Positions 1 to 64,000 of a stretch of DNA of 64,000 nt are shown piece after piece. Origin of the DNA: a virus; the IMG/VR virus record IMGVR_UViG_3300027996_002186, positions 310,001-374,000 of that record; one strand, written 5' to 3'. The position numbers and the translations under genes were made by a program. The notes under the pieces are model-generated. The model made no database searches. It was not told the origin of the DNA and saw nothing but the letters and a program-made list of their open reading frames with translations. Numbering within the stretch: the first letter of the stretch is position 1; each line of letters starts with the position of its first letter.

Positions 1-162
1 TGGTTTAATATCTGTCAGTTCAACTGATATTAAATCATCTGATATATCTCCACCAACCTTTGATATTACGCTTATAAGATCCGGTGAAAAATAAAGAAAA
101 GATTCATTCACTAAACTCTCTAGTAACAAGTCTTCTTTAAATTTATTATACTTACTAATCAT
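1..162 (-). CDS. Partial protein with capsid-targeting-like N-terminus
   Basis: The open frame starts at the ATG complementary to 160-162 and runs off the left edge, so only 54 residues are visible. The N-terminus, MISKYNKFKEDLLLES followed by LVNES, has the amphipathic, Lys/aromatic-rich pattern ending in LxES seen in the other putative capsid-targeted proteins here, with two possible processing Glu residues. A TTAATATATA motif lies 5 nt upstream of the start, the arrangement found at other members. The visible part beyond the leader is not recognised. The assignment as a packaged protein is inference. Confidence 0.6.
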   Translation of the reverse strand, partial: MISKYNKFKEDLLLESLVNESFLYFSPDLISVISKVGGDISDDLISVELTDIKP

Positions 163-167
163 AATTC

Positions 168-177
168 TATATATTAA
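168..177 (-). promoter_or_regulatory. Late-promoter-like motif TTAATATATA
   Basis: On the minus strand TTAATATATA is followed by five bases and then the ATG at 162. The same motif and near-identical spacing recur before several capsid-targeted genes. It resembles the single TATAAATA element of T4 late promoters, but this is inferred from recurrence only. Confidence 0.45.
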
Positions 178-228
178 CTTTGTTGATTCAAAATATTTGC
201 TTATCTTTATAAATAACAAAATATAAAT

Positions 229-714
229 ATGGAACTTATAAATTTAAAGAAACCTTTCGTTATAGTACTTATTGGACCGCCACTTTCAGGTAAAACAACT
301 TGGATAAGAAATAACTTTCCAGATACGGAAGTTATTAGCCGAGACGAAATACTTATGGAGGTTTATGGTTCCAGAAATTACTCAGAAGCTTTTAAGAATG
401 TGGACCAAAGAAATGTTGATAAAGTTCTTAAAGAAAGATTGGTTAATGCTGATAAAGAAATGAAGAATACTATTATTGATATGACTAATATGAGTTCTAA
501 AAGAAGAAGAGGAAACTTAGACTACTTCTCAGATGATTATTTCAAATTAGGAGTAATATTCCCAATTTTAAAGGATGAGGAATATGAAAGAAGAAATAAA
601 AAGAGAATTGAAGAAGAAAATAAAGACTTACCAATGCACATCGTTAAAAGGATGATATCACAATATCAAAATATTAAAGAAGATGAAGGATTTGATAAGA
701 TAATTTCTTTATAA
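229..714 (+). CDS. P-loop kinase, T4 Pnk kinase-domain-like
   Basis: This 161-residue protein has a Walker A motif GPPLSGKTTW at residues 16-25, an SRDE motif like the NRDD of T4 polynucleotide kinase, a DMTNMSSKRRR segment matching the DTNLNPERR lid region, and a C-terminal helix like the end of the Pnk kinase domain. The phosphatase half of T4 Pnk is absent, and the length fits a lone kinase domain. Likely reaction: phosphorylation of 5'-OH nucleic-acid ends, which together with the RNA ligase at 48129 would allow repair of cleaved tRNA. A TATAAATA sequence lies at 208-215 just upstream. A generic nucleotide or other AAA_33 kinase is the alternative. Confidence 0.6.
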   Translation: MELINLKKPFVIVLIGPPLSGKTTWIRNNFPDTEVISRDEILMEVYGSRNYSEAFKNVDQRNVDKVLKERLVNADKEMKNTIIDMTNMSSKRRRGNLDYFSDDYFKLGVIFPILKDEEYERRNKKRIEEENKDLPMHIVKRMISQYQNIKEDEGFDKIISL

Positions 715-763
715 AGAAACTGAAAATATATTACTTTAAGGTGATTTATATTGCCTTAAAGTC

Positions 764-793
764 TTGCCGTTTAAAATAATTTCCGTATATTTG
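764..793 (+). promoter_or_regulatory. Bacteroidota-type promoter
   Basis: TTG at 764-766, a 19-base spacer, then TATATTTG at 786-793. This fits the Bacteroidota primary-sigma consensus TTG-N17-23-TAnnTTTG. The gene at 819 starts 25 bases after the -7 element, so this is probably a promoter read by host RNA polymerase early in infection. Confidence 0.7.
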
Positions 794-818
794 TTATACA
801 CTAAAAAACAAACACAAT

Positions 819-1175
819 ATGGGATTCATCGAAAAATGCACATTAGACCTTAATAACTTAGAAGTAGTTGATACTTATATATTTTCTGATTGGGATGAAT
901 TAATCTGTGAGCATGATGGTCACTATTCAAGTGATGATCAATATATTATATTCAAGTCTAATGGGATTGAAATGTGTGTAAACTTTGAATTAAGTGTTAC
1001 TGGTTACTATATTTATGATGAAGGTGATTATTGGACACCACCAAGTAGTGATTCTGAAATTACCGATGTTGAAATAAATATTGGTGATGTTTTAATTGAT
1101 GATTCTTATGAGTTAACATTAAATAAAGAAACTCTGAATTTACTCACAAATAAAATTAAGACTTTAATTAAGTAG
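819..1175 (+). CDS. Hypothetical acidic protein
   Basis: 118 residues, strongly acidic and predicted mostly beta by eye, with a GDYWTPPSSDSE segment in the middle that gives it a recognisable conserved look; I have seen similar stretches in other phage hypothetical proteins but no function is known to me. It is the first gene after the host-type promoter at 764-793, so early expression is likely. No catalytic motif, signal peptide or membrane segment is visible. Confidence 0.7.
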   Translation: MGFIEKCTLDLNNLEVVDTYIFSDWDELICEHDGHYSSDDQYIIFKSNGIEMCVNFELSVTGYYIYDEGDYWTPPSSDSEITDVEINIGDVLIDDSYELTLNKETLNLLTNKIKTLIK

Positions 1176-1185
1176 TATATTTTTT

Positions 1186-1195
1186 TTTATATATA
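1186..1195 (+). promoter_or_regulatory. Late-promoter-like motif TTTATATATA
   Basis: TTTATATATA preceded by a T-run, ending exactly 4 bases before the ATG at 1200. The same 4-base spacing occurs at 41548, 48129, 53779 and 57302. Transcription starting about 5-6 bases after the motif would make the mRNA leaderless. Confidence 0.45.
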
Positions 1196-1199
1196 CCTT

Positions 1200-1706
1200 A
1201 TGCGTATTAAAGGGGTATATGAATTTTTCGATGATGATGATCTAAAATCACAATTCGAGATCCCACATCTAAGAGGTGAAATGGGTGACGAAATTAGTAA
1301 ATGGAAAACATTTGCTGAACCTTTAGGTGATGAAACGCCAAAATCCTTTCTAAATAAAATAGCATTTAAATTTCCCGTACTTAAAAGTTTTCACCAAGAT
1401 GTGAAAACAACTGATGATAATGTTGAAATATATTGCTTTTATGATTACTCACAAGAAGTTTGTGAAAATGGTAATGAATATTATGTGCAGTTAGTTATAT
1501 CATATGATATAAAAACCAAAGAATACTTCATAAACATTGTTATAAGAAACAAAGATGATTACGAAGACCAAAGTAAATGGAAGAGGTATGATGTTGAAAC
1601 TAAAGATATTACTCAAGCTTATGGATTAATCGAATCCTTTTTAACTAGTTGTATAAAACTAAATGTTATAACTCCTGAGCAAAAATCTGCTTTACTATCA
1701 AACTAA
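1200..1706 (+). CDS. Hypothetical protein, first gene of a three-gene late operon
   Basis: 168 residues, no recognised family. The start is fixed by the motif 4 bases upstream. Its own N-terminus (MRIKGVYEFFDDDD) only weakly resembles the capsid-targeting pattern, but its stop codon overlaps the ATG of the next gene (TAATG at 1704-1708), which does carry it. Co-transcription with two putative capsid-targeted proteins suggests a virion or injected role; this is inference. Confidence 0.65.
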   Translation: MRIKGVYEFFDDDDLKSQFEIPHLRGEMGDEISKWKTFAEPLGDETPKSFLNKIAFKFPVLKSFHQDVKTTDDNVEIYCFYDYSQEVCENGNEYYVQLVISYDIKTKEYFINIVIRNKDDYEDQSKWKRYDVETKDITQAYGLIESFLTSCIKLNVITPEQKSALLSN

Positions 1707-2143
1707 TGAAACATATTAAAACATTCGAAAGTAAATGGAATTTACCTCAAAATAAGAGGTTAATAGTTCAGGGATCATTTAATAAATCTAACTTTACTCC
1801 AGCAACTGATAAAGTTAATTTATCACAAATATACCAATATATTATAATTGAAACCGAGGGAGGTAATATTATAACAATTGATAAGAGTGGTGTTCTTGAT
1901 ATTTGGATGAATGATGATTCTGGTGTTACTTCTGCTATCAGAAAAGCACTCGATAATATAAGTGACGAAACTTATGATGATATATATTTTGAGGATTTCG
2001 AAGATTTTAAGTCATATGAATATATAGTGAATTTGTTAGATTACAATCCTATAAACTTCCAAGAGATTGAAAATATTTTGATAGACCACGGTTATAGTGT
2101 TGATAACATATGGGGAGCTATTGATAATTTACCACAAAAATAA
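1706..2143 (+). CDS. Putative capsid-targeted protein
   Basis: 145 residues starting MKHIKTFESKWNLPQ. The first nine residues match the shared leader of this phage (Lys/His, Ile/Leu, Lys, aromatic, then FES), with predicted processing after Glu8. The mature part is acidic and ends in DNLPQK; no known domain is recognised. It is translationally coupled to the gene before it (TAATG overlap) and followed after 6 bases by another leader-bearing gene. Likely packaged in the head by analogy with T4 internal proteins; the function after delivery is unknown. Confidence 0.65.
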   Translation: MKHIKTFESKWNLPQNKRLIVQGSFNKSNFTPATDKVNLSQIYQYIIIETEGGNIITIDKSGVLDIWMNDDSGVTSAIRKALDNISDETYDDIYFEDFEDFKSYEYIVNLLDYNPINFQEIENILIDHGYSVDNIWGAIDNLPQK

Positions 2144-2149
2144 AATTTC

Positions 2150-2656
2150 ATGAAATACATAAAACCATATATTATTTTTGAATCAAAAGAATTATCTGAA
2201 TATTTTGATATTTTCATAAAAAGTGATATCATCGATGATGATAATTACGTAAATAGTTTACGTCAAAACAATCTTTGGTTTAGAGAAATAAGTCTTCAAG
2301 ATTTCATGGGGAGTAAATATAAAAATTTCAGACAAAAGAGCGATTCAGTAAGAAGAAAGGAATTTAAAAAGTATACCGTCTCATCTACACCATATTCTCG
2401 TGCTAGACAGAAAGAAAATTGTTTATGTGTGCAAATTGGATCATCCTTTAATATAGATGATGTTGAAATTTATATCAGAAGAATGTTAGATTATGCTAAT
2501 GAAAATGGATATTCTTATGAAGTTAGAAAAGAATTACAAGCTAGTCGAAAAAGTATAGATATAACAAATCTAATTAATCGAAGACTCAAACGTAAGAACA
2601 ACAGGGTTAATACACAGAAGATTCTATCTATTCAAATTTTATTCTATAAAGAATAA
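2150..2656 (+). CDS. Putative capsid-targeted basic protein
   Basis: 168 residues starting MKYIKPYIIFESKELSEYF: the leader ends IFES, with a predicted cut after Glu11. The rest is markedly basic, especially toward the C-terminus (NRRLKRKNNR), which suits a DNA- or RNA-associated head protein. No catalytic motif is recognised. It closes the 1200-2656 operon; after it the window becomes non-coding. Confidence 0.65.
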   Translation: MKYIKPYIIFESKELSEYFDIFIKSDIIDDDNYVNSLRQNNLWFREISLQDFMGSKYKNFRQKSDSVRRKEFKKYTVSSTPYSRARQKENCLCVQIGSSFNIDDVEIYIRRMLDYANENGYSYEVRKELQASRKSIDITNLINRRLKRKNNRVNTQKILSIQILFYKE

Positions 2657-2724
2657 ACTTTTACATAATCAAATACTATATACTATCTACTCATTAAAAA
2701 AGTAGAAATTAATTACAAATTAAT

Positions 2725-2755
2725 TTGGTAGAACGAAAGTCTATCCGTATATTTG
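2725..2755 (+). promoter_or_regulatory. Host-type promoter P1 (sRNA)
   Basis: TTG at 2725-2727, a 20-base spacer and TATATTTG at 2748-2755, within a TTTGGTAGAACGAAAGTCTA context that recurs in P2 and P3. It is placed to start transcription at about 2760, the first base of a hairpin-bounded small RNA. Confidence 0.75.
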
Positions 2756-2759
2756 TAAG

Positions 2760-2831
2760 ACAATTAAAGAGAACCAGTAGTTTGCGGTTTGTTCCATAAA
2801 ACTATAATACGTCATACTTTAATTGTTTTTT
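2760..2831 (+). ncRNA. Small RNA with closing stem, possible pseudoknot and terminator
   Basis: About 70 nt starting just after promoter P1. The 5' end CAATTAAAG (2761-2769) pairs with CTTTAATTG (2817-2825), followed by six T, so the closing stem doubles as an intrinsic terminator. Inside, GAAC (2771-2774) can pair with GTTC (2791-2794), and TAGTTT (2778-2783) with AAACTA (2799-2804), which interleave as a possible H-type pseudoknot; AACC/GGTT is an alternative inner pairing. No open frame fits. I do not recognise the family. Confidence 0.6.
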
Positions 2832-2850
2832 GAAAATAATTATAAATAAA

Positions 2851-2882
2851 TTAGGTAGAAGAGAAAAGTCTCCTTATATTTG
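2851..2882 (+). promoter_or_regulatory. Host-type promoter P2
   Basis: TATATTTG at 2875-2882 with the upstream repeat TTAGGTAGAAGAGAAAAGTC. It is a near copy of P3, although the -33 position reads TTAG rather than TTTG. The short stretch that follows holds an AAGAC/GTCTT hairpin (2895-2910) but no U-run, so transcription probably continues into the RNA block. Confidence 0.6.
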
Positions 2883-2940
2883 TAAGAACAAACAAAGACA
2901 ATGAAGTCTTCAAAAAATAAAAAAAGAAATTATAAATAAA

Positions 2941-2972
2941 TTAGGTAGAACGAAAAACTCTACTTATATTTG
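2941..2972 (+). promoter_or_regulatory. Host-type promoter P3 for the RNA block
   Basis: TATATTTG at 2965-2972 preceded by TTAGGTAGAACGAAAAACTC, the third copy of the promoter repeat. The predicted start at about 2978 is roughly 15 bases before the first tRNA-like element, so the tRNA-like elements and the large RNA could be one primary transcript ending at 4239. Confidence 0.65.
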
Positions 2973-2992
2973 TAAGACAAACAAAACAAAAT

Positions 2993-3088
2993 GGTCGGTT
3001 CGTCTAGTGGCTGGTTTTCTCTTGAGAGAATCTTAGGACGGTAACCTTTTCGGGTTACAGACAGAGTGTTCGATTCCTCTACCGACTA
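2993..3088 (+). tRNA. tRNA-like element 1 with an extra hairpin
   Basis: GGTCGGT (2993-2999) pairs with ACCGACT (3081-3087, one G-U), followed by A and then CA. TTCGTCTAGTGG and TTAGGAC form the D-arm typical of tRNA-Glu, but a ~22-base hairpin (CTGGTTTTCTC...GAGAGAATC) is inserted after the conserved GG. Next is a GTAACC-TTTTCG-GGTTAC hairpin, then a T-arm with TTCGATT loop whose 5' strand has one extra T. If the GTAACC hairpin is the anticodon arm, its loop holds TTC (Glu) but is 6 rather than 7 bases. Alternatively the first hairpin is the anticodon arm and the second a long variable arm. Either reading departs from a standard tRNA. Confidence 0.5.
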
Positions 3089-3090
3089 CA

Positions 3091-4020
3091 AGAAGTTACT
3101 CAACGGAGTAACATATGTTCTTTGAAATGTTAAATACACAGAAACTCGACTTCGGTCTTAGAGTTCTTCGGAACAGAGTGGATGTAGGGCGGCTTATAGT
3201 CCTTAAATAAACCACGAAAGTGGGATAAAGTGGATACAATGTGTAAAATGTGTCTGCGGCTCGAACCTAGTTTGAGCTCGAGTAAGCAAGTGAGATATCA
3301 CCAATCTTGAAGTACCGAGGGTAACTCCGTAGGGAAATGGATTCGTGACTGGGCAATTTGTAGGTGTTCAGTTGAGGTCGGAAGACCAATAAGAATAACT
3401 CATAGAGATTATTACAAGAAGTGTTGACTATCCGGTTAATACCATTGTGTGTCTCAATCTGAGAGGTATCTCAAAGTCGAAAGACAATTCTTCGTACAGG
3501 TGGTGCTGTTGTAGAACATTAATCTCTCTACCAAGAGAGTAGATTGTAGCAGTCTAACAAACGTACAGTTGTGATGAAGATATCTTAAATGGTTGTGGTG
3601 GAGGCATCACACGGAGAAGTCCAGTATTCTTGAGACCAAAAATTTTGAGAGCTGAGAGGTAACCACTCCTTCGAAACAATCTACAAACACTTAAATTTAA
3701 TTTTAATTCAAAACTAAAAATAAATCGAAAGTGTTACCTAGTTACTAGTGAAAGGTGACTACTTAGTCGTGAATCGTTCACGGCCACGAAAGCTCGAAAG
3801 GCGGACGTGATTTCACTGAAAAACTTATAGGGTGTCGAAACCCGAATCAGGATGCGAATCTTGAATAAGCAGAGTAAGTGGAGAGTAATTAGTAACTCAA
3901 GAAGTGGTTAGTCTAACTAACCGTCACTGACAAGATACCGTTCACAAAAGAAACGGTGGATAAGTTGGGAATTAATAATCCAACTAAAGACTTGTCACTT
4001 AAAGATGTAATCTCAGTCTT
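3091..4020 (+). ncRNA. Large hairpin-rich non-coding RNA (GOLLD/ROOL-like context)
   Basis: About 0.9 kb with no usable open frame and visibly higher GC than its surroundings. Clear local structures: GTTACTC/GAGTAAC with AACG loop (3095-3112); cUUCGg tetraloops at 3148-3157 and 3163-3174; CCAC-GAAA-GTGG (3212-3223); GCTCGAA/TTTGAGC (3259-3277); GTC-GAAA-GAC (3476-3485); CTCTCT-ACCA-AGAGAG (3524-3539); CGTGAA/TTCACG (3768-3782); GGTTAG/CTAACC (3906-3922). TGACAAG (3928-3934) pairs with CTTGTCA (3991-3997) around ACCGTT/AACGGT and AGTTGG/CCAACT hairpins, a three-way junction. Size, phage origin and tRNA neighbours match what is known of the GOLLD and ROOL giant RNAs. I cannot assign the family from memory; the exact ends are guesses. 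Confidence 0.6.
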
Positions 4021-4028
4021 TTTTATAT

Positions 4029-4123
4029 GGTCAGTTCGTCTAGTGGTGGGGTCTCTTTTAAGATACTCCGAGGACAGTAACCTTTTCGGGTTATAAACAT
4101 TGGTTCGAATCCAATACTGACTA
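4029..4123 (+). tRNA. tRNA-like element 2 with an extra hairpin
   Basis: GGTCAGT (4029-4035) pairs with ACTGACT (4116-4122), then A and CA. The T-arm is perfect: ATTGG, TTCGAAT, CCAAT (4099-4115). As in element 1, the D-arm halves TTCGTCTAGTGG and AGGAC are separated by an inserted hairpin (GGGGTCTC...GATACTCC), and the GTAACC-TTTTCG-GGTTA hairpin is nearly identical. The inserted hairpin sequence differs between the two elements, while the acceptor pairing is kept by compensating changes. Whether it can be aminoacylated is unclear. Confidence 0.5.
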
Positions 4124-4202
4124 CAAAGTTTTCGTAGTGGTTAACTTCTCTTTAATTAGAGGGTCTGTTTTGAACAGTTTTGATTACCTAACATCATCTA
4201 TA

Positions 4203-4239
4203 AACCCATCAATAGATTTATTTCATTGATGGGTTTTTT
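4203..4239 (+). terminator. Intrinsic terminator of the RNA block
   Basis: AAACCCATCAAT pairs with ATTGATGGGTTT, followed by a T-run (4234-4239). This closes the non-coding transcript before the gene at 4287. The 4124-4202 stretch before it has two small hairpins (CTCT/AGAG and CTGTT-TTG-AACAG) and nothing else recognised. Confidence 0.85.
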
Positions 4240-4286
4240 ATTTATATACAATTTGTAAACTTTTCCTTTTAAAATAAAATAATAGT

Positions 4287-4898
4287 ATGGGAAAAGAGAT
4301 GTTGAAAAATAAAGAGCTTAGGATGATGGGGTTAGTGCCTTACAACCTATCAGATATACAAAAAGGTATTCAATTTGGACACGCTGTTGTTGAGTATAGT
4401 CAAATGATTAAAAAATCCAATAAAATTACTCATATAAATAGATATGAAGATTGGGCAGATAACTGGAAAACATTTATAATATTGAATGGTGGTACATCAA
4501 ATCATTCGGTTAATAGGTATCAACCAAATGAGGAATTTATCGGGTCTATGGAAACAAATCTAGAGACTCTAAAAAAGGCCGGAATACCAGTTGGTGTTTT
4601 TTATGAACCAGATCTAAATGATATGTTATCGGGTATTGTTTTCGTAGTTCAAGAAGAAGTTTTTAATAAAAAGGATTATCCTGATTTTGAAGATTGGGTT
4701 ATTGAAAATTATGGTGGTTTATTAAAAGTAGATACTGATAATCAATCATATGCTGAATCATCTAAACAACTATCGATGATGATTAAATATTCAGAGGATG
4801 AACATGATCAAAAAATCTATAATAAATGGGTTGATTTCGTTGGTGGTAGTAGTAACGCATTTATGAAAGAATTTTTAATAAATTTTAGTTTAGCATAA
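4287..4898 (+). CDS. PTH2-like (peptidyl-tRNA hydrolase fold) protein
   Basis: 203 residues. The segment MMGLVPYNLSDIQKGIQFGH followed by AVVEYSQ resembles the N-terminal strand and the Gly-Lys...His-Ala helix of type 2 peptidyl-tRNA hydrolases, and GIPVGVFYEPDLNDMLSGI matches the later strand-turn-strand of that family. The usual catalytic Lys is not obvious (KGIQFGH instead of GKxxAQxxHA), so activity is uncertain. The start codon and the following gene overlap (TAATG at 4896-4900). Its position right after the RNA block hints at tRNA-related work; this is inference. Confidence 0.4.
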   Translation: MGKEMLKNKELRMMGLVPYNLSDIQKGIQFGHAVVEYSQMIKKSNKITHINRYEDWADNWKTFIILNGGTSNHSVNRYQPNEEFIGSMETNLETLKKAGIPVGVFYEPDLNDMLSGIVFVVQEEVFNKKDYPDFEDWVIENYGGLLKVDTDNQSYAESSKQLSMMIKYSEDEHDQKIYNKWVDFVGGSSNAFMKEFLINFSLA

Positions 4899-5320
4899 TG
4901 TCTATACCAGTATTAAAACAAAATAATAAACCACAAAGTAAATGGTTTAAAATAAAGGATGATACATTTTATTCTGAATCTATTTCCTGTCAGTTATCAA
5001 TAGGTTCTCATAGTGATATTGATATATCACTGGATTTAAATAAATATACGAATTATAGAAAATACTTTTATGATTTATTTGATAAGATGTATAATGCTAA
5101 TACTGGTCAACACGGATATAAGAAAGATTATATCTTTGATATAATAACCGCACATTGGAGAGGCATTGGATGTAGTATAAAAAGTATGGATATAAATACG
5201 AATGGTTTGCTAAACTTAGATATACGTTGTGACTATATAGATATGGAGAATATACAAGAAAGAAGAGAAAATATACTCAATGATATTTTAAATGAAACTT
5301 CTGATAAGAAAAATATATAA
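4898..5320 (+). CDS. Hypothetical protein
   Basis: 140 residues, beginning MSIPVLKQNNKPQSKWFKIK; its ATG overlaps the stop of the previous gene. A mixed alpha/beta composition with a charged C-terminal helix (ENIQERRENILNDI). No family recognised. Translational coupling to the PTH2-like protein suggests joint function. Confidence 0.65.
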   Translation: MSIPVLKQNNKPQSKWFKIKDDTFYSESISCQLSIGSHSDIDISLDLNKYTNYRKYFYDLFDKMYNANTGQHGYKKDYIFDIITAHWRGIGCSIKSMDINTNGLLNLDIRCDYIDMENIQERRENILNDILNETSDKKNI

Positions 5321-5338
5321 ATTAAAATAACAAATAAT

Positions 5339-7453
5339 ATGGAAGAAAATAAAGAGAAAGAATATTTGGATAAAGTTGAAGAAGTGAAAGCTTCAATTGA
5401 TGATGGTGGTGATGAGGATAGATACATTTCTTCTAAGAAACCAGACCCGAAATCTAAAACTCCGGTATTAGATACTTATAGTCGTGATCTAACTAAGATG
5501 GCAGAAGATGGTAAGCTTGATCCAATTGTTGGAAGAGAAAAGGAAATCGAAAGAGTTTCTCAAATTCTTTCAAGAAGAAAGAAAAATAATCCGATTCTAA
5601 TCGGTGAACCAGGGGTTGGTAAATCTACTATCGCAGAGGGATTAGCACTTAGAATAGTTCAAAGAAAAGTTAGTAGAATTCTTTTTAATAAAAGAATTGT
5701 AATGCTTGATTTAGCTTCTATGGTAGCTGGTACTAAGTATAGAGGACAGTTTGAAGAAAGAATCAAAGCTCTTATGTCAGAACTTGAAAAAGATCCTGAT
5801 ATTGTTCTTTTCATTGATGAAATTCATACTATTATCGGTGCTGGTGGTGCATCAGGTTCACTTGACGCATCCAATATGTTCAAACCAGCATTAGCTCGTG
5901 GTGAAATACAAATCATTGGAGCAACTACACTTGATGAGTACAGAAAGCATATCGAAAAAGATGGGGCACTTGAAAGAAGATTTCAAAAGGTAGTTGTTGA
6001 GCCAGCAACACCAGAAGAGTCAATTCAAATTTTAAGTAACATACTTGATAGATATGAAGACCATCATAATGTTACTTATACACCAGATGCTATTAAGGCT
6101 TGTGTTGAATTAACAACAAGATATATGAATGATAGATTCTTACCAGATAAGGCTATTGATGCTCTTGATGAATCTGGGGCTAGAGTACATATCGCTAATA
6201 TAATTGTTCCAAAGGAAATAACTTCCATTGAGAAAAAGATTGTCGATATTAAAGAAATGAAGAACGATGTTATACGTTCTCAGAAATATGAAGAAGCGGC
6301 TAAACTAAGAGATGTTGAAAGACAACTTAATGAATCTTTGGATATAGCAAGACAAGCTTGGGAGGATGATTCAAAAAACAATAGACAAACTGTAACTGAT
6401 GAAAATGTTGCTGAAGTTATTTCGATGATGACTGGTGTACCTGTTAGTAAGGTAAACGAGAAAGAGAATACAAAACTTGGAAAGATGAAAGATGTAGTAT
6501 CATCTAAAGTTATTGGACAAGATGAGGCTGTTAAAAAGATTGTGAAAGCTATTCAGAGAGGTCGTGTTGGACTTAAAGACCCGAATAAACCAATTGGTTC
6601 ATTTATGTTCTTGGGACCTACTGGTGTTGGTAAAACACAATTAGCCAAAGAATTGACCAAGTATCTTTTCGACTCAGAAGAGTCTTTAATTAGAATTGAT
6701 ATGTCAGAGTATATGGAGAAATTCGCAGTGTCTAGATTGATTGGAGCACCTCCGGGATATGTTGGTCACGATGAGGGTGGACAATTAACTGAAAAAGTTA
6801 GAAGAAAACCTTATTCTGTAATCTTACTTGATGAGATTGAAAAAGCTCACCCAGAAGTATTTAACTTACTACTTCAAGTATTAGATGATGGTCAATTAAC
6901 TGATTCACTTGGAAGAAAGGTGAACTTCAAGAATACGATTATTATTATGACATCAAATACTGGTTCTCGTCAATTAAAAGATTTTGGTAATGGTGTTGGA
7001 TTTTCAACAAAAGCAAAACAATCGTCTAAAGGTGAACACTCCAATGCGGTTATTGATAAAGAGTTGAAGAAAAAATTCGCACCCGAATTCTTAAATCGTG
7101 TTGATGATATCATTATGTTTAACTCTTTAGATAGAGAAGATATTAATGAGATAATCAAGATTGAAGTTGCTAAAGTTGTTGAAAGAGTTGAGCAAATGGA
7201 ATTCACACTTGACTTTACAGACGAGTCTATCAATTATATAGCTGGTGAAGGATTTGATCCTCAATATGGGGCTAGACCTTTGAAAAGAGCAATTCAAAGA
7301 CACGTTGAAGATGTTCTAACAGAAGAAATCATTGAATCTAATCCACCTAAAGGATCTAAGTTAACACTTGATTATGATAGTGAAAATGAGAAAATGATTG
7401 TTCTTACTAAGAAGAAAAGAGCTACTCGTAAGAAAAAAGAGGGTGATGAATAA
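5339..7453 (+). CDS. ClpC-like AAA+ unfoldase
   Basis: 704 residues with two AAA+ modules: D1 Walker A GEPGVGKST (~residues 88-96) and Walker B LFIDEIHT, then a UVR-like middle segment EEAAKLRDVERQL, then D2 Walker A GPTGVGKT with IRIDMSEY and LLDEIEKAH. A C-terminal domain with PQYGARPLKRAIQR is typical of Clp/Hsp100. The Clp N-domain is missing; about 45 charged residues replace it. The tripeptide VGF at ~552-554 sits where ClpC docks on ClpP, so the protein may use host ClpP for degradation. A basic tail (KKKRATRKKK) is unusual. No ClpP gene is in the window. Confidence 0.9.
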   Translation: MEENKEKEYLDKVEEVKASIDDGGDEDRYISSKKPDPKSKTPVLDTYSRDLTKMAEDGKLDPIVGREKEIERVSQILSRRKKNNPILIGEPGVGKSTIAEGLALRIVQRKVSRILFNKRIVMLDLASMVAGTKYRGQFEERIKALMSELEKDPDIVLFIDEIHTIIGAGGASGSLDASNMFKPALARGEIQIIGATTLDEYRKHIEKDGALERRFQKVVVEPATPEESIQILSNILDRYEDHHNVTYTPDAIKACVELTTRYMNDRFLPDKAIDALDESGARVHIANIIVPKEITSIEKKIVDIKEMKNDVIRSQKYEEAAKLRDVERQLNESLDIARQAWEDDSKNNRQTVTDENVAEVISMMTGVPVSKVNEKENTKLGKMKDVVSSKVIGQDEAVKKIVKAIQRGRVGLKDPNKPIGSFMFLGPTGVGKTQLAKELTKYLFDSEESLIRIDMSEYMEKFAVSRLIGAPPGYVGHDEGGQLTEKVRRKPYSVILLDEIEKAHPEVFNLLLQVLDDGQLTDSLGRKVNFKNTIIIMTSNTGSRQLKDFGNGVGFSTKAKQSSKGEHSNAVIDKELKKKFAPEFLNRVDDIIMFNSLDREDINEIIKIEVAKVVERVEQMEFTLDFTDESINYIAGEGFDPQYGARPLKRAIQRHVEDVLTEEIIESNPPKGSKLTLDYDSENEKMIVLTKKKRATRKKKEGDE

Positions 7454-7474
7454 TTAAAAAAACATCAAAAAATT

Positions 7475-7506
7475 AAAGGGAGAAGGTTAACTTTCTCCCT
7501 TTTTTT
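7475..7506 (+). terminator. Intrinsic terminator after the Clp gene
   Basis: AAAGGGAGAA, loop GGTTAAC, TTTCTCCC and a run of seven T. It separates the Clp transcript from the glycan cluster. Confidence 0.9.
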
Positions 7507-7532
7507 GTATATAAAAAATAAATAAAAAATCA

Positions 7533-8114
7533 ATGACACTTTATGTTTTTATAACACACCAGAAAAATATTAATAATTGTTATGAAACAATATCCGAAAT
7601 GATGGATTCAGATTTCATAATTGTTCAAGGTGGATTCATTAAGAATGAATATGATGAAGAAAAAAGAATTCTAAATCTAAATTGTAATGATGGATATGCT
7701 GGACTTCCAGAAAAGGTAATGAAAACATTCCACTTTTTAATTAGTGATGATAGGTTCAATAAGTACACACACTTTTGTAAATTAGATGATGATATGAAAG
7801 TTACTAAACGGTTTGAAAATATCGAAGGTGATTATTTAGGAAATGTTCATTATGTTGATGGTAGTAGAAATTGGCACATGGGTAGATGTGGTAATTTTTG
7901 GGATAAAGTACCATATATGGGTGAGTTTACTCCTTGGTGTATGGGTGGGTTTGGTTATGTAGTTTCTAGAAATGCTTTAGAAAAAGCTTTACCTAATTTT
8001 AATTATCTAGATCACATCTACGAAGATCTTTATATTGGTATCCTACTCAAAAGTGTTGGGATAGAACCAAAGATGATAAATACAAAAGAGCATTTGGTTA
8101 GTCCAGATCATTAA
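7533..8114 (+). CDS. GT31-like glycosyltransferase
   Basis: 193 residues. KLDDDMKV is a DxD-type metal/nucleotide-sugar motif, CMGGFGYVVSRNAL matches the acceptor loop of beta-1,3-galactosyl/GlcNAc transferases, and YEDLYIGILL corresponds to the E-D-V-x-x-G motif of GT31. It is shorter than typical GT31 enzymes and has no membrane anchor. It begins the ~18 kb glycan cluster; a beta-linked Gal or GlcNAc could be the base for the sugars added by the GT6- and GT11-like enzymes. Confidence 0.7.
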   Translation: MTLYVFITHQKNINNCYETISEMMDSDFIIVQGGFIKNEYDEEKRILNLNCNDGYAGLPEKVMKTFHFLISDDRFNKYTHFCKLDDDMKVTKRFENIEGDYLGNVHYVDGSRNWHMGRCGNFWDKVPYMGEFTPWCMGGFGYVVSRNALEKALPNFNYLDHIYEDLYIGILLKSVGIEPKMINTKEHLVSPDH

Positions 8115-8184
8115 TAAATTATGGAGAATAATAAAAACTATTATTTAAAATGAAAGTAGCGACAATAAAATAAAATTTAAGATA

Positions 8185-8862
8185 ATGAAAATAGGATTAT
8201 TAATAATAGCAACAAATAAATACTCGCAATTTTTACAACCACTAATTGAAAGTGCTGATAGGTTTTTTCTTAAAGACCAGGATGTAACATACTTTGTTTT
8301 TACTAATGAAGATATACAGATTAATACTAATAGGAAAGTAGTTAGAATTAATGTTGAGCATAAAGAGTGGCCCTGGATGACACTAGGTCGATATGAAATA
8401 TTCTCAAATAATTCAAACGAATTATCAAAAATGGATTATCTATATTATTGTGATGCAGATATGAGATTTGTTGATTTCGTTGGTGATGAAATTTTAAGCG
8501 AAAGAGTAGCTACACAACATTGTGGTTATTATGAAGTTAGAGGAACACCCGAAACGAATACAAATTCACTCGCATATGTTGCTCCGAATGAGGAAATGCA
8601 ATATTTAGCAGGTGGATTTAATGGTGGTACATCAGAAGAATATCTAAAAATGTCAAAAGTATTATCTGATAGAACTAATAATGATTTTGAAAAAGGTATT
8701 ATTGCTGTTTGGCACGATGAAAGTCATATGAATAGATATTTCATAGATAATAAACCAACACTTATACTAGACCCTAGTTATTGTTATCATGAGGGTAGTA
8801 ATAGACCATTTAAGCAAAGATTAGTAGCTTTATCAAAAAATCATTCAGAACTAAGAAAATAA
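8185..8862 (+). CDS. GT6 (ABO-type) glycosyltransferase
   Basis: 225 residues with the GT6 signature set: YCDADMRFVDFVGDEI (metal/UDP-sugar site), AGGFNGGT, WHDESHMNRYF with the catalytic-region Glu, and LDPSYCYHEG. GT6 enzymes transfer alpha-Gal or GalNAc to O-3 of Gal, often Fuc-alpha-1,2-Gal. A DAD is kept here, whereas many bacterial GT6 proteins have NxN. Soluble, no anchor. Phage GT6 genes are known from a cyanophage. The 70-base gap before it contains no gene. Acceptor specificity cannot be read from sequence. Confidence 0.85.
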   Translation: MKIGLLIIATNKYSQFLQPLIESADRFFLKDQDVTYFVFTNEDIQINTNRKVVRINVEHKEWPWMTLGRYEIFSNNSNELSKMDYLYYCDADMRFVDFVGDEILSERVATQHCGYYEVRGTPETNTNSLAYVAPNEEMQYLAGGFNGGTSEEYLKMSKVLSDRTNNDFEKGIIAVWHDESHMNRYFIDNKPTLILDPSYCYHEGSNRPFKQRLVALSKNHSELRK

Positions 8863-8877
8863 AAATAAAAATAAATT

Positions 8878-9399
8878 ATGCCTTCAAAAACAGAAAATTT
8901 TAGTAAATATCCAAACGGTATCTTTATAGAAACTGGTAGTTTCATGGGAGATGGAATACAACAAGCTCTAAACGCTGGTTTTAGTAAAATAATATCAATT
9001 GAGTTATCCGATAAATATTTCGAGATATCAAAAAATAGATTCTCTAATAATCCAAATGTTGAAATTGTAAAGGGTGATTCTTTCAAAGTATTACCCGATG
9101 TGTTAAAAGACATAGATGAGCCAGTTACATTTTGGTTAGATGGACATCATTCTTGTGGAGATACAGCTTTAGGTGACCACTGGGCACCTCTAATGCAAGA
9201 GTTGGATGTTATAAAAGAACACAAAATAAAAACACATACTATCTTAATAGATGATATGAGATGTTGGGAACTTCCAAATCCAGTACACGGTTTTTATAAA
9301 GATGATATTTTCAAAAAATTATCAGAATTAAACCCAGATTACCAATTGACATATGAAGATGGTCTTCAAGAAAATGATATTTTAGTAGCACATCCATGA
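8878..9399 (+). CDS. SAM-methyltransferase-like protein, copy 1
   Basis: 173 residues. FIETGSFMGDGIQQAL is a motif I-like glycine turn, IISIELSDKYF carries the acidic residue after strand 2, and FWLDGHHSCGD and ILIDDMRCW follow as strands 4 and 5. The order suits a class I methyltransferase-like fold of the kind found next to FkbM enzymes. A close paralogue is at 10692. Its last bases overlap the ATG of the next gene by 4. Confidence 0.6.
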   Translation: MPSKTENFSKYPNGIFIETGSFMGDGIQQALNAGFSKIISIELSDKYFEISKNRFSNNPNVEIVKGDSFKVLPDVLKDIDEPVTFWLDGHHSCGDTALGDHWAPLMQELDVIKEHKIKTHTILIDDMRCWELPNPVHGFYKDDIFKKLSELNPDYQLTYEDGLQENDILVAHP

Positions 9400-10046
9400 T
9401 ATCAATCCTATTAGCAACATATAACGGTGAGAAATATCTATCTCTATCCATTGAGTCTATTTTAAACCAGACATATCAAGATTTTGAGTTATTAATTGGG
9501 TTTAATGGCACTACTGATGATTCTAAGAGTATACCTGATAAATATAATGATCCTAGAATAAGGGTTTTTGATTATGGTGATGATAAAGGAAAATCTAAAA
9601 CTCTAAATAAACTCTTAAAGGAGGCTAAATATGATTGGATTGCTTTACAAGATGATGATGATTTTTGGATTCACACAAAGTTAGAAAAACAAATAAAATT
9701 AGTTAATGATTATGATGTCATTGGTACTTTCATAAATTATATTAATGAAAATGGTGATATAACTGGTAGACCAATCTTATCAAGCTTCCCAAATGATATA
9801 AAACACATATCATTAGCTGGTATTAACCAAGTAGCCAACACAAGTGCTATTTTTAAGAAATCAGATGCTTTATTGATGAATGGTTGGAAAGATGGACTTG
9901 ATGGTATAGAGGATTATGATTTTTGGTTAAGACTTATGAGAGAGGGTAAAAGTTTTATAAATATACCCGAAGAATTAGTTCATCATAGATTACATTCGAA
10001 TAGTAATTTTAATACAAAAAGACACGATTTAAGAAAAATATTATAA
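9396..10046 (+). CDS. GT2 family glycosyltransferase
   Basis: 216 residues, a standard GT-A fold: SILLATYNGEKYLSLSIESI at the N-terminus, LLIGFNGTTDDS, and ALQDDDDFWIHTKLEKQ as the DxD region, then YDFWLRLMREGK matching the ED-[FY]-[ED]-[LW] acceptor motif. It acts in the cytosol, adding one sugar from a nucleotide donor; the donor is not predictable. The start overlaps the previous stop (ATGA). Confidence 0.88.
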   Translation: MISILLATYNGEKYLSLSIESILNQTYQDFELLIGFNGTTDDSKSIPDKYNDPRIRVFDYGDDKGKSKTLNKLLKEAKYDWIALQDDDDFWIHTKLEKQIKLVNDYDVIGTFINYINENGDITGRPILSSFPNDIKHISLAGINQVANTSAIFKKSDALLMNGWKDGLDGIEDYDFWLRLMREGKSFINIPEELVHHRLHSNSNFNTKRHDLRKIL

Positions 10047-10050
10047 ATAT

Positions 10051-10689
10051 ATGTTAATAAGCTTTAATGAAATAGTAGGTAAATATGGTAAACCCAATGG
10101 TATTATACACCTTGGTGCACACTTAGCAGAAGAGATGGTTGATTATGTTAACCAAGGAATAAAAAATGTTGTATGGGTCGAAGCAAATCCGAGTTTATAT
10201 GAAAATTTAAAAGATATAATAAAAGATACTAACCATATTGCGATATCTGAGTTATTGTCTGATGTTGATGGGGATGTTATGAAGTTCAACATAGCTAAGA
10301 ACCACTACAATGGTAATTACCAATCATCATCGGTATTGGAATTTGGAACACACGCAACTAACCACCCACATATTGTTATGGAGGGTAGTGTTAATCTAAC
10401 ATCTAAAACACTAAACACCATATTTGAAGAAAGGGAATTGGATTATTCAAATTATGATTTTGTGAATTTAGATTTACAAGGATATGAACTTCCTGTTATA
10501 AAGGGATTCGGGGATAATATTTCAAAAATGAAATATATCTATACCGAAGTAAACACCGGGGAGGTTTATATGAATTGTACTAAGTTGAGTGAGTTAGATG
10601 AATACCTTGGTGGTTATGGGTTCAAAAGAGTTGAAATTAAAATGACCGAAGCTGAATGGGGTGATGCTCTGTATATAAAAATAATATAA
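10051..10689 (+). CDS. FkbM-family methyltransferase
   Basis: 212 residues. NGIIHLGAHLAEEMVDYV gives motif I, VVWVEANPSLYENL is the characteristic E-[AP]-N-P strand, FVNLDLQGYELPVIKGFG the L-D-[VL]-x-G-x-E-x-x-[VA]-L-x-G motif, and YIYTEVNTGEVY the following strand. FkbM enzymes O-methylate sugars and related hydroxyls using SAM. It sits between the two methyltransferase-like paralogues, so these three may modify the same glycan. Confidence 0.85.
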   Translation: MLISFNEIVGKYGKPNGIIHLGAHLAEEMVDYVNQGIKNVVWVEANPSLYENLKDIIKDTNHIAISELLSDVDGDVMKFNIAKNHYNGNYQSSSVLEFGTHATNHPHIVMEGSVNLTSKTLNTIFEERELDYSNYDFVNLDLQGYELPVIKGFGDNISKMKYIYTEVNTGEVYMNCTKLSELDEYLGGYGFKRVEIKMTEAEWGDALYIKII

Positions 10690-10691
10690 TT

Positions 10692-11204
10692 ATGCCTAGA
10701 ATAGAAAAATTTAAAAACAAAACATCTAATTTTATAGAAACCGGATCTTATTTAGGTGATGGTATTCAATTAGCAATCGATAGTGGATTTGATAATATAT
10801 ATTCAATAGAATTATCAGATGAATATTATAATCATTGCTCTATAAGGTTTAGTGGTAATGATAAAGTAAAATTAATAAAAGGTGATTCTTATTATGAGCT
10901 TGATAATTTAATAAACGAATCAAATGAAATATTTACTTATTGGTTAGATGGGCATTATAGTGGAGGTAATACTGGATTTGGAATTTTGGAATTCCCAATA
11001 ATGAATGAATTGGAATCTATATTGAAAAGGGGAGTTAGTGGGGAAATTATTTATATTGATGATATGAGAATTTTAAGAGATTATTCAGACTCAATTAATG
11101 AGAATAAAATTATTGAGTTAATAAATAAATATAAAATTGACTATATAATTTCATATGAGAAATCAATTCATGATGAAAAAGATATAATAGTAATTGAATA
11201 TTAA
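10692..11204 (+). CDS. SAM-methyltransferase-like protein, copy 2
   Basis: 170 residues, a clear paralogue of the protein at 8878: NFIETGSYLGDGIQLAIDSG, YSIELSDEYY, YWLDGHYSGGNTGFG and IYIDDMR align segment by segment. The catalytic-looking Asp-Gly-His is conserved in both. A tandem duplication around the GT2 and FkbM genes, then divergence, is likely. Substrate unknown. Confidence 0.6.
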   Translation: MPRIEKFKNKTSNFIETGSYLGDGIQLAIDSGFDNIYSIELSDEYYNHCSIRFSGNDKVKLIKGDSYYELDNLINESNEIFTYWLDGHYSGGNTGFGILEFPIMNELESILKRGVSGEIIYIDDMRILRDYSDSINENKIIELINKYKIDYIISYEKSIHDEKDIIVIEY

Positions 11205-11218
11205 AAAAAAATAATTAT

Positions 11219-12070
11219 ATGAATTTTTACTTTGAAGGATATTGGCATCATAAAAATCTTAATGGTTTAAAATTGATGATCAATGAGGGTATGTGTGTTG
11301 ATTTTACTTTTAATTCTAATAAAGAATATGATTGGATAGTTAATCTTAGTGAACTTAAAGTATATGATAATCACAATGGTGGTGTTATATATGGGCCGCA
11401 AATTCTATTTCATGTAATAGACATTAATTCTGTACCAAACTTAGATGGAAGAACATATTGTAATCTTTTATCTAAATGGAATAAAAAATTATGTAATGAT
11501 ATACATAATAGTAAAATAAAATGTCTTGCTCTACCATTCGGGGTGGATGTTAATAGATTTATACCGGGTGAAAAAACAGGCAAACCAGTTATTTATTTCA
11601 AACATGTTGATATCAAAAGACTTAGTGATGTTATAGAACACCTTGGTAACGATTTTATCATTTTTGACTATCAAAAGAAATATCAGGAACAATCATTTAA
11701 TGAAGCTATCTCAAAGGCTCCTTATGCTATTTGGGTAGGTAGGCACGAAAGTCAAGGATTTGCTTTTCAAGAAACATTAAGTTGTAACACACCTATATTT
11801 GTAATTGATATAAAATCTCTACGGGATGAGGTTGTTCCTAATGTTAAGACTGTGTGGGTTGATTATCTACCTGGTCATGATTTATCTGGTACAGCCGCTT
11901 CTTATTTTGATGATACTTGTGGGTTAATATCCTATCCAGAAAATTGGAAAGAAGATTTTAAATCATTTATGGATAATTTAGATAATTACTCTCCGAGAGA
12001 GTTTATAGTAAAAAACTTATCACCAAAAGCATGTTATGACCTTTGGATAAAAACATTATCAAGTCTATGA
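11219..12070 (+). CDS. GT-B (GT4-like) glycosyltransferase
   Basis: 283 residues. LPFGVDVNRFIPG is the linker seen in GT4 enzymes, and AIWVGRHESQGFAFQETLSCNTPIFV is the donor-site E-x(7)-E region (Glu of HESQG and Glu of FQETL). The N-terminal Rossmann half is shorter than in typical GT4 proteins. Its stop codon overlaps the ATG of the next gene (ATGA at 12067-12070). Confidence 0.75.
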   Translation: MNFYFEGYWHHKNLNGLKLMINEGMCVDFTFNSNKEYDWIVNLSELKVYDNHNGGVIYGPQILFHVIDINSVPNLDGRTYCNLLSKWNKKLCNDIHNSKIKCLALPFGVDVNRFIPGEKTGKPVIYFKHVDIKRLSDVIEHLGNDFIIFDYQKKYQEQSFNEAISKAPYAIWVGRHESQGFAFQETLSCNTPIFVIDIKSLRDEVVPNVKTVWVDYLPGHDLSGTAASYFDDTCGLISYPENWKEDFKSFMDNLDNYSPREFIVKNLSPKACYDLWIKTLSSL

Positions 12071-12699
12071 ATCTAGTTATAATAACATCTGTTATAAACA
12101 TATCTAAAGATCCATTAGATTATAGTAGGGTGAGATCTGTTTATACACCAGAAGAAAGGTATACACAAGTAATAAAAACAATAGAAAGTATTAATGGTAA
12201 AATAGAAAACTCTGACATTCTATTTTTAGAATCTTCTGAAATTGATATAGAAAAGGAAAATACTATAAAGGATATGGTTGATCATTATGTTAAATTAACA
12301 GATGATAAAATTAAAAAGGTGATAGATGGACAATTCAAAGCGTCTGCTGAATCAACACAAATACTAGAGGGTCTTAAAAGGATTGATATTAATAAATATC
12401 ATAATATTTATAAAATATCTGGTAGATACTCTCTTAATGATAATTTTGATTATATGAAATATGATAATGATCATAACATATTTTTTGAAACATCTGATGG
12501 GTTAAAGATAGCTACTGTTTTTTATAAGATAAATAAAAAATATATTGATACTTTCATAAGCACATTAGAATATTGCTCAAATAGTAAAAATATGTTAGAG
12601 ATGGAATTTAAGAATTCTTTTGTAGATGAGTATAAAAAAATAGAAGTTCTTGGGGTAGAAGGTAATGTTAGTGTCGATGGTAATTATATAAATTGGTAA
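12067..12699 (+). CDS. Probable glycosyltransferase-like protein
   Basis: About 210 residues. I place the start at 12067 (MNLVIITSV) because it overlaps the previous stop as ATGA; an in-frame ATG at 12043 is less likely. The N-terminal strand NLVIITSVI, ILFLESSEID and the YNIYKISGRY-like middle segment recall small GT-A-type sugar transferases that discuss an acceptor loop, but no DxD is clear. Its place in the cluster supports a glycan role. Confidence 0.55.
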   Translation: MNLVIITSVINISKDPLDYSRVRSVYTPEERYTQVIKTIESINGKIENSDILFLESSEIDIEKENTIKDMVDHYVKLTDDKIKKVIDGQFKASAESTQILEGLKRIDINKYHNIYKISGRYSLNDNFDYMKYDNDHNIFFETSDGLKIATVFYKINKKYIDTFISTLEYCSNSKNMLEMEFKNSFVDEYKKIEVLGVEGNVSVDGNYINW

Positions 12700-12700
12700 T

Positions 12701-13372
12701 ATGAATAAAATAGTAATAATAGGTGATAGTCATGCTGATTTATTCAGTGATGATGATATTAGAACCAAAAGAGGAAAGTGGGTAAATAGAGATTACGTTA
12801 ATCTGTTTGATGTTAGGTGGTTAGGACCACTTACATACTGGAGAATTTGTAGGGATAAAGAGGTAGCAATGGATTTTCATAATGGTGTATCATATAACCC
12901 AACTGGTCAAAAATCTGTTTCTACTAAAATAGAAATTGGTAGTGATGTTATGATAGTTTTTGGGGAGATTGATATCAGATGTCATATAAAAAATCATGGA
13001 GGAGATGATTATAAATCATTAATAGATGATATGTCTTCTACAATAAATGGTATAGTTGAATCATATAAGGATTCTTATAATCTACACCTATGTTCTATAA
13101 CACCACCAATGTGTGAAGATAAATGTATATCAACAAATATTAATTTACCATTTGTCGGGGATGATGAATATAGAAGCGAGGTGACACTATACTTCAATTC
13201 AAAATTAAAAGAGATATGTGTAACTAATAATATTGGGTACTTTGACACACATACACAATTTTCAGATGAAAATAACATGATAGACTTTGGTAAATCGGAT
13301 AAAATTGTACATGCCATTAAAACTAAAGAGCTAGAGGATTATATAAAAGAGTACTTTGGTATTAAAAATTAA
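12701..13372 (+). CDS. SGNH-type hydrolase/esterase
   Basis: 223 residues. KIVIIGDSHADLFS is block I with the nucleophile Ser in GDSH, IVFGEIDIRCHI is block III-like, and a His in the last third (IVHAIKTKEL) could complete the triad with an Asp. SGNH proteins in glycan clusters remove or add acetyl groups. No signal peptide, so the enzyme is cytosolic or virion-borne. Confidence 0.65.
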   Translation: MNKIVIIGDSHADLFSDDDIRTKRGKWVNRDYVNLFDVRWLGPLTYWRICRDKEVAMDFHNGVSYNPTGQKSVSTKIEIGSDVMIVFGEIDIRCHIKNHGGDDYKSLIDDMSSTINGIVESYKDSYNLHLCSITPPMCEDKCISTNINLPFVGDDEYRSEVTLYFNSKLKEICVTNNIGYFDTHTQFSDENNMIDFGKSDKIVHAIKTKELEDYIKEYFGIKN

Positions 13373-13379
13373 ATAAGAT

Positions 13380-14330
13380 ATGAAAAATAAAAAAATATTA
13401 ATAATAGGTGGGACCGGAGCACTTGGTAAAACTTTAATAAAAAGGTATCAAGGTATAAATGATATACTTATACTGAGTCGTGATGAACACAAACATGTCT
13501 ATTTAAGTAAAGAAGAATGGGTGAGTGAAGATGTTAAATTTAGAATAGGTGATGTTAAAGATATAGATTCTTTGAGAAATACGATAGAAGACTATAAACC
13601 AGATGTTATTATTAATACAGCTGCTTTAAAGCACGTTCCTATTTGTGAGGCTAACCCATATGAATCAGTTAATGTTAATGTTATAGGACACCAAAATTTA
13701 ATACAAGCTATTAAATGGTCTTCACATACAATAGAAACATTGATATTTGTTAGTACTGATAAAGCTTGTAAACCTATTAATGTTTATGGTATGTGTAAAG
13801 CTATATCAGAGAGGCTTTATATTGAGTATGCAAATCAACAAAGTGATATAAAGGTTTGTTTGGTTAGATATGGTAATGTATTAGAATCTACTGGATCTGT
13901 CATACCATTCTTTAAGAAATTATTAGAAGAGGGTAAGACTAGTCTCCCGATTACTGATATGAGGATGACTAGATTTTTATTAACTCTAGAGAGAGCAACC
14001 GAATTGATTGATTGGGCTTATAACAATGACACACATGGTAAAATTGCCATACCTAAAGTGGAATCATTTTCTATTAAATCAATAGCAAATGCTTTAATTA
14101 AATGGAAAGGTATTGATGGTGAGTTAGATATTGTTGGTATTAGACCAGGTGAAAAGTTACATGAGGAAATGATATCGGACATTGAGTGGATGAGAACAGT
14201 TGATGCTGGTGAAAATTTCTTAATAACTGATAATTTTGTAACAAATGATACCAAATCATATAATTCACTTGATTCATTAATGGATGATGATAAGGTTTAT
14301 GAATTTTTAGAAAATAGTGAGGTAATATAA
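13380..14330 (+). CDS. UDP-GlcNAc 4,6-dehydratase-like (PseB/CapD type)
   Basis: 316 residues. IGGTGALGKTLIKRY is the NAD(P) glycine motif, ILSRDEHKHVYL the following strand, INTAALKHVPICEANPYE the substrate motif, and FVSTDKACKPINVYGMCKAISE contains the TDK plus YxxxK catalytic residues of the inverting dehydratases. It would make a 4-keto-6-deoxy sugar nucleotide for the downstream C-methyltransferase and reductase. Confidence 0.88.
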   Translation: MKNKKILIIGGTGALGKTLIKRYQGINDILILSRDEHKHVYLSKEEWVSEDVKFRIGDVKDIDSLRNTIEDYKPDVIINTAALKHVPICEANPYESVNVNVIGHQNLIQAIKWSSHTIETLIFVSTDKACKPINVYGMCKAISERLYIEYANQQSDIKVCLVRYGNVLESTGSVIPFFKKLLEEGKTSLPITDMRMTRFLLTLERATELIDWAYNNDTHGKIAIPKVESFSIKSIANALIKWKGIDGELDIVGIRPGEKLHEEMISDIEWMRTVDAGENFLITDNFVTNDTKSYNSLDSLMDDDKVYEFLENSEVI

Positions 14331-14345
14331 AAATAATAAAATTAA

Positions 14346-15590
14346 ATGCAAGTTTATAAAAAAAGAGAATGTTGTGCTAGTTGTACTAGTAAAAATCTAA
14401 GAAACATTTTAGATTTAGGTATTGTTCCGTTAGCTGGTAATTTCCCAAAAAAAGAAGAACTTTCTGAGGTAGAAACCTATCCATTAGCTTTACAATTTTG
14501 TGAAGATTGTAAGTTGGTACAAACGGACTCTGTTATAGATCCAGATGTTTTATTCAGAGATTATAGATATCTATCATCAATTGGCCTAACTGATTATTTT
14601 AAAGGTGTTGCTGTTGAGTTGGATAATAAATATAATTTAAGTGGTAAGGATATTTTAGAATTTGGTTGTAATGATGGGGTTTTACTCAAACCATTGGTAG
14701 AATTAGGGGCTAATGCCATAGGTATAGATCCTTCTATAAATGTATCAAAAATAGCTAGAGATAAAGGATTGAATGTTATTACTGATTATTTTAATATAGA
14801 TAACTTTGGTGGTGATGAGTGGGAAGATAAATTCGATATAATTATATCCAATAATACTTTTGCTCATATTATTGATATAAATAGTGTTGTGAAATCTGTA
14901 AAGCATTGCTTAAAGGATGGTGGTAAATTTATATTCGAAGTTCATTACTTAAAAAGTTTAATAGATGAGTTACAATGGGATAATATCTATCATGAGCATA
15001 TTTATTATTACTCAGTAACATCTCTTAAAAACATGTTAGGTAAATTTGGGTTGTCTATAATAGATGTTGAAAATAGAGATATACATAGTGGATCTATAAG
15101 AGTTACCGCTGAGAAATCTGGGAAAGTATCAGAAAAAGTATCAGAGATAATAGAAAGTGAGAGAGACACAATATGTGATGTAAATTATTTAGATATTTTC
15201 CAAAAATTAGTAAACAAACACATAGAAGATTTTAAGGATGAGATTAAAAAGTCTAAAGATAAAGGTCTTAAAATATGTGGGTATGGTGCCTCTGGTAGAG
15301 CTAATATGTTCTGTAACATAACAAATATTGACGATACTATAATAGATTTTATTGTTGATGAATCACCAGAAAGATGTGGTAGGTATATTGCTAATAAAAA
15401 TATACCTATTGTTGATGTGGAAACATTGAAGAATAGTGAGGTGGATTTATTGATAATATTTGCTTGGAATTATTCTAAAATGATAATGGAGAAGACAAAG
15501 TATAAAAAATATAATTATATGGTAGCTTTTCCAAAAATACAATACATAAACGAGTATGATACTGAGAAGATAAAATTTAAATCAATATAA
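14346..15590 (+). CDS. NDP-sugar C-methyltransferase (TylC3/Methyltransf_13-14 type)
   Basis: 414 residues in the usual three parts: an N-terminal zinc-binding region with CCASC near residue 9-13 and CEDC near 53-56, a SAM-binding core with ILEFGCNDGVLLKPL and IGIDPS, and a C-terminal Rossmann-like domain with ICGYGASGRANMF. HEHIYYYS matches the catalytic His/Tyr stretch of this family. It branches the keto-sugar carbon skeleton. Its stop overlaps the next ATG (TAATG). Confidence 0.88.
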   Translation: MQVYKKRECCASCTSKNLRNILDLGIVPLAGNFPKKEELSEVETYPLALQFCEDCKLVQTDSVIDPDVLFRDYRYLSSIGLTDYFKGVAVELDNKYNLSGKDILEFGCNDGVLLKPLVELGANAIGIDPSINVSKIARDKGLNVITDYFNIDNFGGDEWEDKFDIIISNNTFAHIIDINSVVKSVKHCLKDGGKFIFEVHYLKSLIDELQWDNIYHEHIYYYSVTSLKNMLGKFGLSIIDVENRDIHSGSIRVTAEKSGKVSEKVSEIIESERDTICDVNYLDIFQKLVNKHIEDFKDEIKKSKDKGLKICGYGASGRANMFCNITNIDDTIIDFIVDESPERCGRYIANKNIPIVDVETLKNSEVDLLIIFAWNYSKMIMEKTKYKKYNYMVAFPKIQYINEYDTEKIKFKSI

Positions 15591-16432
15591 TGGAAGATTT
15601 TGGATTTATAATACCATCATATTGTGAAGATGATATACATCTTACTCAGTTATTGAGATGTCTGAATTCTATACGTAGATTTCACCCAAATAACACAATA
15701 TTAGTAATCGATGATTATTCTAAAGTAAATTTAGATGATAAATTATCATCATTTGATAATATCAAAGTTATAAAATCCTTTGTTAAAGGAGCAGGTGATA
15801 TGGTAACATTTGATGTTTTTAGAAAAACTAAACTATTTAAGAAAGCTGTTATATTCCAAGATAGTATGACTTTGGAATCTGAGTTGGTTAATATAGAAGA
15901 TATAGAAGATATTTCGTATATATGGTACTTCACAAATCATAGATTATATTGGCACATAATACCCGAGCCAAAAAATGAATATAACATAAAGAATAATATA
16001 AATGTACATGATGATGCTGTAATGGATAGCATTAAAAACTTTATAACAAATGAAAATTTTAAAAAATATGCTTTGGATATGTATCCAAAGAAGGATGAGT
16101 GGTCTGGTTGTTTTGGATGTCTTGGTATAATAGATATAGATTTTTTAGAAATATTAAATAACGAAACAGGTATAATAGATTTTCTATCTAATATGGATGA
16201 TAATAGGAAAAGGAGAGTAGCTGAAAGTATATTTGCACTAGCTTGTAAATATGTATTAGGAGATTCTGTTTTCGAAAAAGCTTATGATGGGTTATATTGG
16301 GATGGAAAAAACGAACAAAGAAATAAAAAAATGATGAATTCAAGAGAATTGGGATTTGATTTCAACATGAGATTAGATCAAGTTTGTAAGAATGATTATT
16401 TTTCAAAAATTAGCTTTAATAGAAATTTATAA
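15590..16432 (+). CDS. GT2-like glycosyltransferase
   Basis: 280 residues. FIIPSYCEDDIHLTQLLRCL and ILVIDDYSKVNL are the two N-terminal GT-A strands, and KAVIFQDSMTLES replaces the usual DxD with QDSM, so metal binding may differ. The remainder is Asn/Asp-rich. It ends 1 base before the next ATG. Confidence 0.6.
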   Translation: MEDFGFIIPSYCEDDIHLTQLLRCLNSIRRFHPNNTILVIDDYSKVNLDDKLSSFDNIKVIKSFVKGAGDMVTFDVFRKTKLFKKAVIFQDSMTLESELVNIEDIEDISYIWYFTNHRLYWHIIPEPKNEYNIKNNINVHDDAVMDSIKNFITNENFKKYALDMYPKKDEWSGCFGCLGIIDIDFLEILNNETGIIDFLSNMDDNRKRRVAESIFALACKYVLGDSVFEKAYDGLYWDGKNEQRNKKMMNSRELGFDFNMRLDQVCKNDYFSKISFNRNL

Positions 16433-16433
16433 T

Positions 16434-18950
16434 ATGGAGAGAAAATATAGTATAATAGGTCACACTGGTTTTGTTGGTAGTTATCTATCTAATGTGTTAG
16501 ATCCAACATTTAAGTATAATTCCAAAAACATAAAAGATATTATAGTTGATGAACATGATATAATCATATGTTGTGCTCCGAGTGCTACTAAATGGTTAGT
16601 TAATAAAAACCCAGAAGAAGATAAAAATAATATCGATAATATGATTGGTATTATTTCTGAGCTGAGGGGTAAATGTAAGAAATTTATATTAATATCAACA
16701 ATAGATGTTTATGATGATTTGGATGGGTCTGATGAAGATTCTTCTATAAGTGATGATAACCACCATTATGGAACCAATAGACATTATTTCGAAAATAAGT
16801 GTTCTGATATTTTTGGTGATGATTTAAATATAATTAGATTATGTGGTTTATATGGATATGGGTTAAAGAAAAACATAATATTTGATTTCATAAACGACAA
16901 ACTGGAAAGCATAAACATAAATTCTAAATTTCAATGGTATAATATCGAGTATCTAGGAAAGGATATACAATATTCAATTGAACAAAATATTAAAGTTTTG
17001 AACTTATTTTCAGAACCAATTAAAAACACAGAATTATTAGAACTGTTTAGTGAATTTAAGGATACCACTAATATAATTAAGGATAGTGGTGTTGGGGTTA
17101 GTTACGACTGTAAAACAAAATTTTCAAATACTGGATATTGGCTTAATAATGAAACGATACTAAATGATATTAGATCGTATTTAGATAAAATGGTAAATCC
17201 ATCCAAGATAATAGTTAGTAATATATGTTGGTCAGAAGATATTGATTATAAAATATATGATAAATATGGTATAGATTCAATTGAAGTTTCACCTAGTAAA
17301 CATTTTGGTGTTAATTATATCAACGAAGATATTGAATTTTTTGATAAATTTAAAGATGATAATATCTATTCATTTCAATCTATTTTTTTTGGAAAAAACT
17401 TTACCATAATTGATAATTATGACGAAGTATTATCACACTTAAAGAAAATAATAGACATATCCGAATACTTATCTATTAAATCAATTGTATTCGGATCACC
17501 AAAGGTAAGGATTGTAAATAATGAAAATGATTATAATACAATTTTCAAATTCTTCAAGGAAATATCTGAATATTTAAATAATAAGTGTGTTATTCTATGT
17601 CTAGAGCCAAATTCCAAAGGATACGGTTGTAATTTTTTAACCAATACGGACGAAACATCAATATTTATAAAGAAGGTAGATAGTTATAATATAAAAATGG
17701 TAATAGATACCGGTTGTATGCAAATGGAGAATGAGTATATATTATCTTCCATTGAAAAACACAAAGAAATAATAGAACACGTTCATTTTAGTGCTCCTAG
17801 ACTAACTAACCTTTTCGAATATAAGGATATTATCAATTATAAACTTATAATGAAAAAATTAGAAGAAATATCTTATGATAAAAAGATAACCATTGAGATG
17901 TTAAATAAATCAAAATTAGAAATTGATAAAAATCTTTATTTATTGTTTAGTAATATCAATATATTAATTATTGGAGCCGGTTGGTATGGTTGTCATATTT
18001 CTAAAAAATTAATAAAAAGTGGTATAATACCAACAATTGTTGATAAAAAGGGAATATTTAGTGGGTCCTCATCATTGAATCAAAATAGGTTACATTTGGG
18101 CTTTCATTATCCTAGATCTTATAACACTAGGATGTTATGTAGGGACAATTTCGATTCATTTGTTGATGAGTATGGTGAATTTTTAGATGATGTCGATAAC
18201 AATCTTTATTTAATATCAAACAAATCACTATTAGATTTTAAAACATATTTACAAATAATGGAATCATCAGGTTTGAAATTTTCAACAATAGATGTTAATG
18301 ATAATTTAAAGAATATTGAGGGTGGTATACGATGTGATGAAAAATTAATAAAACATGATAGTGTTAAATCATATTTCAAAGAGACATTATCCAGGTATGT
18401 TAGTATTAAAACTATATCTAATCCCAAAGAATTGAAAAATGAATATGATTTAATATTGGATATGACTAATAATAATTATGGGTTGATAAATAATGAAAAG
18501 AAAGTATTCTATGAGAATACTATTTCATTTGTCTATAAAAAAATAAAGGATAGTGATGAAGTAACATCATATACTATAATGGATGGTAAATTTTTAAGCA
18601 TATATCCTTATGATATTAAAAATAATCTATACACATTAACTGATGTTGAATTCACACCATTTATGGTAAGTGATTCCATAGAAGATTTGGATAAGTTTAT
18701 ACCAACTAATGAGTGGTTGGAGAAAACAAAAGCTAATTTTAATAATAAGGTTATAGAGTATCTACCAGATTTTGAAGAAAAATTTAGATATGAATATTTC
18801 TTCATATCTAAAAAAAGTAAGTTTGATTTTGGTTCTGACTCAAGAGAATTGATAAGTGATTCAAATTCAAATATAATTTCATATAGTTGTGGTAAGATAA
18901 CTGGAATTTTTGAATGTGAGAGATATTTAGAAAAAATAAAAATAATATAA
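16434..18950 (+). CDS. Three-domain fusion: NAD epimerase, TIM-barrel, FAD oxidoreductase
   Basis: 838 residues from the ATG at 16434 (MERKYSIIGHTGFVGS); an earlier in-frame ATG at 16392 lies inside the previous gene. Residues 1-~265 resemble an NAD-dependent epimerase (GHTGFVGSYL, LISTIDVYDD, YGTNRHYFENK). Residues ~270-490 look like a xylose-isomerase/AP-endonuclease-2-type TIM barrel (CLEPNSKGYG, MVIDTGCMQ, EHVHFSAP). Residues ~500-838 begin ILIIGAGWYGCHISKKL, an FAD/NAD dinucleotide fold, with NRLHLGFHYPRS as in oxidoreductases of capsule clusters. No frameshift is seen at the joins. Such a fusion could channel a sugar through successive steps. Confidence 0.7.
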   Translation: MERKYSIIGHTGFVGSYLSNVLDPTFKYNSKNIKDIIVDEHDIIICCAPSATKWLVNKNPEEDKNNIDNMIGIISELRGKCKKFILISTIDVYDDLDGSDEDSSISDDNHHYGTNRHYFENKCSDIFGDDLNIIRLCGLYGYGLKKNIIFDFINDKLESININSKFQWYNIEYLGKDIQYSIEQNIKVLNLFSEPIKNTELLELFSEFKDTTNIIKDSGVGVSYDCKTKFSNTGYWLNNETILNDIRSYLDKMVNPSKIIVSNICWSEDIDYKIYDKYGIDSIEVSPSKHFGVNYINEDIEFFDKFKDDNIYSFQSIFFGKNFTIIDNYDEVLSHLKKIIDISEYLSIKSIVFGSPKVRIVNNENDYNTIFKFFKEISEYLNNKCVILCLEPNSKGYGCNFLTNTDETSIFIKKVDSYNIKMVIDTGCMQMENEYILSSIEKHKEIIEHVHFSAPRLTNLFEYKDIINYKLIMKKLEEISYDKKITIEMLNKSKLEIDKNLYLLFSNINILIIGAGWYGCHISKKLIKSGIIPTIVDKKGIFSGSSSLNQNRLHLGFHYPRSYNTRMLCRDNFDSFVDEYGEFLDDVDNNLYLISNKSLLDFKTYLQIMESSGLKFSTIDVNDNLKNIEGGIRCDEKLIKHDSVKSYFKETLSRYVSIKTISNPKELKNEYDLILDMTNNNYGLINNEKKVFYENTISFVYKKIKDSDEVTSYTIMDGKFLSIYPYDIKNNLYTLTDVEFTPFMVSDSIEDLDKFIPTNEWLEKTKANFNNKVIEYLPDFEEKFRYEYFFISKKSKFDFGSDSRELISDSNSNIISYSCGKITGIFECERYLEKIKII

Positions 18951-19705
18951 TGGAGAAAAGAGAAATATGCTTTGCTACTTTTGCTAGAAATGAAAAAGTT
19001 AGATTACCTATATGGTTAAAACACTATTCTCAATTTTCTAGTAAAGAAGATATATATGTATTTGATCAGAATACTGATGATGGTAGTACTTCTAATATAG
19101 AATGTAATGTTATACCAGAACCAAATGAAAAAGTCTTCGATCATAGTTGGATACAAGATATGATAAATAGAAGACATAAATGGTTGTTAGAAAGGTATAA
19201 AATAGTTGTTTTTATGGAATGTGATGAATTAATAATAACAAAAAACTCTGAAAATTTAAGAGATTATCTAATTAATAAACTTAAAACCCCTAATAAATTA
19301 GCAATTGAGATATTTGATATTGTGCAAAATGAGAAAGAAGGTGAGGTTTTATATGATGATACTATTAAAATTTCAAACCAAAGAAAATATTGGAGACCTT
19401 GGACAGGAGCTCACAAATCAACAATATCATCTATTGAGAAGAATATAAATATAGGATTTCATGGGAAGGATGGGTGTGAAATTGATAATAATTTAGTTTC
19501 TATACACATACAACTATTAAATATAGACTTTTTTAGACAAAAAATAAATGATAGATTGGAAGAGAGTGATAAACATGGTAAAGGTGATGATCATGCTTGT
19601 TGGGACATACACTATAAAAGAGATATGATTGATAATCATATTAATGAAGCATATTCTTTGATGGAAGAAGTGCCGGATTGGTTTAAAAATAACAAATGGA
19701 TATAA
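18950..19705 (+). CDS. GT2/GT92-like glycosyltransferase
   Basis: 251 residues. ICFATFARNEKVRLPIWLKHY is the typical N-terminus of this group (TxxRNExxxLxEWLxHY), FDQNTDDGS the strand-2 motif, and VVFMECDELI a DxD-like site. RPWTGAHKS near residue 150 fits the later His motif. Start and stop are coupled to both neighbours by TAATG overlaps. Confidence 0.7.
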   Translation: MEKREICFATFARNEKVRLPIWLKHYSQFSSKEDIYVFDQNTDDGSTSNIECNVIPEPNEKVFDHSWIQDMINRRHKWLLERYKIVVFMECDELIITKNSENLRDYLINKLKTPNKLAIEIFDIVQNEKEGEVLYDDTIKISNQRKYWRPWTGAHKSTISSIEKNINIGFHGKDGCEIDNNLVSIHIQLLNIDFFRQKINDRLEESDKHGKGDDHACWDIHYKRDMIDNHINEAYSLMEEVPDWFKNNKWI

Positions 19706-20523
19706 TGAGTATATTAATAATAGGATCGACTGGGATGTTAGGTAATACCCTTAAAAAATATTTAACAAAAATAAATATAGATTTTAAAACCTTAGATAGG
19801 AAAGATTTGGATTTATCCAAATGTGGATTCGATATTGTAAAGGAAAAAATAATACAATCAGGCTGTAATGTTGTTGTAAATTGCGCAGGTATTGTTAAGC
19901 AAAGGAAGAATACATCAACTGCTGATTTTATACATGTGAACTCATTAATACCACACTGGATTTCCGATATATGTGAGAAGCAGGATATGAAAATGATACA
20001 CATAACAACTGATTGTGTATTTGATGGTAAAATAGGTGATTACAAAGAAAGTGATGTACATAGTGTTTATGATGATTATGGTAGAAGTAAATCAATGGGT
20101 GAACCAAAAAACTGTACTGTAATAAGAACATCAATAATTGGTGAGGAGGAAGAAAATAAACTATCATTATTAGAGTGGGTTAAGTCAAATAAAGGTAATG
20201 AAATAGATGGGTATAAAAACCATCTATGGAATGGATTAACTTGTCTTCAATTATCTAAATTGATGAAATATATAATCGATAACGATTTATATTGGAATGG
20301 TGTCAAACATATATTCTCAAACCAAGTTAATAAATATGATTTGGTTAAAATGATTAATGAAATATACGAATTGGATATTAAAATACACCCAACTAATGGA
20401 TCAACATTGGTAAACAGAACACTTGATACAGTATATGATATTGATATATTTAATATACCTAATCTAGGTAAGCAAATAAAAGAAACAAAAGACTTCCATA
20501 ATAATATAAAAATGAGGAATTAA
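19705..20523 (+). CDS. RmlD-like dTDP-4-keto-sugar reductase
   Basis: 272 residues from the ATG at 19705, which overlaps the previous stop; an ATG at 19696 is in frame but less well placed. LIIGSTGMLGNTLKKYL is the NAD(P) motif, NCAGIVKQRKN the substrate strand, IHITTDCVFDGKIGDYKESD the RmlD signature and YDDYGRSKSMGE the YxxxK pair. It would reduce the 4-keto group of a deoxy sugar. Confidence 0.85.
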   Translation: MSILIIGSTGMLGNTLKKYLTKINIDFKTLDRKDLDLSKCGFDIVKEKIIQSGCNVVVNCAGIVKQRKNTSTADFIHVNSLIPHWISDICEKQDMKMIHITTDCVFDGKIGDYKESDVHSVYDDYGRSKSMGEPKNCTVIRTSIIGEEEENKLSLLEWVKSNKGNEIDGYKNHLWNGLTCLQLSKLMKYIIDNDLYWNGVKHIFSNQVNKYDLVKMINEIYELDIKIHPTNGSTLVNRTLDTVYDIDIFNIPNLGKQIKETKDFHNNIKMRN

Positions 20524-20544
20524 AAAATATTACGATAACTTATT

Positions 20545-21657
20545 ATGAAAATAGCAATAGTAACAGGGTCAGCAGGACTCATAGGATCACAAACGTGTGA
20601 TTTTTTACACGAAAAGGGATATAAAATTGTTGGGGTTGATAATGATATGAGGTCATACTTTTTTGGAGAAGAAGCTTCAACTAATGATTCTCAAATATCT
20701 TTACAAGATAAATTAGAAAATTACGAACATCAATATGTAGATATTAGAAACTATGAAGAGATGGATAAAATATTTAAGAGACATGCTGATGATATTGAGA
20801 TGGTAATACACACAGCGGCTCAACCATCACATGATTGGGCTGTTAAAGAACCACTTACTGATTTTAGTGTGAATGCGACCGGTACGATGAATATGTTAGA
20901 GTTAACAAGACTGAATTGTCCAAAAGCAACATTTATATTTACATCAACCAATAAAGTATATGGGGATAGACCAAATCTATCTTATGATAATTCATCATCA
21001 GATTTAGAATATAATGGCATGATGATAAAGGAAGAGGAAACTAGATGGGAAGCTTATTTTGAAAGTAAAGAAACGGCTTTATCAGCTATTGATGAAAAAA
21101 TGTCAATTGACAATACAAAACACTCTGTATTTGGAGCTTCTAAAGTAGCAGCCGATGTTATGTGTCAAGAATATGGTAAATATTTCAATATGAATATAGG
21201 TATCTTTAGGGGTGGGTGTTTAACTGGTCCTAACCACGCTGGTGCTGAATTACACGGGTTCCTTTCTTATCTAGTAAAATGTGCTGTTCATAATAAACCA
21301 TATACAATATTTGGATATAAGGGTAAGCAAGTTAGGGATAATATACACTCTTGGGATTTGGTTAATATGTTTTGGCATTTTCACAAAGACCCAAAACAAG
21401 GAGAGGTTTATAATGTAGGTGGTGGTAGAAATAATTCAACTTCCATATTAGAAGCAATAGATAAAATAAATAAAATATCTGGGTATAATTGGGATAATTA
21501 TACTCTAAGTGATGAAAATAGAGTTGGTGATCATATGTGGTATATATCAGACTTATCTAAATTTAAGAATGATTACCCAGGATGGGATATAACAATAGAT
21601 TTGGACGAAACTTTGAAACAAATGGTTGAGTTTGAAAAAAATAAAATAGATAAATGA
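20545..21657 (+). CDS. NDP-sugar epimerase, CDP-tyvelose 2-epimerase-like
   Basis: 370 residues. AIVTGSAGLIGSQTCDFL is the glycine motif, VDNDMRSYFFG a stretch typical of the paratose/tyvelose 2-epimerase group, HTAAQPSHDWA the substrate loop, and FTSTNKVYGD with SVFGASKVAAD gives Thr plus YxxxK-equivalent (here FGASK, so Tyr is replaced by Phe). Full length for the family. The Tyr-to-Phe change at the catalytic position deserves care. Confidence 0.78.
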   Translation: MKIAIVTGSAGLIGSQTCDFLHEKGYKIVGVDNDMRSYFFGEEASTNDSQISLQDKLENYEHQYVDIRNYEEMDKIFKRHADDIEMVIHTAAQPSHDWAVKEPLTDFSVNATGTMNMLELTRLNCPKATFIFTSTNKVYGDRPNLSYDNSSSDLEYNGMMIKEEETRWEAYFESKETALSAIDEKMSIDNTKHSVFGASKVAADVMCQEYGKYFNMNIGIFRGGCLTGPNHAGAELHGFLSYLVKCAVHNKPYTIFGYKGKQVRDNIHSWDLVNMFWHFHKDPKQGEVYNVGGGRNNSTSILEAIDKINKISGYNWDNYTLSDENRVGDHMWYISDLSKFKNDYPGWDITIDLDETLKQMVEFEKNKIDK

Positions 21658-22493
21658 TAGTAGTTAAGCTTATGGGTGGAATGGGTAATCAGATGTTCCA
21701 ATACGCACTAGGACGGAGTTTATCAATTAAATATAACACACAATTAAAGATAGATTTATCCTTTCTTAAAAATAAGAATATGGGTACTAACTTCACTTAT
21801 AGAGATTATGATTTGAATATTTTCAATATGAGTGAGGATTTTGAAATTGGTTCGGTTAATCTACTAGGTGTTAATGAGCCAAATTTTTCATATTCACAAC
21901 CACTAATAGATATGATTAAGTCTAAAATGGATGAGGATGTAAATAACTCTTTTTTGTTAAATGGTTATTGGCAAACCCCAAAATATTTTCAAGATATAGA
22001 AGATCAAATAAGAACCGATTTTACATTTAGAGATAAGGTTGAAGAAGCAGATGAAAGCATTAAGGAAATGTTAAATCAGATAAAATCAACAAACTCGGTT
22101 TTATTGAATGTGCGTAGGACTGATTATCTAAACACAGATTACCATGGGGTTATGGGTGATGAATATTTAAAAAAAGGTGTTGAGTTAATTGAATCGAAAA
22201 TAGAAAACCCTCATTATTTTTTATTCTCAGATGATGTTGAGTGGTGTAAAGATAATATAAAATTTGATAATATGACTATTGTTGATCATTCTTATAAGGG
22301 TGATAGATTTAGTTATTATTTACAACTGATGAAGAATTGTAAACATTTTATCATACCAAATAGCTCATTTGCTTGGTGGGCAGCTTGGTTAAATGAGGAT
22401 AGTGATAAAATAGTAATAGCACCTGAGAAATGGTTTACTGATAGTAATATAAATACAAGCGATTTGATACCAGATAACTGGATAAGAATATAA
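21654..22493 (+). CDS. GT11 alpha-1,2-fucosyltransferase-like
   Basis: 279 residues. MIVVKLMGGMGNQMFQYALG is the hallmark GT11 N-terminus, VLLNVRRTDYL corresponds to the HxRRxDY GDP-fucose motif (His replaced by Asn), YFLFSDDVEWCKDN and FIIPNSSFAWWAAWL the later conserved blocks. Length matches FutC-type enzymes. No GDP-fucose synthesis genes (gmd, fcl) are in this window, so GDP-fucose would come from the host or elsewhere in the genome. Overlaps the previous gene by 4 bases. Confidence 0.9.
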   Translation: MIVVKLMGGMGNQMFQYALGRSLSIKYNTQLKIDLSFLKNKNMGTNFTYRDYDLNIFNMSEDFEIGSVNLLGVNEPNFSYSQPLIDMIKSKMDEDVNNSFLLNGYWQTPKYFQDIEDQIRTDFTFRDKVEEADESIKEMLNQIKSTNSVLLNVRRTDYLNTDYHGVMGDEYLKKGVELIESKIENPHYFLFSDDVEWCKDNIKFDNMTIVDHSYKGDRFSYYLQLMKNCKHFIIPNSSFAWWAAWLNEDSDKIVIAPEKWFTDSNINTSDLIPDNWIRI

Positions 22494-22502
22494 TAAAAAA
22501 GA

Positions 22503-23348
22503 ATGGATTTAGGAGTAATAGGACAAGGATTTGTCGGAGGGGCTGTTAATGAGGGTATGAAAAACTTCTTTAATATGGTCACATTTGATTTAAATGGTAA
22601 TTGTACAGAACCATCATTATTCTCTTTGATAGAGAAGGTTGATGAGACATTTTTGTGTTTACCAACACCGATGAGAAAAACAGGTGAATGTGATTTATCG
22701 ATTGTTAGAAATTGTTTAAATGATGTATCAAGTATTGTAAAGTCATTGGGTAAAAAAGATTTCATTGTGGTAATAAAATCAACGATACCACCAGGAACAA
22801 CTGAGATGTTAAATAATGAATATGATAATATCAACATTGTTTTTAACCCAGAGTTTCTAACAGAAGCTAATGCTATTGAAGATTATAAAACCCAAAATAG
22901 AATTATAATTGGTGGTGATAGACCATATTCATCAAGAATAAAACAGGTTTTTGAAAAAGCTTTCCCGAAAGTTCCGATAATTAAAACATCATCAACAATT
23001 GCGGAAATGATTAAGTATGTTACTAATACATTTTTATCAACTAAAGTATCTTTTGCTAATGAGATGTATCAGATATGTGAAGGATTAGATATTGATTTTG
23101 ATAAAGTTATAGAATATACTAAATATGATGATAGATTGGGTAATACACATTGGTCTGTACCAGGACCAGATGGTGATTTTGGATATGGTGGACATTGTTT
23201 CCCAAAAGATATATCAGCACTTAAATATGTTTCTGATGAGATGGGTGTAAACACAACTATGTTATCAGCAACCATAGAAAAGAACAAAGAAGTTCGTAGT
23301 GATAAAGATTGGGAAAAACAAAAAGGAAGAGCAGTATCAGATGAGTAA
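22503..23348 (+). CDS. UDP-glucose/GDP-mannose dehydrogenase-like, lacks C-terminal domain
   Basis: 281 residues. GVIGQGFVGGAVNEG is the NAD motif, FLCLPTPMR and IKSTIPPGTTE are core motifs, FNPEFLTEANA is the substrate loop, and GYGGHCFPKD carries the catalytic Cys. Family members are about 390-450 residues; the C-terminal UDP-sugar-binding domain is absent, with the frame ending soon after the central helix. The final 8 bases overlap the next gene. Confidence 0.8.
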   Translation: MDLGVIGQGFVGGAVNEGMKNFFNMVTFDLNGNCTEPSLFSLIEKVDETFLCLPTPMRKTGECDLSIVRNCLNDVSSIVKSLGKKDFIVVIKSTIPPGTTEMLNNEYDNINIVFNPEFLTEANAIEDYKTQNRIIIGGDRPYSSRIKQVFEKAFPKVPIIKTSSTIAEMIKYVTNTFLSTKVSFANEMYQICEGLDIDFDKVIEYTKYDDRLGNTHWSVPGPDGDFGYGGHCFPKDISALKYVSDEMGVNTTMLSATIEKNKEVRSDKDWEKQKGRAVSDE

Positions 23349-24198
23349 AGTATTAGTAACCGGTGGTTTAGGATTTGTAGGATCTAATTTGGTTGATAAG
23401 TTAGTTGAACAAGGTAATGAAGTAGATGTTATAGATAATTTATCATCTATATCATCATCAAAAGAATATTGTAATCCATTAGCTAATTATTACTATGAAG
23501 ATATTAACAATATAGATATTCTGAATAAACAATATGATAAGATATTTCACTTAGCGGCAGAAGCTAGAATACAACCTTCTTTCGAAGAACCAGTTAAATG
23601 GTTTGAATCAAATGCTTTAGGTACAATTAAAGTTATGGAGTTCGCTAGAAAAAATAATTGTGGGATAGTTGTTTACTCAACCACATCATCAAAAAATCAT
23701 GGTTCTGATTATATAAGTCCTTATACATATTCAAAAGTAGTTGGAGAAGGAGTACTCAAAACTTATTCAGAGTGTTATGATATAAATTGTGCGATGGCTA
23801 CTTTTTATAATGTTTATGGTTATAGGGAACCAGAAATGGGTGAATGGGCTACAGTTGTTGCTAAATTTTTAAGACAATATAAAGATAGCGAATTAATAAC
23901 GGTTGTTGGTGATGGTCAACAGAGTAGGGATTTTACACACGTTGATGATATATGTGATGGGTTGATATCAATTAGTGATGGTGAGTGGAAGGCTGATAAC
24001 TTTGATTTGGGTCGTGGAGAACCAATTAAAATACTTGATTTAGCTATGATGGTTTATGAGGGAGAGGAAGATAATATAAATCATATTCCTTTAAGAAAAA
24101 ATGAAGGACAACATACAGAATCTAATTGGAAAGAAACTTATGAAAAATTAGGATGGAGAGCTAAAAATAATTTAGCAAATTATATAAAAGAAAAATAA
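23341..24198 (+). CDS. NAD-dependent sugar-nucleotide epimerase
   Basis: 285 residues from the ATG at 23341 (MSKVLVTGGLGFVGSN), chosen over an in-frame ATG at 23299 inside the previous gene. VTGGLGFVGSNLVDKL is the glycine motif, FHLAAEARIQPSFEEP the substrate motif of GalE/WbpP-like enzymes, YSTTSSKNHG and PYTYSKVVGE the Ser/Thr and YxxxK catalytic residues, and GDGQQSRDFTHVDD the nucleotide-sugar motif. Confidence 0.87.
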   Translation: MSKVLVTGGLGFVGSNLVDKLVEQGNEVDVIDNLSSISSSKEYCNPLANYYYEDINNIDILNKQYDKIFHLAAEARIQPSFEEPVKWFESNALGTIKVMEFARKNNCGIVVYSTTSSKNHGSDYISPYTYSKVVGEGVLKTYSECYDINCAMATFYNVYGYREPEMGEWATVVAKFLRQYKDSELITVVGDGQQSRDFTHVDDICDGLISISDGEWKADNFDLGRGEPIKILDLAMMVYEGEEDNINHIPLRKNEGQHTESNWKETYEKLGWRAKNNLANYIKEK

Positions 24199-24200
24199 TT

Positions 24201-24770
24201 ATGGCACACAAAGAACAAGATGATTACATCAATAGAATAAAGAATAAATTTCCGAATTTTTTCAAAAATAAAAAAGTATTAGGTATAGGAACATTTAATG
24301 TTTGTGGTACAGAAAATGAATACTTCAATGATTGTGATTACCAGGGGTTAGACCTTGGTCCGGGAGAGGGAGTTGATATAATTTGCCCGGCACAAGATTA
24401 TGACGCACCAGATGGAACATTTGATGTTATTATTTCTTGTGAATGTTGGGAACATAATCCTTATTACAAGGAAAGCATACAAAATGCAACTAGAATGTTA
24501 AAAAGTGGTGGGTTTTTTATATTCACTTGTGCTACTACCGGAAGACCAGTACATGGTGTTAAATATTTAGAAGAAGAATGTAAACTACAATATGATGATT
24601 GGAAAACAATGCCAAATGTGTCTAGGGATAATTGGGATAATGATTATTATAAAAATTTAACCGAAGGTGATATAAGAGAATGTGTTAATATAGATGATAC
24701 ATTTTCTTCTTATGAATTTGAAGTGGAAGAAAATCACTGTGATTTATTCTTCTGGGGTATAAAAAAATAA
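24201..24770 (+). CDS. Class I SAM-dependent methyltransferase
   Basis: 189 residues. VLGIGTFNVCGTENEYF and YQGLDLGPGEGVDIICPAQDY give the SAM-site strands, FDVIISCECWEHNPYY the motif IV acidic region and GFFIFTCATTG the later strand. Methyltransf_11-like. Likely modifies the glycan made by the cluster. No membrane segment. Confidence 0.75.
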   Translation: MAHKEQDDYINRIKNKFPNFFKNKKVLGIGTFNVCGTENEYFNDCDYQGLDLGPGEGVDIICPAQDYDAPDGTFDVIISCECWEHNPYYKESIQNATRMLKSGGFFIFTCATTGRPVHGVKYLEEECKLQYDDWKTMPNVSRDNWDNDYYKNLTEGDIRECVNIDDTFSSYEFEVEENHCDLFFWGIKK

Positions 24771-24777
24771 TAAGAAG

Positions 24778-25572
24778 ATGATAGTTAAAGAAGATGATAT
24801 AGTATTTGTTACTAATTCACTTTATACAAAGTGGATGGATTACCAATCAAAAATAATTAAAAGGCTTTTTCCAAATAGCGATCATATAATTGTTGATGGA
24901 TCAACACCAGAATTCAAGGCAAATTGGCCAAATTCTTGGTTTTATCATTTAGATGAAATAAAAAAATCAGATAAAAAATACTATATTCATATTGATGAAG
25001 ATTTCTTTTTAACTTCTAAAGAAGAGTTATTAAAAGCTGTCCAAAAAATGGAAGATGAAAATATAGACTTATTGGGGTGTCCGGATGGATATCAACACTT
25101 CAGAGGAGCAAATCCAGTTGCTATAAACACATTTTTTATGATTGGTAGAGTAGAAGATGTTAAGAGGTTGGATGTTGATTTAAAGTCAGCTAAATATTCT
25201 ATTGTTGTTTCTGAGGGCAATATCTATCATTGGTCTAATAACTTTGGGATAAAATTCGAAGAAATATTTAAAGATGATTTCAATTATAGGTGGGAAGATC
25301 AAGGTGGATCCAATTTCAAATATGACCATGAACCGTATTATACTTTCCTTTGGTCAATGAAAGAAATGGGTTGTAAGTTTGATTATTTATATCCATTTTT
25401 TGATGATAGATTTAAATCAACCAATCCTAGATTAGAAAAAGATTCAGATGATATTGGTATACATATGTGGTATACAAGAAATTGTGATAGTAATATGGAT
25501 GTCTGGGGATTACCAAATGTAGAGAGGTATAATTTGGTTGAAAAATATATTAATGAATTATATGAAATCTAA
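24778..25572 (+). CDS. Putative glycosyltransferase
   Basis: 264 residues. YYIHIDEDFFLTSKEELLKA contains a DED in the DxD position, and ALD-free C-terminal HMWYTRNCDSNM may bind the acceptor. I do not recognise the family; GT-A fold is inferred from the strand order. It ends the glycan cluster, and the next start lies within its last codons. Confidence 0.55.
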   Translation: MIVKEDDIVFVTNSLYTKWMDYQSKIIKRLFPNSDHIIVDGSTPEFKANWPNSWFYHLDEIKKSDKKYYIHIDEDFFLTSKEELLKAVQKMEDENIDLLGCPDGYQHFRGANPVAINTFFMIGRVEDVKRLDVDLKSAKYSIVVSEGNIYHWSNNFGIKFEEIFKDDFNYRWEDQGGSNFKYDHEPYYTFLWSMKEMGCKFDYLYPFFDDRFKSTNPRLEKDSDDIGIHMWYTRNCDSNMDVWGLPNVERYNLVEKYINELYEI

Positions 25573-25759
25573 AATTAATAGTACTGAGATACAAGATATA
25601 GGTTCTGCTTATGGTATGGATGTAGAAGATGAATTAACTTCGATGTTATCGGAAGAGATAGCTAAATCAATTGATAGAGAAATATTTAAAAGTATGGGTA
25701 TAGAACTAGATAGATTTAAACGAAGAAAAACATCAATTAATAAGATATTTTCCTCTTAA
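25562..25759 (+). CDS. Micro-protein resembling a T4 gp23 capsid segment
   Basis: 65 residues from the ATG at 25562, which overlaps the end of the previous gene; the longer frame from 25538 is less likely. The run YGMDVEDELTSMLSEEI followed by IDREIFKSM closely follows the T4-type major capsid pattern H/Y-G-[LM]-D-x-E-x-E-L-x-x-[IM]-L-x-x-E-I-x-x-x-I-[ND]-R-E-[VI]. The rest is a short basic tail (DRFKRRKTS). It is far too short to be a capsid protein. A second capsid-like fragment is at 59564. Confidence 0.55.
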   Translation: MKSKINSTEIQDIGSAYGMDVEDELTSMLSEEIAKSIDREIFKSMGIELDRFKRRKTSINKIFSS

Positions 25760-25786
25760 ATATTAGATATATAGATATAAATTCCG

Positions 25787-25794
25787 TATATTTG
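25787..25794 (+). promoter_or_regulatory. Host-type -7 element abutting a start codon
   Basis: TATATTTG followed by TTAT and then ATG at 25799. Only 4 bases separate the element from the start codon, so transcription should begin at or next to the A of ATG. No clear TTG at -33. Confidence 0.6.
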
Positions 25795-25798
25795 TTAT

Positions 25799-26410
25799 AT
25801 GAACAACAACAAAAACATATCACCATTCACAGACTTCGTTTCTTTAGTCAAAAGAGCTAGAATCTTTGCTACTGAAGCTCATAAAGGAGTTTACCGTAAA
25901 GGTAAAGATGAGAATGGAGAAAAGTTAGAGTATATCACTCATCCTATTGCTGTTGGGAAAATTATACACACTCATAAGAAATCTCATAGGATTGCTGTCT
26001 TAGTAGCAGTAGCCATGTTGCATGATACGGTAGAAGACTGTGAGTGGGTTACTATCGAAGTTATCCGACAAGAGTTTGGTGACTTAATCGCTTCTTTAGT
26101 TGAAGAATTAACTTCTGACCCTAAAGGTCTTGAGCAATTTGGTAAAGAGCAATACTTAATTAACAAAATGACTTTTATGTCAACTTGGGGATTATGTATC
26201 AAATTAGCTGACAGAATTCATAACTTATCTGATGTTCAATCTAAGATTGATAGTGGTAAGAACTCTGATATCAAATGGGCTATCAAATACTCTACACAAA
26301 CTAAAAACATCGTAGCGGCTTTAGAGTCTAAAAGAACGTTAACAAATACTCACAAGGTTTTAGTTGAAGTTATTAAAGAGAAAATCGCACCGGCTTTAGA
26401 ACTAGTCTAA
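25799..26410 (+). CDS. Small alarmone hydrolase (SpoT/MESH1 HD domain)
   Basis: 203 residues. ATEAHKGVYRKGKDENGEK with ITHPIAVGKI matches the H-x(4)-R...HP-x-x-VA start of RelA/SpoT hydrolase domains, MLHDTVEDCEW has the metal-binding HD and ED, and IKLADRIHNLSDVQ the distal D and N. No synthetase, TGS or ACT domain. It would hydrolyse (p)ppGpp or related products, including the pyrophosphate placed on tRNA by toxSAS toxins. Codon use looks less AT-skewed than neighbours. Probably leaderless and early. Confidence 0.85.
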   Translation: MNNNKNISPFTDFVSLVKRARIFATEAHKGVYRKGKDENGEKLEYITHPIAVGKIIHTHKKSHRIAVLVAVAMLHDTVEDCEWVTIEVIRQEFGDLIASLVEELTSDPKGLEQFGKEQYLINKMTFMSTWGLCIKLADRIHNLSDVQSKIDSGKNSDIKWAIKYSTQTKNIVAALESKRTLTNTHKVLVEVIKEKIAPALELV

Positions 26411-26415
26411 TCAAC

Positions 26416-27015
26416 TTAAATCTTTTGTACAATAGTTGGTAATGTACCAAGTTCAAGAAGTTTACTTTTATTAAGTAAGAACTCAATATCATAAAAGTTA
26501 TAGTTAAAGGTCATTGTAAACTCTTTAGCACTAACTTTTTGTTGTGAGTAATTGAAATCATTATCTGATAAAGACTTTAATACAATCTCATAGAATTTTA
26601 TAACATAAATAGCATCTCTGTGTATATCAAGAGCTGTTATAGTAAATGGGTTTAACCAAGAATTCTCAGTATCTAAATAATGCTTGCTAATAATATCAAA
26701 CATTAACCAATAATTCAAATCAGAATCAACTGATCTAAAAGTTACTTGTAATTCACTTGTAGTTATTATATCTTGTATATTTTTAGCAGGTTTGAAACTT
26801 CTTTCCTTACCTCTCATAGTAATTTGTTTTGGCATATCAAAAGATATACCAGGAAAGTTAACACTCTTCATAGTAGAATTAATATAATCAATAACATTAT
26901 CATACTGTATCCAATTCTTTTCTAGAATTGGTTGGTAAGTTTCAATTATCTCAGCAGGCAAAACATCACCTGGTAGATTGAATATAAACTGACTGGACTG
27001 ACTACTTAATCTCAT
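26416..27015 (-). CDS. Putative tail-tube or baseplate-tube protein
   Basis: 199 residues. The arrangement NFPGISFDMPKQITMRGKER, ELQVTFRSVDSDLNYWLMFD and FTMTFNYNFYDIEFLL fits the beta-rich pattern of T4 gp19/gp54-like tube proteins, where a long strand pair packs around a loop. It is encoded directly after (same strand) the 644-residue virion-type protein; the two are one base apart. Could equally be another baseplate component. Confidence 0.45.
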   Translation of the reverse strand: MRLSSQSSQFIFNLPGDVLPAEIIETYQPILEKNWIQYDNVIDYINSTMKSVNFPGISFDMPKQITMRGKERSFKPAKNIQDIITTSELQVTFRSVDSDLNYWLMFDIISKHYLDTENSWLNPFTITALDIHRDAIYVIKFYEIVLKSLSDNDFNYSQQKVSAKEFTMTFNYNFYDIEFLLNKSKLLELGTLPTIVQKI

Positions 27016-28950
27016 TTAATTTGTTTCATCTGTTTTATTTTCACCAGTTGGTTCCTGAGACACACCTGTTGGAATTGGAGCCGGAGGGACAGGAACTCCT
27101 TGTTTTTTAGTAACGGTCGCTGTTTCTTGTGCTAAACTTGTATCTGGTATAATAGAAGGGTTTGAATTTTGTTTATCCGATGCATCATTAAGATCATTAA
27201 CATTACCCTTATCATCATAAATCTTAAATAATCCGGTGTAAATAACAGATGTTGTTGATTTATTCGAGCCGATTATATAAAACACATTAATTCCTGATGT
27301 GTATATTCTTTTTATCTCAGCAAATTTATTTTGAGTAATTTTGAATGATACTTGACCAATATCTAGGTTAATATCACCACTCTCTACAAATAAAGGAAAT
27401 GCTATTTGATTTTTATCATTTCTAATAGTTAATTTAATTTCATTAAATCCAGTTAAATTAAAATATTCTGGCTGTTCATTTGTACCAGTAGCTATTGAAA
27501 ATTTAACAATATTATCATATGGATAAAGTAATATTTGAATTTTACCTAACCCAAAGAAATTCGTACTATCAAAAGTTGCATTTTCGGATTTACCAATAAT
27601 ATTAAATCTATCTATAAGAACTGGGAAAGGAATATTAACAGTTTCAACAATTACATTACCATTTCCGTTTCGACCATTTCCGGCTCCACCACCATTCCCA
27701 CTTAATAATCCACCAGCAGTAGCAGGACCTGGTGTTTGTGGTGTGTTTATTTTATTATCAACTGTTATAACACCCATTGAATTAGCAACACCCACTAATG
27801 ATGGGTCAATAGCATTCTTTATGTTATATATTTTTGGTTTATACGCATTCTTTAGATTGATTTTCATCAATTTTAATGAATATTTGGAAACTTCATCTTG
27901 TAACATACCATAACTAGCTCTTCTTATTATATAAGATTCATCAACAGCATCAATCAACCTCATCTCAACATCAATGATAGCTGTTGTTGTTGAATATTTA
28001 ATTATAGGTCTATACTCTATTGTCTCATTAAAAGAATCTGTTATAGTAACTGTTATAGTTTTACCTCTTATATTTTGCTCATACATCGTGATATTATATT
28101 GTACATAATATCTATGACCTTGTGAAACGGAGTCGTCTAGAAACTTCTTAAACCCACCTAGTGTGTCATTATAAGTTCCATATATCTCAAAGAAATCACC
28201 ATTTTCAGAATTTTCGATAACTAATCCCATTTTTTCAAATTCAGGAGATTGAGTTATAGTAGTAGTTATTTTAGGATCAGTTAAATAGGTAGTGACTCCA
28301 TTTATAGTTTGTATATTATTAACAAAGTGAAAATCAATGAATATCGGACTGGTTAAACTTAAACCAGAACCATTTGTCAAATTAGCATTTATACTATTTA
28401 CTTTTGGTCTATTATCTTCCAATTGAGTAGAAATTTCACTAAGAGCTGGTATCTCAATTTTAATATTCTTACCCCATAACTTCTCTTGAAAAAGAAGTGG
28501 TGGTGATGTAAAATTCATTAGATATTGCTGACTAACATCAGTCATATCAAAATAAAAGTTAGATAAATCGTAAGTTTTTTGATTTAATGAATCATAAGAA
28601 TAAACTTTTATGTAAAATCCTAAATATTCACCGAATGTCCAGTTTATTGGTAAATGAAATTTAAGAATATCATGTCTTATGGGAGGCCCAGCAGAATAAT
28701 TTTTTGTTTGTAAAAAATTATAATAGTCAGGGTTGACCTTGCCATATCTACCAGATACAGCATCAATTCTAAATAGTTGGTTTCCTTGTGTATTTCCTGT
28801 ACCACTTGTTTCAGTGGCCATGTATGATTGTATCTTCTCCTTTGAGTTTATAAGTATATCATATGCTTCACCTATTAAGTTACCATCATTATATACATAC
28901 TCTAAAAGAATATTTTTATCAAGCTTTACGAACTTCGATATCTTAGACAT
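27016..28950 (-). CDS. Large putative virion structural protein
   Basis: 644 residues, beta-rich with many Asn/Thr and several similar strand-turn repeats. A Gly/Asn-rich linker (GGLLSGNGGGAGNGRNGN) near residue 415-435 separates two halves, and the C-terminus is Pro-rich (PVPPAPIPTG), suggesting flexible attachment. No enzymatic motif. Tail fibre, neck whisker or baseplate plate protein are all possible. A TTTATATATA motif lies 24 bases before the start. Confidence 0.5.
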   Translation of the reverse strand: MSKISKFVKLDKNILLEYVYNDGNLIGEAYDILINSKEKIQSYMATETSGTGNTQGNQLFRIDAVSGRYGKVNPDYYNFLQTKNYSAGPPIRHDILKFHLPINWTFGEYLGFYIKVYSYDSLNQKTYDLSNFYFDMTDVSQQYLMNFTSPPLLFQEKLWGKNIKIEIPALSEISTQLEDNRPKVNSINANLTNGSGLSLTSPIFIDFHFVNNIQTINGVTTYLTDPKITTTITQSPEFEKMGLVIENSENGDFFEIYGTYNDTLGGFKKFLDDSVSQGHRYYVQYNITMYEQNIRGKTITVTITDSFNETIEYRPIIKYSTTTAIIDVEMRLIDAVDESYIIRRASYGMLQDEVSKYSLKLMKINLKNAYKPKIYNIKNAIDPSLVGVANSMGVITVDNKINTPQTPGPATAGGLLSGNGGGAGNGRNGNGNVIVETVNIPFPVLIDRFNIIGKSENATFDSTNFFGLGKIQILLYPYDNIVKFSIATGTNEQPEYFNLTGFNEIKLTIRNDKNQIAFPLFVESGDINLDIGQVSFKITQNKFAEIKRIYTSGINVFYIIGSNKSTTSVIYTGLFKIYDDKGNVNDLNDASDKQNSNPSIIPDTSLAQETATVTKKQGVPVPPAPIPTGVSQEPTGENKTDETN

Positions 28951-28987
28951 TTAGTAATAAAAGATTTTGATTTATATATAAAAAACA

Positions 28988-29013
28988 AAAACCTTTCTAT
29001 TATGAAAGGTTTT
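28988..29013 (-). terminator. Intrinsic terminator with a stop codon in its loop
   Basis: AAAACCTTTC, loop TATTAT, GAAAGGTTTT. On the minus strand it is followed by TTTTGTTTTT. The stop codon of the 29000-29413 gene falls in the loop (29000-29002), so the terminator begins inside the coding end. It separates two minus-strand units. Confidence 0.75.
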
Positions 29014-29413
29014 CTTTTATTAGTCTTTGTTTAACCGATTCTGCTATTTCATCATCTGTTAAATTATAATGTTTTTGTTTTATTAGTCTATAAAGTTCTT
29101 GTTCTTCTAATGCTAGTTTTTCGATTTCTTTATTCAAAGGATCAACTAGATTTTCTAATCTTTGACCCTCAATATCAACGTCTTCTAAAATTTTAAGCAT
29201 TTTACTTAAAGCTTTTTCTCCTGAAAATCCAGATTTTTTAGTATTTCGAGATTCCTCCGCTTCCTTTTGGATATCACCAACTTTAACCATAGTCTCCTCT
29301 AACCTTTCAACAACACTCTCCGCAGCTTTTCTATAAAAGTCCATATTATTAGACATTTTTAAATATGTTCTTCTTATATGAATTGCGCTTTGTAAAAAAT
29401 TCTCATCTATCAT
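29000..29413 (-). CDS. Hypothetical coiled-coil protein
   Basis: 137 residues, almost entirely charged helix with heptad-like Leu/Ile/Val spacing (ESVVERLEETMVKVGDIQKE and onward). No domain recognised. Coupled to the preceding gene by an ATGA-type overlap at 29413. Probable scaffold-like or assembly helper of the virion genes; inference. Confidence 0.55.
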   Translation of the reverse strand: MIDENFLQSAIHIRRTYLKMSNNMDFYRKAAESVVERLEETMVKVGDIQKEAEESRNTKKSGFSGEKALSKMLKILEDVDIEGQRLENLVDPLNKEIEKLALEEQELYRLIKQKHYNLTDDEIAESVKQRLIKENLS

Positions 29414-30426
29414 TACATTTTTATTATTTTTCCAAGTTCTTCTATTCTTTTAGAACCTGCTTCTTTAACACTCTTAGCTTTCTCACCTATTAATGCCTTT
29501 TTAACCATATCTACTGTTTTTAATTCTGAAATAACTTTTGCTCTTTGTGAAGCATTTAGTTTTTTCAGGTTATTCATTTTATCATTAGAGGTGGTAGTTT
29601 TATCAACAATCTTTTCTTCTGTTTTAACATTTTCCGAAACAACAATTGGTTTAGGGGCTCCATAAACTAACAGTTTTATTTTTTCTGTAATAATATCTTT
29701 TATTATATTAGGATTTTGTAAAATCTTATCAGTAAATTCTTCTGCTAAAAAATCTATTAAACTAATTTCATATGAATCTTCCATCATTTCAATAAAATCC
29801 AATCTAGGAATTTTATCAGAAATTTCAACATTTATATCAAACTTAACATTTCTTTTAACTCCCTTAAACATTGTTATAATAGGGTCAACTGGTTTTTGAA
29901 CGTTAATTGGTTTTTGAACCTCTTCTCTACTTACCTCAACTCTTTGAATATTATCAACCTCCATTGTTGTTTTTGGTTGAAGTGGTGATTGTGGTAAATC
30001 TTCATCCTCTAATATTTTAGAGAAAGCTTCATTTTGTTTAGATACTGCATTTGTATCATCTACAACCGCACCATATTTCTTAGCCAATTCGGCTCTTTCA
30101 TCCTCTTCTGTTGTCATAATAACAGCACTTTCATTGGTTAATGGTTGTAATCCACCACCATCTACATTTATAGAAACTGTTCCTTCTTCATCTATCATGT
30201 TATTTACAGGAATGTTTTTTATTTTATCCGCTAGCGAATTATAAGAACCTTGGCTATTGAAAAATGAACCTGGGTCTATTTGTTCTGTGTATTTATTAGT
30301 ATCCATAAGTATATTAACATCTATTTTTTGTTTGTTTTCTAGAATAACAATATTCTCAAAAGAGTCGATTACTTTTACTTCTTCTCCTGTTAAATTATTT
30401 TTGAAAACTTTTTTTGCTAAACTCAT
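29413..30426 (-). CDS. Hypothetical, possibly virion-assembly protein
   Basis: 337 residues. N-terminal small beta segment (NNLTGEEVKVIDSFENIVIL), a long acidic low-complexity middle, a compact segment near residues 185-245 (RLDFIEMMEDSYEISLIDFL) and a basic Ala/Lys-rich C-terminus. Not recognised. Adjacent to virion-type genes and upstream of the coiled-coil protein. Confidence 0.5.
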   Translation of the reverse strand: MSLAKKVFKNNLTGEEVKVIDSFENIVILENKQKIDVNILMDTNKYTEQIDPGSFFNSQGSYNSLADKIKNIPVNNMIDEEGTVSINVDGGGLQPLTNESAVIMTTEEDERAELAKKYGAVVDDTNAVSKQNEAFSKILEDEDLPQSPLQPKTTMEVDNIQRVEVSREEVQKPINVQKPVDPIITMFKGVKRNVKFDINVEISDKIPRLDFIEMMEDSYEISLIDFLAEEFTDKILQNPNIIKDIITEKIKLLVYGAPKPIVVSENVKTEEKIVDKTTTSNDKMNNLKKLNASQRAKVISELKTVDMVKKALIGEKAKSVKEAGSKRIEELGKIIKM

Positions 30427-30485
30427 AATTTATTTATTATATTTTTATCCTTCCTTTTATATTAAAAAAGAAAAAATAGTTGTAT

Positions 30486-30522
30486 AAAAAAACCTCATAT
30501 TAAATATAATATGAGGTTTTTA
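30486..30522 (-). terminator. Intrinsic terminator of gene 32
   Basis: AAAAACCTCATATTA and TAATATGAGGTTTTT form a long stem ending in a T-run on the minus strand, 16 bases after the gp32 stop. The strong stem fits the need for high, self-contained expression. Confidence 0.85.
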
Positions 30523-30537
30523 TTAATCATTTGTTGA

Positions 30538-31491
30538 TTATAAATCAGCAAAGAAGTCATCTTCTGATTCTGTTGTAGAACTAACCTCAGATACCTTAGT
30601 TGCTTCATCCATAGAGAAATCATCAGATGATGCTTCACTAGTCTTGTTAAAAGACCCAGAAGACTTACCAGTTAAGAAATTAGAAATTTCTGTAATCTTA
30701 GCTTGTTGCTCATCTGTTAAAGGTTTAGGAGCGAAATCTTCAAGATTGTGATCTCTATCCATTAAAAACTCTTTAATTTTCCCTTGAACTTTAGCATCAA
30801 TCTTACCACCTTCGTTAAGAGGAGCATTTTTGAATTCACCCTTCTCTTTGAAGTAAATAGGTAATGATGTGTTTTCTGGTTTGAACATACTCATCTTGTA
30901 ATCAGGATAAGTTTCGTCACCAGTTTGGATTTCTTTTACTACAAGAACGAAATCTTTTCCAGCTGATAAATCAAATACATTACATTGTACTCCAGAGATT
31001 TCTCCGTTTCTCTCAGCCGAGATTTTATCTTTGATAGTTTTACCATACTGCCAAATCATTATCTTACCAACTAATTCTGGTTGTTGTTCATCTTCAAGAA
31101 CAAGAACATAAGAGTAATACTTCTTAGAATAGTTTAACATTCTTGATTTCTCCATTAAGATTGCGTTCTTTGAATTTTGCATCGTGTAATACAAATCTGT
31201 TAAAGGACACTTTTCTCCAAAATTCTTTGGTGAGTCAAACCAACCACCCAATTCTCTTGGATTTTGGATTTTCACATAGTGAGCGATTTTTTCAATCGCT
31301 GATTGACCTACTTTACCATCTTCTGTTAAGTTAGGAAGAAATCTTACTACGGATCTCCATCCTTTCTTTTTATCTTTCGCCTTTGAAAGATCAACACGGT
31401 AAATTCCGTCATTGTTTGTCTTTTTTACTTCATTCAAGAAGTCCATTTTGCTGTCTAACCCTCCGTTAAACAAATCATCTAAATCTGCCAT
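30538..31491 (-). CDS. 32: gp32-like single-stranded DNA-binding protein
   Basis: 317 residues with the T4 gp32 layout: short N-terminal LAST-like region, an OB-fold core with WRSVVRFLPN, SKKYYSYVLVLEDEQQPELVG and IMIWQYGKTIKDKI as in gp32 (RFLP, [31 protein letters not shown]), and an acidic Ser-rich tail ending EDDFFADL. The T4 zinc site (His64, Cys77, Cys87, Cys90) is not kept: only one Cys (GEKCPLTD) and a His remain. It coats replication and recombination intermediates. Own terminator downstream. Confidence 0.9.
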   Translation of the reverse strand: MADLDDLFNGGLDSKMDFLNEVKKTNNDGIYRVDLSKAKDKKKGWRSVVRFLPNLTEDGKVGQSAIEKIAHYVKIQNPRELGGWFDSPKNFGEKCPLTDLYYTMQNSKNAILMEKSRMLNYSKKYYSYVLVLEDEQQPELVGKIMIWQYGKTIKDKISAERNGEISGVQCNVFDLSAGKDFVLVVKEIQTGDETYPDYKMSMFKPENTSLPIYFKEKGEFKNAPLNEGGKIDAKVQGKIKEFLMDRDHNLEDFAPKPLTDEQQAKITEISNFLTGKSSGSFNKTSEASSDDFSMDEATKVSEVSSTTESEDDFFADL

Positions 31492-31605
31492 AATTGCTTT
31501 TTATTTTGTTATTATTCGAACCTTTTTTAGTCCGATAAATGTTATATCGATTAGTGTTGATAAAGTTTAGTAAAAAATTAGGTTATTTGAAATTATTTTC
31601 GTACC

Positions 31606-32763
31606 TTATGAAAATTTGCTAATTAGTACTGAATTCAAGGCTGAGTCTCGTTGTGTTCTTACTCCCTCGGCCAATATCGATTTTGATAACATCTCATATT
31701 CTATATCACTAACCTTACAAAGTTTTAATTCTGCGTGATATAATGTAATAATATCCCCGTTATCTTCATCCACGTAGTCTTCCATCCTCAAACCACCAAT
31801 TGGTCTAAACTCAGTAGTTTCATATATTCGTTCTAAACATTCATATAATGTTTCGAGACCTGTTTTTTCAAGTGTTATATTTATAAATTTAATTGGATAA
31901 GCTTTTATATTACCATTTAATATATTCTCATAAAATAAATCCCAAAAATTAGATGTTTTATCTTCTATGGAGTCATATTTACGAGAGAAAGTGGTTTGAT
32001 TTGTGGTGGGTTTCAAATCACTTAAAAAAAGGTATTCTACGCTACTATTTCTGAGTTTAAGTTTATTAGATTCCTCTACTGTCATAATATATTCTTTCCA
32101 ATATTCATCAGCCAATCCAGGTATTGGTTTATTTAACCAATCATCTTCAAAAGACATATCATATAACATCTGTGATCTTCTTTCTCTTGTTAAATCTGCT
32201 GATGGGAAGAAAGCATACCCACCTTGATCTACACCAAAGTTGTGGTGGTATAATTCATCAGTTATATCATAGAAAATTTCTTCAATATCGACATCCAATG
32301 GGAATTCATCTTTAGTTACAACCTTTGATTCATTTATACTCTCAGATACTTTATTTAACTTGAAATAAAGTTTTATGAAATTAGTCTCGTCTAAATTCAT
32401 CAAGTGTTTAGGTAATAAATCAATCCCCATTCCAAAATCCTTATATGTTTGTCTAATGTTATGTTTATCATCATAATTAAATGCTATAAGAGTATAATTT
32501 TTAGGATTCATATATTCTATTAATCTCATAAAAGCATCTTCATATTTCTTTACCTTAAATACTTTATTGATTTGATCCAAAAAAGTAAGCACAGGGTCAA
32601 ATTCTTCACCAATAGTTATTATAACATTACCATCTACTCTAGCATCAACCGAAACTGGTATACTATCATCTGATAATTCGGATAATATATCATTAACATC
32701 AGATATGGTATCATAATCCATATAGATTGATTCAAATAATTTATATTTCTTTAAGTATTTCAA
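31606..32763 (-). CDS. Capsid-targeted polyprotein A
   Basis: 385 residues. Leader MKYLKKYKLFES, predicted cut after Glu11. Residues ~15-138 form a domain shared with the neighbours at 32760 and 49433 (I..IL.ELSDD...V.V, then R-[LI]-[IE]-[DE]-Y). A second site, SESINESK at 140-147, precedes an unrelated ~240-residue C-terminal part with SVEYLFLSDLKPT and FRPIGGLRMEDY segments that I do not recognise. Last of three overlapping genes (each ATG overlaps the preceding stop) headed by 35353. Processing by a prohead protease into two polypeptides is inferred. Confidence 0.65.
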   Translation of the reverse strand: MKYLKKYKLFESIYMDYDTISDVNDILSELSDDSIPVSVDARVDGNVIITIGEEFDPVLTFLDQINKVFKVKKYEDAFMRLIEYMNPKNYTLIAFNYDDKHNIRQTYKDFGMGIDLLPKHLMNLDETNFIKLYFKLNKVSESINESKVVTKDEFPLDVDIEEIFYDITDELYHHNFGVDQGGYAFFPSADLTRERRSQMLYDMSFEDDWLNKPIPGLADEYWKEYIMTVEESNKLKLRNSSVEYLFLSDLKPTTNQTTFSRKYDSIEDKTSNFWDLFYENILNGNIKAYPIKFINITLEKTGLETLYECLERIYETTEFRPIGGLRMEDYVDEDNGDIITLYHAELKLCKVSDIEYEMLSKSILAEGVRTQRDSALNSVLISKFS

Positions 32764-34046
32764 AATTTTAATAATATTTTTAATGTATAATCTTCTATAT
32801 CCCTATCATCATCGAATTGTCTATCTCCTCTACTCTTCCCGAAAATAACCTCACCGTGGTCCATTGTTGGTAATATTGTTGGTAAAACTTCATCTAACCC
32901 AGATTCTAATTTCCTTAAATTCATCGGTACTGATTTATACGGGTACATACCAACAATACCCTGATCAGTATTACCTATATCAATATAAACACAAGGAACA
33001 TACATAGTTAATATGTTTGCTGGGCTATAATTACGCAATTTTTGTAAATCATATTTATTTTTAACTATGATATCACTATTTCTAACAACCTCATAGTTCA
33101 TAATATCAAAGTTAACACATTGGAATTTTTTATCAGTTACATATTCCTCAGCTTCATCTTGTCTGATATAAACATCATTTTTATACCCACCTATTTTAAA
33201 TGTCGGTAACATAATTGATCTAATTATATCTCTCATTATCATATAAAACCTACTATCATCTTCTGTATCATAAACAGGCATTGTTCCATTATATTTATTC
33301 TTAATTGGTTCATCTTTTTTATAATAATCACCATAAGTTATAGCAGTTGTGACCCATTTACCCTTTTCAGTTGGTATTTCATCCCATATATCATATAGTC
33401 TATCATTAACATAATCTATATCAACTTTCTTCATAGAATTCCAAGTTTTAGTCAAATAATCTTCGATTATACCATACCATTTATCACCAATAAAATGGTT
33501 TGTCCATTTTTTAATATCAGACTCACTTAATTTATTATTCTTCATATTCTGATAATATAAATCATTATAAAAATCAAAAATGCTATATCTTTCTTCGTTG
33601 GATTCATTTAAACTCTCATCCATTGAATTTAATAAATCACCATAATCATCCTCTGAATAAATAAGTAATGATATACCTGGATAACTAAACTCTTCACCAC
33701 CATAAACATCGATGAATCTATCTAATGACATCCAATCTTGTTCCTTTGTAACTTCTACATCAACACCATATCCTTCATCAGCTCTCCAAACATAATCTTC
33801 TATTCTTTTAACAGCATCCTTTATATCATCCCATCTCCAAATCTCATCATTCTTTCTATAAATACCAACACATACCGATCTTATTGAGTCTGAAAACATA
33901 GGTGGTGTGTAATTAGTCTCATCTATAACTACACCAAATCCATCATCAGATAATTCTAATACAATATCCTCTAATTCTCTTTTTAGATTGGAGAATCTAG
34001 TAGAGTCTTCTGATTCAAATAGTTTATATTTCTTTAAGTATTTCAC
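32760..34046 (-). CDS. Capsid-targeted polyprotein B
   Basis: 428 residues. The first 12 residues, MKYLKKYKLFES, are identical to those of polyprotein A. The shared domain follows (ELEDIVLELSDDGFGVVIDE, RIEDYVWRAD), then ESLNESN at 144-150 as the internal site, and a ~275-residue C-terminal part with no known motif (KGKWVTTAITYGDYYKK, SRFYMIMRDI). The stop overlaps the start of polyprotein A. Same leader with different cargo is the pattern here. Confidence 0.65.
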   Translation of the reverse strand: MKYLKKYKLFESEDSTRFSNLKRELEDIVLELSDDGFGVVIDETNYTPPMFSDSIRSVCVGIYRKNDEIWRWDDIKDAVKRIEDYVWRADEGYGVDVEVTKEQDWMSLDRFIDVYGGEEFSYPGISLLIYSEDDYGDLLNSMDESLNESNEERYSIFDFYNDLYYQNMKNNKLSESDIKKWTNHFIGDKWYGIIEDYLTKTWNSMKKVDIDYVNDRLYDIWDEIPTEKGKWVTTAITYGDYYKKDEPIKNKYNGTMPVYDTEDDSRFYMIMRDIIRSIMLPTFKIGGYKNDVYIRQDEAEEYVTDKKFQCVNFDIMNYEVVRNSDIIVKNKYDLQKLRNYSPANILTMYVPCVYIDIGNTDQGIVGMYPYKSVPMNLRKLESGLDEVLPTILPTMDHGEVIFGKSRGDRQFDDDRDIEDYTLKILLKF

Positions 34047-35353
34047 TTTCTAATTACTTTAATTCTTTCTGTTTGATACTTCATTATATCAACATCTTGA
34101 TGCTCTGTTAATAAATCAACAATACCTTGATACATTTGTATTGTTATTTTACAATCTGTAATAGCATCGTGATAACCACTCATATTAATACCAAGTACTG
34201 GTCCTATTTTAGACATAGATGATGATATTAATCCATTATCTCTTGGTGAAGTACCAATAAAATCTATTTTCTCTTGAAAAGATGGGTCAGTCTCAGCTAA
34301 CTTCTGTAACAATGGTAAAAAGTATAATTGTATCAACATCTTAGTATCAAATACTTCATTCACAATCTTATTACCATATCTACCACTCAACATAGCCATA
34401 TCAAATGCCGCGTTTTGTGCAATTAATAAACAAGGTTCGTATTCACCTATGAATTTAAAGAAATCATTAACAACAGTTTCTTCGTCTTTGTACTTATATC
34501 CGCCACTACCATAATGGTTGAATCCTAAAACCCATTTAGTTCTATCTTCTGGTTCGTTATATTTAGACTTAGTATCATTTGTTAGTTTTATTTTCTCATC
34601 AAATTGTCCTAACTCCTTGAATTCGTTATTATCAAAATCACATTCAGTTACTAAACAAGATACTTGTGTTAATTGTTCTTTCTTTGGACCATTTAATCCT
34701 GTTGTTTCCACATCAACAAAAATCCAAGGCATATCAGTTTTAGAATCTAACCAAGAAAGTATTTCGGGTATTGATTTATACCACATCTTATTTTCATTTA
34801 TTGATTCTGAAACGTTATTAACTTCAAATTTGAATTCCTTACCATCAGCATGTGAATAAGTAACTTTATCAATGTTCTTAACATTATATTTATAATCGGG
34901 TTTTAGATATTTCTTACCCATACCTTTTTTAACATAAGCAATTGTTATATGTGGTTTATATTCTGGGTATTCATTTGAATTTGGTAATTCGGATAATTCA
35001 TCAAAAAGATTTTGTAATGATCCCTGTGGGTTAATATTGAATTTAACAACATCAAATTTATCATTCTCAAATATATCAACACCATCAACTTCTATATTTA
35101 TATCACCTTCAAAGGTATCGAATATAGACTTAACTTCCTCATTTGATACTTCCTTATGTAAACCATATAAAAGTGTAAGGTGTGGTCTCTTTTGTACACC
35201 ATACGTTGAATCACCGTCACTTTCATAGATGTCTTCTGGGTCTATCCAAGATGTTATTTCTTCCCAATTATTAACTGGTACGTCAACCATAACACAACCA
35301 TATTCATAGCCGTTTATTGATTCTTTAATAAATTCTTTATATTTCTTTAACAT
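34043..35353 (-). CDS. Capsid-targeted 2H phosphoesterase-DEDDh exonuclease polyprotein
   Basis: 436 residues. Leader MLKKYKEFIKES (cut predicted after Glu11). Residues ~15-180 are a 2H phosphoesterase: RPHLTLLYGL (H58, T60) and KPHITIAYV (H135, T137), the two HxT motifs of LigT/CPDase and of the anti-CBASS enzyme Acb1. SESINENK (183-189) marks an interdomain site. Residues ~205-430 are a DnaQ-type exonuclease: FVDVETTGL (D214, E216), NAAFD (D318), HDAITD (H395, D400), all catalytic residues present. Substrates could be cyclic oligonucleotide signals and RNA or DNA ends. First gene of its operon, with AAAATATATA 6 bases upstream. Confidence 0.8.
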   Translation of the reverse strand: MLKKYKEFIKESINGYEYGCVMVDVPVNNWEEITSWIDPEDIYESDGDSTYGVQKRPHLTLLYGLHKEVSNEEVKSIFDTFEGDINIEVDGVDIFENDKFDVVKFNINPQGSLQNLFDELSELPNSNEYPEYKPHITIAYVKKGMGKKYLKPDYKYNVKNIDKVTYSHADGKEFKFEVNNVSESINENKMWYKSIPEILSWLDSKTDMPWIFVDVETTGLNGPKKEQLTQVSCLVTECDFDNNEFKELGQFDEKIKLTNDTKSKYNEPEDRTKWVLGFNHYGSGGYKYKDEETVVNDFFKFIGEYEPCLLIAQNAAFDMAMLSGRYGNKIVNEVFDTKMLIQLYFLPLLQKLAETDPSFQEKIDFIGTSPRDNGLISSSMSKIGPVLGINMSGYHDAITDCKITIQMYQGIVDLLTEHQDVDIMKYQTERIKVIRK

Positions 35354-35359
35354 ATCATG

Positions 35360-35369
35360 TATATATTTT
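35360..35369 (-). promoter_or_regulatory. Late-promoter-like motif AAAATATATA
   Basis: Minus-strand AAAATATATA, CATGAT, ATG. The 6-base spacing is slightly longer than the usual 4. It would drive the three polyprotein genes 35353 to 31606. Confidence 0.4.
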
Positions 35370-35401
35370 ATTTCTATGATGGAAAAACAGAAAATATTCC
35401 T

Positions 35402-35409
35402 TATATTCG
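35402..35409 (+). promoter_or_regulatory. Host-type -7 element (variant)
   Basis: TATATTCG, one base off TATATTTG, 23 bases before the ATG at 35433. No TTG at -33 is clear. Confidence 0.4.
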
Positions 35410-35432
35410 TAATAACTTAAAGATATAAAATT

Positions 35433-35606
35433 ATGGAACAAAGATATTCAATGAAGGAAGTAATGAAGCAAAAATTCGGTGAAACTGAAAAAAACATCAA
35501 AACTAACCAAGCTACTAAAAGGGCTTCTAAAAAAGCTTCTAAATCAAAAGGTGGTAAATACACAGTGAAAGTTGTGGATGGTGTTAAGTATATGATACTT
35601 AAATAA
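35433..35606 (+). CDS. Small basic protein
   Basis: 57 residues (MEQRYSMKEVMKQKFGETEK...), rich in Lys/Ser/Ala in the middle (ATKRASKKASKSKGGKY) and ending KVVDGVKYMILK. Short, basic and behind a host-type promoter element: an early DNA- or RNA-binding protein is plausible. Its stop shares a base with the next ATG (TAATG at 35604-35608). Confidence 0.55.
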   Translation: MEQRYSMKEVMKQKFGETEKNIKTNQATKRASKKASKSKGGKYTVKVVDGVKYMILK

Positions 35607-35908
35607 TGTTTAGTACTAAAGATATAAACCAAAATTATATTCTTGTTTACTTAAATTACAGGAAGCTTCCAAATATGGATCATAAAGAAGATTCGATGTC
35701 TTCTGGTTCAGACGTTCTTACATTAGATGATTTTAATATGGTTGAGGGTAGAATGTATAATGACGAACAGACTGTTAATATACAACCAATTACTGGTAAA
35801 TTCATACCCTTTACATTAACCGAAACCTATTATAAGGATGTTGTTTTACATATAGCATTATTTGAAAGAGATAGGAAAATAGATAATATAATAAAAAAAG
35901 AGACTTAA
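35606..35908 (+). CDS. Hypothetical protein
   Basis: 100 residues, no recognised domain; central SGSDVLTLDDFNMVEGRMYN and two beta strands. Translationally coupled to the small basic protein and followed at once by a terminator, so the two form a compact plus-strand unit inside a minus-strand region. Confidence 0.6.
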   Translation: MFSTKDINQNYILVYLNYRKLPNMDHKEDSMSSGSDVLTLDDFNMVEGRMYNDEQTVNIQPITGKFIPFTLTETYYKDVVLHIALFERDRKIDNIIKKET

Positions 35909-35920
35909 AGGTCTCTTTTT
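35895..35920. terminator. Bidirectional intrinsic terminator
   Basis: AAAAAGAGAC and GTCTCTTTTT with a short loop; T-runs on both strands. It serves the plus-strand gene ending at 35908 and the minus-strand gene ending at 35924. Confidence 0.8.
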
Positions 35921-35923
35921 TAT

Positions 35924-36193
35924 TTAGTTTAAGTTGTAGTTAAATATTGGTGTTTCATCTTCATAATCATCATCCTCAGCGTCTGTATCGAAATCAAATC
36001 CCATACTTACTAAGTAACTCATAACTTCATCAGTTAATTTCATGTTAGCATTTCTTTCTTCCATATAGTTGTCAAACATACCAACAGTAAATTGACCCCT
36101 TTCTTCTCTAAGTTTTATTAACTTAGGTAATAGGTCTTTAGCAATGTCTTCTGCTAAGTTTGAATGTGATTCAAATGTTTTTAAATGCTTCAT
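35924..36193 (-). CDS. Putative capsid-targeted small acidic protein
   Basis: 89 residues. Leader MKHLKTFES, cut predicted after Glu8, then an 80-residue acidic mature part ending DDDYEDETPIFNYNLN. No known motif. It overlaps the C-terminus of the next upstream gene by 23 bases and is last in the 37353-35924 operon. Confidence 0.62.
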   Translation of the reverse strand: MKHLKTFESHSNLAEDIAKDLLPKLIKLREERGQFTVGMFDNYMEERNANMKLTDEVMSYLVSMGFDFDTDAEDDDYEDETPIFNYNLN

Positions 36194-36620
36194 TGTCTAA
36201 CTCTGTTTTAATTTTCTCAAATGGTTTGTGGTATTGAGAGTCAATTACTTCAAAGAAGTTTTTCCAACCATCTCCCCTATAATTAAACAACAAGGTACTT
36301 TCTTTGTCTTTACTATTAAATATGTATCTTAACCTTGAACCTACTTTTTTCCGGGTGTAGAAATTAAGCAATGGAATTTCAGCCATTAATTGGTTTGAAC
36401 CCATACCCTTAATGAACTCAACTTCAATCGGTCCAGTAATATATTCTTCTTCTCTAGGTGGTGAATCTGGATGAAAAATCGTTGCTCCGTATCTTCGGTT
36501 TAGGTCATCGATATTAATTTTATAATCGAAATTAAGATTCTTCGTCAATATATTTGTTTCTACCTTTTCACCACCATAAGATGATTCGTTAAATTTTTCA
36601 AATTTATTTAAATATTTCAT
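36171..36620 (-). CDS. Putative capsid-targeted protein
   Basis: 149 residues. Leader MKYLNKFEKFNES, cut predicted after Glu12. The mature part has strands around NLNFDYKINIDDLN and LLFNYRGDGWKNFF; no family recognised. ATG overlaps the stop at 36617 (ATGA). Confidence 0.62.
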   Translation of the reverse strand: MKYLNKFEKFNESSYGGEKVETNILTKNLNFDYKINIDDLNRRYGATIFHPDSPPREEEYITGPIEVEFIKGMGSNQLMAEIPLLNFYTRKKVGSRLRYIFNSKDKESTLLFNYRGDGWKNFFEVIDSQYHKPFEKIKTELDNEAFKNI

Positions 36621-36907
36621 TGTTTAATCTTTGTAACTTTTTTACCACCGAATGGTCCACTTAAATGTTTTAAGTTCCAAGATGGTATGAATTTCTTATT
36701 AGCTTTTTCATAATCTTCATAAGATTCAATGCCTGTATCAATAGGATTATGAATATATTGTATATTAGCACCTTCTTTATTCATATCAGAGATTCTATCA
36801 CCGATATCAGTACCTTTAGTTAACTTTCTTAACCTTTTAAGTTGGTCAACAGTGTGTTGCCTTGGTAGTGATTCGTTTATCTCACTAAATCTTTTTAAGT
36901 ATTTCAT
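36617..36907 (-). CDS. Putative capsid-targeted small basic protein
   Basis: 96 residues. Leader MKYLKRFSEINES, predicted cut after Glu12. The ~84-residue mature product is basic (RQHTVDQLKRLRKLTKG, ending GGKKVTKIKQ), the size and charge of T4 internal proteins I-III. Overlapping start/stop with both neighbours. Confidence 0.63.
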   Translation of the reverse strand: MKYLKRFSEINESLPRQHTVDQLKRLRKLTKGTDIGDRISDMNKEGANIQYIHNPIDTGIESYEDYEKANKKFIPSWNLKHLSGPFGGKKVTKIKQ

Positions 36908-37353
36908 AATTTGTTTATTTCATCTATTTTTACTTGTAGTGTATCTATTTTTGATTTTAGACCACTTGTTATATCTTCTTTAGATATTTTAGTGACAATC
37001 CAATCACCATAATAATCACCACCATCATAAACTCTATCATCTTTTGGATCCATAATTATTTTGAAAAACTCTCCTTCAAAAAACAAAAAATTTCCTAAAT
37101 CTGATTTATACATTTTTTGAATTCTGTAACCATCATCATTAATTATAAAGACCTTACCTTCTTCTTTAGCTCTTTTCATACAATATTCAGCTAAACTTTC
37201 TAAGTTAATTCCTGGTGTTCTTGGATTTGACCAAACCTTTTTAGATATTTCTTTATATTCATCTTCTCTTGAAGGAACATTACCATATTCAGATGCTTCA
37301 CCATTATCAATATAATCTTTAACATTTTCGTTAAATTTCTTTAAATGTTTCAT
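36904..37353 (-). CDS. Putative capsid-targeted protein, operon head
   Basis: 149 residues. Leader MKHLKKFNEN, cut predicted after Glu9. Mature part: mixed alpha/beta with FIINDDGYRIQKMYKSDLGN and a helical end. First of four overlapping leader-bearing genes. A TTTAATATATA motif lies about 20 bases upstream, farther than at the leaderless-type starts. Confidence 0.62.
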   Translation of the reverse strand: MKHLKKFNENVKDYIDNGEASEYGNVPSREDEYKEISKKVWSNPRTPGINLESLAEYCMKRAKEEGKVFIINDDGYRIQKMYKSDLGNFLFFEGEFFKIIMDPKDDRVYDGGDYYGDWIVTKISKEDITSGLKSKIDTLQVKIDEINKL

Positions 37354-37393
37354 AATAAAATTATTTTATGTTTTATATATTAAATTTTAGCAA

Positions 37394-37423
37394 CAAAAAA
37401 ACCCACCTCATAAGAAGTGGGTT
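37394..37423 (-). terminator. Intrinsic terminator after nrdB
   Basis: On the minus strand AACCCAC, a 10-base loop, GTGGGTT and seven T. It lies about 25 bases beyond the nrdB stop. Confidence 0.8.
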
Positions 37424-37447
37424 AATTAACCTTGTCGAGTAATTTAA

Positions 37448-38413
37448 TTAAAAATCATCAGAAAGGTTATCATAATCAATGTTAGTATTAGATGCTTTTT
37501 GATATTCAGATACTCTTTTCTCAAAGAAGTTACTTTTATTCTGTAAAGATAACATATCCATAAAGTCAAATGGGTTCTCAGCGTGATACACTTTAGAACA
37601 TCCTAATTCAATTAACCAATAATCAGCAACGTACTCGATGTATTGTTGCATTAATACCTCATTCATTCCGATAAGAGCAACTGGTAAAGAATCTGTTACA
37701 AACTCTTTTTCGATTTCAACGGCTTCACAAATGATTTCTTTAATACGTTCTTCACTTACTTTGTTTTGAATGTATTTGTTGTGTAATAAACAAGCAAATA
37801 AACAATGAAGTCCTTCATCTCTTGATATCAACTCATTTGAGAATGTTAATCCAGGCATTAACCCTCTTTTCTTTAACCAGAAGATAGAACAGAATGAACC
37901 AGAGAAGAATATACCTTCAACTGCCGCAAATGCTATAAGTCTTTCAGCAAAAGATTCAGAATCAATCCACTTCAAGGCCCATTGAGCTTTCTTTTGAACA
38001 GAATCAATTGTATCAATAGCATTGAATAAATGGTCCTTTTCTTTATTATCCTTTATATAAGTATCAATTAATAATGAGTATGTTTCTGAGTGAATATTCT
38101 CGATTGTTAATTGGAAACCATAAAAGAATTTAGCTTCTGGATATTGAACTTCTTTAACAAAATTCTCAGCCAGATTTTCATTAACGATACCATCAGATGC
38201 CGCAAAAAATGCTAATACGTTCTTTATATAATGTCTTTCATCATCATTAAGTTTTTCTTCCCAATCAGTCATGTCTTGTGACAAGTCAATTTCTTCTGAT
38301 GTCCAGAATGAATGTTCTGCTGTTTTGTACATTTCCCAAATGTCGTGATATTTTAGTGGGAATACCACAAACCTACCAGGGTTCTCTGTTAATATGTGTT
38401 CTTGTTCTACCAT
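37448..38413 (-). CDS. nrdB: Ribonucleotide reductase class I beta subunit
   Basis: 321 residues. Metal and radical residues are in place: [40 protein letters not shown] (E-x-x-H plus radical Tyr), [13 protein letters not shown] and [14 protein letters not shown] (E-x-x-H). C-terminal [11 protein letters not shown] is the alpha-subunit docking tail. Makes dNTPs with an NrdA not in this window. A TTAATATATA motif is about 23 bases before the start. Confidence 0.95.
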
Positions 38414-38484
38414 TTAAATAATTTATTTATGTGTATTATATATTAATTATATCTAATTGTTTAGACTTTATTGGGGTTTTTATC

Positions 38485-38492
38485 TATATTTG
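38485..38492 (+). promoter_or_regulatory. Host-type -7 element
   Basis: TATATTTG followed by TAGGAGAATAA; ATG at 38517, 25 bases on. The AGGAG just after it could act as a ribosome site, though Bacteroidota rarely rely on one. No TTG at a standard distance. Confidence 0.5.
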
Positions 38493-38516
38493 TAGGAGAA
38501 TAATTAAAAAAGTTTT

Positions 38517-39092
38517 ATGGGAAATGAAAAGAAAGATAAGAGAGCGAGATGGTCTCAATACCCCAATAGGTTAAATGATGCCTTAATTAGTAATGTTCAT
38601 GCAAATCAATTAGATAATCTAAAATTTAACGTTTCTTCACTAAGATCTGATTTATTCAATGATAAATTAAAAAGAAAGCTATTATCATTATCAATATCAA
38701 ATGGATCAAAAGATTGTGCTTTATTCTTAATAGAACAAGGATCTATTTGTAATCCCTATCTCATACCATCAGAGTGTAGATATGATAAGATAGATGTTGT
38801 ATGTGATATCTTGGAAGAGTTGATGAACGAATACCCACAAAGTTTCACACCAGTAGATTTTGGAACAAATATAAACTTCATGGGTAAGAAAGTGTTAATT
38901 AAGAGGATACTAGACCCTTCTAAGGTAGTTGATAATCCCGGAAGAGTTGATTATTTAATGAAAAATACACATTTTTTTGATACTAAAGATATAAAGGAAG
39001 TAATAAACGAAGAATTTAAAAGTAATCCTGAAAAATGGAGTTCTCTTATATCATTATTAAGAGATATTAAATTAAAAGAATTAGGAATATGA
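38517..39092 (+). CDS. Hypothetical, weakly ankyrin-like
   Basis: 191 residues. A basic N-terminus (KKDKRARWSQYPNRLN) and one stretch, KLLSLSISNGSKDCALFLIEQG, resembling a single ankyrin helix pair, with later DYLMKNTHFFDTKDIKEVI as a possible second. Too diverged to be sure. Overlaps the next gene by 4 bases (ATGA). Confidence 0.6.
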   Translation: MGNEKKDKRARWSQYPNRLNDALISNVHANQLDNLKFNVSSLRSDLFNDKLKRKLLSLSISNGSKDCALFLIEQGSICNPYLIPSECRYDKIDVVCDILEELMNEYPQSFTPVDFGTNINFMGKKVLIKRILDPSKVVDNPGRVDYLMKNTHFFDTKDIKEVINEEFKSNPEKWSSLISLLRDIKLKELGI

Positions 39093-39475
39093 AATTAATC
39101 TATAAAGATGATAAGTACCCTTGTGTACTAAAAAGTGAAATGAGGAAAGATATGTGGTATTCAATGGAACCTGTTAAATTAACAGTTACTATACCATTAA
39201 CAGAATATTTCGAAATGAGAAAAGATATAACTGATAGCCAGAATAATTTTCATTTCAGGCTATTGGTTGATAAGAATGATAAATTAAAGAATTTTAATGA
39301 TAAATTCGAAAGTGGGTTGTGGGTTGTTGATACTCAATTTGAGAGATCAACAATATCATCTAGTTTTGGTAAAGGTGTTGTTAAAGTAACATTCAAATTA
39401 CATATATCAGAAAGAGAGCTTAGTGATAAAAGTGAATTAAGAGATTTTATAATGTACGACTTATTTAAAAAGTGA
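39089..39475 (+). CDS. Hypothetical beta-rich protein
   Basis: 128 residues with alternating strands (PVKLTVTIPLTEYFEMRKD, LWVVDTQFERSTI, GVVKVTFKLHISE). No family recognised. Coupled to the previous gene; a terminator overlaps its last codon. Confidence 0.6.
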   Translation: MKLIYKDDKYPCVLKSEMRKDMWYSMEPVKLTVTIPLTEYFEMRKDITDSQNNFHFRLLVDKNDKLKNFNDKFESGLWVVDTQFERSTISSSFGKGVVKVTFKLHISERELSDKSELRDFIMYDLFKK

Positions 39476-39503
39476 AAAGACTGAGTAGCGAATTCAGTCT
39501 TTT
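39475..39503 (+). terminator. Intrinsic terminator
   Basis: AAAAGACTGA, loop GTAGCGAAT, TCAGTCTTTT. It starts at the stop codon of the gene ending at 39475. Confidence 0.75.
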
Positions 39504-39504
39504 C

Positions 39505-39555
39505 TATTAGCGTAACTAATACCGGTCCTAAAGATTGGGGCTATTGCCCTCCGGT
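39505..39555 (+). ncRNA. Compact structured RNA element of unknown type
   Basis: TATTAG (39505-39510) pairs with CTAATA (39516-39521); ACCGG (39521-39525) pairs with CCGGT (39551-39555) around GGGC-TATT-GCCC (39538-39549). It is locally GC-rich in an AT-rich gap between genes. It could be a riboswitch-like leader or small RNA. The following 39556-39641 stretch shows nothing more. Confidence 0.4.
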
Positions 39556-39641
39556 TCGTGTAATATATATAAACTTTTAAATCTTTAGTCTAAACTTTTA
39601 TAGTAATTAATACTAATATTATAGTAAATTAAACGAAAAAT

Positions 39642-39950
39642 ATGATAAAGCACGAAATAAGAGTAGAATTGACAAACAAAGATGATTTAATGAAAATCAT
39701 TGATAAATCTTACTTCAAAGAAGGTTTTGGTGGTAAGATAACAGATTCTAAAAAAAACTTCATAAAAATTGAGGATGATGTGAATGTGGCTATCTTTAGT
39801 GGATTACACAACGCCACTGTTAAAGTAATGAATGAGGAATTAATAGATGGATCTATGAGATTTCTAATTGAGGATGATGATAAAGGAATAAGACTTTATC
39901 CAATATCAATATACTGTATCAAAGTAGAGGATAAATATTCTTTCTATTGA
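39642..39950 (+). CDS. Hypothetical small protein
   Basis: 102 residues; IKIEDDVNVAIFSGLHNATV and a beta-hairpin C-terminus. No recognised family. The structured RNA element lies about 90 bases upstream and could regulate it. The next gene's ATG begins two bases after its stop codon. Confidence 0.6.
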   Translation: MIKHEIRVELTNKDDLMKIIDKSYFKEGFGGKITDSKKNFIKIEDDVNVAIFSGLHNATVKVMNEELIDGSMRFLIEDDDKGIRLYPISIYCIKVEDKYSFY

Positions 39951-39951
39951 T

Positions 39952-40068
39952 ATGAAAAAAATATACGAATATTTCTTCAAAGTTAATAATGGTGGCACTA
40001 TACCATTATCTTATATAATACTATTTATTGCTGCTTTAATGACTGCTCTAATAGTTTTCAAAAACTAA
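39952..40068 (+). CDS. 38-residue membrane micro-protein
   Basis: MKKIYEYFFKVNNGGTIPLS followed by a single hydrophobic helix (SYIILFIAALMTALIVF) and a Lys-Asn end. A single-pass inner-membrane protein, N-terminus likely inside. Small enough to be a lysis regulator or inhibitor, but nothing in the sequence decides this. Confidence 0.55.
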   Translation: MKKIYEYFFKVNNGGTIPLSYIILFIAALMTALIVFKN

Positions 40069-40077
40069 AACCACAAA

Positions 40078-41130
40078 ATGGATATTAAATTAGATTGGAA
40101 TGATGTTTCAATAGTGCCTTCTGAATTGAGTTCAATCTCTTCAAGATCAGAGATAAACCCATTAAAAGATGGTAAACTACCATTGTTTACAGCACCAATG
40201 GATACAGTTATTGATGATACAAACATACAACACTTTGTTGGTAATACTAATATTTGTTTACCTCGTCATGTAAAATACAATGTGTTAACTAAAGTATATA
40301 ATTCTAGTTGGATGAATGATGGTTGTGATTCTTTTTTCTTTTCTTATGGATTGGATGAAATAATTGAACTATTTGAAAATGGTTCTAAATTACCACCAAG
40401 AGTTTTGATTGATGTGGCTAACGGTCATATGCAAAAGCTTTATGATATATCTAAGAGAATCAAAGAAAAATTCGGAAATGATATTGAGTTAATGGTTGGT
40501 AATATTGCTAATCCAAATACTTATAGAAAGTACTGTGAAATTGGTGTTGATTATATTAGAGTTGGTATTGGTGGTGGGTCTGCTTGTACTACATCAGCTA
40601 ATGTTTCTATACATTTTCCAATGGCATCTTTAATAGATGAGTGTGCTAAGATAAAATCAGAATTTGATAACCCAACCAAAATAATTGCGGATGGTGGATT
40701 CAGAAACTTTTCAGATATAATTAAAGCTTTGGCAATAGGTGCTGACTACGTTATGTTAGGTGGTATTCTAAATAAATCACTTGAAAGTTGTGGCACTACT
40801 TTTATGAAAGATAAAGATGGTCAATATGAAGAAGTTGATTTTGATACGGCTAATACAGCATTGAAGACGGGTGCGTCTGTTTATAAATATTATAGAGGTA
40901 TGTCAACTAAAGAAGTCCAAAAATCTTGGAATAGAGCTGAATTGAAAACTGGTGAAGGTATAACTAAATATAACTTGGTTGAATATACAATAGATGGTTG
41001 GTGTGAGAATTTCACTGATTACTTAAAGTCAGCTATGTCATATACTGGGTATCGAAGTTTATATGGGTTTGTTGGTGGACCAGAGTTTGTTCAAATAAGT
41101 CCAATGGCATTTAATAGATTCAATAAGTAA
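40078..41130 (+). CDS. IMP dehydrogenase/GMP reductase-like enzyme
   Basis: 350 residues, a TIM barrel with FTAPMDTVID, RVLIDVANGHMQ, ELMVGNIANP, VGIGGGSACTTSAN (catalytic Cys loop), IIADGGFRNFSDIIKAL and YVMLGG. CBS domains are absent, as in GMP reductase and some small IMPDH proteins. The C-terminal flap (KSAMSYTGYRSLYGF) is kept. It would adjust guanine nucleotide supply. The loop reads GGGSAC instead of the usual GPGS[IV]C. Confidence 0.82.
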   Translation: MDIKLDWNDVSIVPSELSSISSRSEINPLKDGKLPLFTAPMDTVIDDTNIQHFVGNTNICLPRHVKYNVLTKVYNSSWMNDGCDSFFFSYGLDEIIELFENGSKLPPRVLIDVANGHMQKLYDISKRIKEKFGNDIELMVGNIANPNTYRKYCEIGVDYIRVGIGGGSACTTSANVSIHFPMASLIDECAKIKSEFDNPTKIIADGGFRNFSDIIKALAIGADYVMLGGILNKSLESCGTTFMKDKDGQYEEVDFDTANTALKTGASVYKYYRGMSTKEVQKSWNRAELKTGEGITKYNLVEYTIDGWCENFTDYLKSAMSYTGYRSLYGFVGGPEFVQISPMAFNRFNK

Positions 41131-41131
41131 T

Positions 41132-41548
41132 CTACGGTTTTATTATGATATCTTTCATTAGTTTACCCCATTTGAATTGTATCATACCATAACATAATAT
41201 TTTACCATCATATTCATAATCAGGTTCTTTAGCTAAATCATATCTTATATCTGAGTATTTATCTTGTATTCTATTAATACAAGTTTCGATTTCTTTATAT
41301 ATTTCTAAATTTTTTTCGGTGTTTTTTATAAAGTCTGATACTTTACCATGTGCCGTACCGATACTAAATCCAGTTAATTTTTTATTTAATTTGTGTAAAG
41401 TGTTTAGGTCAAAATTAACATAACACTCTTTACCACCACTATATTCAAAATCAGATCCATCATCTATAAAATCAGCAAAAACTAATTTTATATAATCTGA
41501 TACTTCATCATTATCAACAGATTCGTTATATTTATTTAGATGTTTCAT
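41132..41548 (-). CDS. Putative capsid-targeted protein
   Basis: 138 residues from the ATG at 41548 (MKHLNKYNESVDNDE); a longer frame to 41626 exists but overlaps the gene at 41602. The leader predicts a cut after Glu8. TTTAATATATA ends 4 bases before this ATG, which supports the start. Mature part: helix, FSIGTAHGKVSDFIKN segment and a C-terminal strand pair; unknown function. Confidence 0.68.
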   Translation of the reverse strand: MKHLNKYNESVDNDEVSDYIKLVFADFIDDGSDFEYSGGKECYVNFDLNTLHKLNKKLTGFSIGTAHGKVSDFIKNTEKNLEIYKEIETCINRIQDKYSDIRYDLAKEPDYEYDGKILCYGMIQFKWGKLMKDIIIKP

Positions 41549-41552
41549 AAAG

Positions 41553-41563
41553 TATATATTAAA
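41553..41563 (-). promoter_or_regulatory. Late-promoter-like motif TTTAATATATA
   Basis: Minus-strand TTTAATATATA, CTTT, ATG. One of the best-placed examples of the motif. Confidence 0.5.
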
Positions 41564-41601
41564 TCTATTTTTTATATTTCCATATATTAAATTATGGTAA
41601 C

Positions 41602-42381
41602 CTATTTCTTCACCATGTAAAACCACGAACTATTACTCTGCCCTTTGACTTCTTCTTCGACTTCTTTAACTTCTGCTTGTCCTTGTGATATCAAATCAGT
41701 TGCTTGTATCTTAATACCACCGGGGAGCGTGAAATCGTATCTACCAACCATATTACCCAATTGTTGTTTAGCATATCCAACAATATACTTAAAGAATAAA
41801 TCATCTTTATATAAATTTTCTTTGGGTATATCAGCATAAGCTTCCATAATAACATGATATTCAACCGCTGTTAGTATATTAAGTCTATGATTTAATTGGT
41901 TAAAGTGGTATTTAAGTGTATATTTATTTAATTGGTTCATCATATCAGACATCGAATCTAATATAGTCTTATAAACACCTAATTCACCTATTGTGGTAAC
42001 GTAAGATGATAGATATGGTTGATTGGTAACACCTAAATTAACTGATAGGTTCGGAGTGTTTATACCTAATTGAAATAAAGAATCACCTCTAACCTCATAT
42101 AAATAAACAACTGATTGTATCTCACAAGGAACTTGTACAAAGTTATATTTTGTAAATTCTTCTGATGTAAATGCTTCTCTGTTTATAAAGAAATACATTT
42201 TTTGAACAGCGTATTGATAATTACGATAAAACCAAGGAAGTGCTCTTACTTCGATTATTTGTCTAATCGCCGCATCTGGTAATGTTTTCGGAAGTGAACA
42301 TGCAACATTCAATTCAAATTGAACCATATCAATAAGTTCATCTATTGTGTAACCTCCTTGGTAAGGAATATAATCAGCCAT
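41602..42381 (-). CDS. Probable virion structural protein (neck-like)
   Basis: 259 residues. An N-terminal GGYTIDELIDMVQFELNVAC segment and late KYIVGYAKQQLGNMVGRYDF, TLPGGIKIQ and DLISQGQAEVKEVEEE recall neck or head-completion proteins of T4-like phages, but I cannot name the gene. A TTAATATATA motif lies 19 bases upstream. Confidence 0.4.
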   Translation of the reverse strand: MADYIPYQGGYTIDELIDMVQFELNVACSLPKTLPDAAIRQIIEVRALPWFYRNYQYAVQKMYFFINREAFTSEEFTKYNFVQVPCEIQSVVYLYEVRGDSLFQLGINTPNLSVNLGVTNQPYLSSYVTTIGELGVYKTILDSMSDMMNQLNKYTLKYHFNQLNHRLNILTAVEYHVIMEAYADIPKENLYKDDLFFKYIVGYAKQQLGNMVGRYDFTLPGGIKIQATDLISQGQAEVKEVEEEVKGQSNSSWFYMVKK

Positions 42382-42447
42382 AAATATATTTATATTTCTT
42401 TATATATTAATTTGGTGATTTCAGTTATTTTTCATAGTTTTGATATT

Positions 42448-42627
42448 ATGAAAAAGTCCAAAATAATAAAAATCGGGAAAATTACTAGAGACCAACTTCT
42501 TAAATCTGAAAGAAAGATTTCTAGGGAAATTGAATTAGAAAGTTCAACTGGCTGGACTTGTATGCACAAAACTCATAAATCTAAGAAAACTTATACAAGA
42601 AACCCTAAGTATAAAACGGATTATTAA
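42448..42627 (+). CDS. Small basic conserved phage protein
   Basis: 59 residues from the ATG at 42448; a longer frame from 42319 overlaps the minus-strand gene. The sequence IGKITRDQLLKSERKISREI then HKTHKSKKTYTR is a pattern I have met in other phage small proteins; the His/Lys end suggests nucleic-acid contact. Function unknown. Confidence 0.6.
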   Translation: MKKSKIIKIGKITRDQLLKSERKISREIELESSTGWTCMHKTHKSKKTYTRNPKYKTDY

Positions 42628-42712
42628 TCAATACCCAATTCGGTTAACTTATTATCACGTTTAATGCAATAGATTCTAATTCCTTAATATCTTTAAATTT
42701 CATTCGGTATTC

Positions 42713-42898
42713 TTATCCATTAAATACTTTATTAATTTTATTTTTCCTATTACTTTGTTTAATATCGGTCCAAATATCTGAACGAAAAGTTAATGATTTC
42801 CACTCACCACTTTGAAAAATATAGTTATTTGATTCAATCGTGTTATAATAAATATCTCCTTCTATTGGATTCTCTGGTACTGTTGATAATACCAACAT
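42713..42898 (-). CDS. Small hypothetical protein
   Basis: 61 residues. PENPIEGDIYYNTIESNNYI with FQSGEWKSL resembles the short beta-repeat found at the end of phage fibre proteins (G-x-x-x-Y-x...W). Its ATG shares a base with the dnaJ stop (TAATG). Confidence 0.5.
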   Translation of the reverse strand: MLVLSTVPENPIEGDIYYNTIESNNYIFQSGEWKSLTFRSDIWTDIKQSNRKNKINKVFNG

Positions 42899-43989
42899 TA
42901 AGCTTCAAAATTCTTAGATCTCTTTAGTTTTTCAAGTATATACTTTTCATCCATTGAAATCTTCGTTGGTATTCTAATATTAACAACTACGAATAAATCA
43001 CCCAATCCTAAATTAACATCAGGTATACCTTTTCCAGAAACTCTTATAGTTCTTCCGTGAGGTGTTCCTTCATCGATAGTAATTGGTAATTCACCGTGTG
43101 GTGTTTTAACTTTAAGATGTGCTCCTAAGATAGCATCTATAACGGATACTTCTTTCTCAACAATTAAATTATTACTATCTCTTTTGAAATAGAATTCTCT
43201 GAGTTCATCTATCATAATATGTAAATCCCCAGGAACACCATCTCTTACATGATTACCATAACTTCTCATATTAAGTTGCATACCGGCAGAAACACCAGCC
43301 GGGATATCTACCTCAACAACTTCATCTTTAACACTTGTACCACTTCCGTGACAAACACCACATTTATTACTGATTTGTTTACCACCGCCTTGACAATCTG
43401 GACAAGTTGCTTGTTGTCTAACTTGTCCGAATGGTGTCTGTTGTAAAACCACTCTACTTCCTCTACCACCACAAGGAATACAATCTTTAACACCAGATCC
43501 TCCTTTACCAGAACAACTATTACAAGAATCCTGTCTCTTATATTTTATCTTCTTAGTAGTACCATTTAAGACATCCTCAATCGACAATGTAACTTTTATT
43601 CTTAAATCAGATCCTCTATTTTTCCTTCTTTGTTTTGGTCCGCCGAATTGTCCGCCGCTTCCGAAAATATCACCAAATTGACTAAAAATATCTTCCATAT
43701 TAAATCCATGACCATATTGACCACCGTCACCTCCTCCACCATTGGAGAATGGATTACCTTGTCCAAATGGACTACCACCTGGTCCATATCTATCATAACT
43801 TTCTCTCTTTTCTTTAGATGAGAGTGTATCATATGCTTCTGCTGCTTCTTTGAATTTAGATTCAGACTCAGCATTTCCTGGGTTTTTATCTGGGTGATGT
43901 TTCATCGCCATTTTGCGATAAGCTCTCTTAATCTGATCCTCAGATGCCGTCTTATCTACTCCTAGTGTGTTGTAATAATCTTTTGCCAT
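42898..43989 (-). CDS. dnaJ: DnaJ co-chaperone
   Basis: 363 residues, full type I DnaJ: J domain with HHPDKNPGN (HPD at ~residues 32-34), Gly/Phe-rich linker, four CxxCxGxG-like zinc motifs ([36 protein letters not shown]) and the C-terminal substrate domain. It would deliver substrates to DnaK (50461). Shares an operon with GrpE. Confidence 0.96.
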
Positions 43990-43992
43990 AAC

Positions 43993-44355
43993 TTATGCTA
44001 ATATCTTTGTTAGTTTAATATCTCTATATATTTGTTTGGTGCTATCCGTTAGTCTTATTTCTGTGTATTTACTATATTGTATAATAAATTGATCAACTCC
44101 GTTCTCTTTACTTATCCTATAATTCATAACAGGCATTTCCTCAATTATTTCCGCAAATACTGTTTCTATTTGAGATATTTTCAATTCTCCACTCACAACA
44201 TCAGTTAATCTATTACAAAAATAATCCATTAGTGGTGTTGCTGTTTCCACAACTTTTTTTAGAAATTTTTCACTATTATATCCACGGTTGACGCCAATTG
44301 GAATTCTACTTATCCCTAATCCTGGATTGGATATAACATACCAATCTACTATCAT
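43993..44355 (-). CDS. Hypothetical protein in the chaperone operon
   Basis: 120 residues; SNPGLGISRIPIGVNRG near the N-terminus and FIIQYSKYTEIRL near the end. Not recognised. Four-base ATGA overlap with the gene upstream and 3 bases from dnaJ. Confidence 0.6.
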   Translation of the reverse strand: MIVDWYVISNPGLGISRIPIGVNRGYNSEKFLKKVVETATPLMDYFCNRLTDVVSGELKISQIETVFAEIIEEMPVMNYRISKENGVDQFIIQYSKYTEIRLTDSTKQIYRDIKLTKILA

Positions 44356-44909
44356 TTTGTTAAAAAATTTAATTTCTTTTCTCTTCTAATTCTTATTATT
44401 TCACCTTCTATATCATACGATTCTAAAACGTTATTAACTAATTTAGCAACGTAGTTATCAACTATTAATGATATGTTTTCAGCGGTTCTATCAAGATATT
44501 TCAATTTATCTAATATTCCCTTTGATGATATCAACATTTCAACTAAATACTCATTGAATTCATCAATATCAAACATAATTTGAAATAATTCTAATCTCTT
44601 ACCATCGTCATGTTCACCTTGGAATATAGGAGGAGGCTTCAAAAATATTTTATGTAAAACTTTAGCAACTGCTGGTAAAACTAAATCAAGTGTATCATCT
44701 TCTCCTTCATAGAAACTACCCTCTAAATCTTCTCTATCGAAAATACTAGTATCATCAATAACTTGGTTTAGTATCTTAATAAATTCAGGTTTTAGTTTTT
44801 CATCAACTCTATTTGATAACTCACCAACTATATACTGTCTGTACTTTATATTAGACTTGATATCAAATAATGTAACTTTAACTTTATCCTTTCTTGTTTG
44901 GTTTGACAT
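44352..44909 (-). CDS. Hypothetical helical protein in the chaperone operon
   Basis: 185 residues, mostly helical and charged, with LVLPAVAKVLHKIFLKPPPIF in the middle. No family recognised. Its start overlaps the GrpE stop. A virion-assembly client or chaperone adaptor is possible; inference from position only. Confidence 0.6.
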   Translation of the reverse strand: MSNQTRKDKVKVTLFDIKSNIKYRQYIVGELSNRVDEKLKPEFIKILNQVIDDTSIFDREDLEGSFYEGEDDTLDLVLPAVAKVLHKIFLKPPPIFQGEHDDGKRLELFQIMFDIDEFNEYLVEMLISSKGILDKLKYLDRTAENISLIVDNYVAKLVNNVLESYDIEGEIIRIRREKKLNFLTK

Positions 44910-45412
44910 TATTTACCCAATATTATTTTAGGATATCTAAATGGTTTACCATTTAGTGTATATCCCTTACTAATTACATCAATTATTTTAGATTCACCAA
45001 TATCAACAACACTTATAGGTTCGTGTAATTCACTATCATAAGTCTCTGTTTGTATCGATTCTATACCTTGTGATTTCAAGAAACTATTAACCTTAGAAGA
45101 TATTAGAGATACTCCTTCTTTGGCTTCTTCGTTAGTTATAGATTTCAACGCAAGTGATATATCACTATCCATATCAAGTATAGAACTAAGCATTTTAACC
45201 TTAGTATTATTTACTAATTCTTCCTTTTCCTTATAAGTTCTCTTTTTATAATTATCAAATTCAGCAGCTAATCTAAGATTAGCGTTGTTTTTATATTCTT
45301 CTAATAGCTCATTTAATGATACTTCACCAGCATCATCATGTATAATCTTAAATGATTCTTTATCTTCCGCTAATAGTTTCTTATCTCTCAAAAATTCTAT
45401 TGTTTCTTCCAT
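44909..45412 (-). CDS. grpE: GrpE nucleotide-exchange factor
   Basis: 167 residues from the ATG at 45412, one base after the previous stop. Long N-terminal helix with LRLAAEFDNYKKRTYKEKEEL (the R-x-x-A-x-[FL]-x-N-[YF]-x-[KR]-R signature), four-helix core, and beta wing with VDIGESKIIDVISKGYTLNGKPFRYPKI (the G-Y-x-x-x-x-[KR]-x-[IL]-R-x-[AP]-x-[VI] pattern). It would recycle ADP from DnaK. Confidence 0.93.
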   Translation of the reverse strand: MEETIEFLRDKKLLAEDKESFKIIHDDAGEVSLNELLEEYKNNANLRLAAEFDNYKKRTYKEKEELVNNTKVKMLSSILDMDSDISLALKSITNEEAKEGVSLISSKVNSFLKSQGIESIQTETYDSELHEPISVVDIGESKIIDVISKGYTLNGKPFRYPKIILGK

Positions 45413-45413
45413 C

Positions 45414-45899
45414 TTAATAATTAAATTTAAGCATTTTTCTAATATGATTGGAGTTATATAATTCATAAGTGATGTTCTTATCAACAATCTTATGTATCTC
45501 TAATTTCGCTAATTTTGTTTTAAATACCTCGATATAATCAACTAAATCCTTTAAAGAATTTGTCCAATTAATAGATGGTTCCCAATAATCAGGAAATTTA
45601 TCTAAGAACTTATCAACAGTATTATCAAATGCTTTTCTACTTGTTAGTAGTAAGGTACCCTCTTTCTTTGTTTTGTTTGCTAAAAACTCAGCTACATGAG
45701 TATTGAATTTGTGTATAAGGTTATCGGTTTCGATAACTTTTAATAATCCAATAATTAAAGCATCTCTTTCTGTTATTTCCATTTCTTCGTTACTCTCAAG
45801 TAATTTTTGTCCTTCTTTGTCTGATCCAAGTATGTAATATACATACGAGTCCCACACACACCTACGAATTAGGTCCTCTGCGCATAAAGTAATTTTCAT
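45414..45899 (-). CDS. Hypothetical helical protein
   Basis: 161 residues with CAEDLIRRCVWDSYVYYI at the start and a helical body. Not recognised. First gene of the grpE-dnaJ operon; the stop-to-start distance to grpE is one base. Confidence 0.6.
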   Translation of the reverse strand: MKITLCAEDLIRRCVWDSYVYYILGSDKEGQKLLESNEEMEITERDALIIGLLKVIETDNLIHKFNTHVAEFLANKTKKEGTLLLTSRKAFDNTVDKFLDKFPDYWEPSINWTNSLKDLVDYIEVFKTKLAKLEIHKIVDKNITYELYNSNHIRKMLKFNY

Positions 45900-46060
45900 A
45901 TTTAATATCTAATTTATTATTATACACAAAATAAAAACAAAGTTTATGCAAAAACAACTAACACTAAAGTAGATCACATCTAAAATTTCGACCTTGTTAA
46001 AGGTATAAATAAATTTTTCTCAAATATTCAAATAAATTTTTTTATTTTAATTATATTATA

Positions 46061-46068
46061 TATATTTG
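46061..46068 (+). promoter_or_regulatory. Host-type -7 element
   Basis: TATATTTG, 18 bases before the ATG at 46086. The upstream 45900-46060 stretch is very AT-rich and holds no gene. Confidence 0.55.
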
Positions 46069-46085
46069 CAAATAAATAAATTAAA

Positions 46086-46301
46086 ATGGAATTAGAAGAA
46101 AAATTAGAATTAAACAAACTTATAAGAAAGTATGATGGTGAAAACTCATTTATACTTTCTTTACAGAAATCATTAAAAACATCTAAGTATTTGGATAAAG
46201 TTATGGTAGGGAAAAAGACTCTTAAAGTATTAAGTGATAAACAATATCAAGCGGCTAAAACAACATTTGTGATAATCTTTAACCCAGATATTGATATTTA
46301 A
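46086..46301 (+). CDS. Small hypothetical protein
   Basis: 71 residues, Lys-rich (MELEEKLELNKLIRKYDGEN, then SLKTSKYLDKVMVGKKTLKV). Behind a host-type promoter, so probably early. No family recognised. Confidence 0.58.
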   Translation: MELEEKLELNKLIRKYDGENSFILSLQKSLKTSKYLDKVMVGKKTLKVLSDKQYQAAKTTFVIIFNPDIDI

Positions 46302-46303
46302 AG

Positions 46304-46495
46304 ATGATAGGTATTAAAATGTTGGTGGATGTGAAAACACTATTTGGGGTTGTGTTAAAGAATAACACTTACCGTATTGGTAAATTTACATTTGGTGTCG
46401 TTAATAAACTCAACAAGAATGGATCATTTACAACAAAACATGGTAGTAAATCAATTACATTCTCACCAAATCAATTTAAACAAATAATAATATAG
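46304..46495 (+). CDS. Small hypothetical protein
   Basis: 63 residues, basic, predicted small beta-barrel (VLKNNTYRIGKFTFGVVNKL, FTTKHGSKSITFSP). It starts 2 bases after the previous stop. A later ATG (MLVDVKTLF) is possible. Confidence 0.55.
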   Translation: MIGIKMLVDVKTLFGVVLKNNTYRIGKFTFGVVNKLNKNGSFTTKHGSKSITFSPNQFKQIII

Positions 46496-46525
46496 TAATT
46501 ATTGTTTATTTTGTAATAAATTCCT

Positions 46526-46533
46526 TATATTTG
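46526..46533 (+). promoter_or_regulatory. Host-type -7 element
   Basis: TATATTTG in a TTCCTTATATTTGT context almost the same as that at 782-794 and 2871-2883; TTG at 46502 gives a 21-base spacer. ATG at 46563. Confidence 0.6.
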
Positions 46534-46562
46534 TTTATTATTAAACCACTAAAGAAAAAGAT

Positions 46563-46976
46563 ATGATTACAGACAGCAAAATTGACAAAGTACAGAATAG
46601 AATCAAAGCAGCAATAGCTAAAATTGAGAAAGAAGAAAATGTGAAAATATCTTTCGGTAATATTAGATATAATAGTGCATACTATACCTCACAACTAAAA
46701 GTATCAACCACAGAAAAGAGTAACAAAGTTACTAATGTATATGAGGGTATCTGTAAGAGATTAGGATTTACTCAGAACATAATTGGTATGAAATTCATGT
46801 CTGGTAAAATTTTAATGGAAATTGTTGATATAAAAACCAGAAATAGAAAATATCCTATCTTAACTACTGGTAGTAATGGTAAAAGCTATAAACACACAGT
46901 TGGTCAAGTTAAAACATTAATCGGCGGTGATAAAATCATCAATAGAAATGCTAATTTAGATAAAATACTAAGTTAG
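46563..46976 (+). CDS. Hypothetical basic protein
   Basis: 137 residues, pI high (KIDKVQNRIKAAIAKIEKEE, KSYKHTVGQVKTLIGG). No recognised domain. Early by promoter. The 46977-47062 gap holds only a 17-codon frame. Confidence 0.58.
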   Translation: MITDSKIDKVQNRIKAAIAKIEKEENVKISFGNIRYNSAYYTSQLKVSTTEKSNKVTNVYEGICKRLGFTQNIIGMKFMSGKILMEIVDIKTRNRKYPILTTGSNGKSYKHTVGQVKTLIGGDKIINRNANLDKILS

Positions 46977-47062
46977 AATTATAAATATTTATGATATGCT
47001 AGACCGTATTCAATTATATATAATGACAGCAAAAACAGTGAAAAAATAAAAGATATAGTAAT

Positions 47063-47599
47063 ATGAATATAGTAATAATGGGACCACCCGGTGCGGGTAA
47101 AGGAACTATCTGTGAAAAACTAACTAAAGATTATAATTATAAATTGATTTCTGCTGGAGATTTACTCAGAGAAGAGAAATCGTCTGGTAGTGAATTAGGT
47201 AATGAAATTGCCTCTATCATAGACAAAGGCAATTTAGTCCCTGATGGGATGATAACCACTATAATATTAAGTGAGTTGGATGATAATGAAGATGATTCAT
47301 TTTTAGTTGATGGTTACCCAAGAACAATAAGACAAGGAAATAGCCTAGATAATATGATGGATGTTTCAAAGGTTATTTGGTTAAATGTTAGTGAAGAAAC
47401 AACTATTAAAAGAAATTTAAATAGAGGTAAAACTTCAAATAGACCAGATGATGCAAATGAAGAAGTTATAAAAGAAAGAATAAAAAATTACAATGAAACA
47501 TCCGCACCCTTAAAAGATTTCTATAAGGAGAGGATAATTGAAATTGATGGAGAAGGAACACCTGATGAAGTTTATGAATTAATTAAAAATAAGATTTAA
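47063..47599 (+). CDS. adk: Adenylate kinase
   Basis: 178 residues. GPPGAGKGTICEKL (P-loop), SAGDLLREE (AMP site), GYPRTIRQ (core motif) and RPDDANEEVIKERIKNYNETSAPL. The LID is of the short type (no zinc or long insert). Converts AMP + ATP to 2 ADP. It is 7 bases upstream of the lipoyl-domain gene. Confidence 0.93.
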   Translation: MNIVIMGPPGAGKGTICEKLTKDYNYKLISAGDLLREEKSSGSELGNEIASIIDKGNLVPDGMITTIILSELDDNEDDSFLVDGYPRTIRQGNSLDNMMDVSKVIWLNVSEETTIKRNLNRGKTSNRPDDANEEVIKERIKNYNETSAPLKDFYKERIIEIDGEGTPDEVYELIKNKI

Positions 47600-47606
47600 A
47601 TAATAT

Positions 47607-48086
47607 ATGAGTTTTTTGGAAATGACTGTTCCAAGTCCGGGTGAATCTATTAGTGAAGTTGAAATTTCCACTTGGTTAGTATCAGATGGTGATTATGTTA
47701 AGAAAGACCAATCAATCGCAGAAGTAGATTCAGACAAAGCAACTTTAGAATTACCAGCAGAAGAATCTGGTATTATTAAGATAAAGGTTGAAGAAGGTCA
47801 GTCGGTAAGAATTGGGGAGGTGGTTTGTTTGATAGACTTATCAACATCCGAAAAAAATAAAACAGTCGTAAAGAAGAAAGAAGAAGGTAGATTAGAAGTC
47901 GGAAGACAATTAAATATAGAATATAAAATAGGAGATATTGTTAGATGGTGTTGGTCAGAACAACACAGAAGCACTTACTTCATTATCAGTATAGATAATA
48001 AGGGAGTTATGTTGAAACAGAATTTTGGAATGGGACAAACGCTAACAGGTAAAATACACATATCAGAAATTGAATTGGACTATTAA
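47607..48086 (+). CDS. Free-standing lipoyl-domain protein
   Basis: 159 residues. Residues 1-78 are a lipoyl domain of 2-oxoacid dehydrogenase E2 type: VPSPGESISEVEI, VKKDQSIAEVDSDKATLELP with the lipoylation Lys44 in DKA, and GQSVRIGEVVCLID. No E3-binding or acyltransferase domain follows; instead a Lys-rich linker and a ~60-residue beta domain (GDIVRWCWSEQHRSTYFIIS...). In the family these domains are swinging arms. It might mimic or compete with host E2 for lipoylation, or act as a carrier. Possibly co-transcribed with adk. Confidence 0.85.
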   Translation: MSFLEMTVPSPGESISEVEISTWLVSDGDYVKKDQSIAEVDSDKATLELPAEESGIIKIKVEEGQSVRIGEVVCLIDLSTSEKNKTVVKKKEEGRLEVGRQLNIEYKIGDIVRWCWSEQHRSTYFIISIDNKGVMLKQNFGMGQTLTGKIHISEIELDY

Positions 48087-48093
48087 AAGAACA

Positions 48094-48117
48094 AACCAGA
48101 TTATATCTGGTTTTTTT
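48094..48117 (+). terminator. Intrinsic terminator
   Basis: AACCAGAT, a 3-base loop, ATCTGGTT and a T-run. The T-run leads directly into the late-promoter-like motif of the next gene. Confidence 0.8.
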
Positions 48118-48124
48118 ATATATA
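48115..48124 (+). promoter_or_regulatory. Late-promoter-like motif TTTATATATA
   Basis: TTTATATATA, AAAA, ATG at 48129: the 4-base spacing. It overlaps the terminator T-run. Confidence 0.5.
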
Positions 48125-48128
48125 AAAA

Positions 48129-49394
48129 ATGAAGAAATTGTCAAAATATTTAGAATTTATAAATGAAAGCTCAGATTACAAGGGTTATTCAATTCCTTCT
48201 TATAAGGAAGCTGTTGAGTTATGCTCAAAAAATGCTGCTTTTTATGAATCTAAAATGATTGTTGATGGATTTAATGTATCTGTATTCAATTACAGACTAA
48301 CAAGTTATAAGGATTTTGCTAACCCTCTTGATCACAAACCAGAATTAAAAGGTTATGAAATGAGGGGGTTAACATTCATTTTTAATGAAGATGGTACATT
48401 ATTCAATAGATATGTGTTGCTTGAAAAATTCTTTAATATAAATCAAGTTCCGGAATCAATGTATTCCATTGTTAAGGATTATAAAATAAAATATGTTAAT
48501 AATAAAGAAGATGGTTCAATAGCGACATTCGTGAAATTACCAAATGGTAAAATTGTTGGTAAATCTAAAATGGGGTTTGATAATGACCAATCAAATGGTA
48601 TTAATAGAATATATCAAAATGATACTGAAATAAAGACATTAGTTAACTGGTGTTTAGATAATGATATAATACCTATATTTGAATATGTCGCTCCTCATAA
48701 TAGAATTGTATTGAGATATACACAAGAGGAATTGATACTTTTAAGATTAAGAGATAATAAAACCGGTAAACATATCGATATACAAGACCACTTAGATAAG
48801 ATTGGTTCGACTAAGATTGCTCCATTCGAAGATGATCACCAAGGTAACTTGGATAAGTTAATTGAATTGGTTGCTAATCAAGTTGATAAAGAGGGATGTG
48901 TTGTACAAGCTGAGGATAGTGAAGGTAGAGATTTCTTCTTCAAATTAAAGACTCCTTGGTATTGTGAGCGTCATGGTTTATTAACTAATGATATTTACAG
49001 AGAACACATTATAATAGGATATATCTTAGATGATAAGATTGATGATATTCTTAGTCAAATACCAGAGGATGAAGTTGAAGCACATACAAGAATAAATAAG
49101 ATTATTGTAATAGTTAAGAGAGCTATAGATGATAAGATGGAAGATATCAAGAAGTCATATCAGGTATTTCTTGATATGGGGGAAGACAGAAAAGAGTATG
49201 CTCTTACACATATGAAGGCAGAACCTAACTTCTGTTATGTTATGAATTTAGCAAACGGTAAAGATCTTTATGATATAGCTAAAGAGCACGTAAGAGATAA
49301 GACTAAGAGGTTGATGATATCAAGAGATTGGTTACAGAAAATAGACCCAACACTTTTCTTCCAAGACCCGGAAGAAGATGAAGAGAATAATTAA
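48129..49394 (+). CDS. rnlA: Capsid-targeted RNA ligase (T4 Rnl1 type)
   Basis: 421 residues. Leader MKKLSKYLEFINES with a predicted cut after Glu13. Then a T4 RNA ligase 1 homologue: FNYRLTSYKDF, GYEMRGLTFIF (Arg79-Gly), RYVLLEKFFNINQVPES, KEDGS with nucleotidyl Lys126, FEYVAPHNRIVL and FFKLKTPWY (K-x-K-x-x-W). T4 Rnl1 is 374 residues; the excess is mainly the leader and a longer C-terminal helical domain. Joins 5'-phosphate and 3'-OH ends in RNA, repairing tRNA cut by anticodon nucleases. Confidence 0.9.
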   Translation: MKKLSKYLEFINESSDYKGYSIPSYKEAVELCSKNAAFYESKMIVDGFNVSVFNYRLTSYKDFANPLDHKPELKGYEMRGLTFIFNEDGTLFNRYVLLEKFFNINQVPESMYSIVKDYKIKYVNNKEDGSIATFVKLPNGKIVGKSKMGFDNDQSNGINRIYQNDTEIKTLVNWCLDNDIIPIFEYVAPHNRIVLRYTQEELILLRLRDNKTGKHIDIQDHLDKIGSTKIAPFEDDHQGNLDKLIELVANQVDKEGCVVQAEDSEGRDFFFKLKTPWYCERHGLLTNDIYREHIIIGYILDDKIDDILSQIPEDEVEAHTRINKIIVIVKRAIDDKMEDIKKSYQVFLDMGEDRKEYALTHMKAEPNFCYVMNLANGKDLYDIAKEHVRDKTKRLMISRDWLQKIDPTLFFQDPEEDEENN

Positions 49395-49419
49395 AGAGAG
49401 TTTTTAACTCTCTTTTTTT
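49393..49419 (+). terminator. Intrinsic terminator
   Basis: AAAGAGAGTT, TTT, AACTCTCTTT and further T. As at 48094, it runs straight into a TTTATATATA motif. Confidence 0.8.
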
Positions 49420-49426
49420 ATATATA
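49417..49426 (+). promoter_or_regulatory. Late-promoter-like motif TTTATATATA
   Basis: TTTATATATA followed by CTATTA and ATG at 49433. Six-base spacing. Confidence 0.45.
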
Positions 49427-49432
49427 CTATTA

Positions 49433-50116
49433 ATGGAATATCTACAAACATATAAACTATTTGAAAGTGATTCTTCAATGCCGGAATTATCCGAACAAGA
49501 ATTAAAAGATGATGAACTTTATAGTTATATAGGTGATATATGTCAAGAATTAAAAGATGATGGGTTAGAAGTTAGAATAAAAATAAGTGATTGTTCTAAA
49601 GTAGGTAATATGTTATGTGATGATGTGGTTTCTATCTGGACAAACGTTCCATCATCAATTGATATATCTAATAGGATTAATGATATTATTGAATATAGCG
49701 AGATAAAGGAAACCTATGATAGATTGATTGAGTATTTTGCATCAAAGGGGTATGATAATTATGAATTGAAAAGATTTAATTTTGAAGATGGTTCTATTTA
49801 TTTGGATTTTGATGGTGATGAGAATAAAAAATCAGAATCATTTAAGATAGAATTTTACAAATCAGTTAATCATATAATAGAATCTAAAACGACATCTAAA
49901 TTAAAATTTAACAAACAATCTAGAAAGAAAGGTGCTAAGACTGATGTTTATAACGTAGTTAAGAATGGTACTACAATAGGTCAAGTTAAATGGTATAGTA
50001 GATTACGTGGTTATGGTTTCTTGCCACCTACTGGCGATGAAGCAGAAGTAAAGGAATTTGTTAAAGAAGTTTCTAGACTACGTAGAGAAGAAATGAAAAA
50101 GAACAAAAAGAAGTAA
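49433..50116 (+). CDS. Capsid-targeted polyprotein C
   Basis: 227 residues. Leader MEYLQTYKLFES (compare MKYLKKYKLFES in A and B). Residues ~15-145 are the domain shared with A and B (DICQELKDDGLEVRI, TYDRLIEYFASKGYDNYEL). IIESK at 148-152 is the internal site. The C-terminal ~75 residues are basic, with VYNVVKNGTTIGQVKWYSRL and a Lys-rich tail, suited to nucleic-acid binding. The stop overlaps the next start. Confidence 0.63.
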   Translation: MEYLQTYKLFESDSSMPELSEQELKDDELYSYIGDICQELKDDGLEVRIKISDCSKVGNMLCDDVVSIWTNVPSSIDISNRINDIIEYSEIKETYDRLIEYFASKGYDNYELKRFNFEDGSIYLDFDGDENKKSESFKIEFYKSVNHIIESKTTSKLKFNKQSRKKGAKTDVYNVVKNGTTIGQVKWYSRLRGYGFLPPTGDEAEVKEFVKEVSRLRREEMKKNKKK

Positions 50117-50337
50117 TGGATAAGGTTGAAAAGAAAAAATATCTAAAACGATTAGAAGCTAAAAGGAAGAGCAGACGTAGAAGAATTAAGAAATTTTTAG
50201 ATTTTAGAAAGTCTGAACCAAAAACATCTAAGTTTAATTCAATAGCTAGCTCACCACTACCTGGTCCTATGTCTGTGGGTCGAAGTTTGGGTAGTGGACC
50301 AGGATCCGTAGATATTATTTCACAAACATCAAATTAA
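50116..50337 (+). CDS. Small Arg/Lys-rich protein
   Basis: 73 residues. Strongly basic helix (KKKYLKRLEAKRKSRRRRIKK), then a Pro/Gly/Ser-rich tail (PLPGPMSVGRSLGSGPGS). Likely nucleic-acid-binding, perhaps a head-packaged condensing protein given that it is coupled to the polyprotein C gene. It has no capsid-targeting leader. Confidence 0.58.
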   Translation: MDKVEKKKYLKRLEAKRKSRRRRIKKFLDFRKSEPKTSKFNSIASSPLPGPMSVGRSLGSGPGSVDIISQTSN

Positions 50338-50460
50338 TACTAAACTTTTTATTCAATATTTATATAATTTAAGTATCATTAAAAAATGGTAGTGACATTT
50401 TGTCATACTATTTATTTTGGTACAATAATTGAAATTAATAATAAAAAATAAATAAATTAT

Positions 50461-52341
50461 ATGAGTAAAGAAACTACAATAATTGGTATTGACTTAGGAA
50501 CAACAAATAGTTGTTTAGCAGTTGTTCAAGGTGGAGAACCTATTGTTATTACTAATTCAGAAGGTAAGAGAACTACCCCATCAGTTGTTGGATTCACAGA
50601 CAATGATAGAAAGATTGGTGATCCAGCCAAAAGACAAGCGGTTACTAATCCTGAGAAAACTGTTTATTCAATTAAACGTTTCATAGGTAAAGACTTTTCT
50701 GTTTGTAAAAGTGAAGTATCAAAGGTACCTTACAAGTTAGTAAAAACGGGGTCAAATGTCCCAGGTGTTAAAATAGATGATAGAGTCTATACACCACAAG
50801 AAATTTCAGCAATGATTCTACAAAAAATGAAGAAAACGGCTGAAGAGTTTTTAGGTCACGAGGTGGAAAGAGCAGTTATTACTGTTCCAGCTTATTTTGG
50901 TGATGCTGAAAGAACAGCAACTATCGAAGCAGGAGAAATTGCTGGTTTGAAAGTTGAAAGAATTATAAACGAACCAACTGCTGCAGCTTTAGCTTACGGG
51001 TTAGACAAAAAGAATACAGATTCTAAGATTCTTGTATTTGATTGTGGTGGTGGTACACATGATGTTTCAGTTTTAGAAATTGGTGATGGTGTTTTTGAAG
51101 TTAAATCTACGGATGGTGATACTCATTTAGGTGGTGATGATTTCGATAATGCGATTATTGACTGGATGGTAAAAGAATTCAAATCAGAATATGGTATGGA
51201 TTTAACAAAAGATCCAATGGCTCTTCAAAGGTTGAAGGAAGCTGGTGAAAAAGCAAAAATCGAGTTATCAACATCAACACAAACTGAAATAAATCTACCT
51301 TACATCACAGCTAAAGATGGTACACCGTTACACTTTGTTAAGAAGTTATCAAACTCTAAGTTTGAACAAATGACTTCTAAGTTAGTGGATAGAACTATCG
51401 CTTGTGCGAAAAGTGCTCTCAAAAGCGCAGGGTTGAAACCAGCAGACATTGACGAGGTTATACTTGTTGGTGGTTCTACTAGAATCCCAGCTATTCAAAA
51501 AGCTGTTGAAGATTATATTGGTAAAACACCTAATAAATCAGTAAACCCAGATGAAGTTGTTGCTCTTGGAGCGGCTATTCAAGGAGCTGTTTTAGGAGGA
51601 GGAATTACAGATGTTTTACTTCTTGATGTAACACCCCTTTCACTAGGTATTGAAACAATGGGGTCAGTAATGACTAGATTGATTGATGCTAATACAACGA
51701 TTCCTACTCGTAAGGCGGAAACGTTTTCAACGGCATCTGATAATCAACCATCTGTTGAGATTCATGTTTTACAAGGTGAAAGACCAATGGCAAAAGATAA
51801 TCGTGACTTAGGTAGATTCCATTTAGATGGTATAATGCCCGCTCCAAGAGGTATTCCTCAAGTTGAAGTTACATTAGATATCGATGCTAATGGAATCCTT
51901 TCTGTTTCTGCTAAAGATAAGGCTACTGGTAAAGAGAATAAAATTCGAATTGAAGGTGGTTCTCAATTATCTAAAGAAGAAATTGAAAGAATGAAGTCTG
52001 AAGCTGAGGCTAACGCTGAAACAGATAAAATCGAAAGAGATAAAGTTGATAAACTTAATGAAGTAGATAACTTAATGTTTCAGACAAATAAGCAGATGAA
52101 GGAATTCTCTGAACAATTAACGGAGGAGGATGTTAATTCTCTAAAGTCTGATCTTGAAGAGGTTCAAAAAGCTCATTCTGAACAAGACATTGAAAAGATG
52201 GATGAAACATCCAAGAAATTGAGTGAAACTTGGTCAGTAATCAGTACTAGGCTATACCAAGAAACAAATGAGGCCGAATCGACAGAAGAGGTCGTAGATG
52301 AAGGTGAAGTGGAAGACACTCCATTTGAAGAGGTAGATTAA
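50461..52341 (+). CDS. dnaK: DnaK (Hsp70) chaperone
   Basis: 626 residues, full length: [75 protein letters not shown], the [11 protein letters not shown] linker, substrate domain and helical lid, ending DTPFEEVD. The DnaK phosphate-2 motif has His (GGGTHD) where most have Phe. With phage DnaJ and GrpE it makes a complete Hsp70 cycle. The 50338-50460 gap is AT-rich. Confidence 0.97.
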
Positions 52342-52347
52342 AACAAA

Positions 52348-52378
52348 AAACCCAGTCAATTTTGACTGGGTTTTTTTT
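52348..52378. terminator. Bidirectional intrinsic terminator
   Basis: AAACCCAGTCAA and TTGACTGGGTTT with T-runs on both strands, between the convergent dnaK and the gene at 52390. Confidence 0.88.
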
Positions 52379-52389
52379 ATTACTTATGT

Positions 52390-53685
52390 TTAATCATGAC
52401 ATTGTAAATCACCATCATCATCCATATAACAACCATCGGTATCTCTGAATGTTCTATTTATATATAAATCACCATCTCTATCATTAGTTAACGACCCCAA
52501 CCAATGATCGAAGCTTAAATAACACATAGTATCCATATAAGGATATCTAGTCCATTTACCACCACTGCCGGTTAACTTAACAACCAAGACAGCAGATTTA
52601 CTAGTTGAACCATTTGTGATTTTTTCACTTGGATCCATGGTTTGTGATTTCTTATACCACCAGTTATTCTTCTCAGCATATTGTTTGAATAATTCAACAT
52701 CACTATCATTCGTTGTGTATATTCTATCCATAAATGTACCTTCTGTTCCGTCAATAGTAGCTTTCCATAATAACGCTCTACCCTTTATTTGATCTGACTT
52801 AAACACACCATTACCTTTAATTTCACCATCATCACCATATAAAATAACCATTTGAATTTCTTTTGTGTTGTTACAATACATATCAAAAAATTCACTAGGT
52901 GATTCAGCCATACAAGAACTATTCAAAACACCTCCACCATCAACATATCTATCTTCATTGCTATTATCATACCAATATGCTATATCTTCACCTTTAACAA
53001 TATCGAATTGTTTTAATACGTCCTGTGCGAAATCAAATGTGGCTTTATATGTATTTGTAAATTCTTCTATGTCTTTATCAAGAAATTCTAACCCAGATGC
53101 TTTTAACACAGCTCTAACTAATCTACCAACTTTAATTTTATTTCTTGATGTAGACCATATTTTAGAATTTTCTGATGAATCTGTTTCTTCCAATGATTCT
53201 TTATTAAGAACTGTTTTTCTAGGTGAGTCGGTATCATCTTCTTCAAATATAACATATATCTTACCAGATGACTCACTAATAGTTTCTCCTAAAATAATAC
53301 CAATAGTTTGGTCTACGGGTGCCCAAGGTTCTCCTGATGGCTTTTCATAACCAAGAGCTTCGAAAAGTTTATTATTACCATTGGAGTGTGTTAAATACCT
53401 TTGTGAATCTATAACTTCCCATAATTGTGGTTTATCCTTTAATATTTCTTGTGCTTTTCTATCTGGTGTGAATGAAACAGCATCCTTAGCATCAGTAATA
53501 TCAATATAGTTGTGTGAAATTTTCACATCTTTAGAATAAAGATTCAATAATTCGGATGCTATCTTATTTGATTTCATCTTATTCAATAAGTTAATAAACT
53601 TTTTAGAAAAAACCATTTTAGATTCTAGTAATAGCTCATAAGCTACTTTTTCTGTTATATAATCATTATATTTTAATAAACTCAT
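52390..53685 (-). CDS. Putative capsid-targeted protein with conserved Cys-Met motif
   Basis: 431 residues from the ATG at 53685 (MSLLKYNDYITEKVAYELLL); an upstream TTG-initiated frame to 53736 is less likely. The leader is longer than usual and ends LLLESK. The C-terminal half has VDGGGVLNSSCMAES, FFDMYCNNT, IQMVILYGDDGEI and GRALLWKATIDG with FMDRIYTT, a set I have seen in other large phage proteins of unknown role. A Cys/His/Asp protease-like site is conceivable but not shown. Confidence 0.6.
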   Translation of the reverse strand: MSLLKYNDYITEKVAYELLLESKMVFSKKFINLLNKMKSNKIASELLNLYSKDVKISHNYIDITDAKDAVSFTPDRKAQEILKDKPQLWEVIDSQRYLTHSNGNNKLFEALGYEKPSGEPWAPVDQTIGIILGETISESSGKIYVIFEEDDTDSPRKTVLNKESLEETDSSENSKIWSTSRNKIKVGRLVRAVLKASGLEFLDKDIEEFTNTYKATFDFAQDVLKQFDIVKGEDIAYWYDNSNEDRYVDGGGVLNSSCMAESPSEFFDMYCNNTKEIQMVILYGDDGEIKGNGVFKSDQIKGRALLWKATIDGTEGTFMDRIYTTNDSDVELFKQYAEKNNWWYKKSQTMDPSEKITNGSTSKSAVLVVKLTGSGGKWTRYPYMDTMCYLSFDHWLGSLTNDRDGDLYINRTFRDTDGCYMDDDGDLQCHD

Positions 53686-53762
53686 CAAATTAGTTATTGT
53701 TTTATTATTGTTATATATTAAAATATAAAAATTCAAAACACTAAATTTTAACCAAATTGAAA

Positions 53763-53774
53763 TTTTAATATATA
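53763..53774 (+). promoter_or_regulatory. Late-promoter-like motif TTTTAATATATA
   Basis: TTTTAATATATA, ACCA, then GTG at 53779: the standard 4-base spacing but with a GTG start. Confidence 0.48.
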
Positions 53775-53778
53775 ACCA

Positions 53779-54036
53779 GTGAAGAAAATTTTATACAGAG
53801 TTATGAAAAATAAAATAATTAACTTAATAAAGTTGTTAGGATTTGGTGTTAATGAACTTTTAATGGATATAAATCTACCAATGGCTGATTTTAATTCAGT
53901 TGAGTGGGATGCCGAAACAAATAAAGTTTTCTTACATATATTCAAGGATGATTTAGATATCATTATTGATTTTGATGATGTTGATGAAGAAAGTCAATTA
54001 AAATTATATCAACTATTATCAATTATTTACAACTAA
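53779..54036 (+). CDS. Hypothetical acidic protein, GTG start
   Basis: 85 residues if translation starts at GTG 53779 (supported by the motif 4 bases upstream), or 77 from the ATG at 53803. Basic amphipathic N-terminus (KKILYRVMKNKIINLIKLLG) followed by an acidic body (DDLDIIIDFDDVDEES). No family recognised. The N-terminus is Lys-rich but lacks the ES end. Confidence 0.55.
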   Translation: MKKILYRVMKNKIINLIKLLGFGVNELLMDINLPMADFNSVEWDAETNKVFLHIFKDDLDIIIDFDDVDEESQLKLYQLLSIIYN

Positions 54037-54100
54037 TTGATAAGTGATAATTATCACTACTCAATTTCATCACTTACACCACCATAAACAACATATAATA

Positions 54101-55060
54101 TTATAATGATATTAGCATTTCTACTAATTCTTTTTGCGGAAAGCAATCATACTTATCTTTACGAACATTTGTGTGTGTCCATAACCCGAATTGGTTTGCA
54201 TTATACGCATCTTCATTAAATTCAAATGCTTCTGCAGGTGGCATTCCATATCTCAATAATTTAGGCAATCCATGTACCAAGTCCATTTTAGGATATATGT
54301 CTTTTAGATGTAGTAATAACAATCTAAGACTTTCTATTTGTTTAGTTGTGTATGCGTGCCAATATTGATGGCCTCTGAATTCGTAACCTAGATCACAAAC
54401 AAATTCTGGCATAACCTCGGTATTAACATATGTGTAGAATTTACCGTTTTTCTTAGTAAGATATCCGAAGTTACATAACTCAACTCCACCAGAAAACTTT
54501 GAAATGTTAAAACCACCGACCTTTCCTAGATGCCACCCTAGATAATTATCAGGAAAACATTCCACCGTAACTCCATCATATTTAGCTTCATTTCCTTTTA
54601 CATTAGAACCCCCGATTACGTACTGTGTAGCAACTCTACCTCTAGAATCTTTATTCCAACTATTAACTGTGTTATATGGATTATCCCAACCAGCGGTGTG
54701 GTGTATGAAAAAACCAAGTGGTTCAATCTTACCATAATCTCTTACATATTCATCTGAATCCAAATATACCTTATCAATAACTAGACCATCCTTTGTTGTG
54801 TATTTACCATGATACGCTAGCTTATCATCTTTATCGTTAGATGGTTCTTCATTTTTAGTTGTTGATGATTGATCAGTATCAATACCAGCAGCTTCCCATG
54901 TTTTCCTTCCAACTATACCATCAGCAACTAATCCGTTGTCTTTTTGAAATTGTATAGTTAACCTTTCCGTTCCAGAACCGAATATACCATCTGGTGTCGT
55001 TTTTAAAACTTGTTGCCATTCAACTACTTCAGATCCTCTGTCTCCTTTTCTAATTGTCAT
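54101..55060 (-). CDS. Endolysin 1: PG-binding plus amidase
   Basis: 319 residues. Residues 1-58 are a PG_binding_1 domain (KGDRGSEVVEWQQVL, TPDGIFGSGTERLTIQFQK, DGIVGRKTWEAAG). Residues ~105-319 are an N-acetylmuramoyl-L-alanine amidase (Amidase_2): FFIHHTAGWDN (zinc His), GWHLGKVGGF, and THTNVRKDKYDCFPQ with the second zinc His and a Cys/Asp third ligand. It would cleave the stem peptide from peptidoglycan at lysis. No signal peptide. Confidence 0.9.
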   Translation of the reverse strand: MTIRKGDRGSEVVEWQQVLKTTPDGIFGSGTERLTIQFQKDNGLVADGIVGRKTWEAAGIDTDQSSTTKNEEPSNDKDDKLAYHGKYTTKDGLVIDKVYLDSDEYVRDYGKIEPLGFFIHHTAGWDNPYNTVNSWNKDSRGRVATQYVIGGSNVKGNEAKYDGVTVECFPDNYLGWHLGKVGGFNISKFSGGVELCNFGYLTKKNGKFYTYVNTEVMPEFVCDLGYEFRGHQYWHAYTTKQIESLRLLLLHLKDIYPKMDLVHGLPKLLRYGMPPAEAFEFNEDAYNANQFGLWTHTNVRKDKYDCFPQKELVEMLISL

Positions 55061-55093
55061 AATATTTTTTATTTTTTAATAATTTTATATACT

Positions 55094-56125
55094 TCATAAA
55101 GTGTTTAACATTTCTATCATCTCCTTCTGTGGGAATATATCAAATTTACCTGTTCTTACTTGTGTATTGTTTCTAAGACCACCATGACTAAACCACTTAA
55201 CATCATACTCAAACCATTGTTCGTCATAAATACCAGTCTCAATTTGTATATCCCATCTTTTTTTCAAATATAAAATAAGTTTTCTAGTACTTTCTATTTG
55301 AGCATCTGTATATCTTTCATAATGTGTATATCCTCTGAAAGGTTTATCTAACTCAACAACATCCTCATCATTAATAGGTTGATTAACATAATTATAATAT
55401 CTACCATCTTTACCTAATGTCAATGGTCCATAATTACATATCTCAATACCAATAGATTTTGAGTTTAATGCTTTACTTTTTGTGTGTGATATATCTAAAT
55501 GATAAGCCCAGTGTCTATCATCAAATGATCTTAATACTTTACCATCCCATAATATATCATTTTTAGATGAAGAACTTCTACCTATTACAAATTGTGTTCC
55601 AACTCTTAATGGTTTCGGATTACCCTTTTTATCTAAAATAGCATTACCCTTTTTATCTTTTTGGAAATCTCTTTCCCAACCACCGATAGTCCAATCTGGT
55701 CTAGACCCACCAGCAGTGTGGTGTAACCAAATTGTATCTTTTACTGTTTCTGTTTTATAATATTCATCATCTTCTAAAAAACAATCATATATTGTTAATG
55801 AATCCTCGCCGATATAAGATATTTTAAATGGTATATTTTCATTTCTAGGAGTTGGAGTGATAACAACATCAGTCTCAATACCCTTTGACTCTTTTTCTTT
55901 TTTATTTTCTAAATGGTTAGTTATTTGACTCCAAGTTTGTGGACCAATAACACCATCAGCTTTTATACCAACAGACCTTTGATAATTAGTAACTGATACT
56001 AATGTATTTTGAGTGAAGTTCCCATCAATTATATTTTTGTGATATCCATATTCTTTTAATCTAGTTTGTACCCAACGGACATCATCACCGGACATTTTCA
56101 GCATTAAAATTCTCTTTAGTTTCAT
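55094..56125 (-). CDS. Endolysin 2 paralogue with altered zinc site
   Basis: 343 residues, same architecture as the next gene: PG_binding_1 (MSGDDVRWVQTRLKEYGYHK, DGVIGPQTWSQI) and Amidase_2 (IWLHHTAGGSRPDW, HWAYHLDISHT). At the C-terminal zinc position it reads RNNTQVRTGKFDIFPQ where the paralogue has THTNVRKDKYDCFPQ, so the second zinc His is Asn and the Cys is Ile. It may be inactive, or bind but not cut. A 33-base gap separates the two. Confidence 0.85.
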   Translation of the reverse strand: MKLKRILMLKMSGDDVRWVQTRLKEYGYHKNIIDGNFTQNTLVSVTNYQRSVGIKADGVIGPQTWSQITNHLENKKEKESKGIETDVVITPTPRNENIPFKISYIGEDSLTIYDCFLEDDEYYKTETVKDTIWLHHTAGGSRPDWTIGGWERDFQKDKKGNAILDKKGNPKPLRVGTQFVIGRSSSSKNDILWDGKVLRSFDDRHWAYHLDISHTKSKALNSKSIGIEICNYGPLTLGKDGRYYNYVNQPINDEDVVELDKPFRGYTHYERYTDAQIESTRKLILYLKKRWDIQIETGIYDEQWFEYDVKWFSHGGLRNNTQVRTGKFDIFPQKEMIEMLNTL

Positions 56126-56640
56126 AAACTATTATTATTTTTATATCTTTCTTTTTGCTTATTATCTAAATATGCTTTCAAATCAGCATAAGTAACATTT
56201 CCTGGGTTTTGAAGTATATTTTCAGCAATACCATCTGCCTTAACTTCAAGCTTCTTAAGCTCTTCATTCTTAACCCTTTCCTCATACTGATCTTCAACAT
56301 TCTTTAGAATGTGTCCTAGATAAAAATCTATATTATTTTTGATTACCATAATTTTATCGAAAGTATATAAAAATTCCTCGAAGGTATCACCATAATAAAC
56401 AGCGAAGGTATCATCTTTTATAAAATGATCAGCATAGAATTTTATATCACCAACATTTCCTTGGCCATATATCGTAGCTTTGTATTGATTAAAATAGAAA
56501 TAAGTGAATTTATCGTTTGGGTTAAAAGTTCTTTTACCATTTTTCTCAACAGTAGCAACTAATCCAAGATTTATCCTAAAATAACTTGATCTTTTAAATT
56601 CTGTTATAGTTTGATATGATGAAACAACGTGTAAAGCCAT
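56122..56640 (-). CDS. Hypothetical, possibly virion protein
   Basis: 172 residues: beta-rich first half (RINLGLVATVEKNGKRTF, FYFNQYKATIYGQGNVG), helical charged second half. No membrane helix, so it is not a holin. Overlaps the start of endolysin 2 by 4 bases. Confidence 0.55.
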   Translation of the reverse strand: MALHVVSSYQTITEFKRSSYFRINLGLVATVEKNGKRTFNPNDKFTYFYFNQYKATIYGQGNVGDIKFYADHFIKDDTFAVYYGDTFEEFLYTFDKIMVIKNNIDFYLGHILKNVEDQYEERVKNEELKKLEVKADGIAENILQNPGNVTYADLKAYLDNKQKERYKNNNSL

Positions 56641-56732
56641 AGGTTATTTATTAAAAAAAATGTGCTTCCTAATGTATATGATTAAAAATAATGATAATTA
56701 TCAACGATTGTAGAATTTTATGTGTGAAAATA

Positions 56733-57302
56733 TTACTCAGTCTCGATTGCAAACTCATCACTATCATCACCAAATTTATCATCAAGTTCTATCTTTAAAT
56801 CGATTAAGAACTCCTCATCTATATCTTTGATATCAATATTTTTACTAATTTGACCAATTATTTCAGTAAGTTTATCTAAGCTATATTTCTTAAATTTAAT
56901 ATAACATTTTTCTATATCATCACTATCGAAATTTTTCTCTGGATCTTTAGGTATAGCTTCTTTAATATCTATCATTAATATAAGAGTATATGTATTTTCA
57001 TCATCCATAAATTTAATTGTTAATGAGTCATACATTTTAGAATATTTTGATACTTCTGAACTTAGTAAAGAAACACCCAAATCTTCAAAGGTCATTTTAT
57101 TACTATCCTTCATTGATATTTTTTTAATCTTTGTTGGATCTTCTTCTGCTTCTTCTTCTGGGTTATCTATATCACCATCTTGAAAAACAAACATTTTATC
57201 TATCTTTAATTTGATTTGTGATAATGCCGTTGCTATATAACTCTCAGGAGTTTCAGCAAATAACTCTTCTTTTATAAAATCTAAATATTTTCTAACTATC
57301 AT
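56733..57302 (-). CDS. Putative capsid-targeted acidic protein
   Basis: 189 residues from the ATG at 57302 (MIVRKYLDFIKEELFAETPE); an in-frame ATG at 57338 is less likely because TTTTAATATATA sits 4 bases before 57302. Leader YLDFIKE fits the pattern with Glu-Glu instead of Glu-Ser. The mature part is very acidic (DGDIDNPEEEAEEDPTK, ending DDSDEFAIETE). Function unknown. Confidence 0.6.
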   Translation of the reverse strand: MIVRKYLDFIKEELFAETPESYIATALSQIKLKIDKMFVFQDGDIDNPEEEAEEDPTKIKKISMKDSNKMTFEDLGVSLLSSEVSKYSKMYDSLTIKFMDDENTYTLILMIDIKEAIPKDPEKNFDSDDIEKCYIKFKKYSLDKLTEIIGQISKNIDIKDIDEEFLIDLKIELDDKFGDDSDEFAIETE

Positions 57303-57306
57303 ATCA

Positions 57307-57318
57307 TATATATTAAAA
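57307..57318 (-). promoter_or_regulatory. Late-promoter-like motif TTTTAATATATA
   Basis: Minus-strand TTTTAATATATA, TGAT, ATG at 57302. Confidence 0.48.
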
Positions 57319-57373
57319 TAATATAACCTTTTTATCATTTGTTATATTAATATTTAATCACTATATTTATAAA

Positions 57374-58297
57374 ATGAGTAATATAGGATATTGTTGCATA
57401 CCATTAGGTTGTAATTTAAATAAAAAAGCAAAAGAACACATTAAAGTTAACCGAGGAATGATTCGTAGAACATTTCTTTCAAAAGGCATATCTTATGTTT
57501 CTGAATTAGTAATTGAGAATCTCAAAGATACTTTAAAGGTATTGGATTATAATCTGAGCCAAGATATTTATATCTACCGATTATCATCGGATTCATTTCC
57601 TTGGATGTCTGAGTATGAATTTGAAGATTTACCAAATTTTAACAAAATACAATCTTTGTTATTAGATATCGGTGATAAAGTTAAGTCTAATAGTATAAGA
57701 GTTTCATATCATCCAGGTCCTTTTAATGTATTAGCTTCTGAGAATGAGGCAGTTGTTTTAAAAACTATCAAAGAGTTAAATAAACATGCTGAGATAATGG
57801 ATTTGATGGGTTTAGAACAAAACACATTTTACCCAATTAATATACACATCAACACAACAAAACCAACTAGAGAAGAAGCTGCTCAAAGATTCGTAGATAG
57901 ATTTAGTGAGTTAACTGAATCTTGTAAAAAAAGATTAACTATTGAGAATGATGATTCACCAAATCAATACTCAGTTAAGATGTTACATGATTGGTTACAT
58001 AAGAAAATAGGTATACCAGTTGTTTTTGACCAACATCACTTTTTATATGGACCTCAAGACCAAAGTATGGAAGACGCTATAAAACTAGCATACTCAACTT
58101 GGAATACGAGAGTAATGACTCACATGAGTTCATCAAAAACATTAGAAGATAAAACAGGTAGAAAAACAGCTCACTCAGATTATATTTATGAAGAGATAAA
58201 AACTTATGGATTAGATTTTGATACAGAGATTGAAGCTAAGGCTAAAGACCTCGCAGTTATAAAATACAGGAAACAATTTCAGGTTCTAAAAGGATGA
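57374..58297 (+). CDS. uvsE: UV-damage endonuclease (UvsE/UVDE)
   Basis: 307 residues, a TIM barrel with GYCCIPLGCNL, IYRLSSDSFPWMSEYEF, VSYHPGPFNVL (metal His), INIHINTT, LTIENDDSPNQYS (Glu), VFDQHHFLY (Asp, His-His) and KTAHSDYI (His). Cuts 5' to UV photoproducts and some abasic sites. Phage copies suggest exposure to sunlight or need for alternative excision repair. Confidence 0.9.
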   Translation: MSNIGYCCIPLGCNLNKKAKEHIKVNRGMIRRTFLSKGISYVSELVIENLKDTLKVLDYNLSQDIYIYRLSSDSFPWMSEYEFEDLPNFNKIQSLLLDIGDKVKSNSIRVSYHPGPFNVLASENEAVVLKTIKELNKHAEIMDLMGLEQNTFYPINIHINTTKPTREEAAQRFVDRFSELTESCKKRLTIENDDSPNQYSVKMLHDWLHKKIGIPVVFDQHHFLYGPQDQSMEDAIKLAYSTWNTRVMTHMSSSKTLEDKTGRKTAHSDYIYEEIKTYGLDFDTEIEAKAKDLAVIKYRKQFQVLKG

Positions 58298-58299
58298 TG

Positions 58300-58533
58300 T
58301 TAAATACCTAATGATTTTATTTTCATATGTCTTTTAACTTTTAAGTAATCATCCTTATCCATTGATAATGTTATTTTCTTGTCTCTGTAATAAGTTACAC
58401 CTTTACAAACCCAATCAATTTTCACATAATCAATAAAAACACTACTTGTGTATTCAGTTGCTTTTAATATTTTTATCTTATCAAAAAAGCTTATATCGAT
58501 CTCATATATTTCCCCATATATTCTAACTGTCAT
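58300..58533 (-). CDS. Small hypothetical protein
   Basis: 77 residues, beta-rich (VRIYGEIYEIDISFFDK, then YRDKKITLSMDKDDYLKV) with a basic end. No family recognised. Overlaps the preceding gene by 11 bases. Confidence 0.55.
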   Translation of the reverse strand: MTVRIYGEIYEIDISFFDKIKILKATEYTSSVFIDYVKIDWVCKGVTYYRDKKITLSMDKDDYLKVKRHMKIKSLGI

Positions 58534-59011
58534 CTCCTAATATTGAACTTAGTTTATTATCCCTAACTTCATATTTCTCAGTTATATCAGCATATCGAAT
58601 AACATAAAAACTACTCATTTTAGATAAATCGGCGAATTTTGAAATGGTGTAGATTGCGAATTTTTTCCACTTACCCTCTTCAAAGAACTTATGCAAATCT
58701 GATTCGGTTTTGAATGTATAGGCACGTGTCTCATATGTTCTTGTTATGATTTTATTACCTTCCAATTTCATTATGTTAAAAACGGGTGATTTACAAACAT
58801 ATGATATCTTATCCCAATACTTATCAAGTAAATCATCTAACCATAAAGAAGTATTGAATGTTGCTAAATTCACATTAACATTAGAACTATCATTACAAAC
58901 CTCACAATTTTCAACTAAATATTTAAGAGCTTCTAAATTATACTCAGATATTGGATATACTGATAATTCTCTTTTTGGATTCACACTTTTAATAAAATCA
59001 CCAAACATCAT
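58523..59011 (-). CDS. Hypothetical protein
   Basis: 162 residues; VENCEVCNDSSNVNVNLATF contains a lone CxxC, insufficient for a zinc finger. The rest is mixed alpha/beta. Overlaps the dCMP deaminase end by 14 bases. Confidence 0.57.
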   Translation of the reverse strand: MMFGDFIKSVNPKRELSVYPISEYNLEALKYLVENCEVCNDSSNVNVNLATFNTSLWLDDLLDKYWDKISYVCKSPVFNIMKLEGNKIITRTYETRAYTFKTESDLHKFFEEGKWKKFAIYTISKFADLSKMSSFYVIRYADITEKYEVRDNKLSSILGDDS

Positions 59012-59420
59012 ATTTTTTTATTTCTATTCCAGCTTCCTTTAGGAAATCCAAACCGGATGTATCTTTATATTCTATAACATAAACCAATCTTTTTATACCA
59101 GATTGTAAAATCAATTTAGAACAATCTTTACAAGGTGAATGTGTTTGATATAAAGTAGCACCATCACATGAATGTCCATGTCTAGCACATTTCAGAATGG
59201 CGTTTGCTTCTCCGTGTATAACACTCCAACTTGTAGTACCATCATCTATTTCACAAGCGTTATCGAACCCTGTGGGTGTACCATTATAACCATCTGATAT
59301 AATCATACCATTCTTTACAATAAGAGCACCTACTTGTTTACGTGTACAATGAGAGAGATTGGACCACTCTTTAGCCATCTCTAAATATGTTTTATCATAT
59401 CTTTCTTGCTTAGTATCCAT
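58998..59420 (-). CDS. cd: dCMP deaminase
   Basis: 140 residues. HGEANAIL (zinc His and catalytic Glu) and SPCKDCSKLI (two zinc Cys), GYNGTPTGFDN and RKQVGALIV as in T4 Cd. Converts dCMP to dUMP to feed thymidylate synthesis. Part of a minus-strand nucleotide/replication run. It lacks the long insert of T4 Cd that carries a second zinc. Confidence 0.93.
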   Translation of the reverse strand: MDTKQERYDKTYLEMAKEWSNLSHCTRKQVGALIVKNGMIISDGYNGTPTGFDNACEIDDGTTSWSVIHGEANAILKCARHGHSCDGATLYQTHSPCKDCSKLILQSGIKRLVYVIEYKDTSGLDFLKEAGIEIKKYDVW

Positions 59421-59571
59421 TACTTCGATTTTTATTAAATATTCTTTTAATTTTCTCTTTTCTAACTTCTCTGGATAAGTTTAATATATTCTTAATAGCC
59501 CAATCAGTACTGATATATTGATTACCAGTTATCATAAGCTCTTTCATTAATTCCCACTTAAAGTTATTCAT
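59410..59571 (-). CDS. Small hypothetical protein
   Basis: 53 residues from the ATG at 59571 (MNNFKWELMKELM), which overlaps the end of the gene before it; a longer frame to 59622 exists. Helical and basic (REVRKEKIKRIFNKNR). Its stop overlaps the start of the dCMP deaminase gene. Confidence 0.5.
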   Translation of the reverse strand: MNNFKWELMKELMITGNQYISTDWAIKNILNLSREVRKEKIKRIFNKNRSNGY

Positions 59572-59737
59572 TGAATATATTTTTAATTTTATACATCCTC
59601 TCAGATCTTTTATCAAGCCCATTAATCATGTCACTAACAACCTGACTAGTAACTATGTAATTACCAACTCCTCTTCTCGAATATTTGTTTATTTTAGAAG
59701 CAGTTTTTAATATTTTATCAAATAAATTTTTAGACAA
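59564..59737 (-). CDS. TTG-start micro-protein resembling a capsid segment
   Basis: 57 residues from TTG at 59737, 6 bases after the NusG stop; no ATG is available in frame before the conserved part. KINKYSRRGVGNYIVTSQVV resembles the R-[RT]-G-x-G-N-[FWY]-[IV]-[VI]-x-S-x-x-V strand of T4-type major capsid proteins. Ends DKRSERMYKIKNIFNE, basic. Together with the micro-protein at 25562 it looks like a capsid-derived fragment. The last 8 bases overlap the next start. Confidence 0.5.
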   Translation of the reverse strand: MSKNLFDKILKTASKINKYSRRGVGNYIVTSQVVSDMINGLDKRSERMYKIKNIFNE

Positions 59738-59743
59738 TGATAT

Positions 59744-60283
59744 TTATTTCTTTTTGTCTATTTGCATTATATTAAGATCCATAGGTGTTTTTCTACCAAA
59801 AATAGCAACGGATACTGTAATCCTATCACCATTAATAGCTTCAATGGTACCAATCATTGTATCAAATGGGCCATCTGTTATTGAGACATCCTCACCAACA
59901 ATAAACATATCACTAATATCCATTTCTTTTTGTTCTTCTTGTTGACCTATCATTCTTTTTATCTCTTTTTCTTTCATAGGATTTATACTACCATCTCTTT
60001 CTGTTAAAAATCCGGTTGCTCCGTCACAACCACTTAGAAAGTATTTCAACTCACCAATAGAATTGGCTTCAACAAAAATATAACCAGGAAACATTATTTT
60101 ATCTCTGACAACTTTTTTACCATTTTTAAGATTCACAACAGTTTCCATTGGCACAAGTACTTGACTAACAGCCTTTTGTAATTCCGGTTCTTTTTGTATT
60201 CTCTCACAAACTTTTCTTTCTTTATTACCCTGTGTTCTGATAATATACCAATTCATTGTTTTTTCTTTTGTTCTAGTTCTCAT
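59744..60283 (-). CDS. nusG: NusG transcription factor
   Basis: 179 residues. NGN domain with NWYIIRTQGNKERKVCERI and MFPGYIFVEAN, then GATGFLTERDGSINPM, and a KOW domain VGEDVSITDGPFDTMIGTIEAINGDRI. Both NusG domains are intact. Start at 60283 overlaps the previous stop; MNWYIIRT at 60256 is the alternative. It could steer host RNA polymerase or couple it to translation on phage DNA. Confidence 0.93.
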   Translation of the reverse strand: MRTRTKEKTMNWYIIRTQGNKERKVCERIQKEPELQKAVSQVLVPMETVVNLKNGKKVVRDKIMFPGYIFVEANSIGELKYFLSGCDGATGFLTERDGSINPMKEKEIKRMIGQQEEQKEMDISDMFIVGEDVSITDGPFDTMIGTIEAINGDRITVSVAIFGRKTPMDLNIMQIDKKK

Positions 60284-60600
60284 AATATTTGTATTAATTT
60301 ATTTATCTTAAAGTCTCTTAATTTCTCTTTAGCTTCACTATTTTTTGATAACCATTTCTGGAATTCTTCATTACTTGTAACTTCTTCTATTTTAGAAACC
60401 TTATTAAGTTCAATATATTTTATTAAAATTGAATCTTTTTTATTCTCATCTGATTTTTGATATATTTCAAAATCTACACTATCAAACTCAACCATACAAA
60501 AATAAAACTTATCACCCTTTAAATAATTAAAGAAAACTAGGTTATCAAACCTTCCCATTTCCTCTTCCTTAAATAATATTATTTTATCCGATCTTATCAA
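60280..60600 (-). CDS. Hypothetical protein
   Basis: 106 residues. FCMVEFDSVDFEIYQKSDEN and a Lys/Glu-rich helical end. Not recognised. Four-base overlap with nusG and 17-base overlap with the gp62-like gene. Confidence 0.55.
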   Translation of the reverse strand: MIRSDKIILFKEEEMGRFDNLVFFNYLKGDKFYFCMVEFDSVDFEIYQKSDENKKDSILIKYIELNKVSKIEEVTSNEEFQKWLSKNSEAKEKLRDFKINKLIQIL

Positions 60601-60976
60601 GAGCTTTATAATATTTTAATTCCTCTTTAATAAAATCAAAATGGTTTTCAATTAAATAGTGTAGGTCTAAATCCTTAATCTTTAATTTCATTAAAAGTAG
60701 TTTGAAGTCTTTGTTTGGTATAACTGGCTTCTCTTTTTTACTTTTAGACCAAAACCAATTAGGGTATGATTTATTTAACATAAAATAATACCATAAGTCC
60801 ATAGAGGATACTTTATCTATACTTTTTGAGTTAAGAAGTTGTGATTTATCTGGAAACTTTTTAGAAAAATACCGATTGAATATAAAGAAGTTTTTATCCT
60901 TTTCATCATCCGTAATATTAACCCAATCACTTTTATTTCTAAACATTGCGTTAGCAACATCAACTAATTCTGCCAT
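60584..60976 (-). CDS. 62: Clamp-loader small subunit (gp62-like)
   Basis: 130 residues. FFIFNRYFSKKFPDKSQLLN, SMDLWYYFMLNKSYPNWFWS and a helical C-terminus follow the Phage_clamp_A (T4 gp62) layout, in which a short N-terminal helix is followed by FxxNRxxSxxPD and a YYxxL segment. T4 gp62 is 187 residues, so this is shorter. The large subunit gp44 is not in the window. Partial similarity only. Confidence 0.5.
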   Translation of the reverse strand: MAELVDVANAMFRNKSDWVNITDDEKDKNFFIFNRYFSKKFPDKSQLLNSKSIDKVSSMDLWYYFMLNKSYPNWFWSKSKKEKPVIPNKDFKLLLMKLKIKDLDLHYLIENHFDFIKEELKYYKALDKIG

Positions 60977-60977
60977 A

Positions 60978-61175
60978 TTACTTGTATATTATTACAACCT
61001 CTTTGTTTGTTTTCAATTTAGTATCATTTATACATTTAATAGCTAAATCAAAAGTATCAAATACACCATAACCAGCATCACTACCATTCATCGGTTTTTC
61101 ATAATCATACCAACATTTTTCAGTAACCCAATATTTATCTTGTTTATCCTTTAATAATTCTAAAAATAGTTTCAT
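60978..61175 (-). CDS. Small hypothetical protein
   Basis: 65 residues, YWVTEKCWYDYEKPMNGSDA with alternating strands. No family recognised. Its start overlaps the next gene's stop. Confidence 0.5.
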   Translation of the reverse strand: MKLFLELLKDKQDKYWVTEKCWYDYEKPMNGSDAGYGVFDTFDLAIKCINDTKLKTNKEVVIIYK

Positions 61176-61561
61176 AATATTTTATTTAATGAGTGTTCTC
61201 TCCACTTCTGTTTATCTAATTCTCTAATAAAATCAACACCAAATAAATCTACTAATTCTTCTGTTGTTGGTTCCCTTTTGAATTTGTTTTTCTCTGTTAT
61301 AATAAATCCATTTTCCAATTCATATTCAATCTCTCCGCTTATTGGATTATACAAGGTCCTTTTAATTTCACTCTTTTTAGATTTTTTTAATTTTGTTAAA
61401 AGATGATTTATCTTTTCTGGTAAATCATCTTTATCAGGATTACTAACACAATAATCTTCACAAAAAAAACTAATTATCTCTGCTAAATTTTTGTTGACAA
61501 TTCCTAAACCCTGCGTTATAGGAATCCATTTGTCAAGTATTTCACTTTTTGTATTTATCAT
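61172..61561 (-). CDS. Hypothetical protein
   Basis: 129 residues; helical N-terminus (ILDKWIPITQGLGIVNKNLA), then a basic stretch (KKSKKSEIKRTLYNP) and beta turn. Its first bases overlap the RNase H gene by 20. Confidence 0.55.
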   Translation of the reverse strand: MINTKSEILDKWIPITQGLGIVNKNLAEIISFFCEDYCVSNPDKDDLPEKINHLLTKLKKSKKSEIKRTLYNPISGEIEYELENGFIITEKNKFKREPTTEELVDLFGVDFIRELDKQKWREHSLNKIL

Positions 61562-62522
61562 TATATGTAATAATCATTTTATTAACAACTTCCGTTGGAA
61601 GATTAGATATTCTCAAATCTATAAGTGTAAAATTAGATTCAATATTTTCAACTATCTCATCTATTTTAGTCTTACTTAATTTCTTTTTCTCACAGATTAA
61701 ATCTGCTATATTTTCATTCATATCAGGGTCAGTAAAACTCATCTCACCAAACTCAAGTAAATAGTCATCATAAATAGTCTGTGCTCCTTTATATCCAATA
61801 CCTCTCTTCTTACCATTTTTAATAACAGACCAAACAGATCCAATGTTATCCGACTTATCACCAGATATAATCTTAACCATTAAAGATTTCATATAATTTA
61901 TCTCAACAACTTCATACTTCTTAATAAAGCCATTTATAAATCTTAAAAATTCAGTATTATCATTTATATCAAATATATTATCATTTGGTATTTTCTGCAC
62001 TTTGTTAATAAAGTTTTGATAGTTCTCTGGTAAGAATAACTTTTCTTTATTATACATTTCATTAGTCATCATATTAACCCAAAGTGGATCAAAACTATGC
62101 TTAACCATTTGTTTAATATCATAATCATTCGATACTATTATAGTAGATCTTCCTTCTTCATTAGCCTTCTCAACTAAATAAGCTATCCAGTCATCACCCT
62201 CTATATGTGGTGCTTCTAATATTTTGAAAGTACCCTCCATTGATTCTTTGAATTCACCATAAGCCTCATAAACAAACTTCCAATCAATATCAGTATTTTT
62301 CTTTCGGGTGCCTTTATACTCGTCTATGTATTTCTTTCTCCAAGATTTTTCTTTGGAATCAGAAACTAGGTAAACGTTAGCAAACGGATACCATTTCTTA
62401 TATTTTAACATAGCATTTTCTAATGCTTTATGTAATGCTCCGTAAAGTAAATTATTTTTGTGTAAAGTGAAAACTAAACGACTAAGAATATAATTTCCAT
62501 CGATGATTAAGTCACATCTCAT
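61542..62522 (-). CDS. rnh: RNase H / 5'-3' exonuclease (T4 Rnh type)
   Basis: 326 residues, FEN-like. CDLIIDGNYILSR (first Asp), YLVSDSKEKSWRKKYIDEYKGTR (second Asp plus the basic arch), EGDDWIAYLVEKA and TIIVSNDYDIKQMV (metal Asp residues), and ISGDKSDNIG (last pair). The order matches T4 RNase H, which removes RNA primers on the lagging strand. First gene of the minus-strand replication run. Confidence 0.88.
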   Translation of the reverse strand: MRCDLIIDGNYILSRLVFTLHKNNLLYGALHKALENAMLKYKKWYPFANVYLVSDSKEKSWRKKYIDEYKGTRKKNTDIDWKFVYEAYGEFKESMEGTFKILEAPHIEGDDWIAYLVEKANEEGRSTIIVSNDYDIKQMVKHSFDPLWVNMMTNEMYNKEKLFLPENYQNFINKVQKIPNDNIFDINDNTEFLRFINGFIKKYEVVEINYMKSLMVKIISGDKSDNIGSVWSVIKNGKKRGIGYKGAQTIYDDYLLEFGEMSFTDPDMNENIADLICEKKKLSKTKIDEIVENIESNFTLIDLRISNLPTEVVNKMIITYNDKYKK

Positions 62523-62566
62523 AGCGTAAAAGTATTATTTAATATATATATGAAAAAAGGTCAATT

Positions 62567-64000
62567 ATGTTGTTAACTATTGAGATAAAAGTAAAAATGA
62601 ACAGAGGTAATCTTGGATATTATAATAAAAAAATGAATAGGAAGTTTAAAATTGATGATGAGGTATTAATACCAATAGATAAAATACCAAAGAGTTCGTA
62701 TTTTGATGTTGGTGTAATGTGTGATATTTGCTCAATGGAGAAAGAAACAACATATAGAAATTATAATGATTGTTTGAAATATGGATTTTATTCTTGTCAA
62801 AAATGCAAACACATCAAAAGGAGAATGACTAATAAGATTAAATATGATGATGAAAATTTCACAAACATAAAGAAGCGAAAAGAAACTATGATATCCAAAC
62901 ATGGTTGTTATTTTAACAATAATGAAAAATCCAAAAAAACCGTTAAGGATAAATATGGTGTTTGTAACATTTCACAATTAGATTCAATTAAATGTAAAAA
63001 GAAAGAAACAACATTATTGAATTGGGGAGTTGATAATCCAACTTATATAAAGGATAATAAGTTTATCTATACACAAGATGGTTATATCGAATATAACAAA
63101 GTAGATAAATATCACAAAATTAAATGTGGAGTTGGTCATGAGTTTAATATAACTACAAATTTATTTTATAGTAGATATTATAGAGGATCAACAATATGCA
63201 CTACATGTAATCATATAAACAAACTAACATCCGAGGGTGAGAATGAAGTATATGATCTAATAAATGATAATTATGATGGGAGAATAATTCAATCATATAG
63301 GGATGTTTTGGAGATAGATATTTATCTACCGGATTTGAATATAGGATTTGAATTCAATGGATTATATTGGCACTCAGAAGAACATAAAAATAAAAATTAT
63401 CACCTACACAAAACCGAACATTTCAAGGAAAGGGGTATCAGGATTATACACATATGGGAAGATGATTGGTTGAAAAGGAGAGAAATAATGAAATCAATTA
63501 TTTTAAATAAAGTAAAAAAATCTAATAGAATATTTGCACGAAAATGTAAAGCATGTGAAATTAATAATATAACAGAAGTTAAAGATTTTTTGAATACCAA
63601 CCATATTCAAGGGTTTAATAATAATATCAAAAAATCAATTGGTTTATATTATAATGGTGAATTGGTATCAATAATGTCATTTAATGATATCGAAGGAAGA
63701 AAAAGAATGAAAAATGGGTTTAATATAACTAGATTTTGTAATAAGTTAAACACATCAGTCATAGGAGGAGCTTCAAAAATAATAAGCTTATTTAAATCCA
63801 AGTACAGATATGACTATATGATAAGTTATGCTGATTATTCACTATCAGATGGTGGTCTTTATAAATCAATTGGATTTGAATTGGTTAATAAAAGCTACCC
63901 GGATTATACTTATATAGTTGGTGGAGTTAGAAAACATAAATCAAATTATAAGAAAGATAAATTAGGTATAAAGGGTAAATCAATCACGGAATCAGAGTTC
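62567..64000 (+). CDS. Homing-endonuclease-like protein, Vsr/EDxHD fold (partial)
   Basis: The frame is open from ATG 62567 to the window end (478 codons, no stop). ATG 62597 is an alternative start. Cys pairs CDIC and CQKC, then CTTC form zinc-finger-like motifs. DIYLPDLNIGFEFNGLYWHS and IIHIWEDDWLKRREI match the Vsr/EDxHD nuclease core of free-standing phage homing endonucleases such as I-Bth0305I. The C-terminal part has a GNAT-like look (IGLYYNGELVSIMSFND). A TTTAATATATATATG sequence is just upstream. Confidence 0.75.
   Translation, partial: MLLTIEIKVKMNRGNLGYYNKKMNRKFKIDDEVLIPIDKIPKSSYFDVGVMCDICSMEKETTYRNYNDCLKYGFYSCQKCKHIKRRMTNKIKYDDENFTNIKKRKETMISKHGCYFNNNEKSKKTVKDKYGVCNISQLDSIKCKKKETTLLNWGVDNPTYIKDNKFIYTQDGYIEYNKVDKYHKIKCGVGHEFNITTNLFYSRYYRGSTICTTCNHINKLTSEGENEVYDLINDNYDGRIIQSYRDVLEIDIYLPDLNIGFEFNGLYWHSEEHKNKNYHLHKTEHFKERGIRIIHIWEDDWLKRREIMKSIILNKVKKSNRIFARKCKACEINNITEVKDFLNTNHIQGFNNNIKKSIGLYYNGELVSIMSFNDIEGRKRMKNGFNITRFCNKLNTSVIGGASKIISLFKSKYRYDYMISYADYSLSDGGLYKSIGFELVNKSYPDYTYIVGGVRKHKSNYKKDKLGIKGKSITESEF

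Follow-up and report, generated by a model that had tools for sequence, protein, structure and literature searches.

A candidate capsid-targeting leader on many proteins of a huge phage and its relatives

In phage T4, internal proteins I-III (IPI-III) and Alt, which are cut by gp21, carry a short N-terminal leader. Mutagenesis reported in PMC9026906 places targeting chiefly in residues 4 and 7 of this leader, and processing in residues 8 and 10. Internal proteins 1-3 are alike solely in such a leader and, as described in PMC12373910, each blocks a distinct type IV restriction system. In the jumbo phages phiKZ and SPN3US, head proteins are reported to be cleaved by a gp21-related protease on the C-terminal side of Glu, with many of them injected (PMC13282480, PMC10052503). 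Here we analyzed a 64,000-nucleotide stretch of viral DNA (the window) in which, as in T4, a short N-terminal leader stands on proteins with differing mature parts. A first-pass annotation had likened this leader to MKTYQEFIAEA on T4 internal proteins I-III; that sequence is indeed found on IPII and IPIII, but IPI starts MKTFKEFTSTTTPVSTITEA.

The leader in the window and in related genomes

The leaders in the window proteins are real. All 15 N-termini claimed by the first-pass annotation are present at their starts, including the one at 162-, which was verified in the window's own record and whose leader was taken from the surrounding sequence there. The proteins are as follows, with an arrow at the predicted cut.

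1..162, minus strand: 5' portion of a leader protein running past the window; weaker variant leader MISKYNKFKEDLLLESLVNE↓S at codons 103-162
1706..2143, plus strand: leader protein, 145 aa; MKHIKTFE↓S at 1706-1729
2150..2656, plus strand: leader protein, 168 aa; MKYIKPYIIFE↓S at 2150-2182
31606..32763, minus strand: leader protein, 385 aa; MKYLKKYKLFE↓S at 32731-32763
32760..34046, minus strand: leader protein, 428 aa; MKYLKKYKLFE↓S at 34014-34046; shared domain at residues 23-88
34043..35353, minus strand: leader protein, 436 aa; MLKKYKEFIKE↓S at 35321-35353
35924..36193, minus strand: leader protein, 89 aa; MKHLKTFE↓S
36171..36620, minus strand: leader protein, 149 aa; MKYLNKFEKFNE↓S
36617..36907, minus strand: leader protein, 96 aa; MKYLKRFSEINE↓SLPRQ
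36904..37353, minus strand: leader protein, 149 aa; MKHLKKFNE↓N
41132..41548, minus strand: leader protein, 138 aa; MKHLNKYNE↓S
48129..49394, plus strand: T4 RNA ligase 1-type RNA ligase, 421 aa; leader MKKLSKYLEFINE↓S at 48129-48167
49433..50116, plus strand: leader protein, 227 aa; MEYLQTYKLFE↓S at 49433-49465; shared domain at residues 30-106
52390..53685, minus strand: weaker variant leader protein, 431 aa; MSLLKYNDYITE↓K
56733..57302, minus strand: weaker variant leader protein, 189 aa; MIVRKYLDFIKE↓E

Leaders were scored with a matrix trained only on those of LR745206.1, another phage (634 kb). Eleven of the 86 window ORFs of at least 60 aa exceeded the threshold (1706+, 2150+, 32763-, 34046-, 36193-, 36620-, 36907-, 37353-, 41548-, 48129+ and 49433+), and the other four listed proteins (162-, 35353-, 53685- and 57302-) have leader variants. 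The leader at 35353- looks like the usual one displaced by one residue. The variant forms at 53685- and 57302- are kept in LR745206.1 homologues (MILLKYNEYITE↓K and MKIRKYIEFITE↓D, respectively), and 162- and 53685- resemble paralogues by eye.

In LR745206.1 itself, the matrix found a leader in 126 of 918 ORFs, compared with 3 of 2,345 internal methionines. Scans considered candidate starts in codons 1-45 of every ORF (2,400 of them in LR745206.1). Genes were called mechanically as the longest non-overlapping ORFs, and some of these ORFs and starts are therefore wrong. With the cleavage site as the sole criterion, 96 of the 918 ORFs qualified versus 11 of 563 pseudo-starts. Those 96 had K2 in 50 cases, Y or H at position 3 in 53, L or I at position 4 in 58 and F or Y at position 7 in 58, none of which was a selection criterion. 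The cleavage motif began within residues 6-10 at 86 of 4,590 positions, whereas the remaining bins listed had approximately 3-5 per 1,000.

The narrow pattern MK[YH][LIMF]Kx[YF] occurred at 20 places in the window's own 312-kb record and its reversed form at none. Hence, the earlier count of about 15, correct in that every start exists, is an undercount genome-wide. The leader also recurred beyond this record, with 53 occurrences of the pattern in LR745206.1, 57 in LR756502.1 and 33 in LR756504.1. There were none in a 735-kb phage, Lak-B5, PTm1, PAU or MaF61, and the consensus is therefore clade-specific. About one tenth of the proteins in this huge phage and its relatives appear, by sequence, to bear the tag.

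The consensus is MK[YH][LI]Kx[FY]...[F/N]E↓[S/N], with leaders 8-20 residues long. Among the 126 leaders of LR745206.1, P1 is Glu in 119, P3 is F in 34, L in 23, I in 21 (L and I together 44), T in 17, Y in 8 and A in 8, and 29 have E, G, A or D at P1'. Because P3 is often F, T or Y instead of the T4-like L or I, and P1' is loose, some leaders may be uncut. Leader proteins have a median size of 161 aa, and their genes cluster (48 adjacent pairs versus 17 expected, with a maximum of 29 across 2,000 shuffles). Codon use was similar in leaders and in the rest of the genome (Lys AAA 0.76 and 0.74, Glu GAA 0.72 and 0.72, His CAT 0.71 and 0.72), the largest shift being Leu TTA (0.65 and 0.51), which implies that selection acts on the protein. 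Sec and Tat signal peptides have a hydrophobic core of about ten residues and a small-x-small cut site. Read directly, the leaders have neither, being charged and aromatic and terminated by Glu.

Head protease, capsid protein and fusion junctions

A phrog_207 head maturation protease adjoins the capsid gene in the relatives (profile search, E 4e-30) and was present in six of the seven records searched, the exception being the window's own. Its GEFDHP and SSR motifs occur in 83 of 83 relatives, and its chain includes a repeat-rich, scaffold-like tail with 11-12 [YN][ILVM][AS]E motifs, mostly spaced 14 residues apart. A gp21-family protease and a gp23-type capsid protein are present in LR745206.1, LR756502.1 and LR756504.1, and protease, portal and capsid genes all occur in the 634-, 636- and 642-kb relatives. 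The window's own 312-kb record yielded no protease, no portal and only short capsid-like pieces, so the head module probably lies outside the record. The Pfam model Peptidase_S77 (PF03420) was tried as a protease test and set aside in favor of the more sensitive phrog_207, since it matched nothing in the window's own record and scored below cut-off in the relatives. Comparison of the protease-scaffold protein with solved structures gave one weak, uninformative match to the tail (8qkd, E 0.02).

When the C-terminal part of the leader matrix was applied to the LR745206.1 capsid protein, the top site was INE↓N at Glu44 (score 8.4; next 4.1). All 80 capsid proteins recovered from 83 loci contain the motif [ILM][NHY]EN. 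One leader occupies the place of the capsid protein's N-terminal domain ahead of the same arm (MRYLKPYKKFIE↓NADGSSTSGMGAVSSAQP versus FHSINE↓NAYANASNVSGMGAVVAAQP in the capsid protein), and two small proteins resemble this arm.

Six families include a stand-alone leader protein that also occurs joined to the C-terminal side of another protein, where Glu is retained at the junction or no more than one residue from it. The fusion survey comprised 126 grouped alignments, from which 26 rows were retained by eye (8 LigT-exonuclease, 3 SLPRQ, 3 YSIFDFYND, 1 window 31606-, 1 L133 and 10 NFACT-R). The 100 dropped rows were fragments at contig edges, differences in start choice, matches of low complexity, other paralogues, or the actual capsid and protease genes. 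The junction was exact in the LigT-exonuclease, SLPRQ and L133 families and in most NFACT-R rows, and was placed within one residue in the YSIFDFYND and window 31606- families and in L087, L089 and L093. In L072 it reads TE↓G, unlike NE↓S. The fused form lacked the MKxLxx[YF] part and kept the junction Glu in five of the six families; the NFACT-R family retained much of the front of the tag, including in several rows a Met that could be a start. Counter-rows exist as well: LR745206.1 451399 (40% identity) and L086, L088 and L104 (37%) have no Glu at the supposed junction.

Several of the window proteins have this two-part form or match part of one. The 31606..32763 protein has the shared domain twice (residues 19-88 and 159-208) with the internal site SESINE↓S (Glu145) in between, and its later part matches a stand-alone leader protein in LR745206.1 (446130-446621) and L130. 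In 32760..34046, SLNE↓S (Glu148) lies at the junction, and the part that follows is free-standing with its own leader in L130. The 34043..35353 protein begins with a 2H phosphoesterase (2_5_RNA_ligase2, Acb1-like, residues 30-143) whose HLT and HIT motifs can be read in the sequence, followed by SESINE↓N (Glu187) and an RNase_T-type 3'-5' exonuclease (residues 211-407). The counterpart of 36617..36907 is the C-terminal part of a longer protein in LR745206.1, LR756502.1 and L116, joined at NE↓SLPRQ. A general enrichment of internal cleavage sites in leader proteins was tested and failed on site counts: [ILV]NE[SN] occurred 3 times in leader-protein bodies (0.134 per 1,000 residues) and 39 times in other proteins (0.251), which makes two-part cargo the exception. 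Altogether, the capsid site, the protease gene, the fusions and the N-terminal-domain swap point to cutting after Glu by a prohead protease.

Predicted cargo and competing explanations

The first-pass annotation had described the leader proteins as unrelated, with nothing else in common. The latter was mistaken and the former holds in part: 36 of 137 leader proteins share one 72-residue domain, among them 31606-, 32760- and 49433+ (with a weaker second copy at residues 118-160 of the last), and mature parts otherwise differ. The predicted structure of this domain (mean pLDDT 85.8) is helix-strand-strand-helix-strand. A fold search against solved structures gave no confident relative (best Ohr/OsmC proteins, E 1.4e-3, TM 0.51), and other matches were to uncharacterised phage proteins, two of them at E 7e-4 and TM 0.45-0.50.

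Recognised domains were mostly nucleic acid or nucleotide enzymes (RNA ligase, 2H phosphoesterase, exonuclease, NUDIX, cyclase), along with a methyltransferase, an M15 peptidase and DUFs. The RNA ligase has a leader in LR745206.1, LR756502.1 and L131-L138 and none in LR756504.1, L140, L141 or T4; the homologues in LR756504.1, L140 and L141 begin near the predicted mature end. As some more distant RNA ligase homologues thus go without it, the leader is seemingly modular. PADLOC assigned five families among the 126 leader proteins, the best being mad2 (E 2e-11, one protein) and the rest E 3e-5 or weaker. Orthologue searches returned 0 loci for 41132-, 1 for 49433+ and 4 for 32760-, so payload depth is low; the 41132..41548 protein has at least two leader-bearing homologues in LR745206.1.

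Any address tag could take the form of a short basic, aromatic N-terminus on many different proteins. The leader might accordingly direct proteins to another cell site, such as a phage compartment, the membrane or the replication site, with its Glu end being no protease site, and the lack of strictness at P1' fits this. However, the leader site is the best match in the capsid protein, one leader replaces that protein's N-terminal domain, and loss of MKxLxx[YF] with retention of the junction Glu is not predicted by an N-terminal address without cleavage. We consider this explanation quite improbable. It is more improbable still that the shared start functions at the RNA or DNA level, as a translation-start, regulatory or cassette-spreading recombination site, with the peptide being incidental. 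The excess of neighboring leader genes is cassette-like, but leader codon use is close to that of the remaining genome, leader length is not constant, and the site is retained inside fused proteins distant from any start.

The proteins could also be cut and packaged but work inside the head, in the core, DNA packing or head-size control, and mostly not be injected effectors. The T4 core proteins gp22, gp67 and gp68 are described as cleaved by gp21 (PMC9026906), many leader proteins are small, and two small proteins are similar to the capsid protein's arm. Sequence cannot tell injected from merely encapsidated proteins. Nevertheless, most domain-recognised leader proteins are nucleic acid or nucleotide enzymes, and they are very many and different for a structural core, which leaves this possibility unlikely, albeit deserving of some weight.

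We conclude that the leader is very probably a capsid-targeting propeptide of a greatly expanded T4-like internal-protein system. The best capsid-protein site, the neighboring protease, positions 4 and 7, the Glu in fusions and the leaderless RNA ligase homologues all support this interpretation, which the first-pass annotation had proposed. From these data we infer the following course of docking, cutting, packaging and injection. The basic, aromatic N-terminus would dock each protein on the scaffold core of the nascent head, mainly via hydrophobic residue 4 and aromatic residue 7. At head maturation, the protease, a single chain with its scaffold-like tail, would cleave behind the leader glutamate, mostly at [F/N/Y]-E↓[S/N]. 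The freed proteins would remain in the head surrounded by DNA and then enter the next host alongside it. Cargo would comprise RNA ligase, 2H phosphoesterase-exonuclease, NUDIX proteins and the large group of proteins that share one small alpha/beta domain, with some two-part chains to be split by the protease.

We lean slightly toward a broader proposal, namely that this clade has a general-purpose cargo system in which a transferable address-and-cut tag on more than one tenth of genes, with two-part chains split in the head, lets each virion deliver different proteins numbering on the order of 100 ahead of all phage gene expression, including anti-defence enzymes, RNA repair and the radiated one-small-domain family. 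If true, few viruses would have a larger effector set made in advance, and this one could be read from sequence alone. For most huge-phage genes no function is known; a capsid-loading signal would assign a time and place of action (the host, in the first minutes) to more than 100 uncharacterised genes per genome, turning leader genes into a ranked list of anti-defence candidates. It would also offer a means of loading proteins of choice into very large heads and of testing how a protease sorts cargo.

Comparison with described head-protein systems

The leaders do not resemble phiKZ-type inner-body propeptides. In SPN3US, six of eight reported N-terminal propeptides have 111-254 residues and the other two 20 and 24, with the motif A-x-E, and the motif described for phiKZ is S/A/G-x-E; here the leaders have 8-20 residues and P3 is mainly F, L, I or T, with Ala in only 8 of 126. 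In Sphingomonas phage PAU, the host of which was later reassigned to Sphingobacterium (PMC3738902), at least ten genes near the portal and protease start MK[ST][LI]xxL[Y/F]E (LLFE in one) with A, S, N or D as the next residue, a consensus that differs from this clade's. Two of its MKTLxxLYE proteins are annotated "internal capsid protein" in a record that gives no basis for the annotation. Our literature search found no paper treating the PAU MKTLxxLYE proteins as a class, and looking for proteomics of virions from PAU or similar phages turned up nothing beyond an SDS gel for MA9V-1.

T4 remains the closest comparison. Hydrophobic or aromatic residues occupy positions 4 and 7 (here known from conservation only) and Glu ends the leader, just as they do in the capsid-targeting sequence of T4; as in T4, the protease adjoins a gp23-type capsid protein, in the relatives. 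Unlike T4, the clade follows its own consensus, with L or I at P3 in 44 of 126 leaders and a site of the same motif class as that in its capsid protein; in a scan of T4 ORFs, the T4-type site [IL]xEA picked 3 of 233 and the huge-phage motif 7 of 233. Protease and scaffold-like tail form one chain here, some predicted cargo is in two parts, and RNA ligase 1 bears a leader, whereas T4 RNA ligase 1 has none. Finally, each genome encodes about 100 or more leader proteins, compared with four in T4.

Leaders and their predicted cargo

This virus and the huge phages related to it very probably encode a T4-like capsid-targeting and processing system that, judged from sequence, serves at least 100 genes per genome, partly as two-part chains. 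All 15 N-termini that the first-pass annotation had listed as short basic, aromatic leaders ending in Glu were present. A strict expression built on its examples matched 66 of 918 ORFs in the 634-kb relative LR745206.1 versus none of 2,345 internal methionines. We trained a position-scoring matrix on 59 of these 66 leaders, keeping the window out of training, and obtained positives at 126 of the 918 ORFs, 11 of 86 window ORFs and 3 of the 2,345 internal methionines. Because the matrix was derived from a pre-chosen motif, we repeated the test by site alone ([ILVFYMT]xE[SN], Glu at residue 8-13), which selected 96 of 918 LR745206.1 ORFs versus 11 of 563 pseudo-starts placed at residue 101. These 96 ORFs often had Lys 2 (50), Tyr or His 3 (53), Leu or Ile 4 (58) and Phe or Tyr 7 (58).

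A DNA pattern for MK[YH][LIMF]Kx[YF] occurred 20 times in the window's own 312,709-base record, 53 times in LR745206.1, 57 in LR756502.1, 33 in LR756504.1 and 13 in LR756500.1, with zero occurrences in LR756501.1 (735 kb), Lak-B5, PTm1, PAU and MaF61. The reversed pattern, used as a control, occurred 0-2 times per record. Codon use in the leaders was similar to the rest of the genome, and therefore the peptide, not the RNA, is the conserved element. Leader genes were clustered, with 48 adjacent pairs versus 17 expected. Within roughly 22 kb each, Lak-B5 (MKSVSKTVKRALNE↓N; ↓ marks a predicted cut) and the 735-kb phage (MENLNDYKQFNE↓N) showed variant starts, hinting that each may have a leader consensus of its own.

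Pfam matched 10 families in all among the 126 LR745206.1 leader proteins (two NUDIX proteins, a nucleotide cyclase, an M15 peptidase, methyltransferase models and DUFs) versus 88 among the 72 other window ORFs (HSP70, ribonucleotide reductase, epimerases, glycosyltransferases and others), a comparison that counts families rather than proteins and includes overlapping related models. The window leader proteins with known domains were an RNA ligase and a phosphoesterase-exonuclease, the latter just below the cut-off for Acb1 (25.9 versus 27). One LR745206.1 leader protein matched Pfam's adenylate/guanylate cyclase catalytic domain (E 1.9e-19), which would be an odd protein to package, and one had a weak PADLOC match to PycC. 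An HMM of a 72-residue domain that follows many of the leaders detected 42 proteins in LR745206.1 and the window; 36 of these were among the 137 leader proteins called by the matrix, and some carried the domain twice. Its AlphaFold2 model (pLDDT 85.8) predicted a helix-strand-strand-helix-strand order, and structure searches with this model returned no confident relative. Blastp matches in LR745206.1 were found for 10 of 14 window leader candidates versus 56 of 72 other window ORFs, at median identities of 68% and 77%, and thus cargo diverges somewhat faster.

Fused and separate forms

The window's phosphoesterase-exonuclease is a fusion. Relatives encode the exonuclease on its own, behind a leader that ends where the fusion has an internal site, and five further families behaved similarly.

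Fused and separate forms (L-numbers denote sequences from relatives)
Window 34043-35353: 2H phosphoesterase-exonuclease fusion
L122: separate exonuclease leader, MKILKYSELINE↓NKMWYKS
L125: separate exonuclease leader, MKILKFEQINE↓NKMWYKT
L127: separate exonuclease leader, MKHIIGYNQLNE↓NKMWYKT
L128: separate exonuclease leader, MKFLRYLNE↓NKMWYKT
L123, L124: separate exonuclease, sequence from MINE↓NKMWYKT onward only
NE↓SLPRQ family: fused in LR745206.1, LR756502.1 and L116; separate in the window and L108
Fusion family with LNE↓S near YSI[FY]DFYND
Fusion family with SESINE↓SKVV
Fusion family with TNE↓STEEDVH
NFACT-R fusion family (PF05670, E 1.5e-16): [FI]NE↓[SG]KKxKFP (TE↓G in L072), adjoining the capsid gene

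The fused phosphoesterase-exonucleases (window, LR745206.1, L116-L121) kept only [IVL]NE↓NKMW. Overall, five of six fusion families had lost the leader front and retained the Glu, with the junction located only to within one residue in two of the six. The NFACT-R family is weaker evidence because much of the leader front remains and several members have a possible start Met. Its RNA-binding domain protein beside the capsid gene (L021 27509-27898) opens with the leader-like MIKKYKLFKE↓G; homologues occur in L022, L057, L059, L063, L072, L074 and L083, and in some relatives the protein is fused to another one upstream. Four of the alignments listed ran contrary to the Glu-at-junction rule (LR745206.1 451399, L086, L088 and L104). 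Predicted internal cleavage sites showed no overall enrichment in leader proteins, so two-part cargo is the exception.

In MRYLKPYKKFIE↓NADGSSTSGMGAVSSAQPGGLAGTT, a leader stands before an arm matching that after the capsid protein's own site, FHSINE↓NAYANASNVSGMGAVVAAQPASLAGTT. The RNA ligase had a leader in the window, LR745206.1, LR756502.1 and L131-L138 (L135 ending IKE↓G), began near the predicted mature start in LR756504.1, L140 and L141, and had a different N-terminus in L139 and T4. The window's ligase was 84%, 69% and 38% identical to those of LR745206.1, LR756502.1 (642 kb) and LR756504.1 (636 kb), respectively.

Head genes in the record and its relatives

Neither head protease nor portal was found in the window's own record, and capsid-like matches were short pieces only; the record is therefore probably part of a genome, and we examined the head module in relatives. 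The pieces match successive parts of a gp23-type capsid protein (profile positions 159-194, 197-259 and 302-354, plus an N-terminal-arm-like piece) and are spread across the record.

Capsid-like pieces
Window 25589-25696, +: matches gp23-type profile
Window 59618-59809, -: matches gp23-type profile
Own record 293136-293294 (L005): matches gp23-type profile
L001 983-1501: scattered capsid-like piece

Some such pieces also occur in LR745206.1, in addition to an intact capsid gene; they may be remnants, interfering fragments or something else. Separately, a block of 21 ORFs (window 7533-25572), many encoding sugar-nucleotide enzymes, glycosyltransferases and methyltransferases, resembles a surface-polysaccharide cluster within a phage genome.

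Immediately upstream of the capsid gene in LR745206.1, LR756502.1 and LR756504.1 lies a protein of ~700 residues with an S77-like domain (PF03420, E 1e-4 to 4e-6, below cut-off); phrog_207, head maturation protease, matched the LR745206.1 protein at E 4e-30. Its tail carries 11-12 [YN][ILVM][AS]E motifs, spaced mostly 14 residues apart. GEFDHP and SSR motifs, which we take to hold the catalytic residues, were present in 83 of 83 protease proteins. Applied to the protease protein, the leader matrix put its best sites at LNE↓S past the protease domain and at residue 454. Among 557 positions of the LR745206.1 capsid protein, it ranked INE↓N at residues 42-45 best (8.4, runner-up 4.1), after a 44-residue N-terminal stretch, and [ILM][NHY]EN occurred in all 80 capsid proteins extractable from the 83 loci. 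Complete phage genomes of 634, 636, 642 and 735 kb are named in PMC7162821, which assigns the largest to the Mahaphage clade and predicts Bacteroidetes hosts.

Comparison with T4 and other phages

A listing-level search of open-licence PMC papers found no description of such a leader in huge phages. As described in PMC9026906, a capsid-targeting sequence of 10 residues directs the loading of T4 internal proteins; its residues 4 and 7 act mainly in targeting and its residues 8 and 10 in processing, and gp21 cuts after L/I-x-E. Over 150 of T4's 169 kb, [IL]xEA with Glu at 8-13 matched 3 of 233 ORFs (IPII, IPIII and gp22) and none of 125 pseudo-starts; the huge-phage motif, which ends in S or N, matched 7 and 2, respectively. 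For phiKZ and SPN3US, cuts at S/A/G-x-E or A-x-E are reported, with mostly long propeptides in SPN3US (PMC13282480, PMC10052503).

Tenacibaculum phage PTm1 has a similar protease arrangement, annotated 'prohead core scaffolding protein and protease'. In Sphingomonas phage PAU (L146; 3131-10815 and 17375-17617), a cultured phage, at least ten genes begin MK[ST][LI]xxL[Y/F]E, two of them annotated 'internal capsid protein' and one 'scaffolding'. T4-type internal proteins are described as diverse defence proteins conserved only in the targeting sequence (PMC3012670); related phages reportedly have at least ten of them, and Ip1-3 each block a different type IV restriction enzyme (PMC12373910). Since the T4 head is given as containing about 1,000 molecules of internal protein (PMC3012670), we infer that a huge-phage head, with almost fourfold the DNA, could accommodate 126 proteins at some tens of copies apiece.
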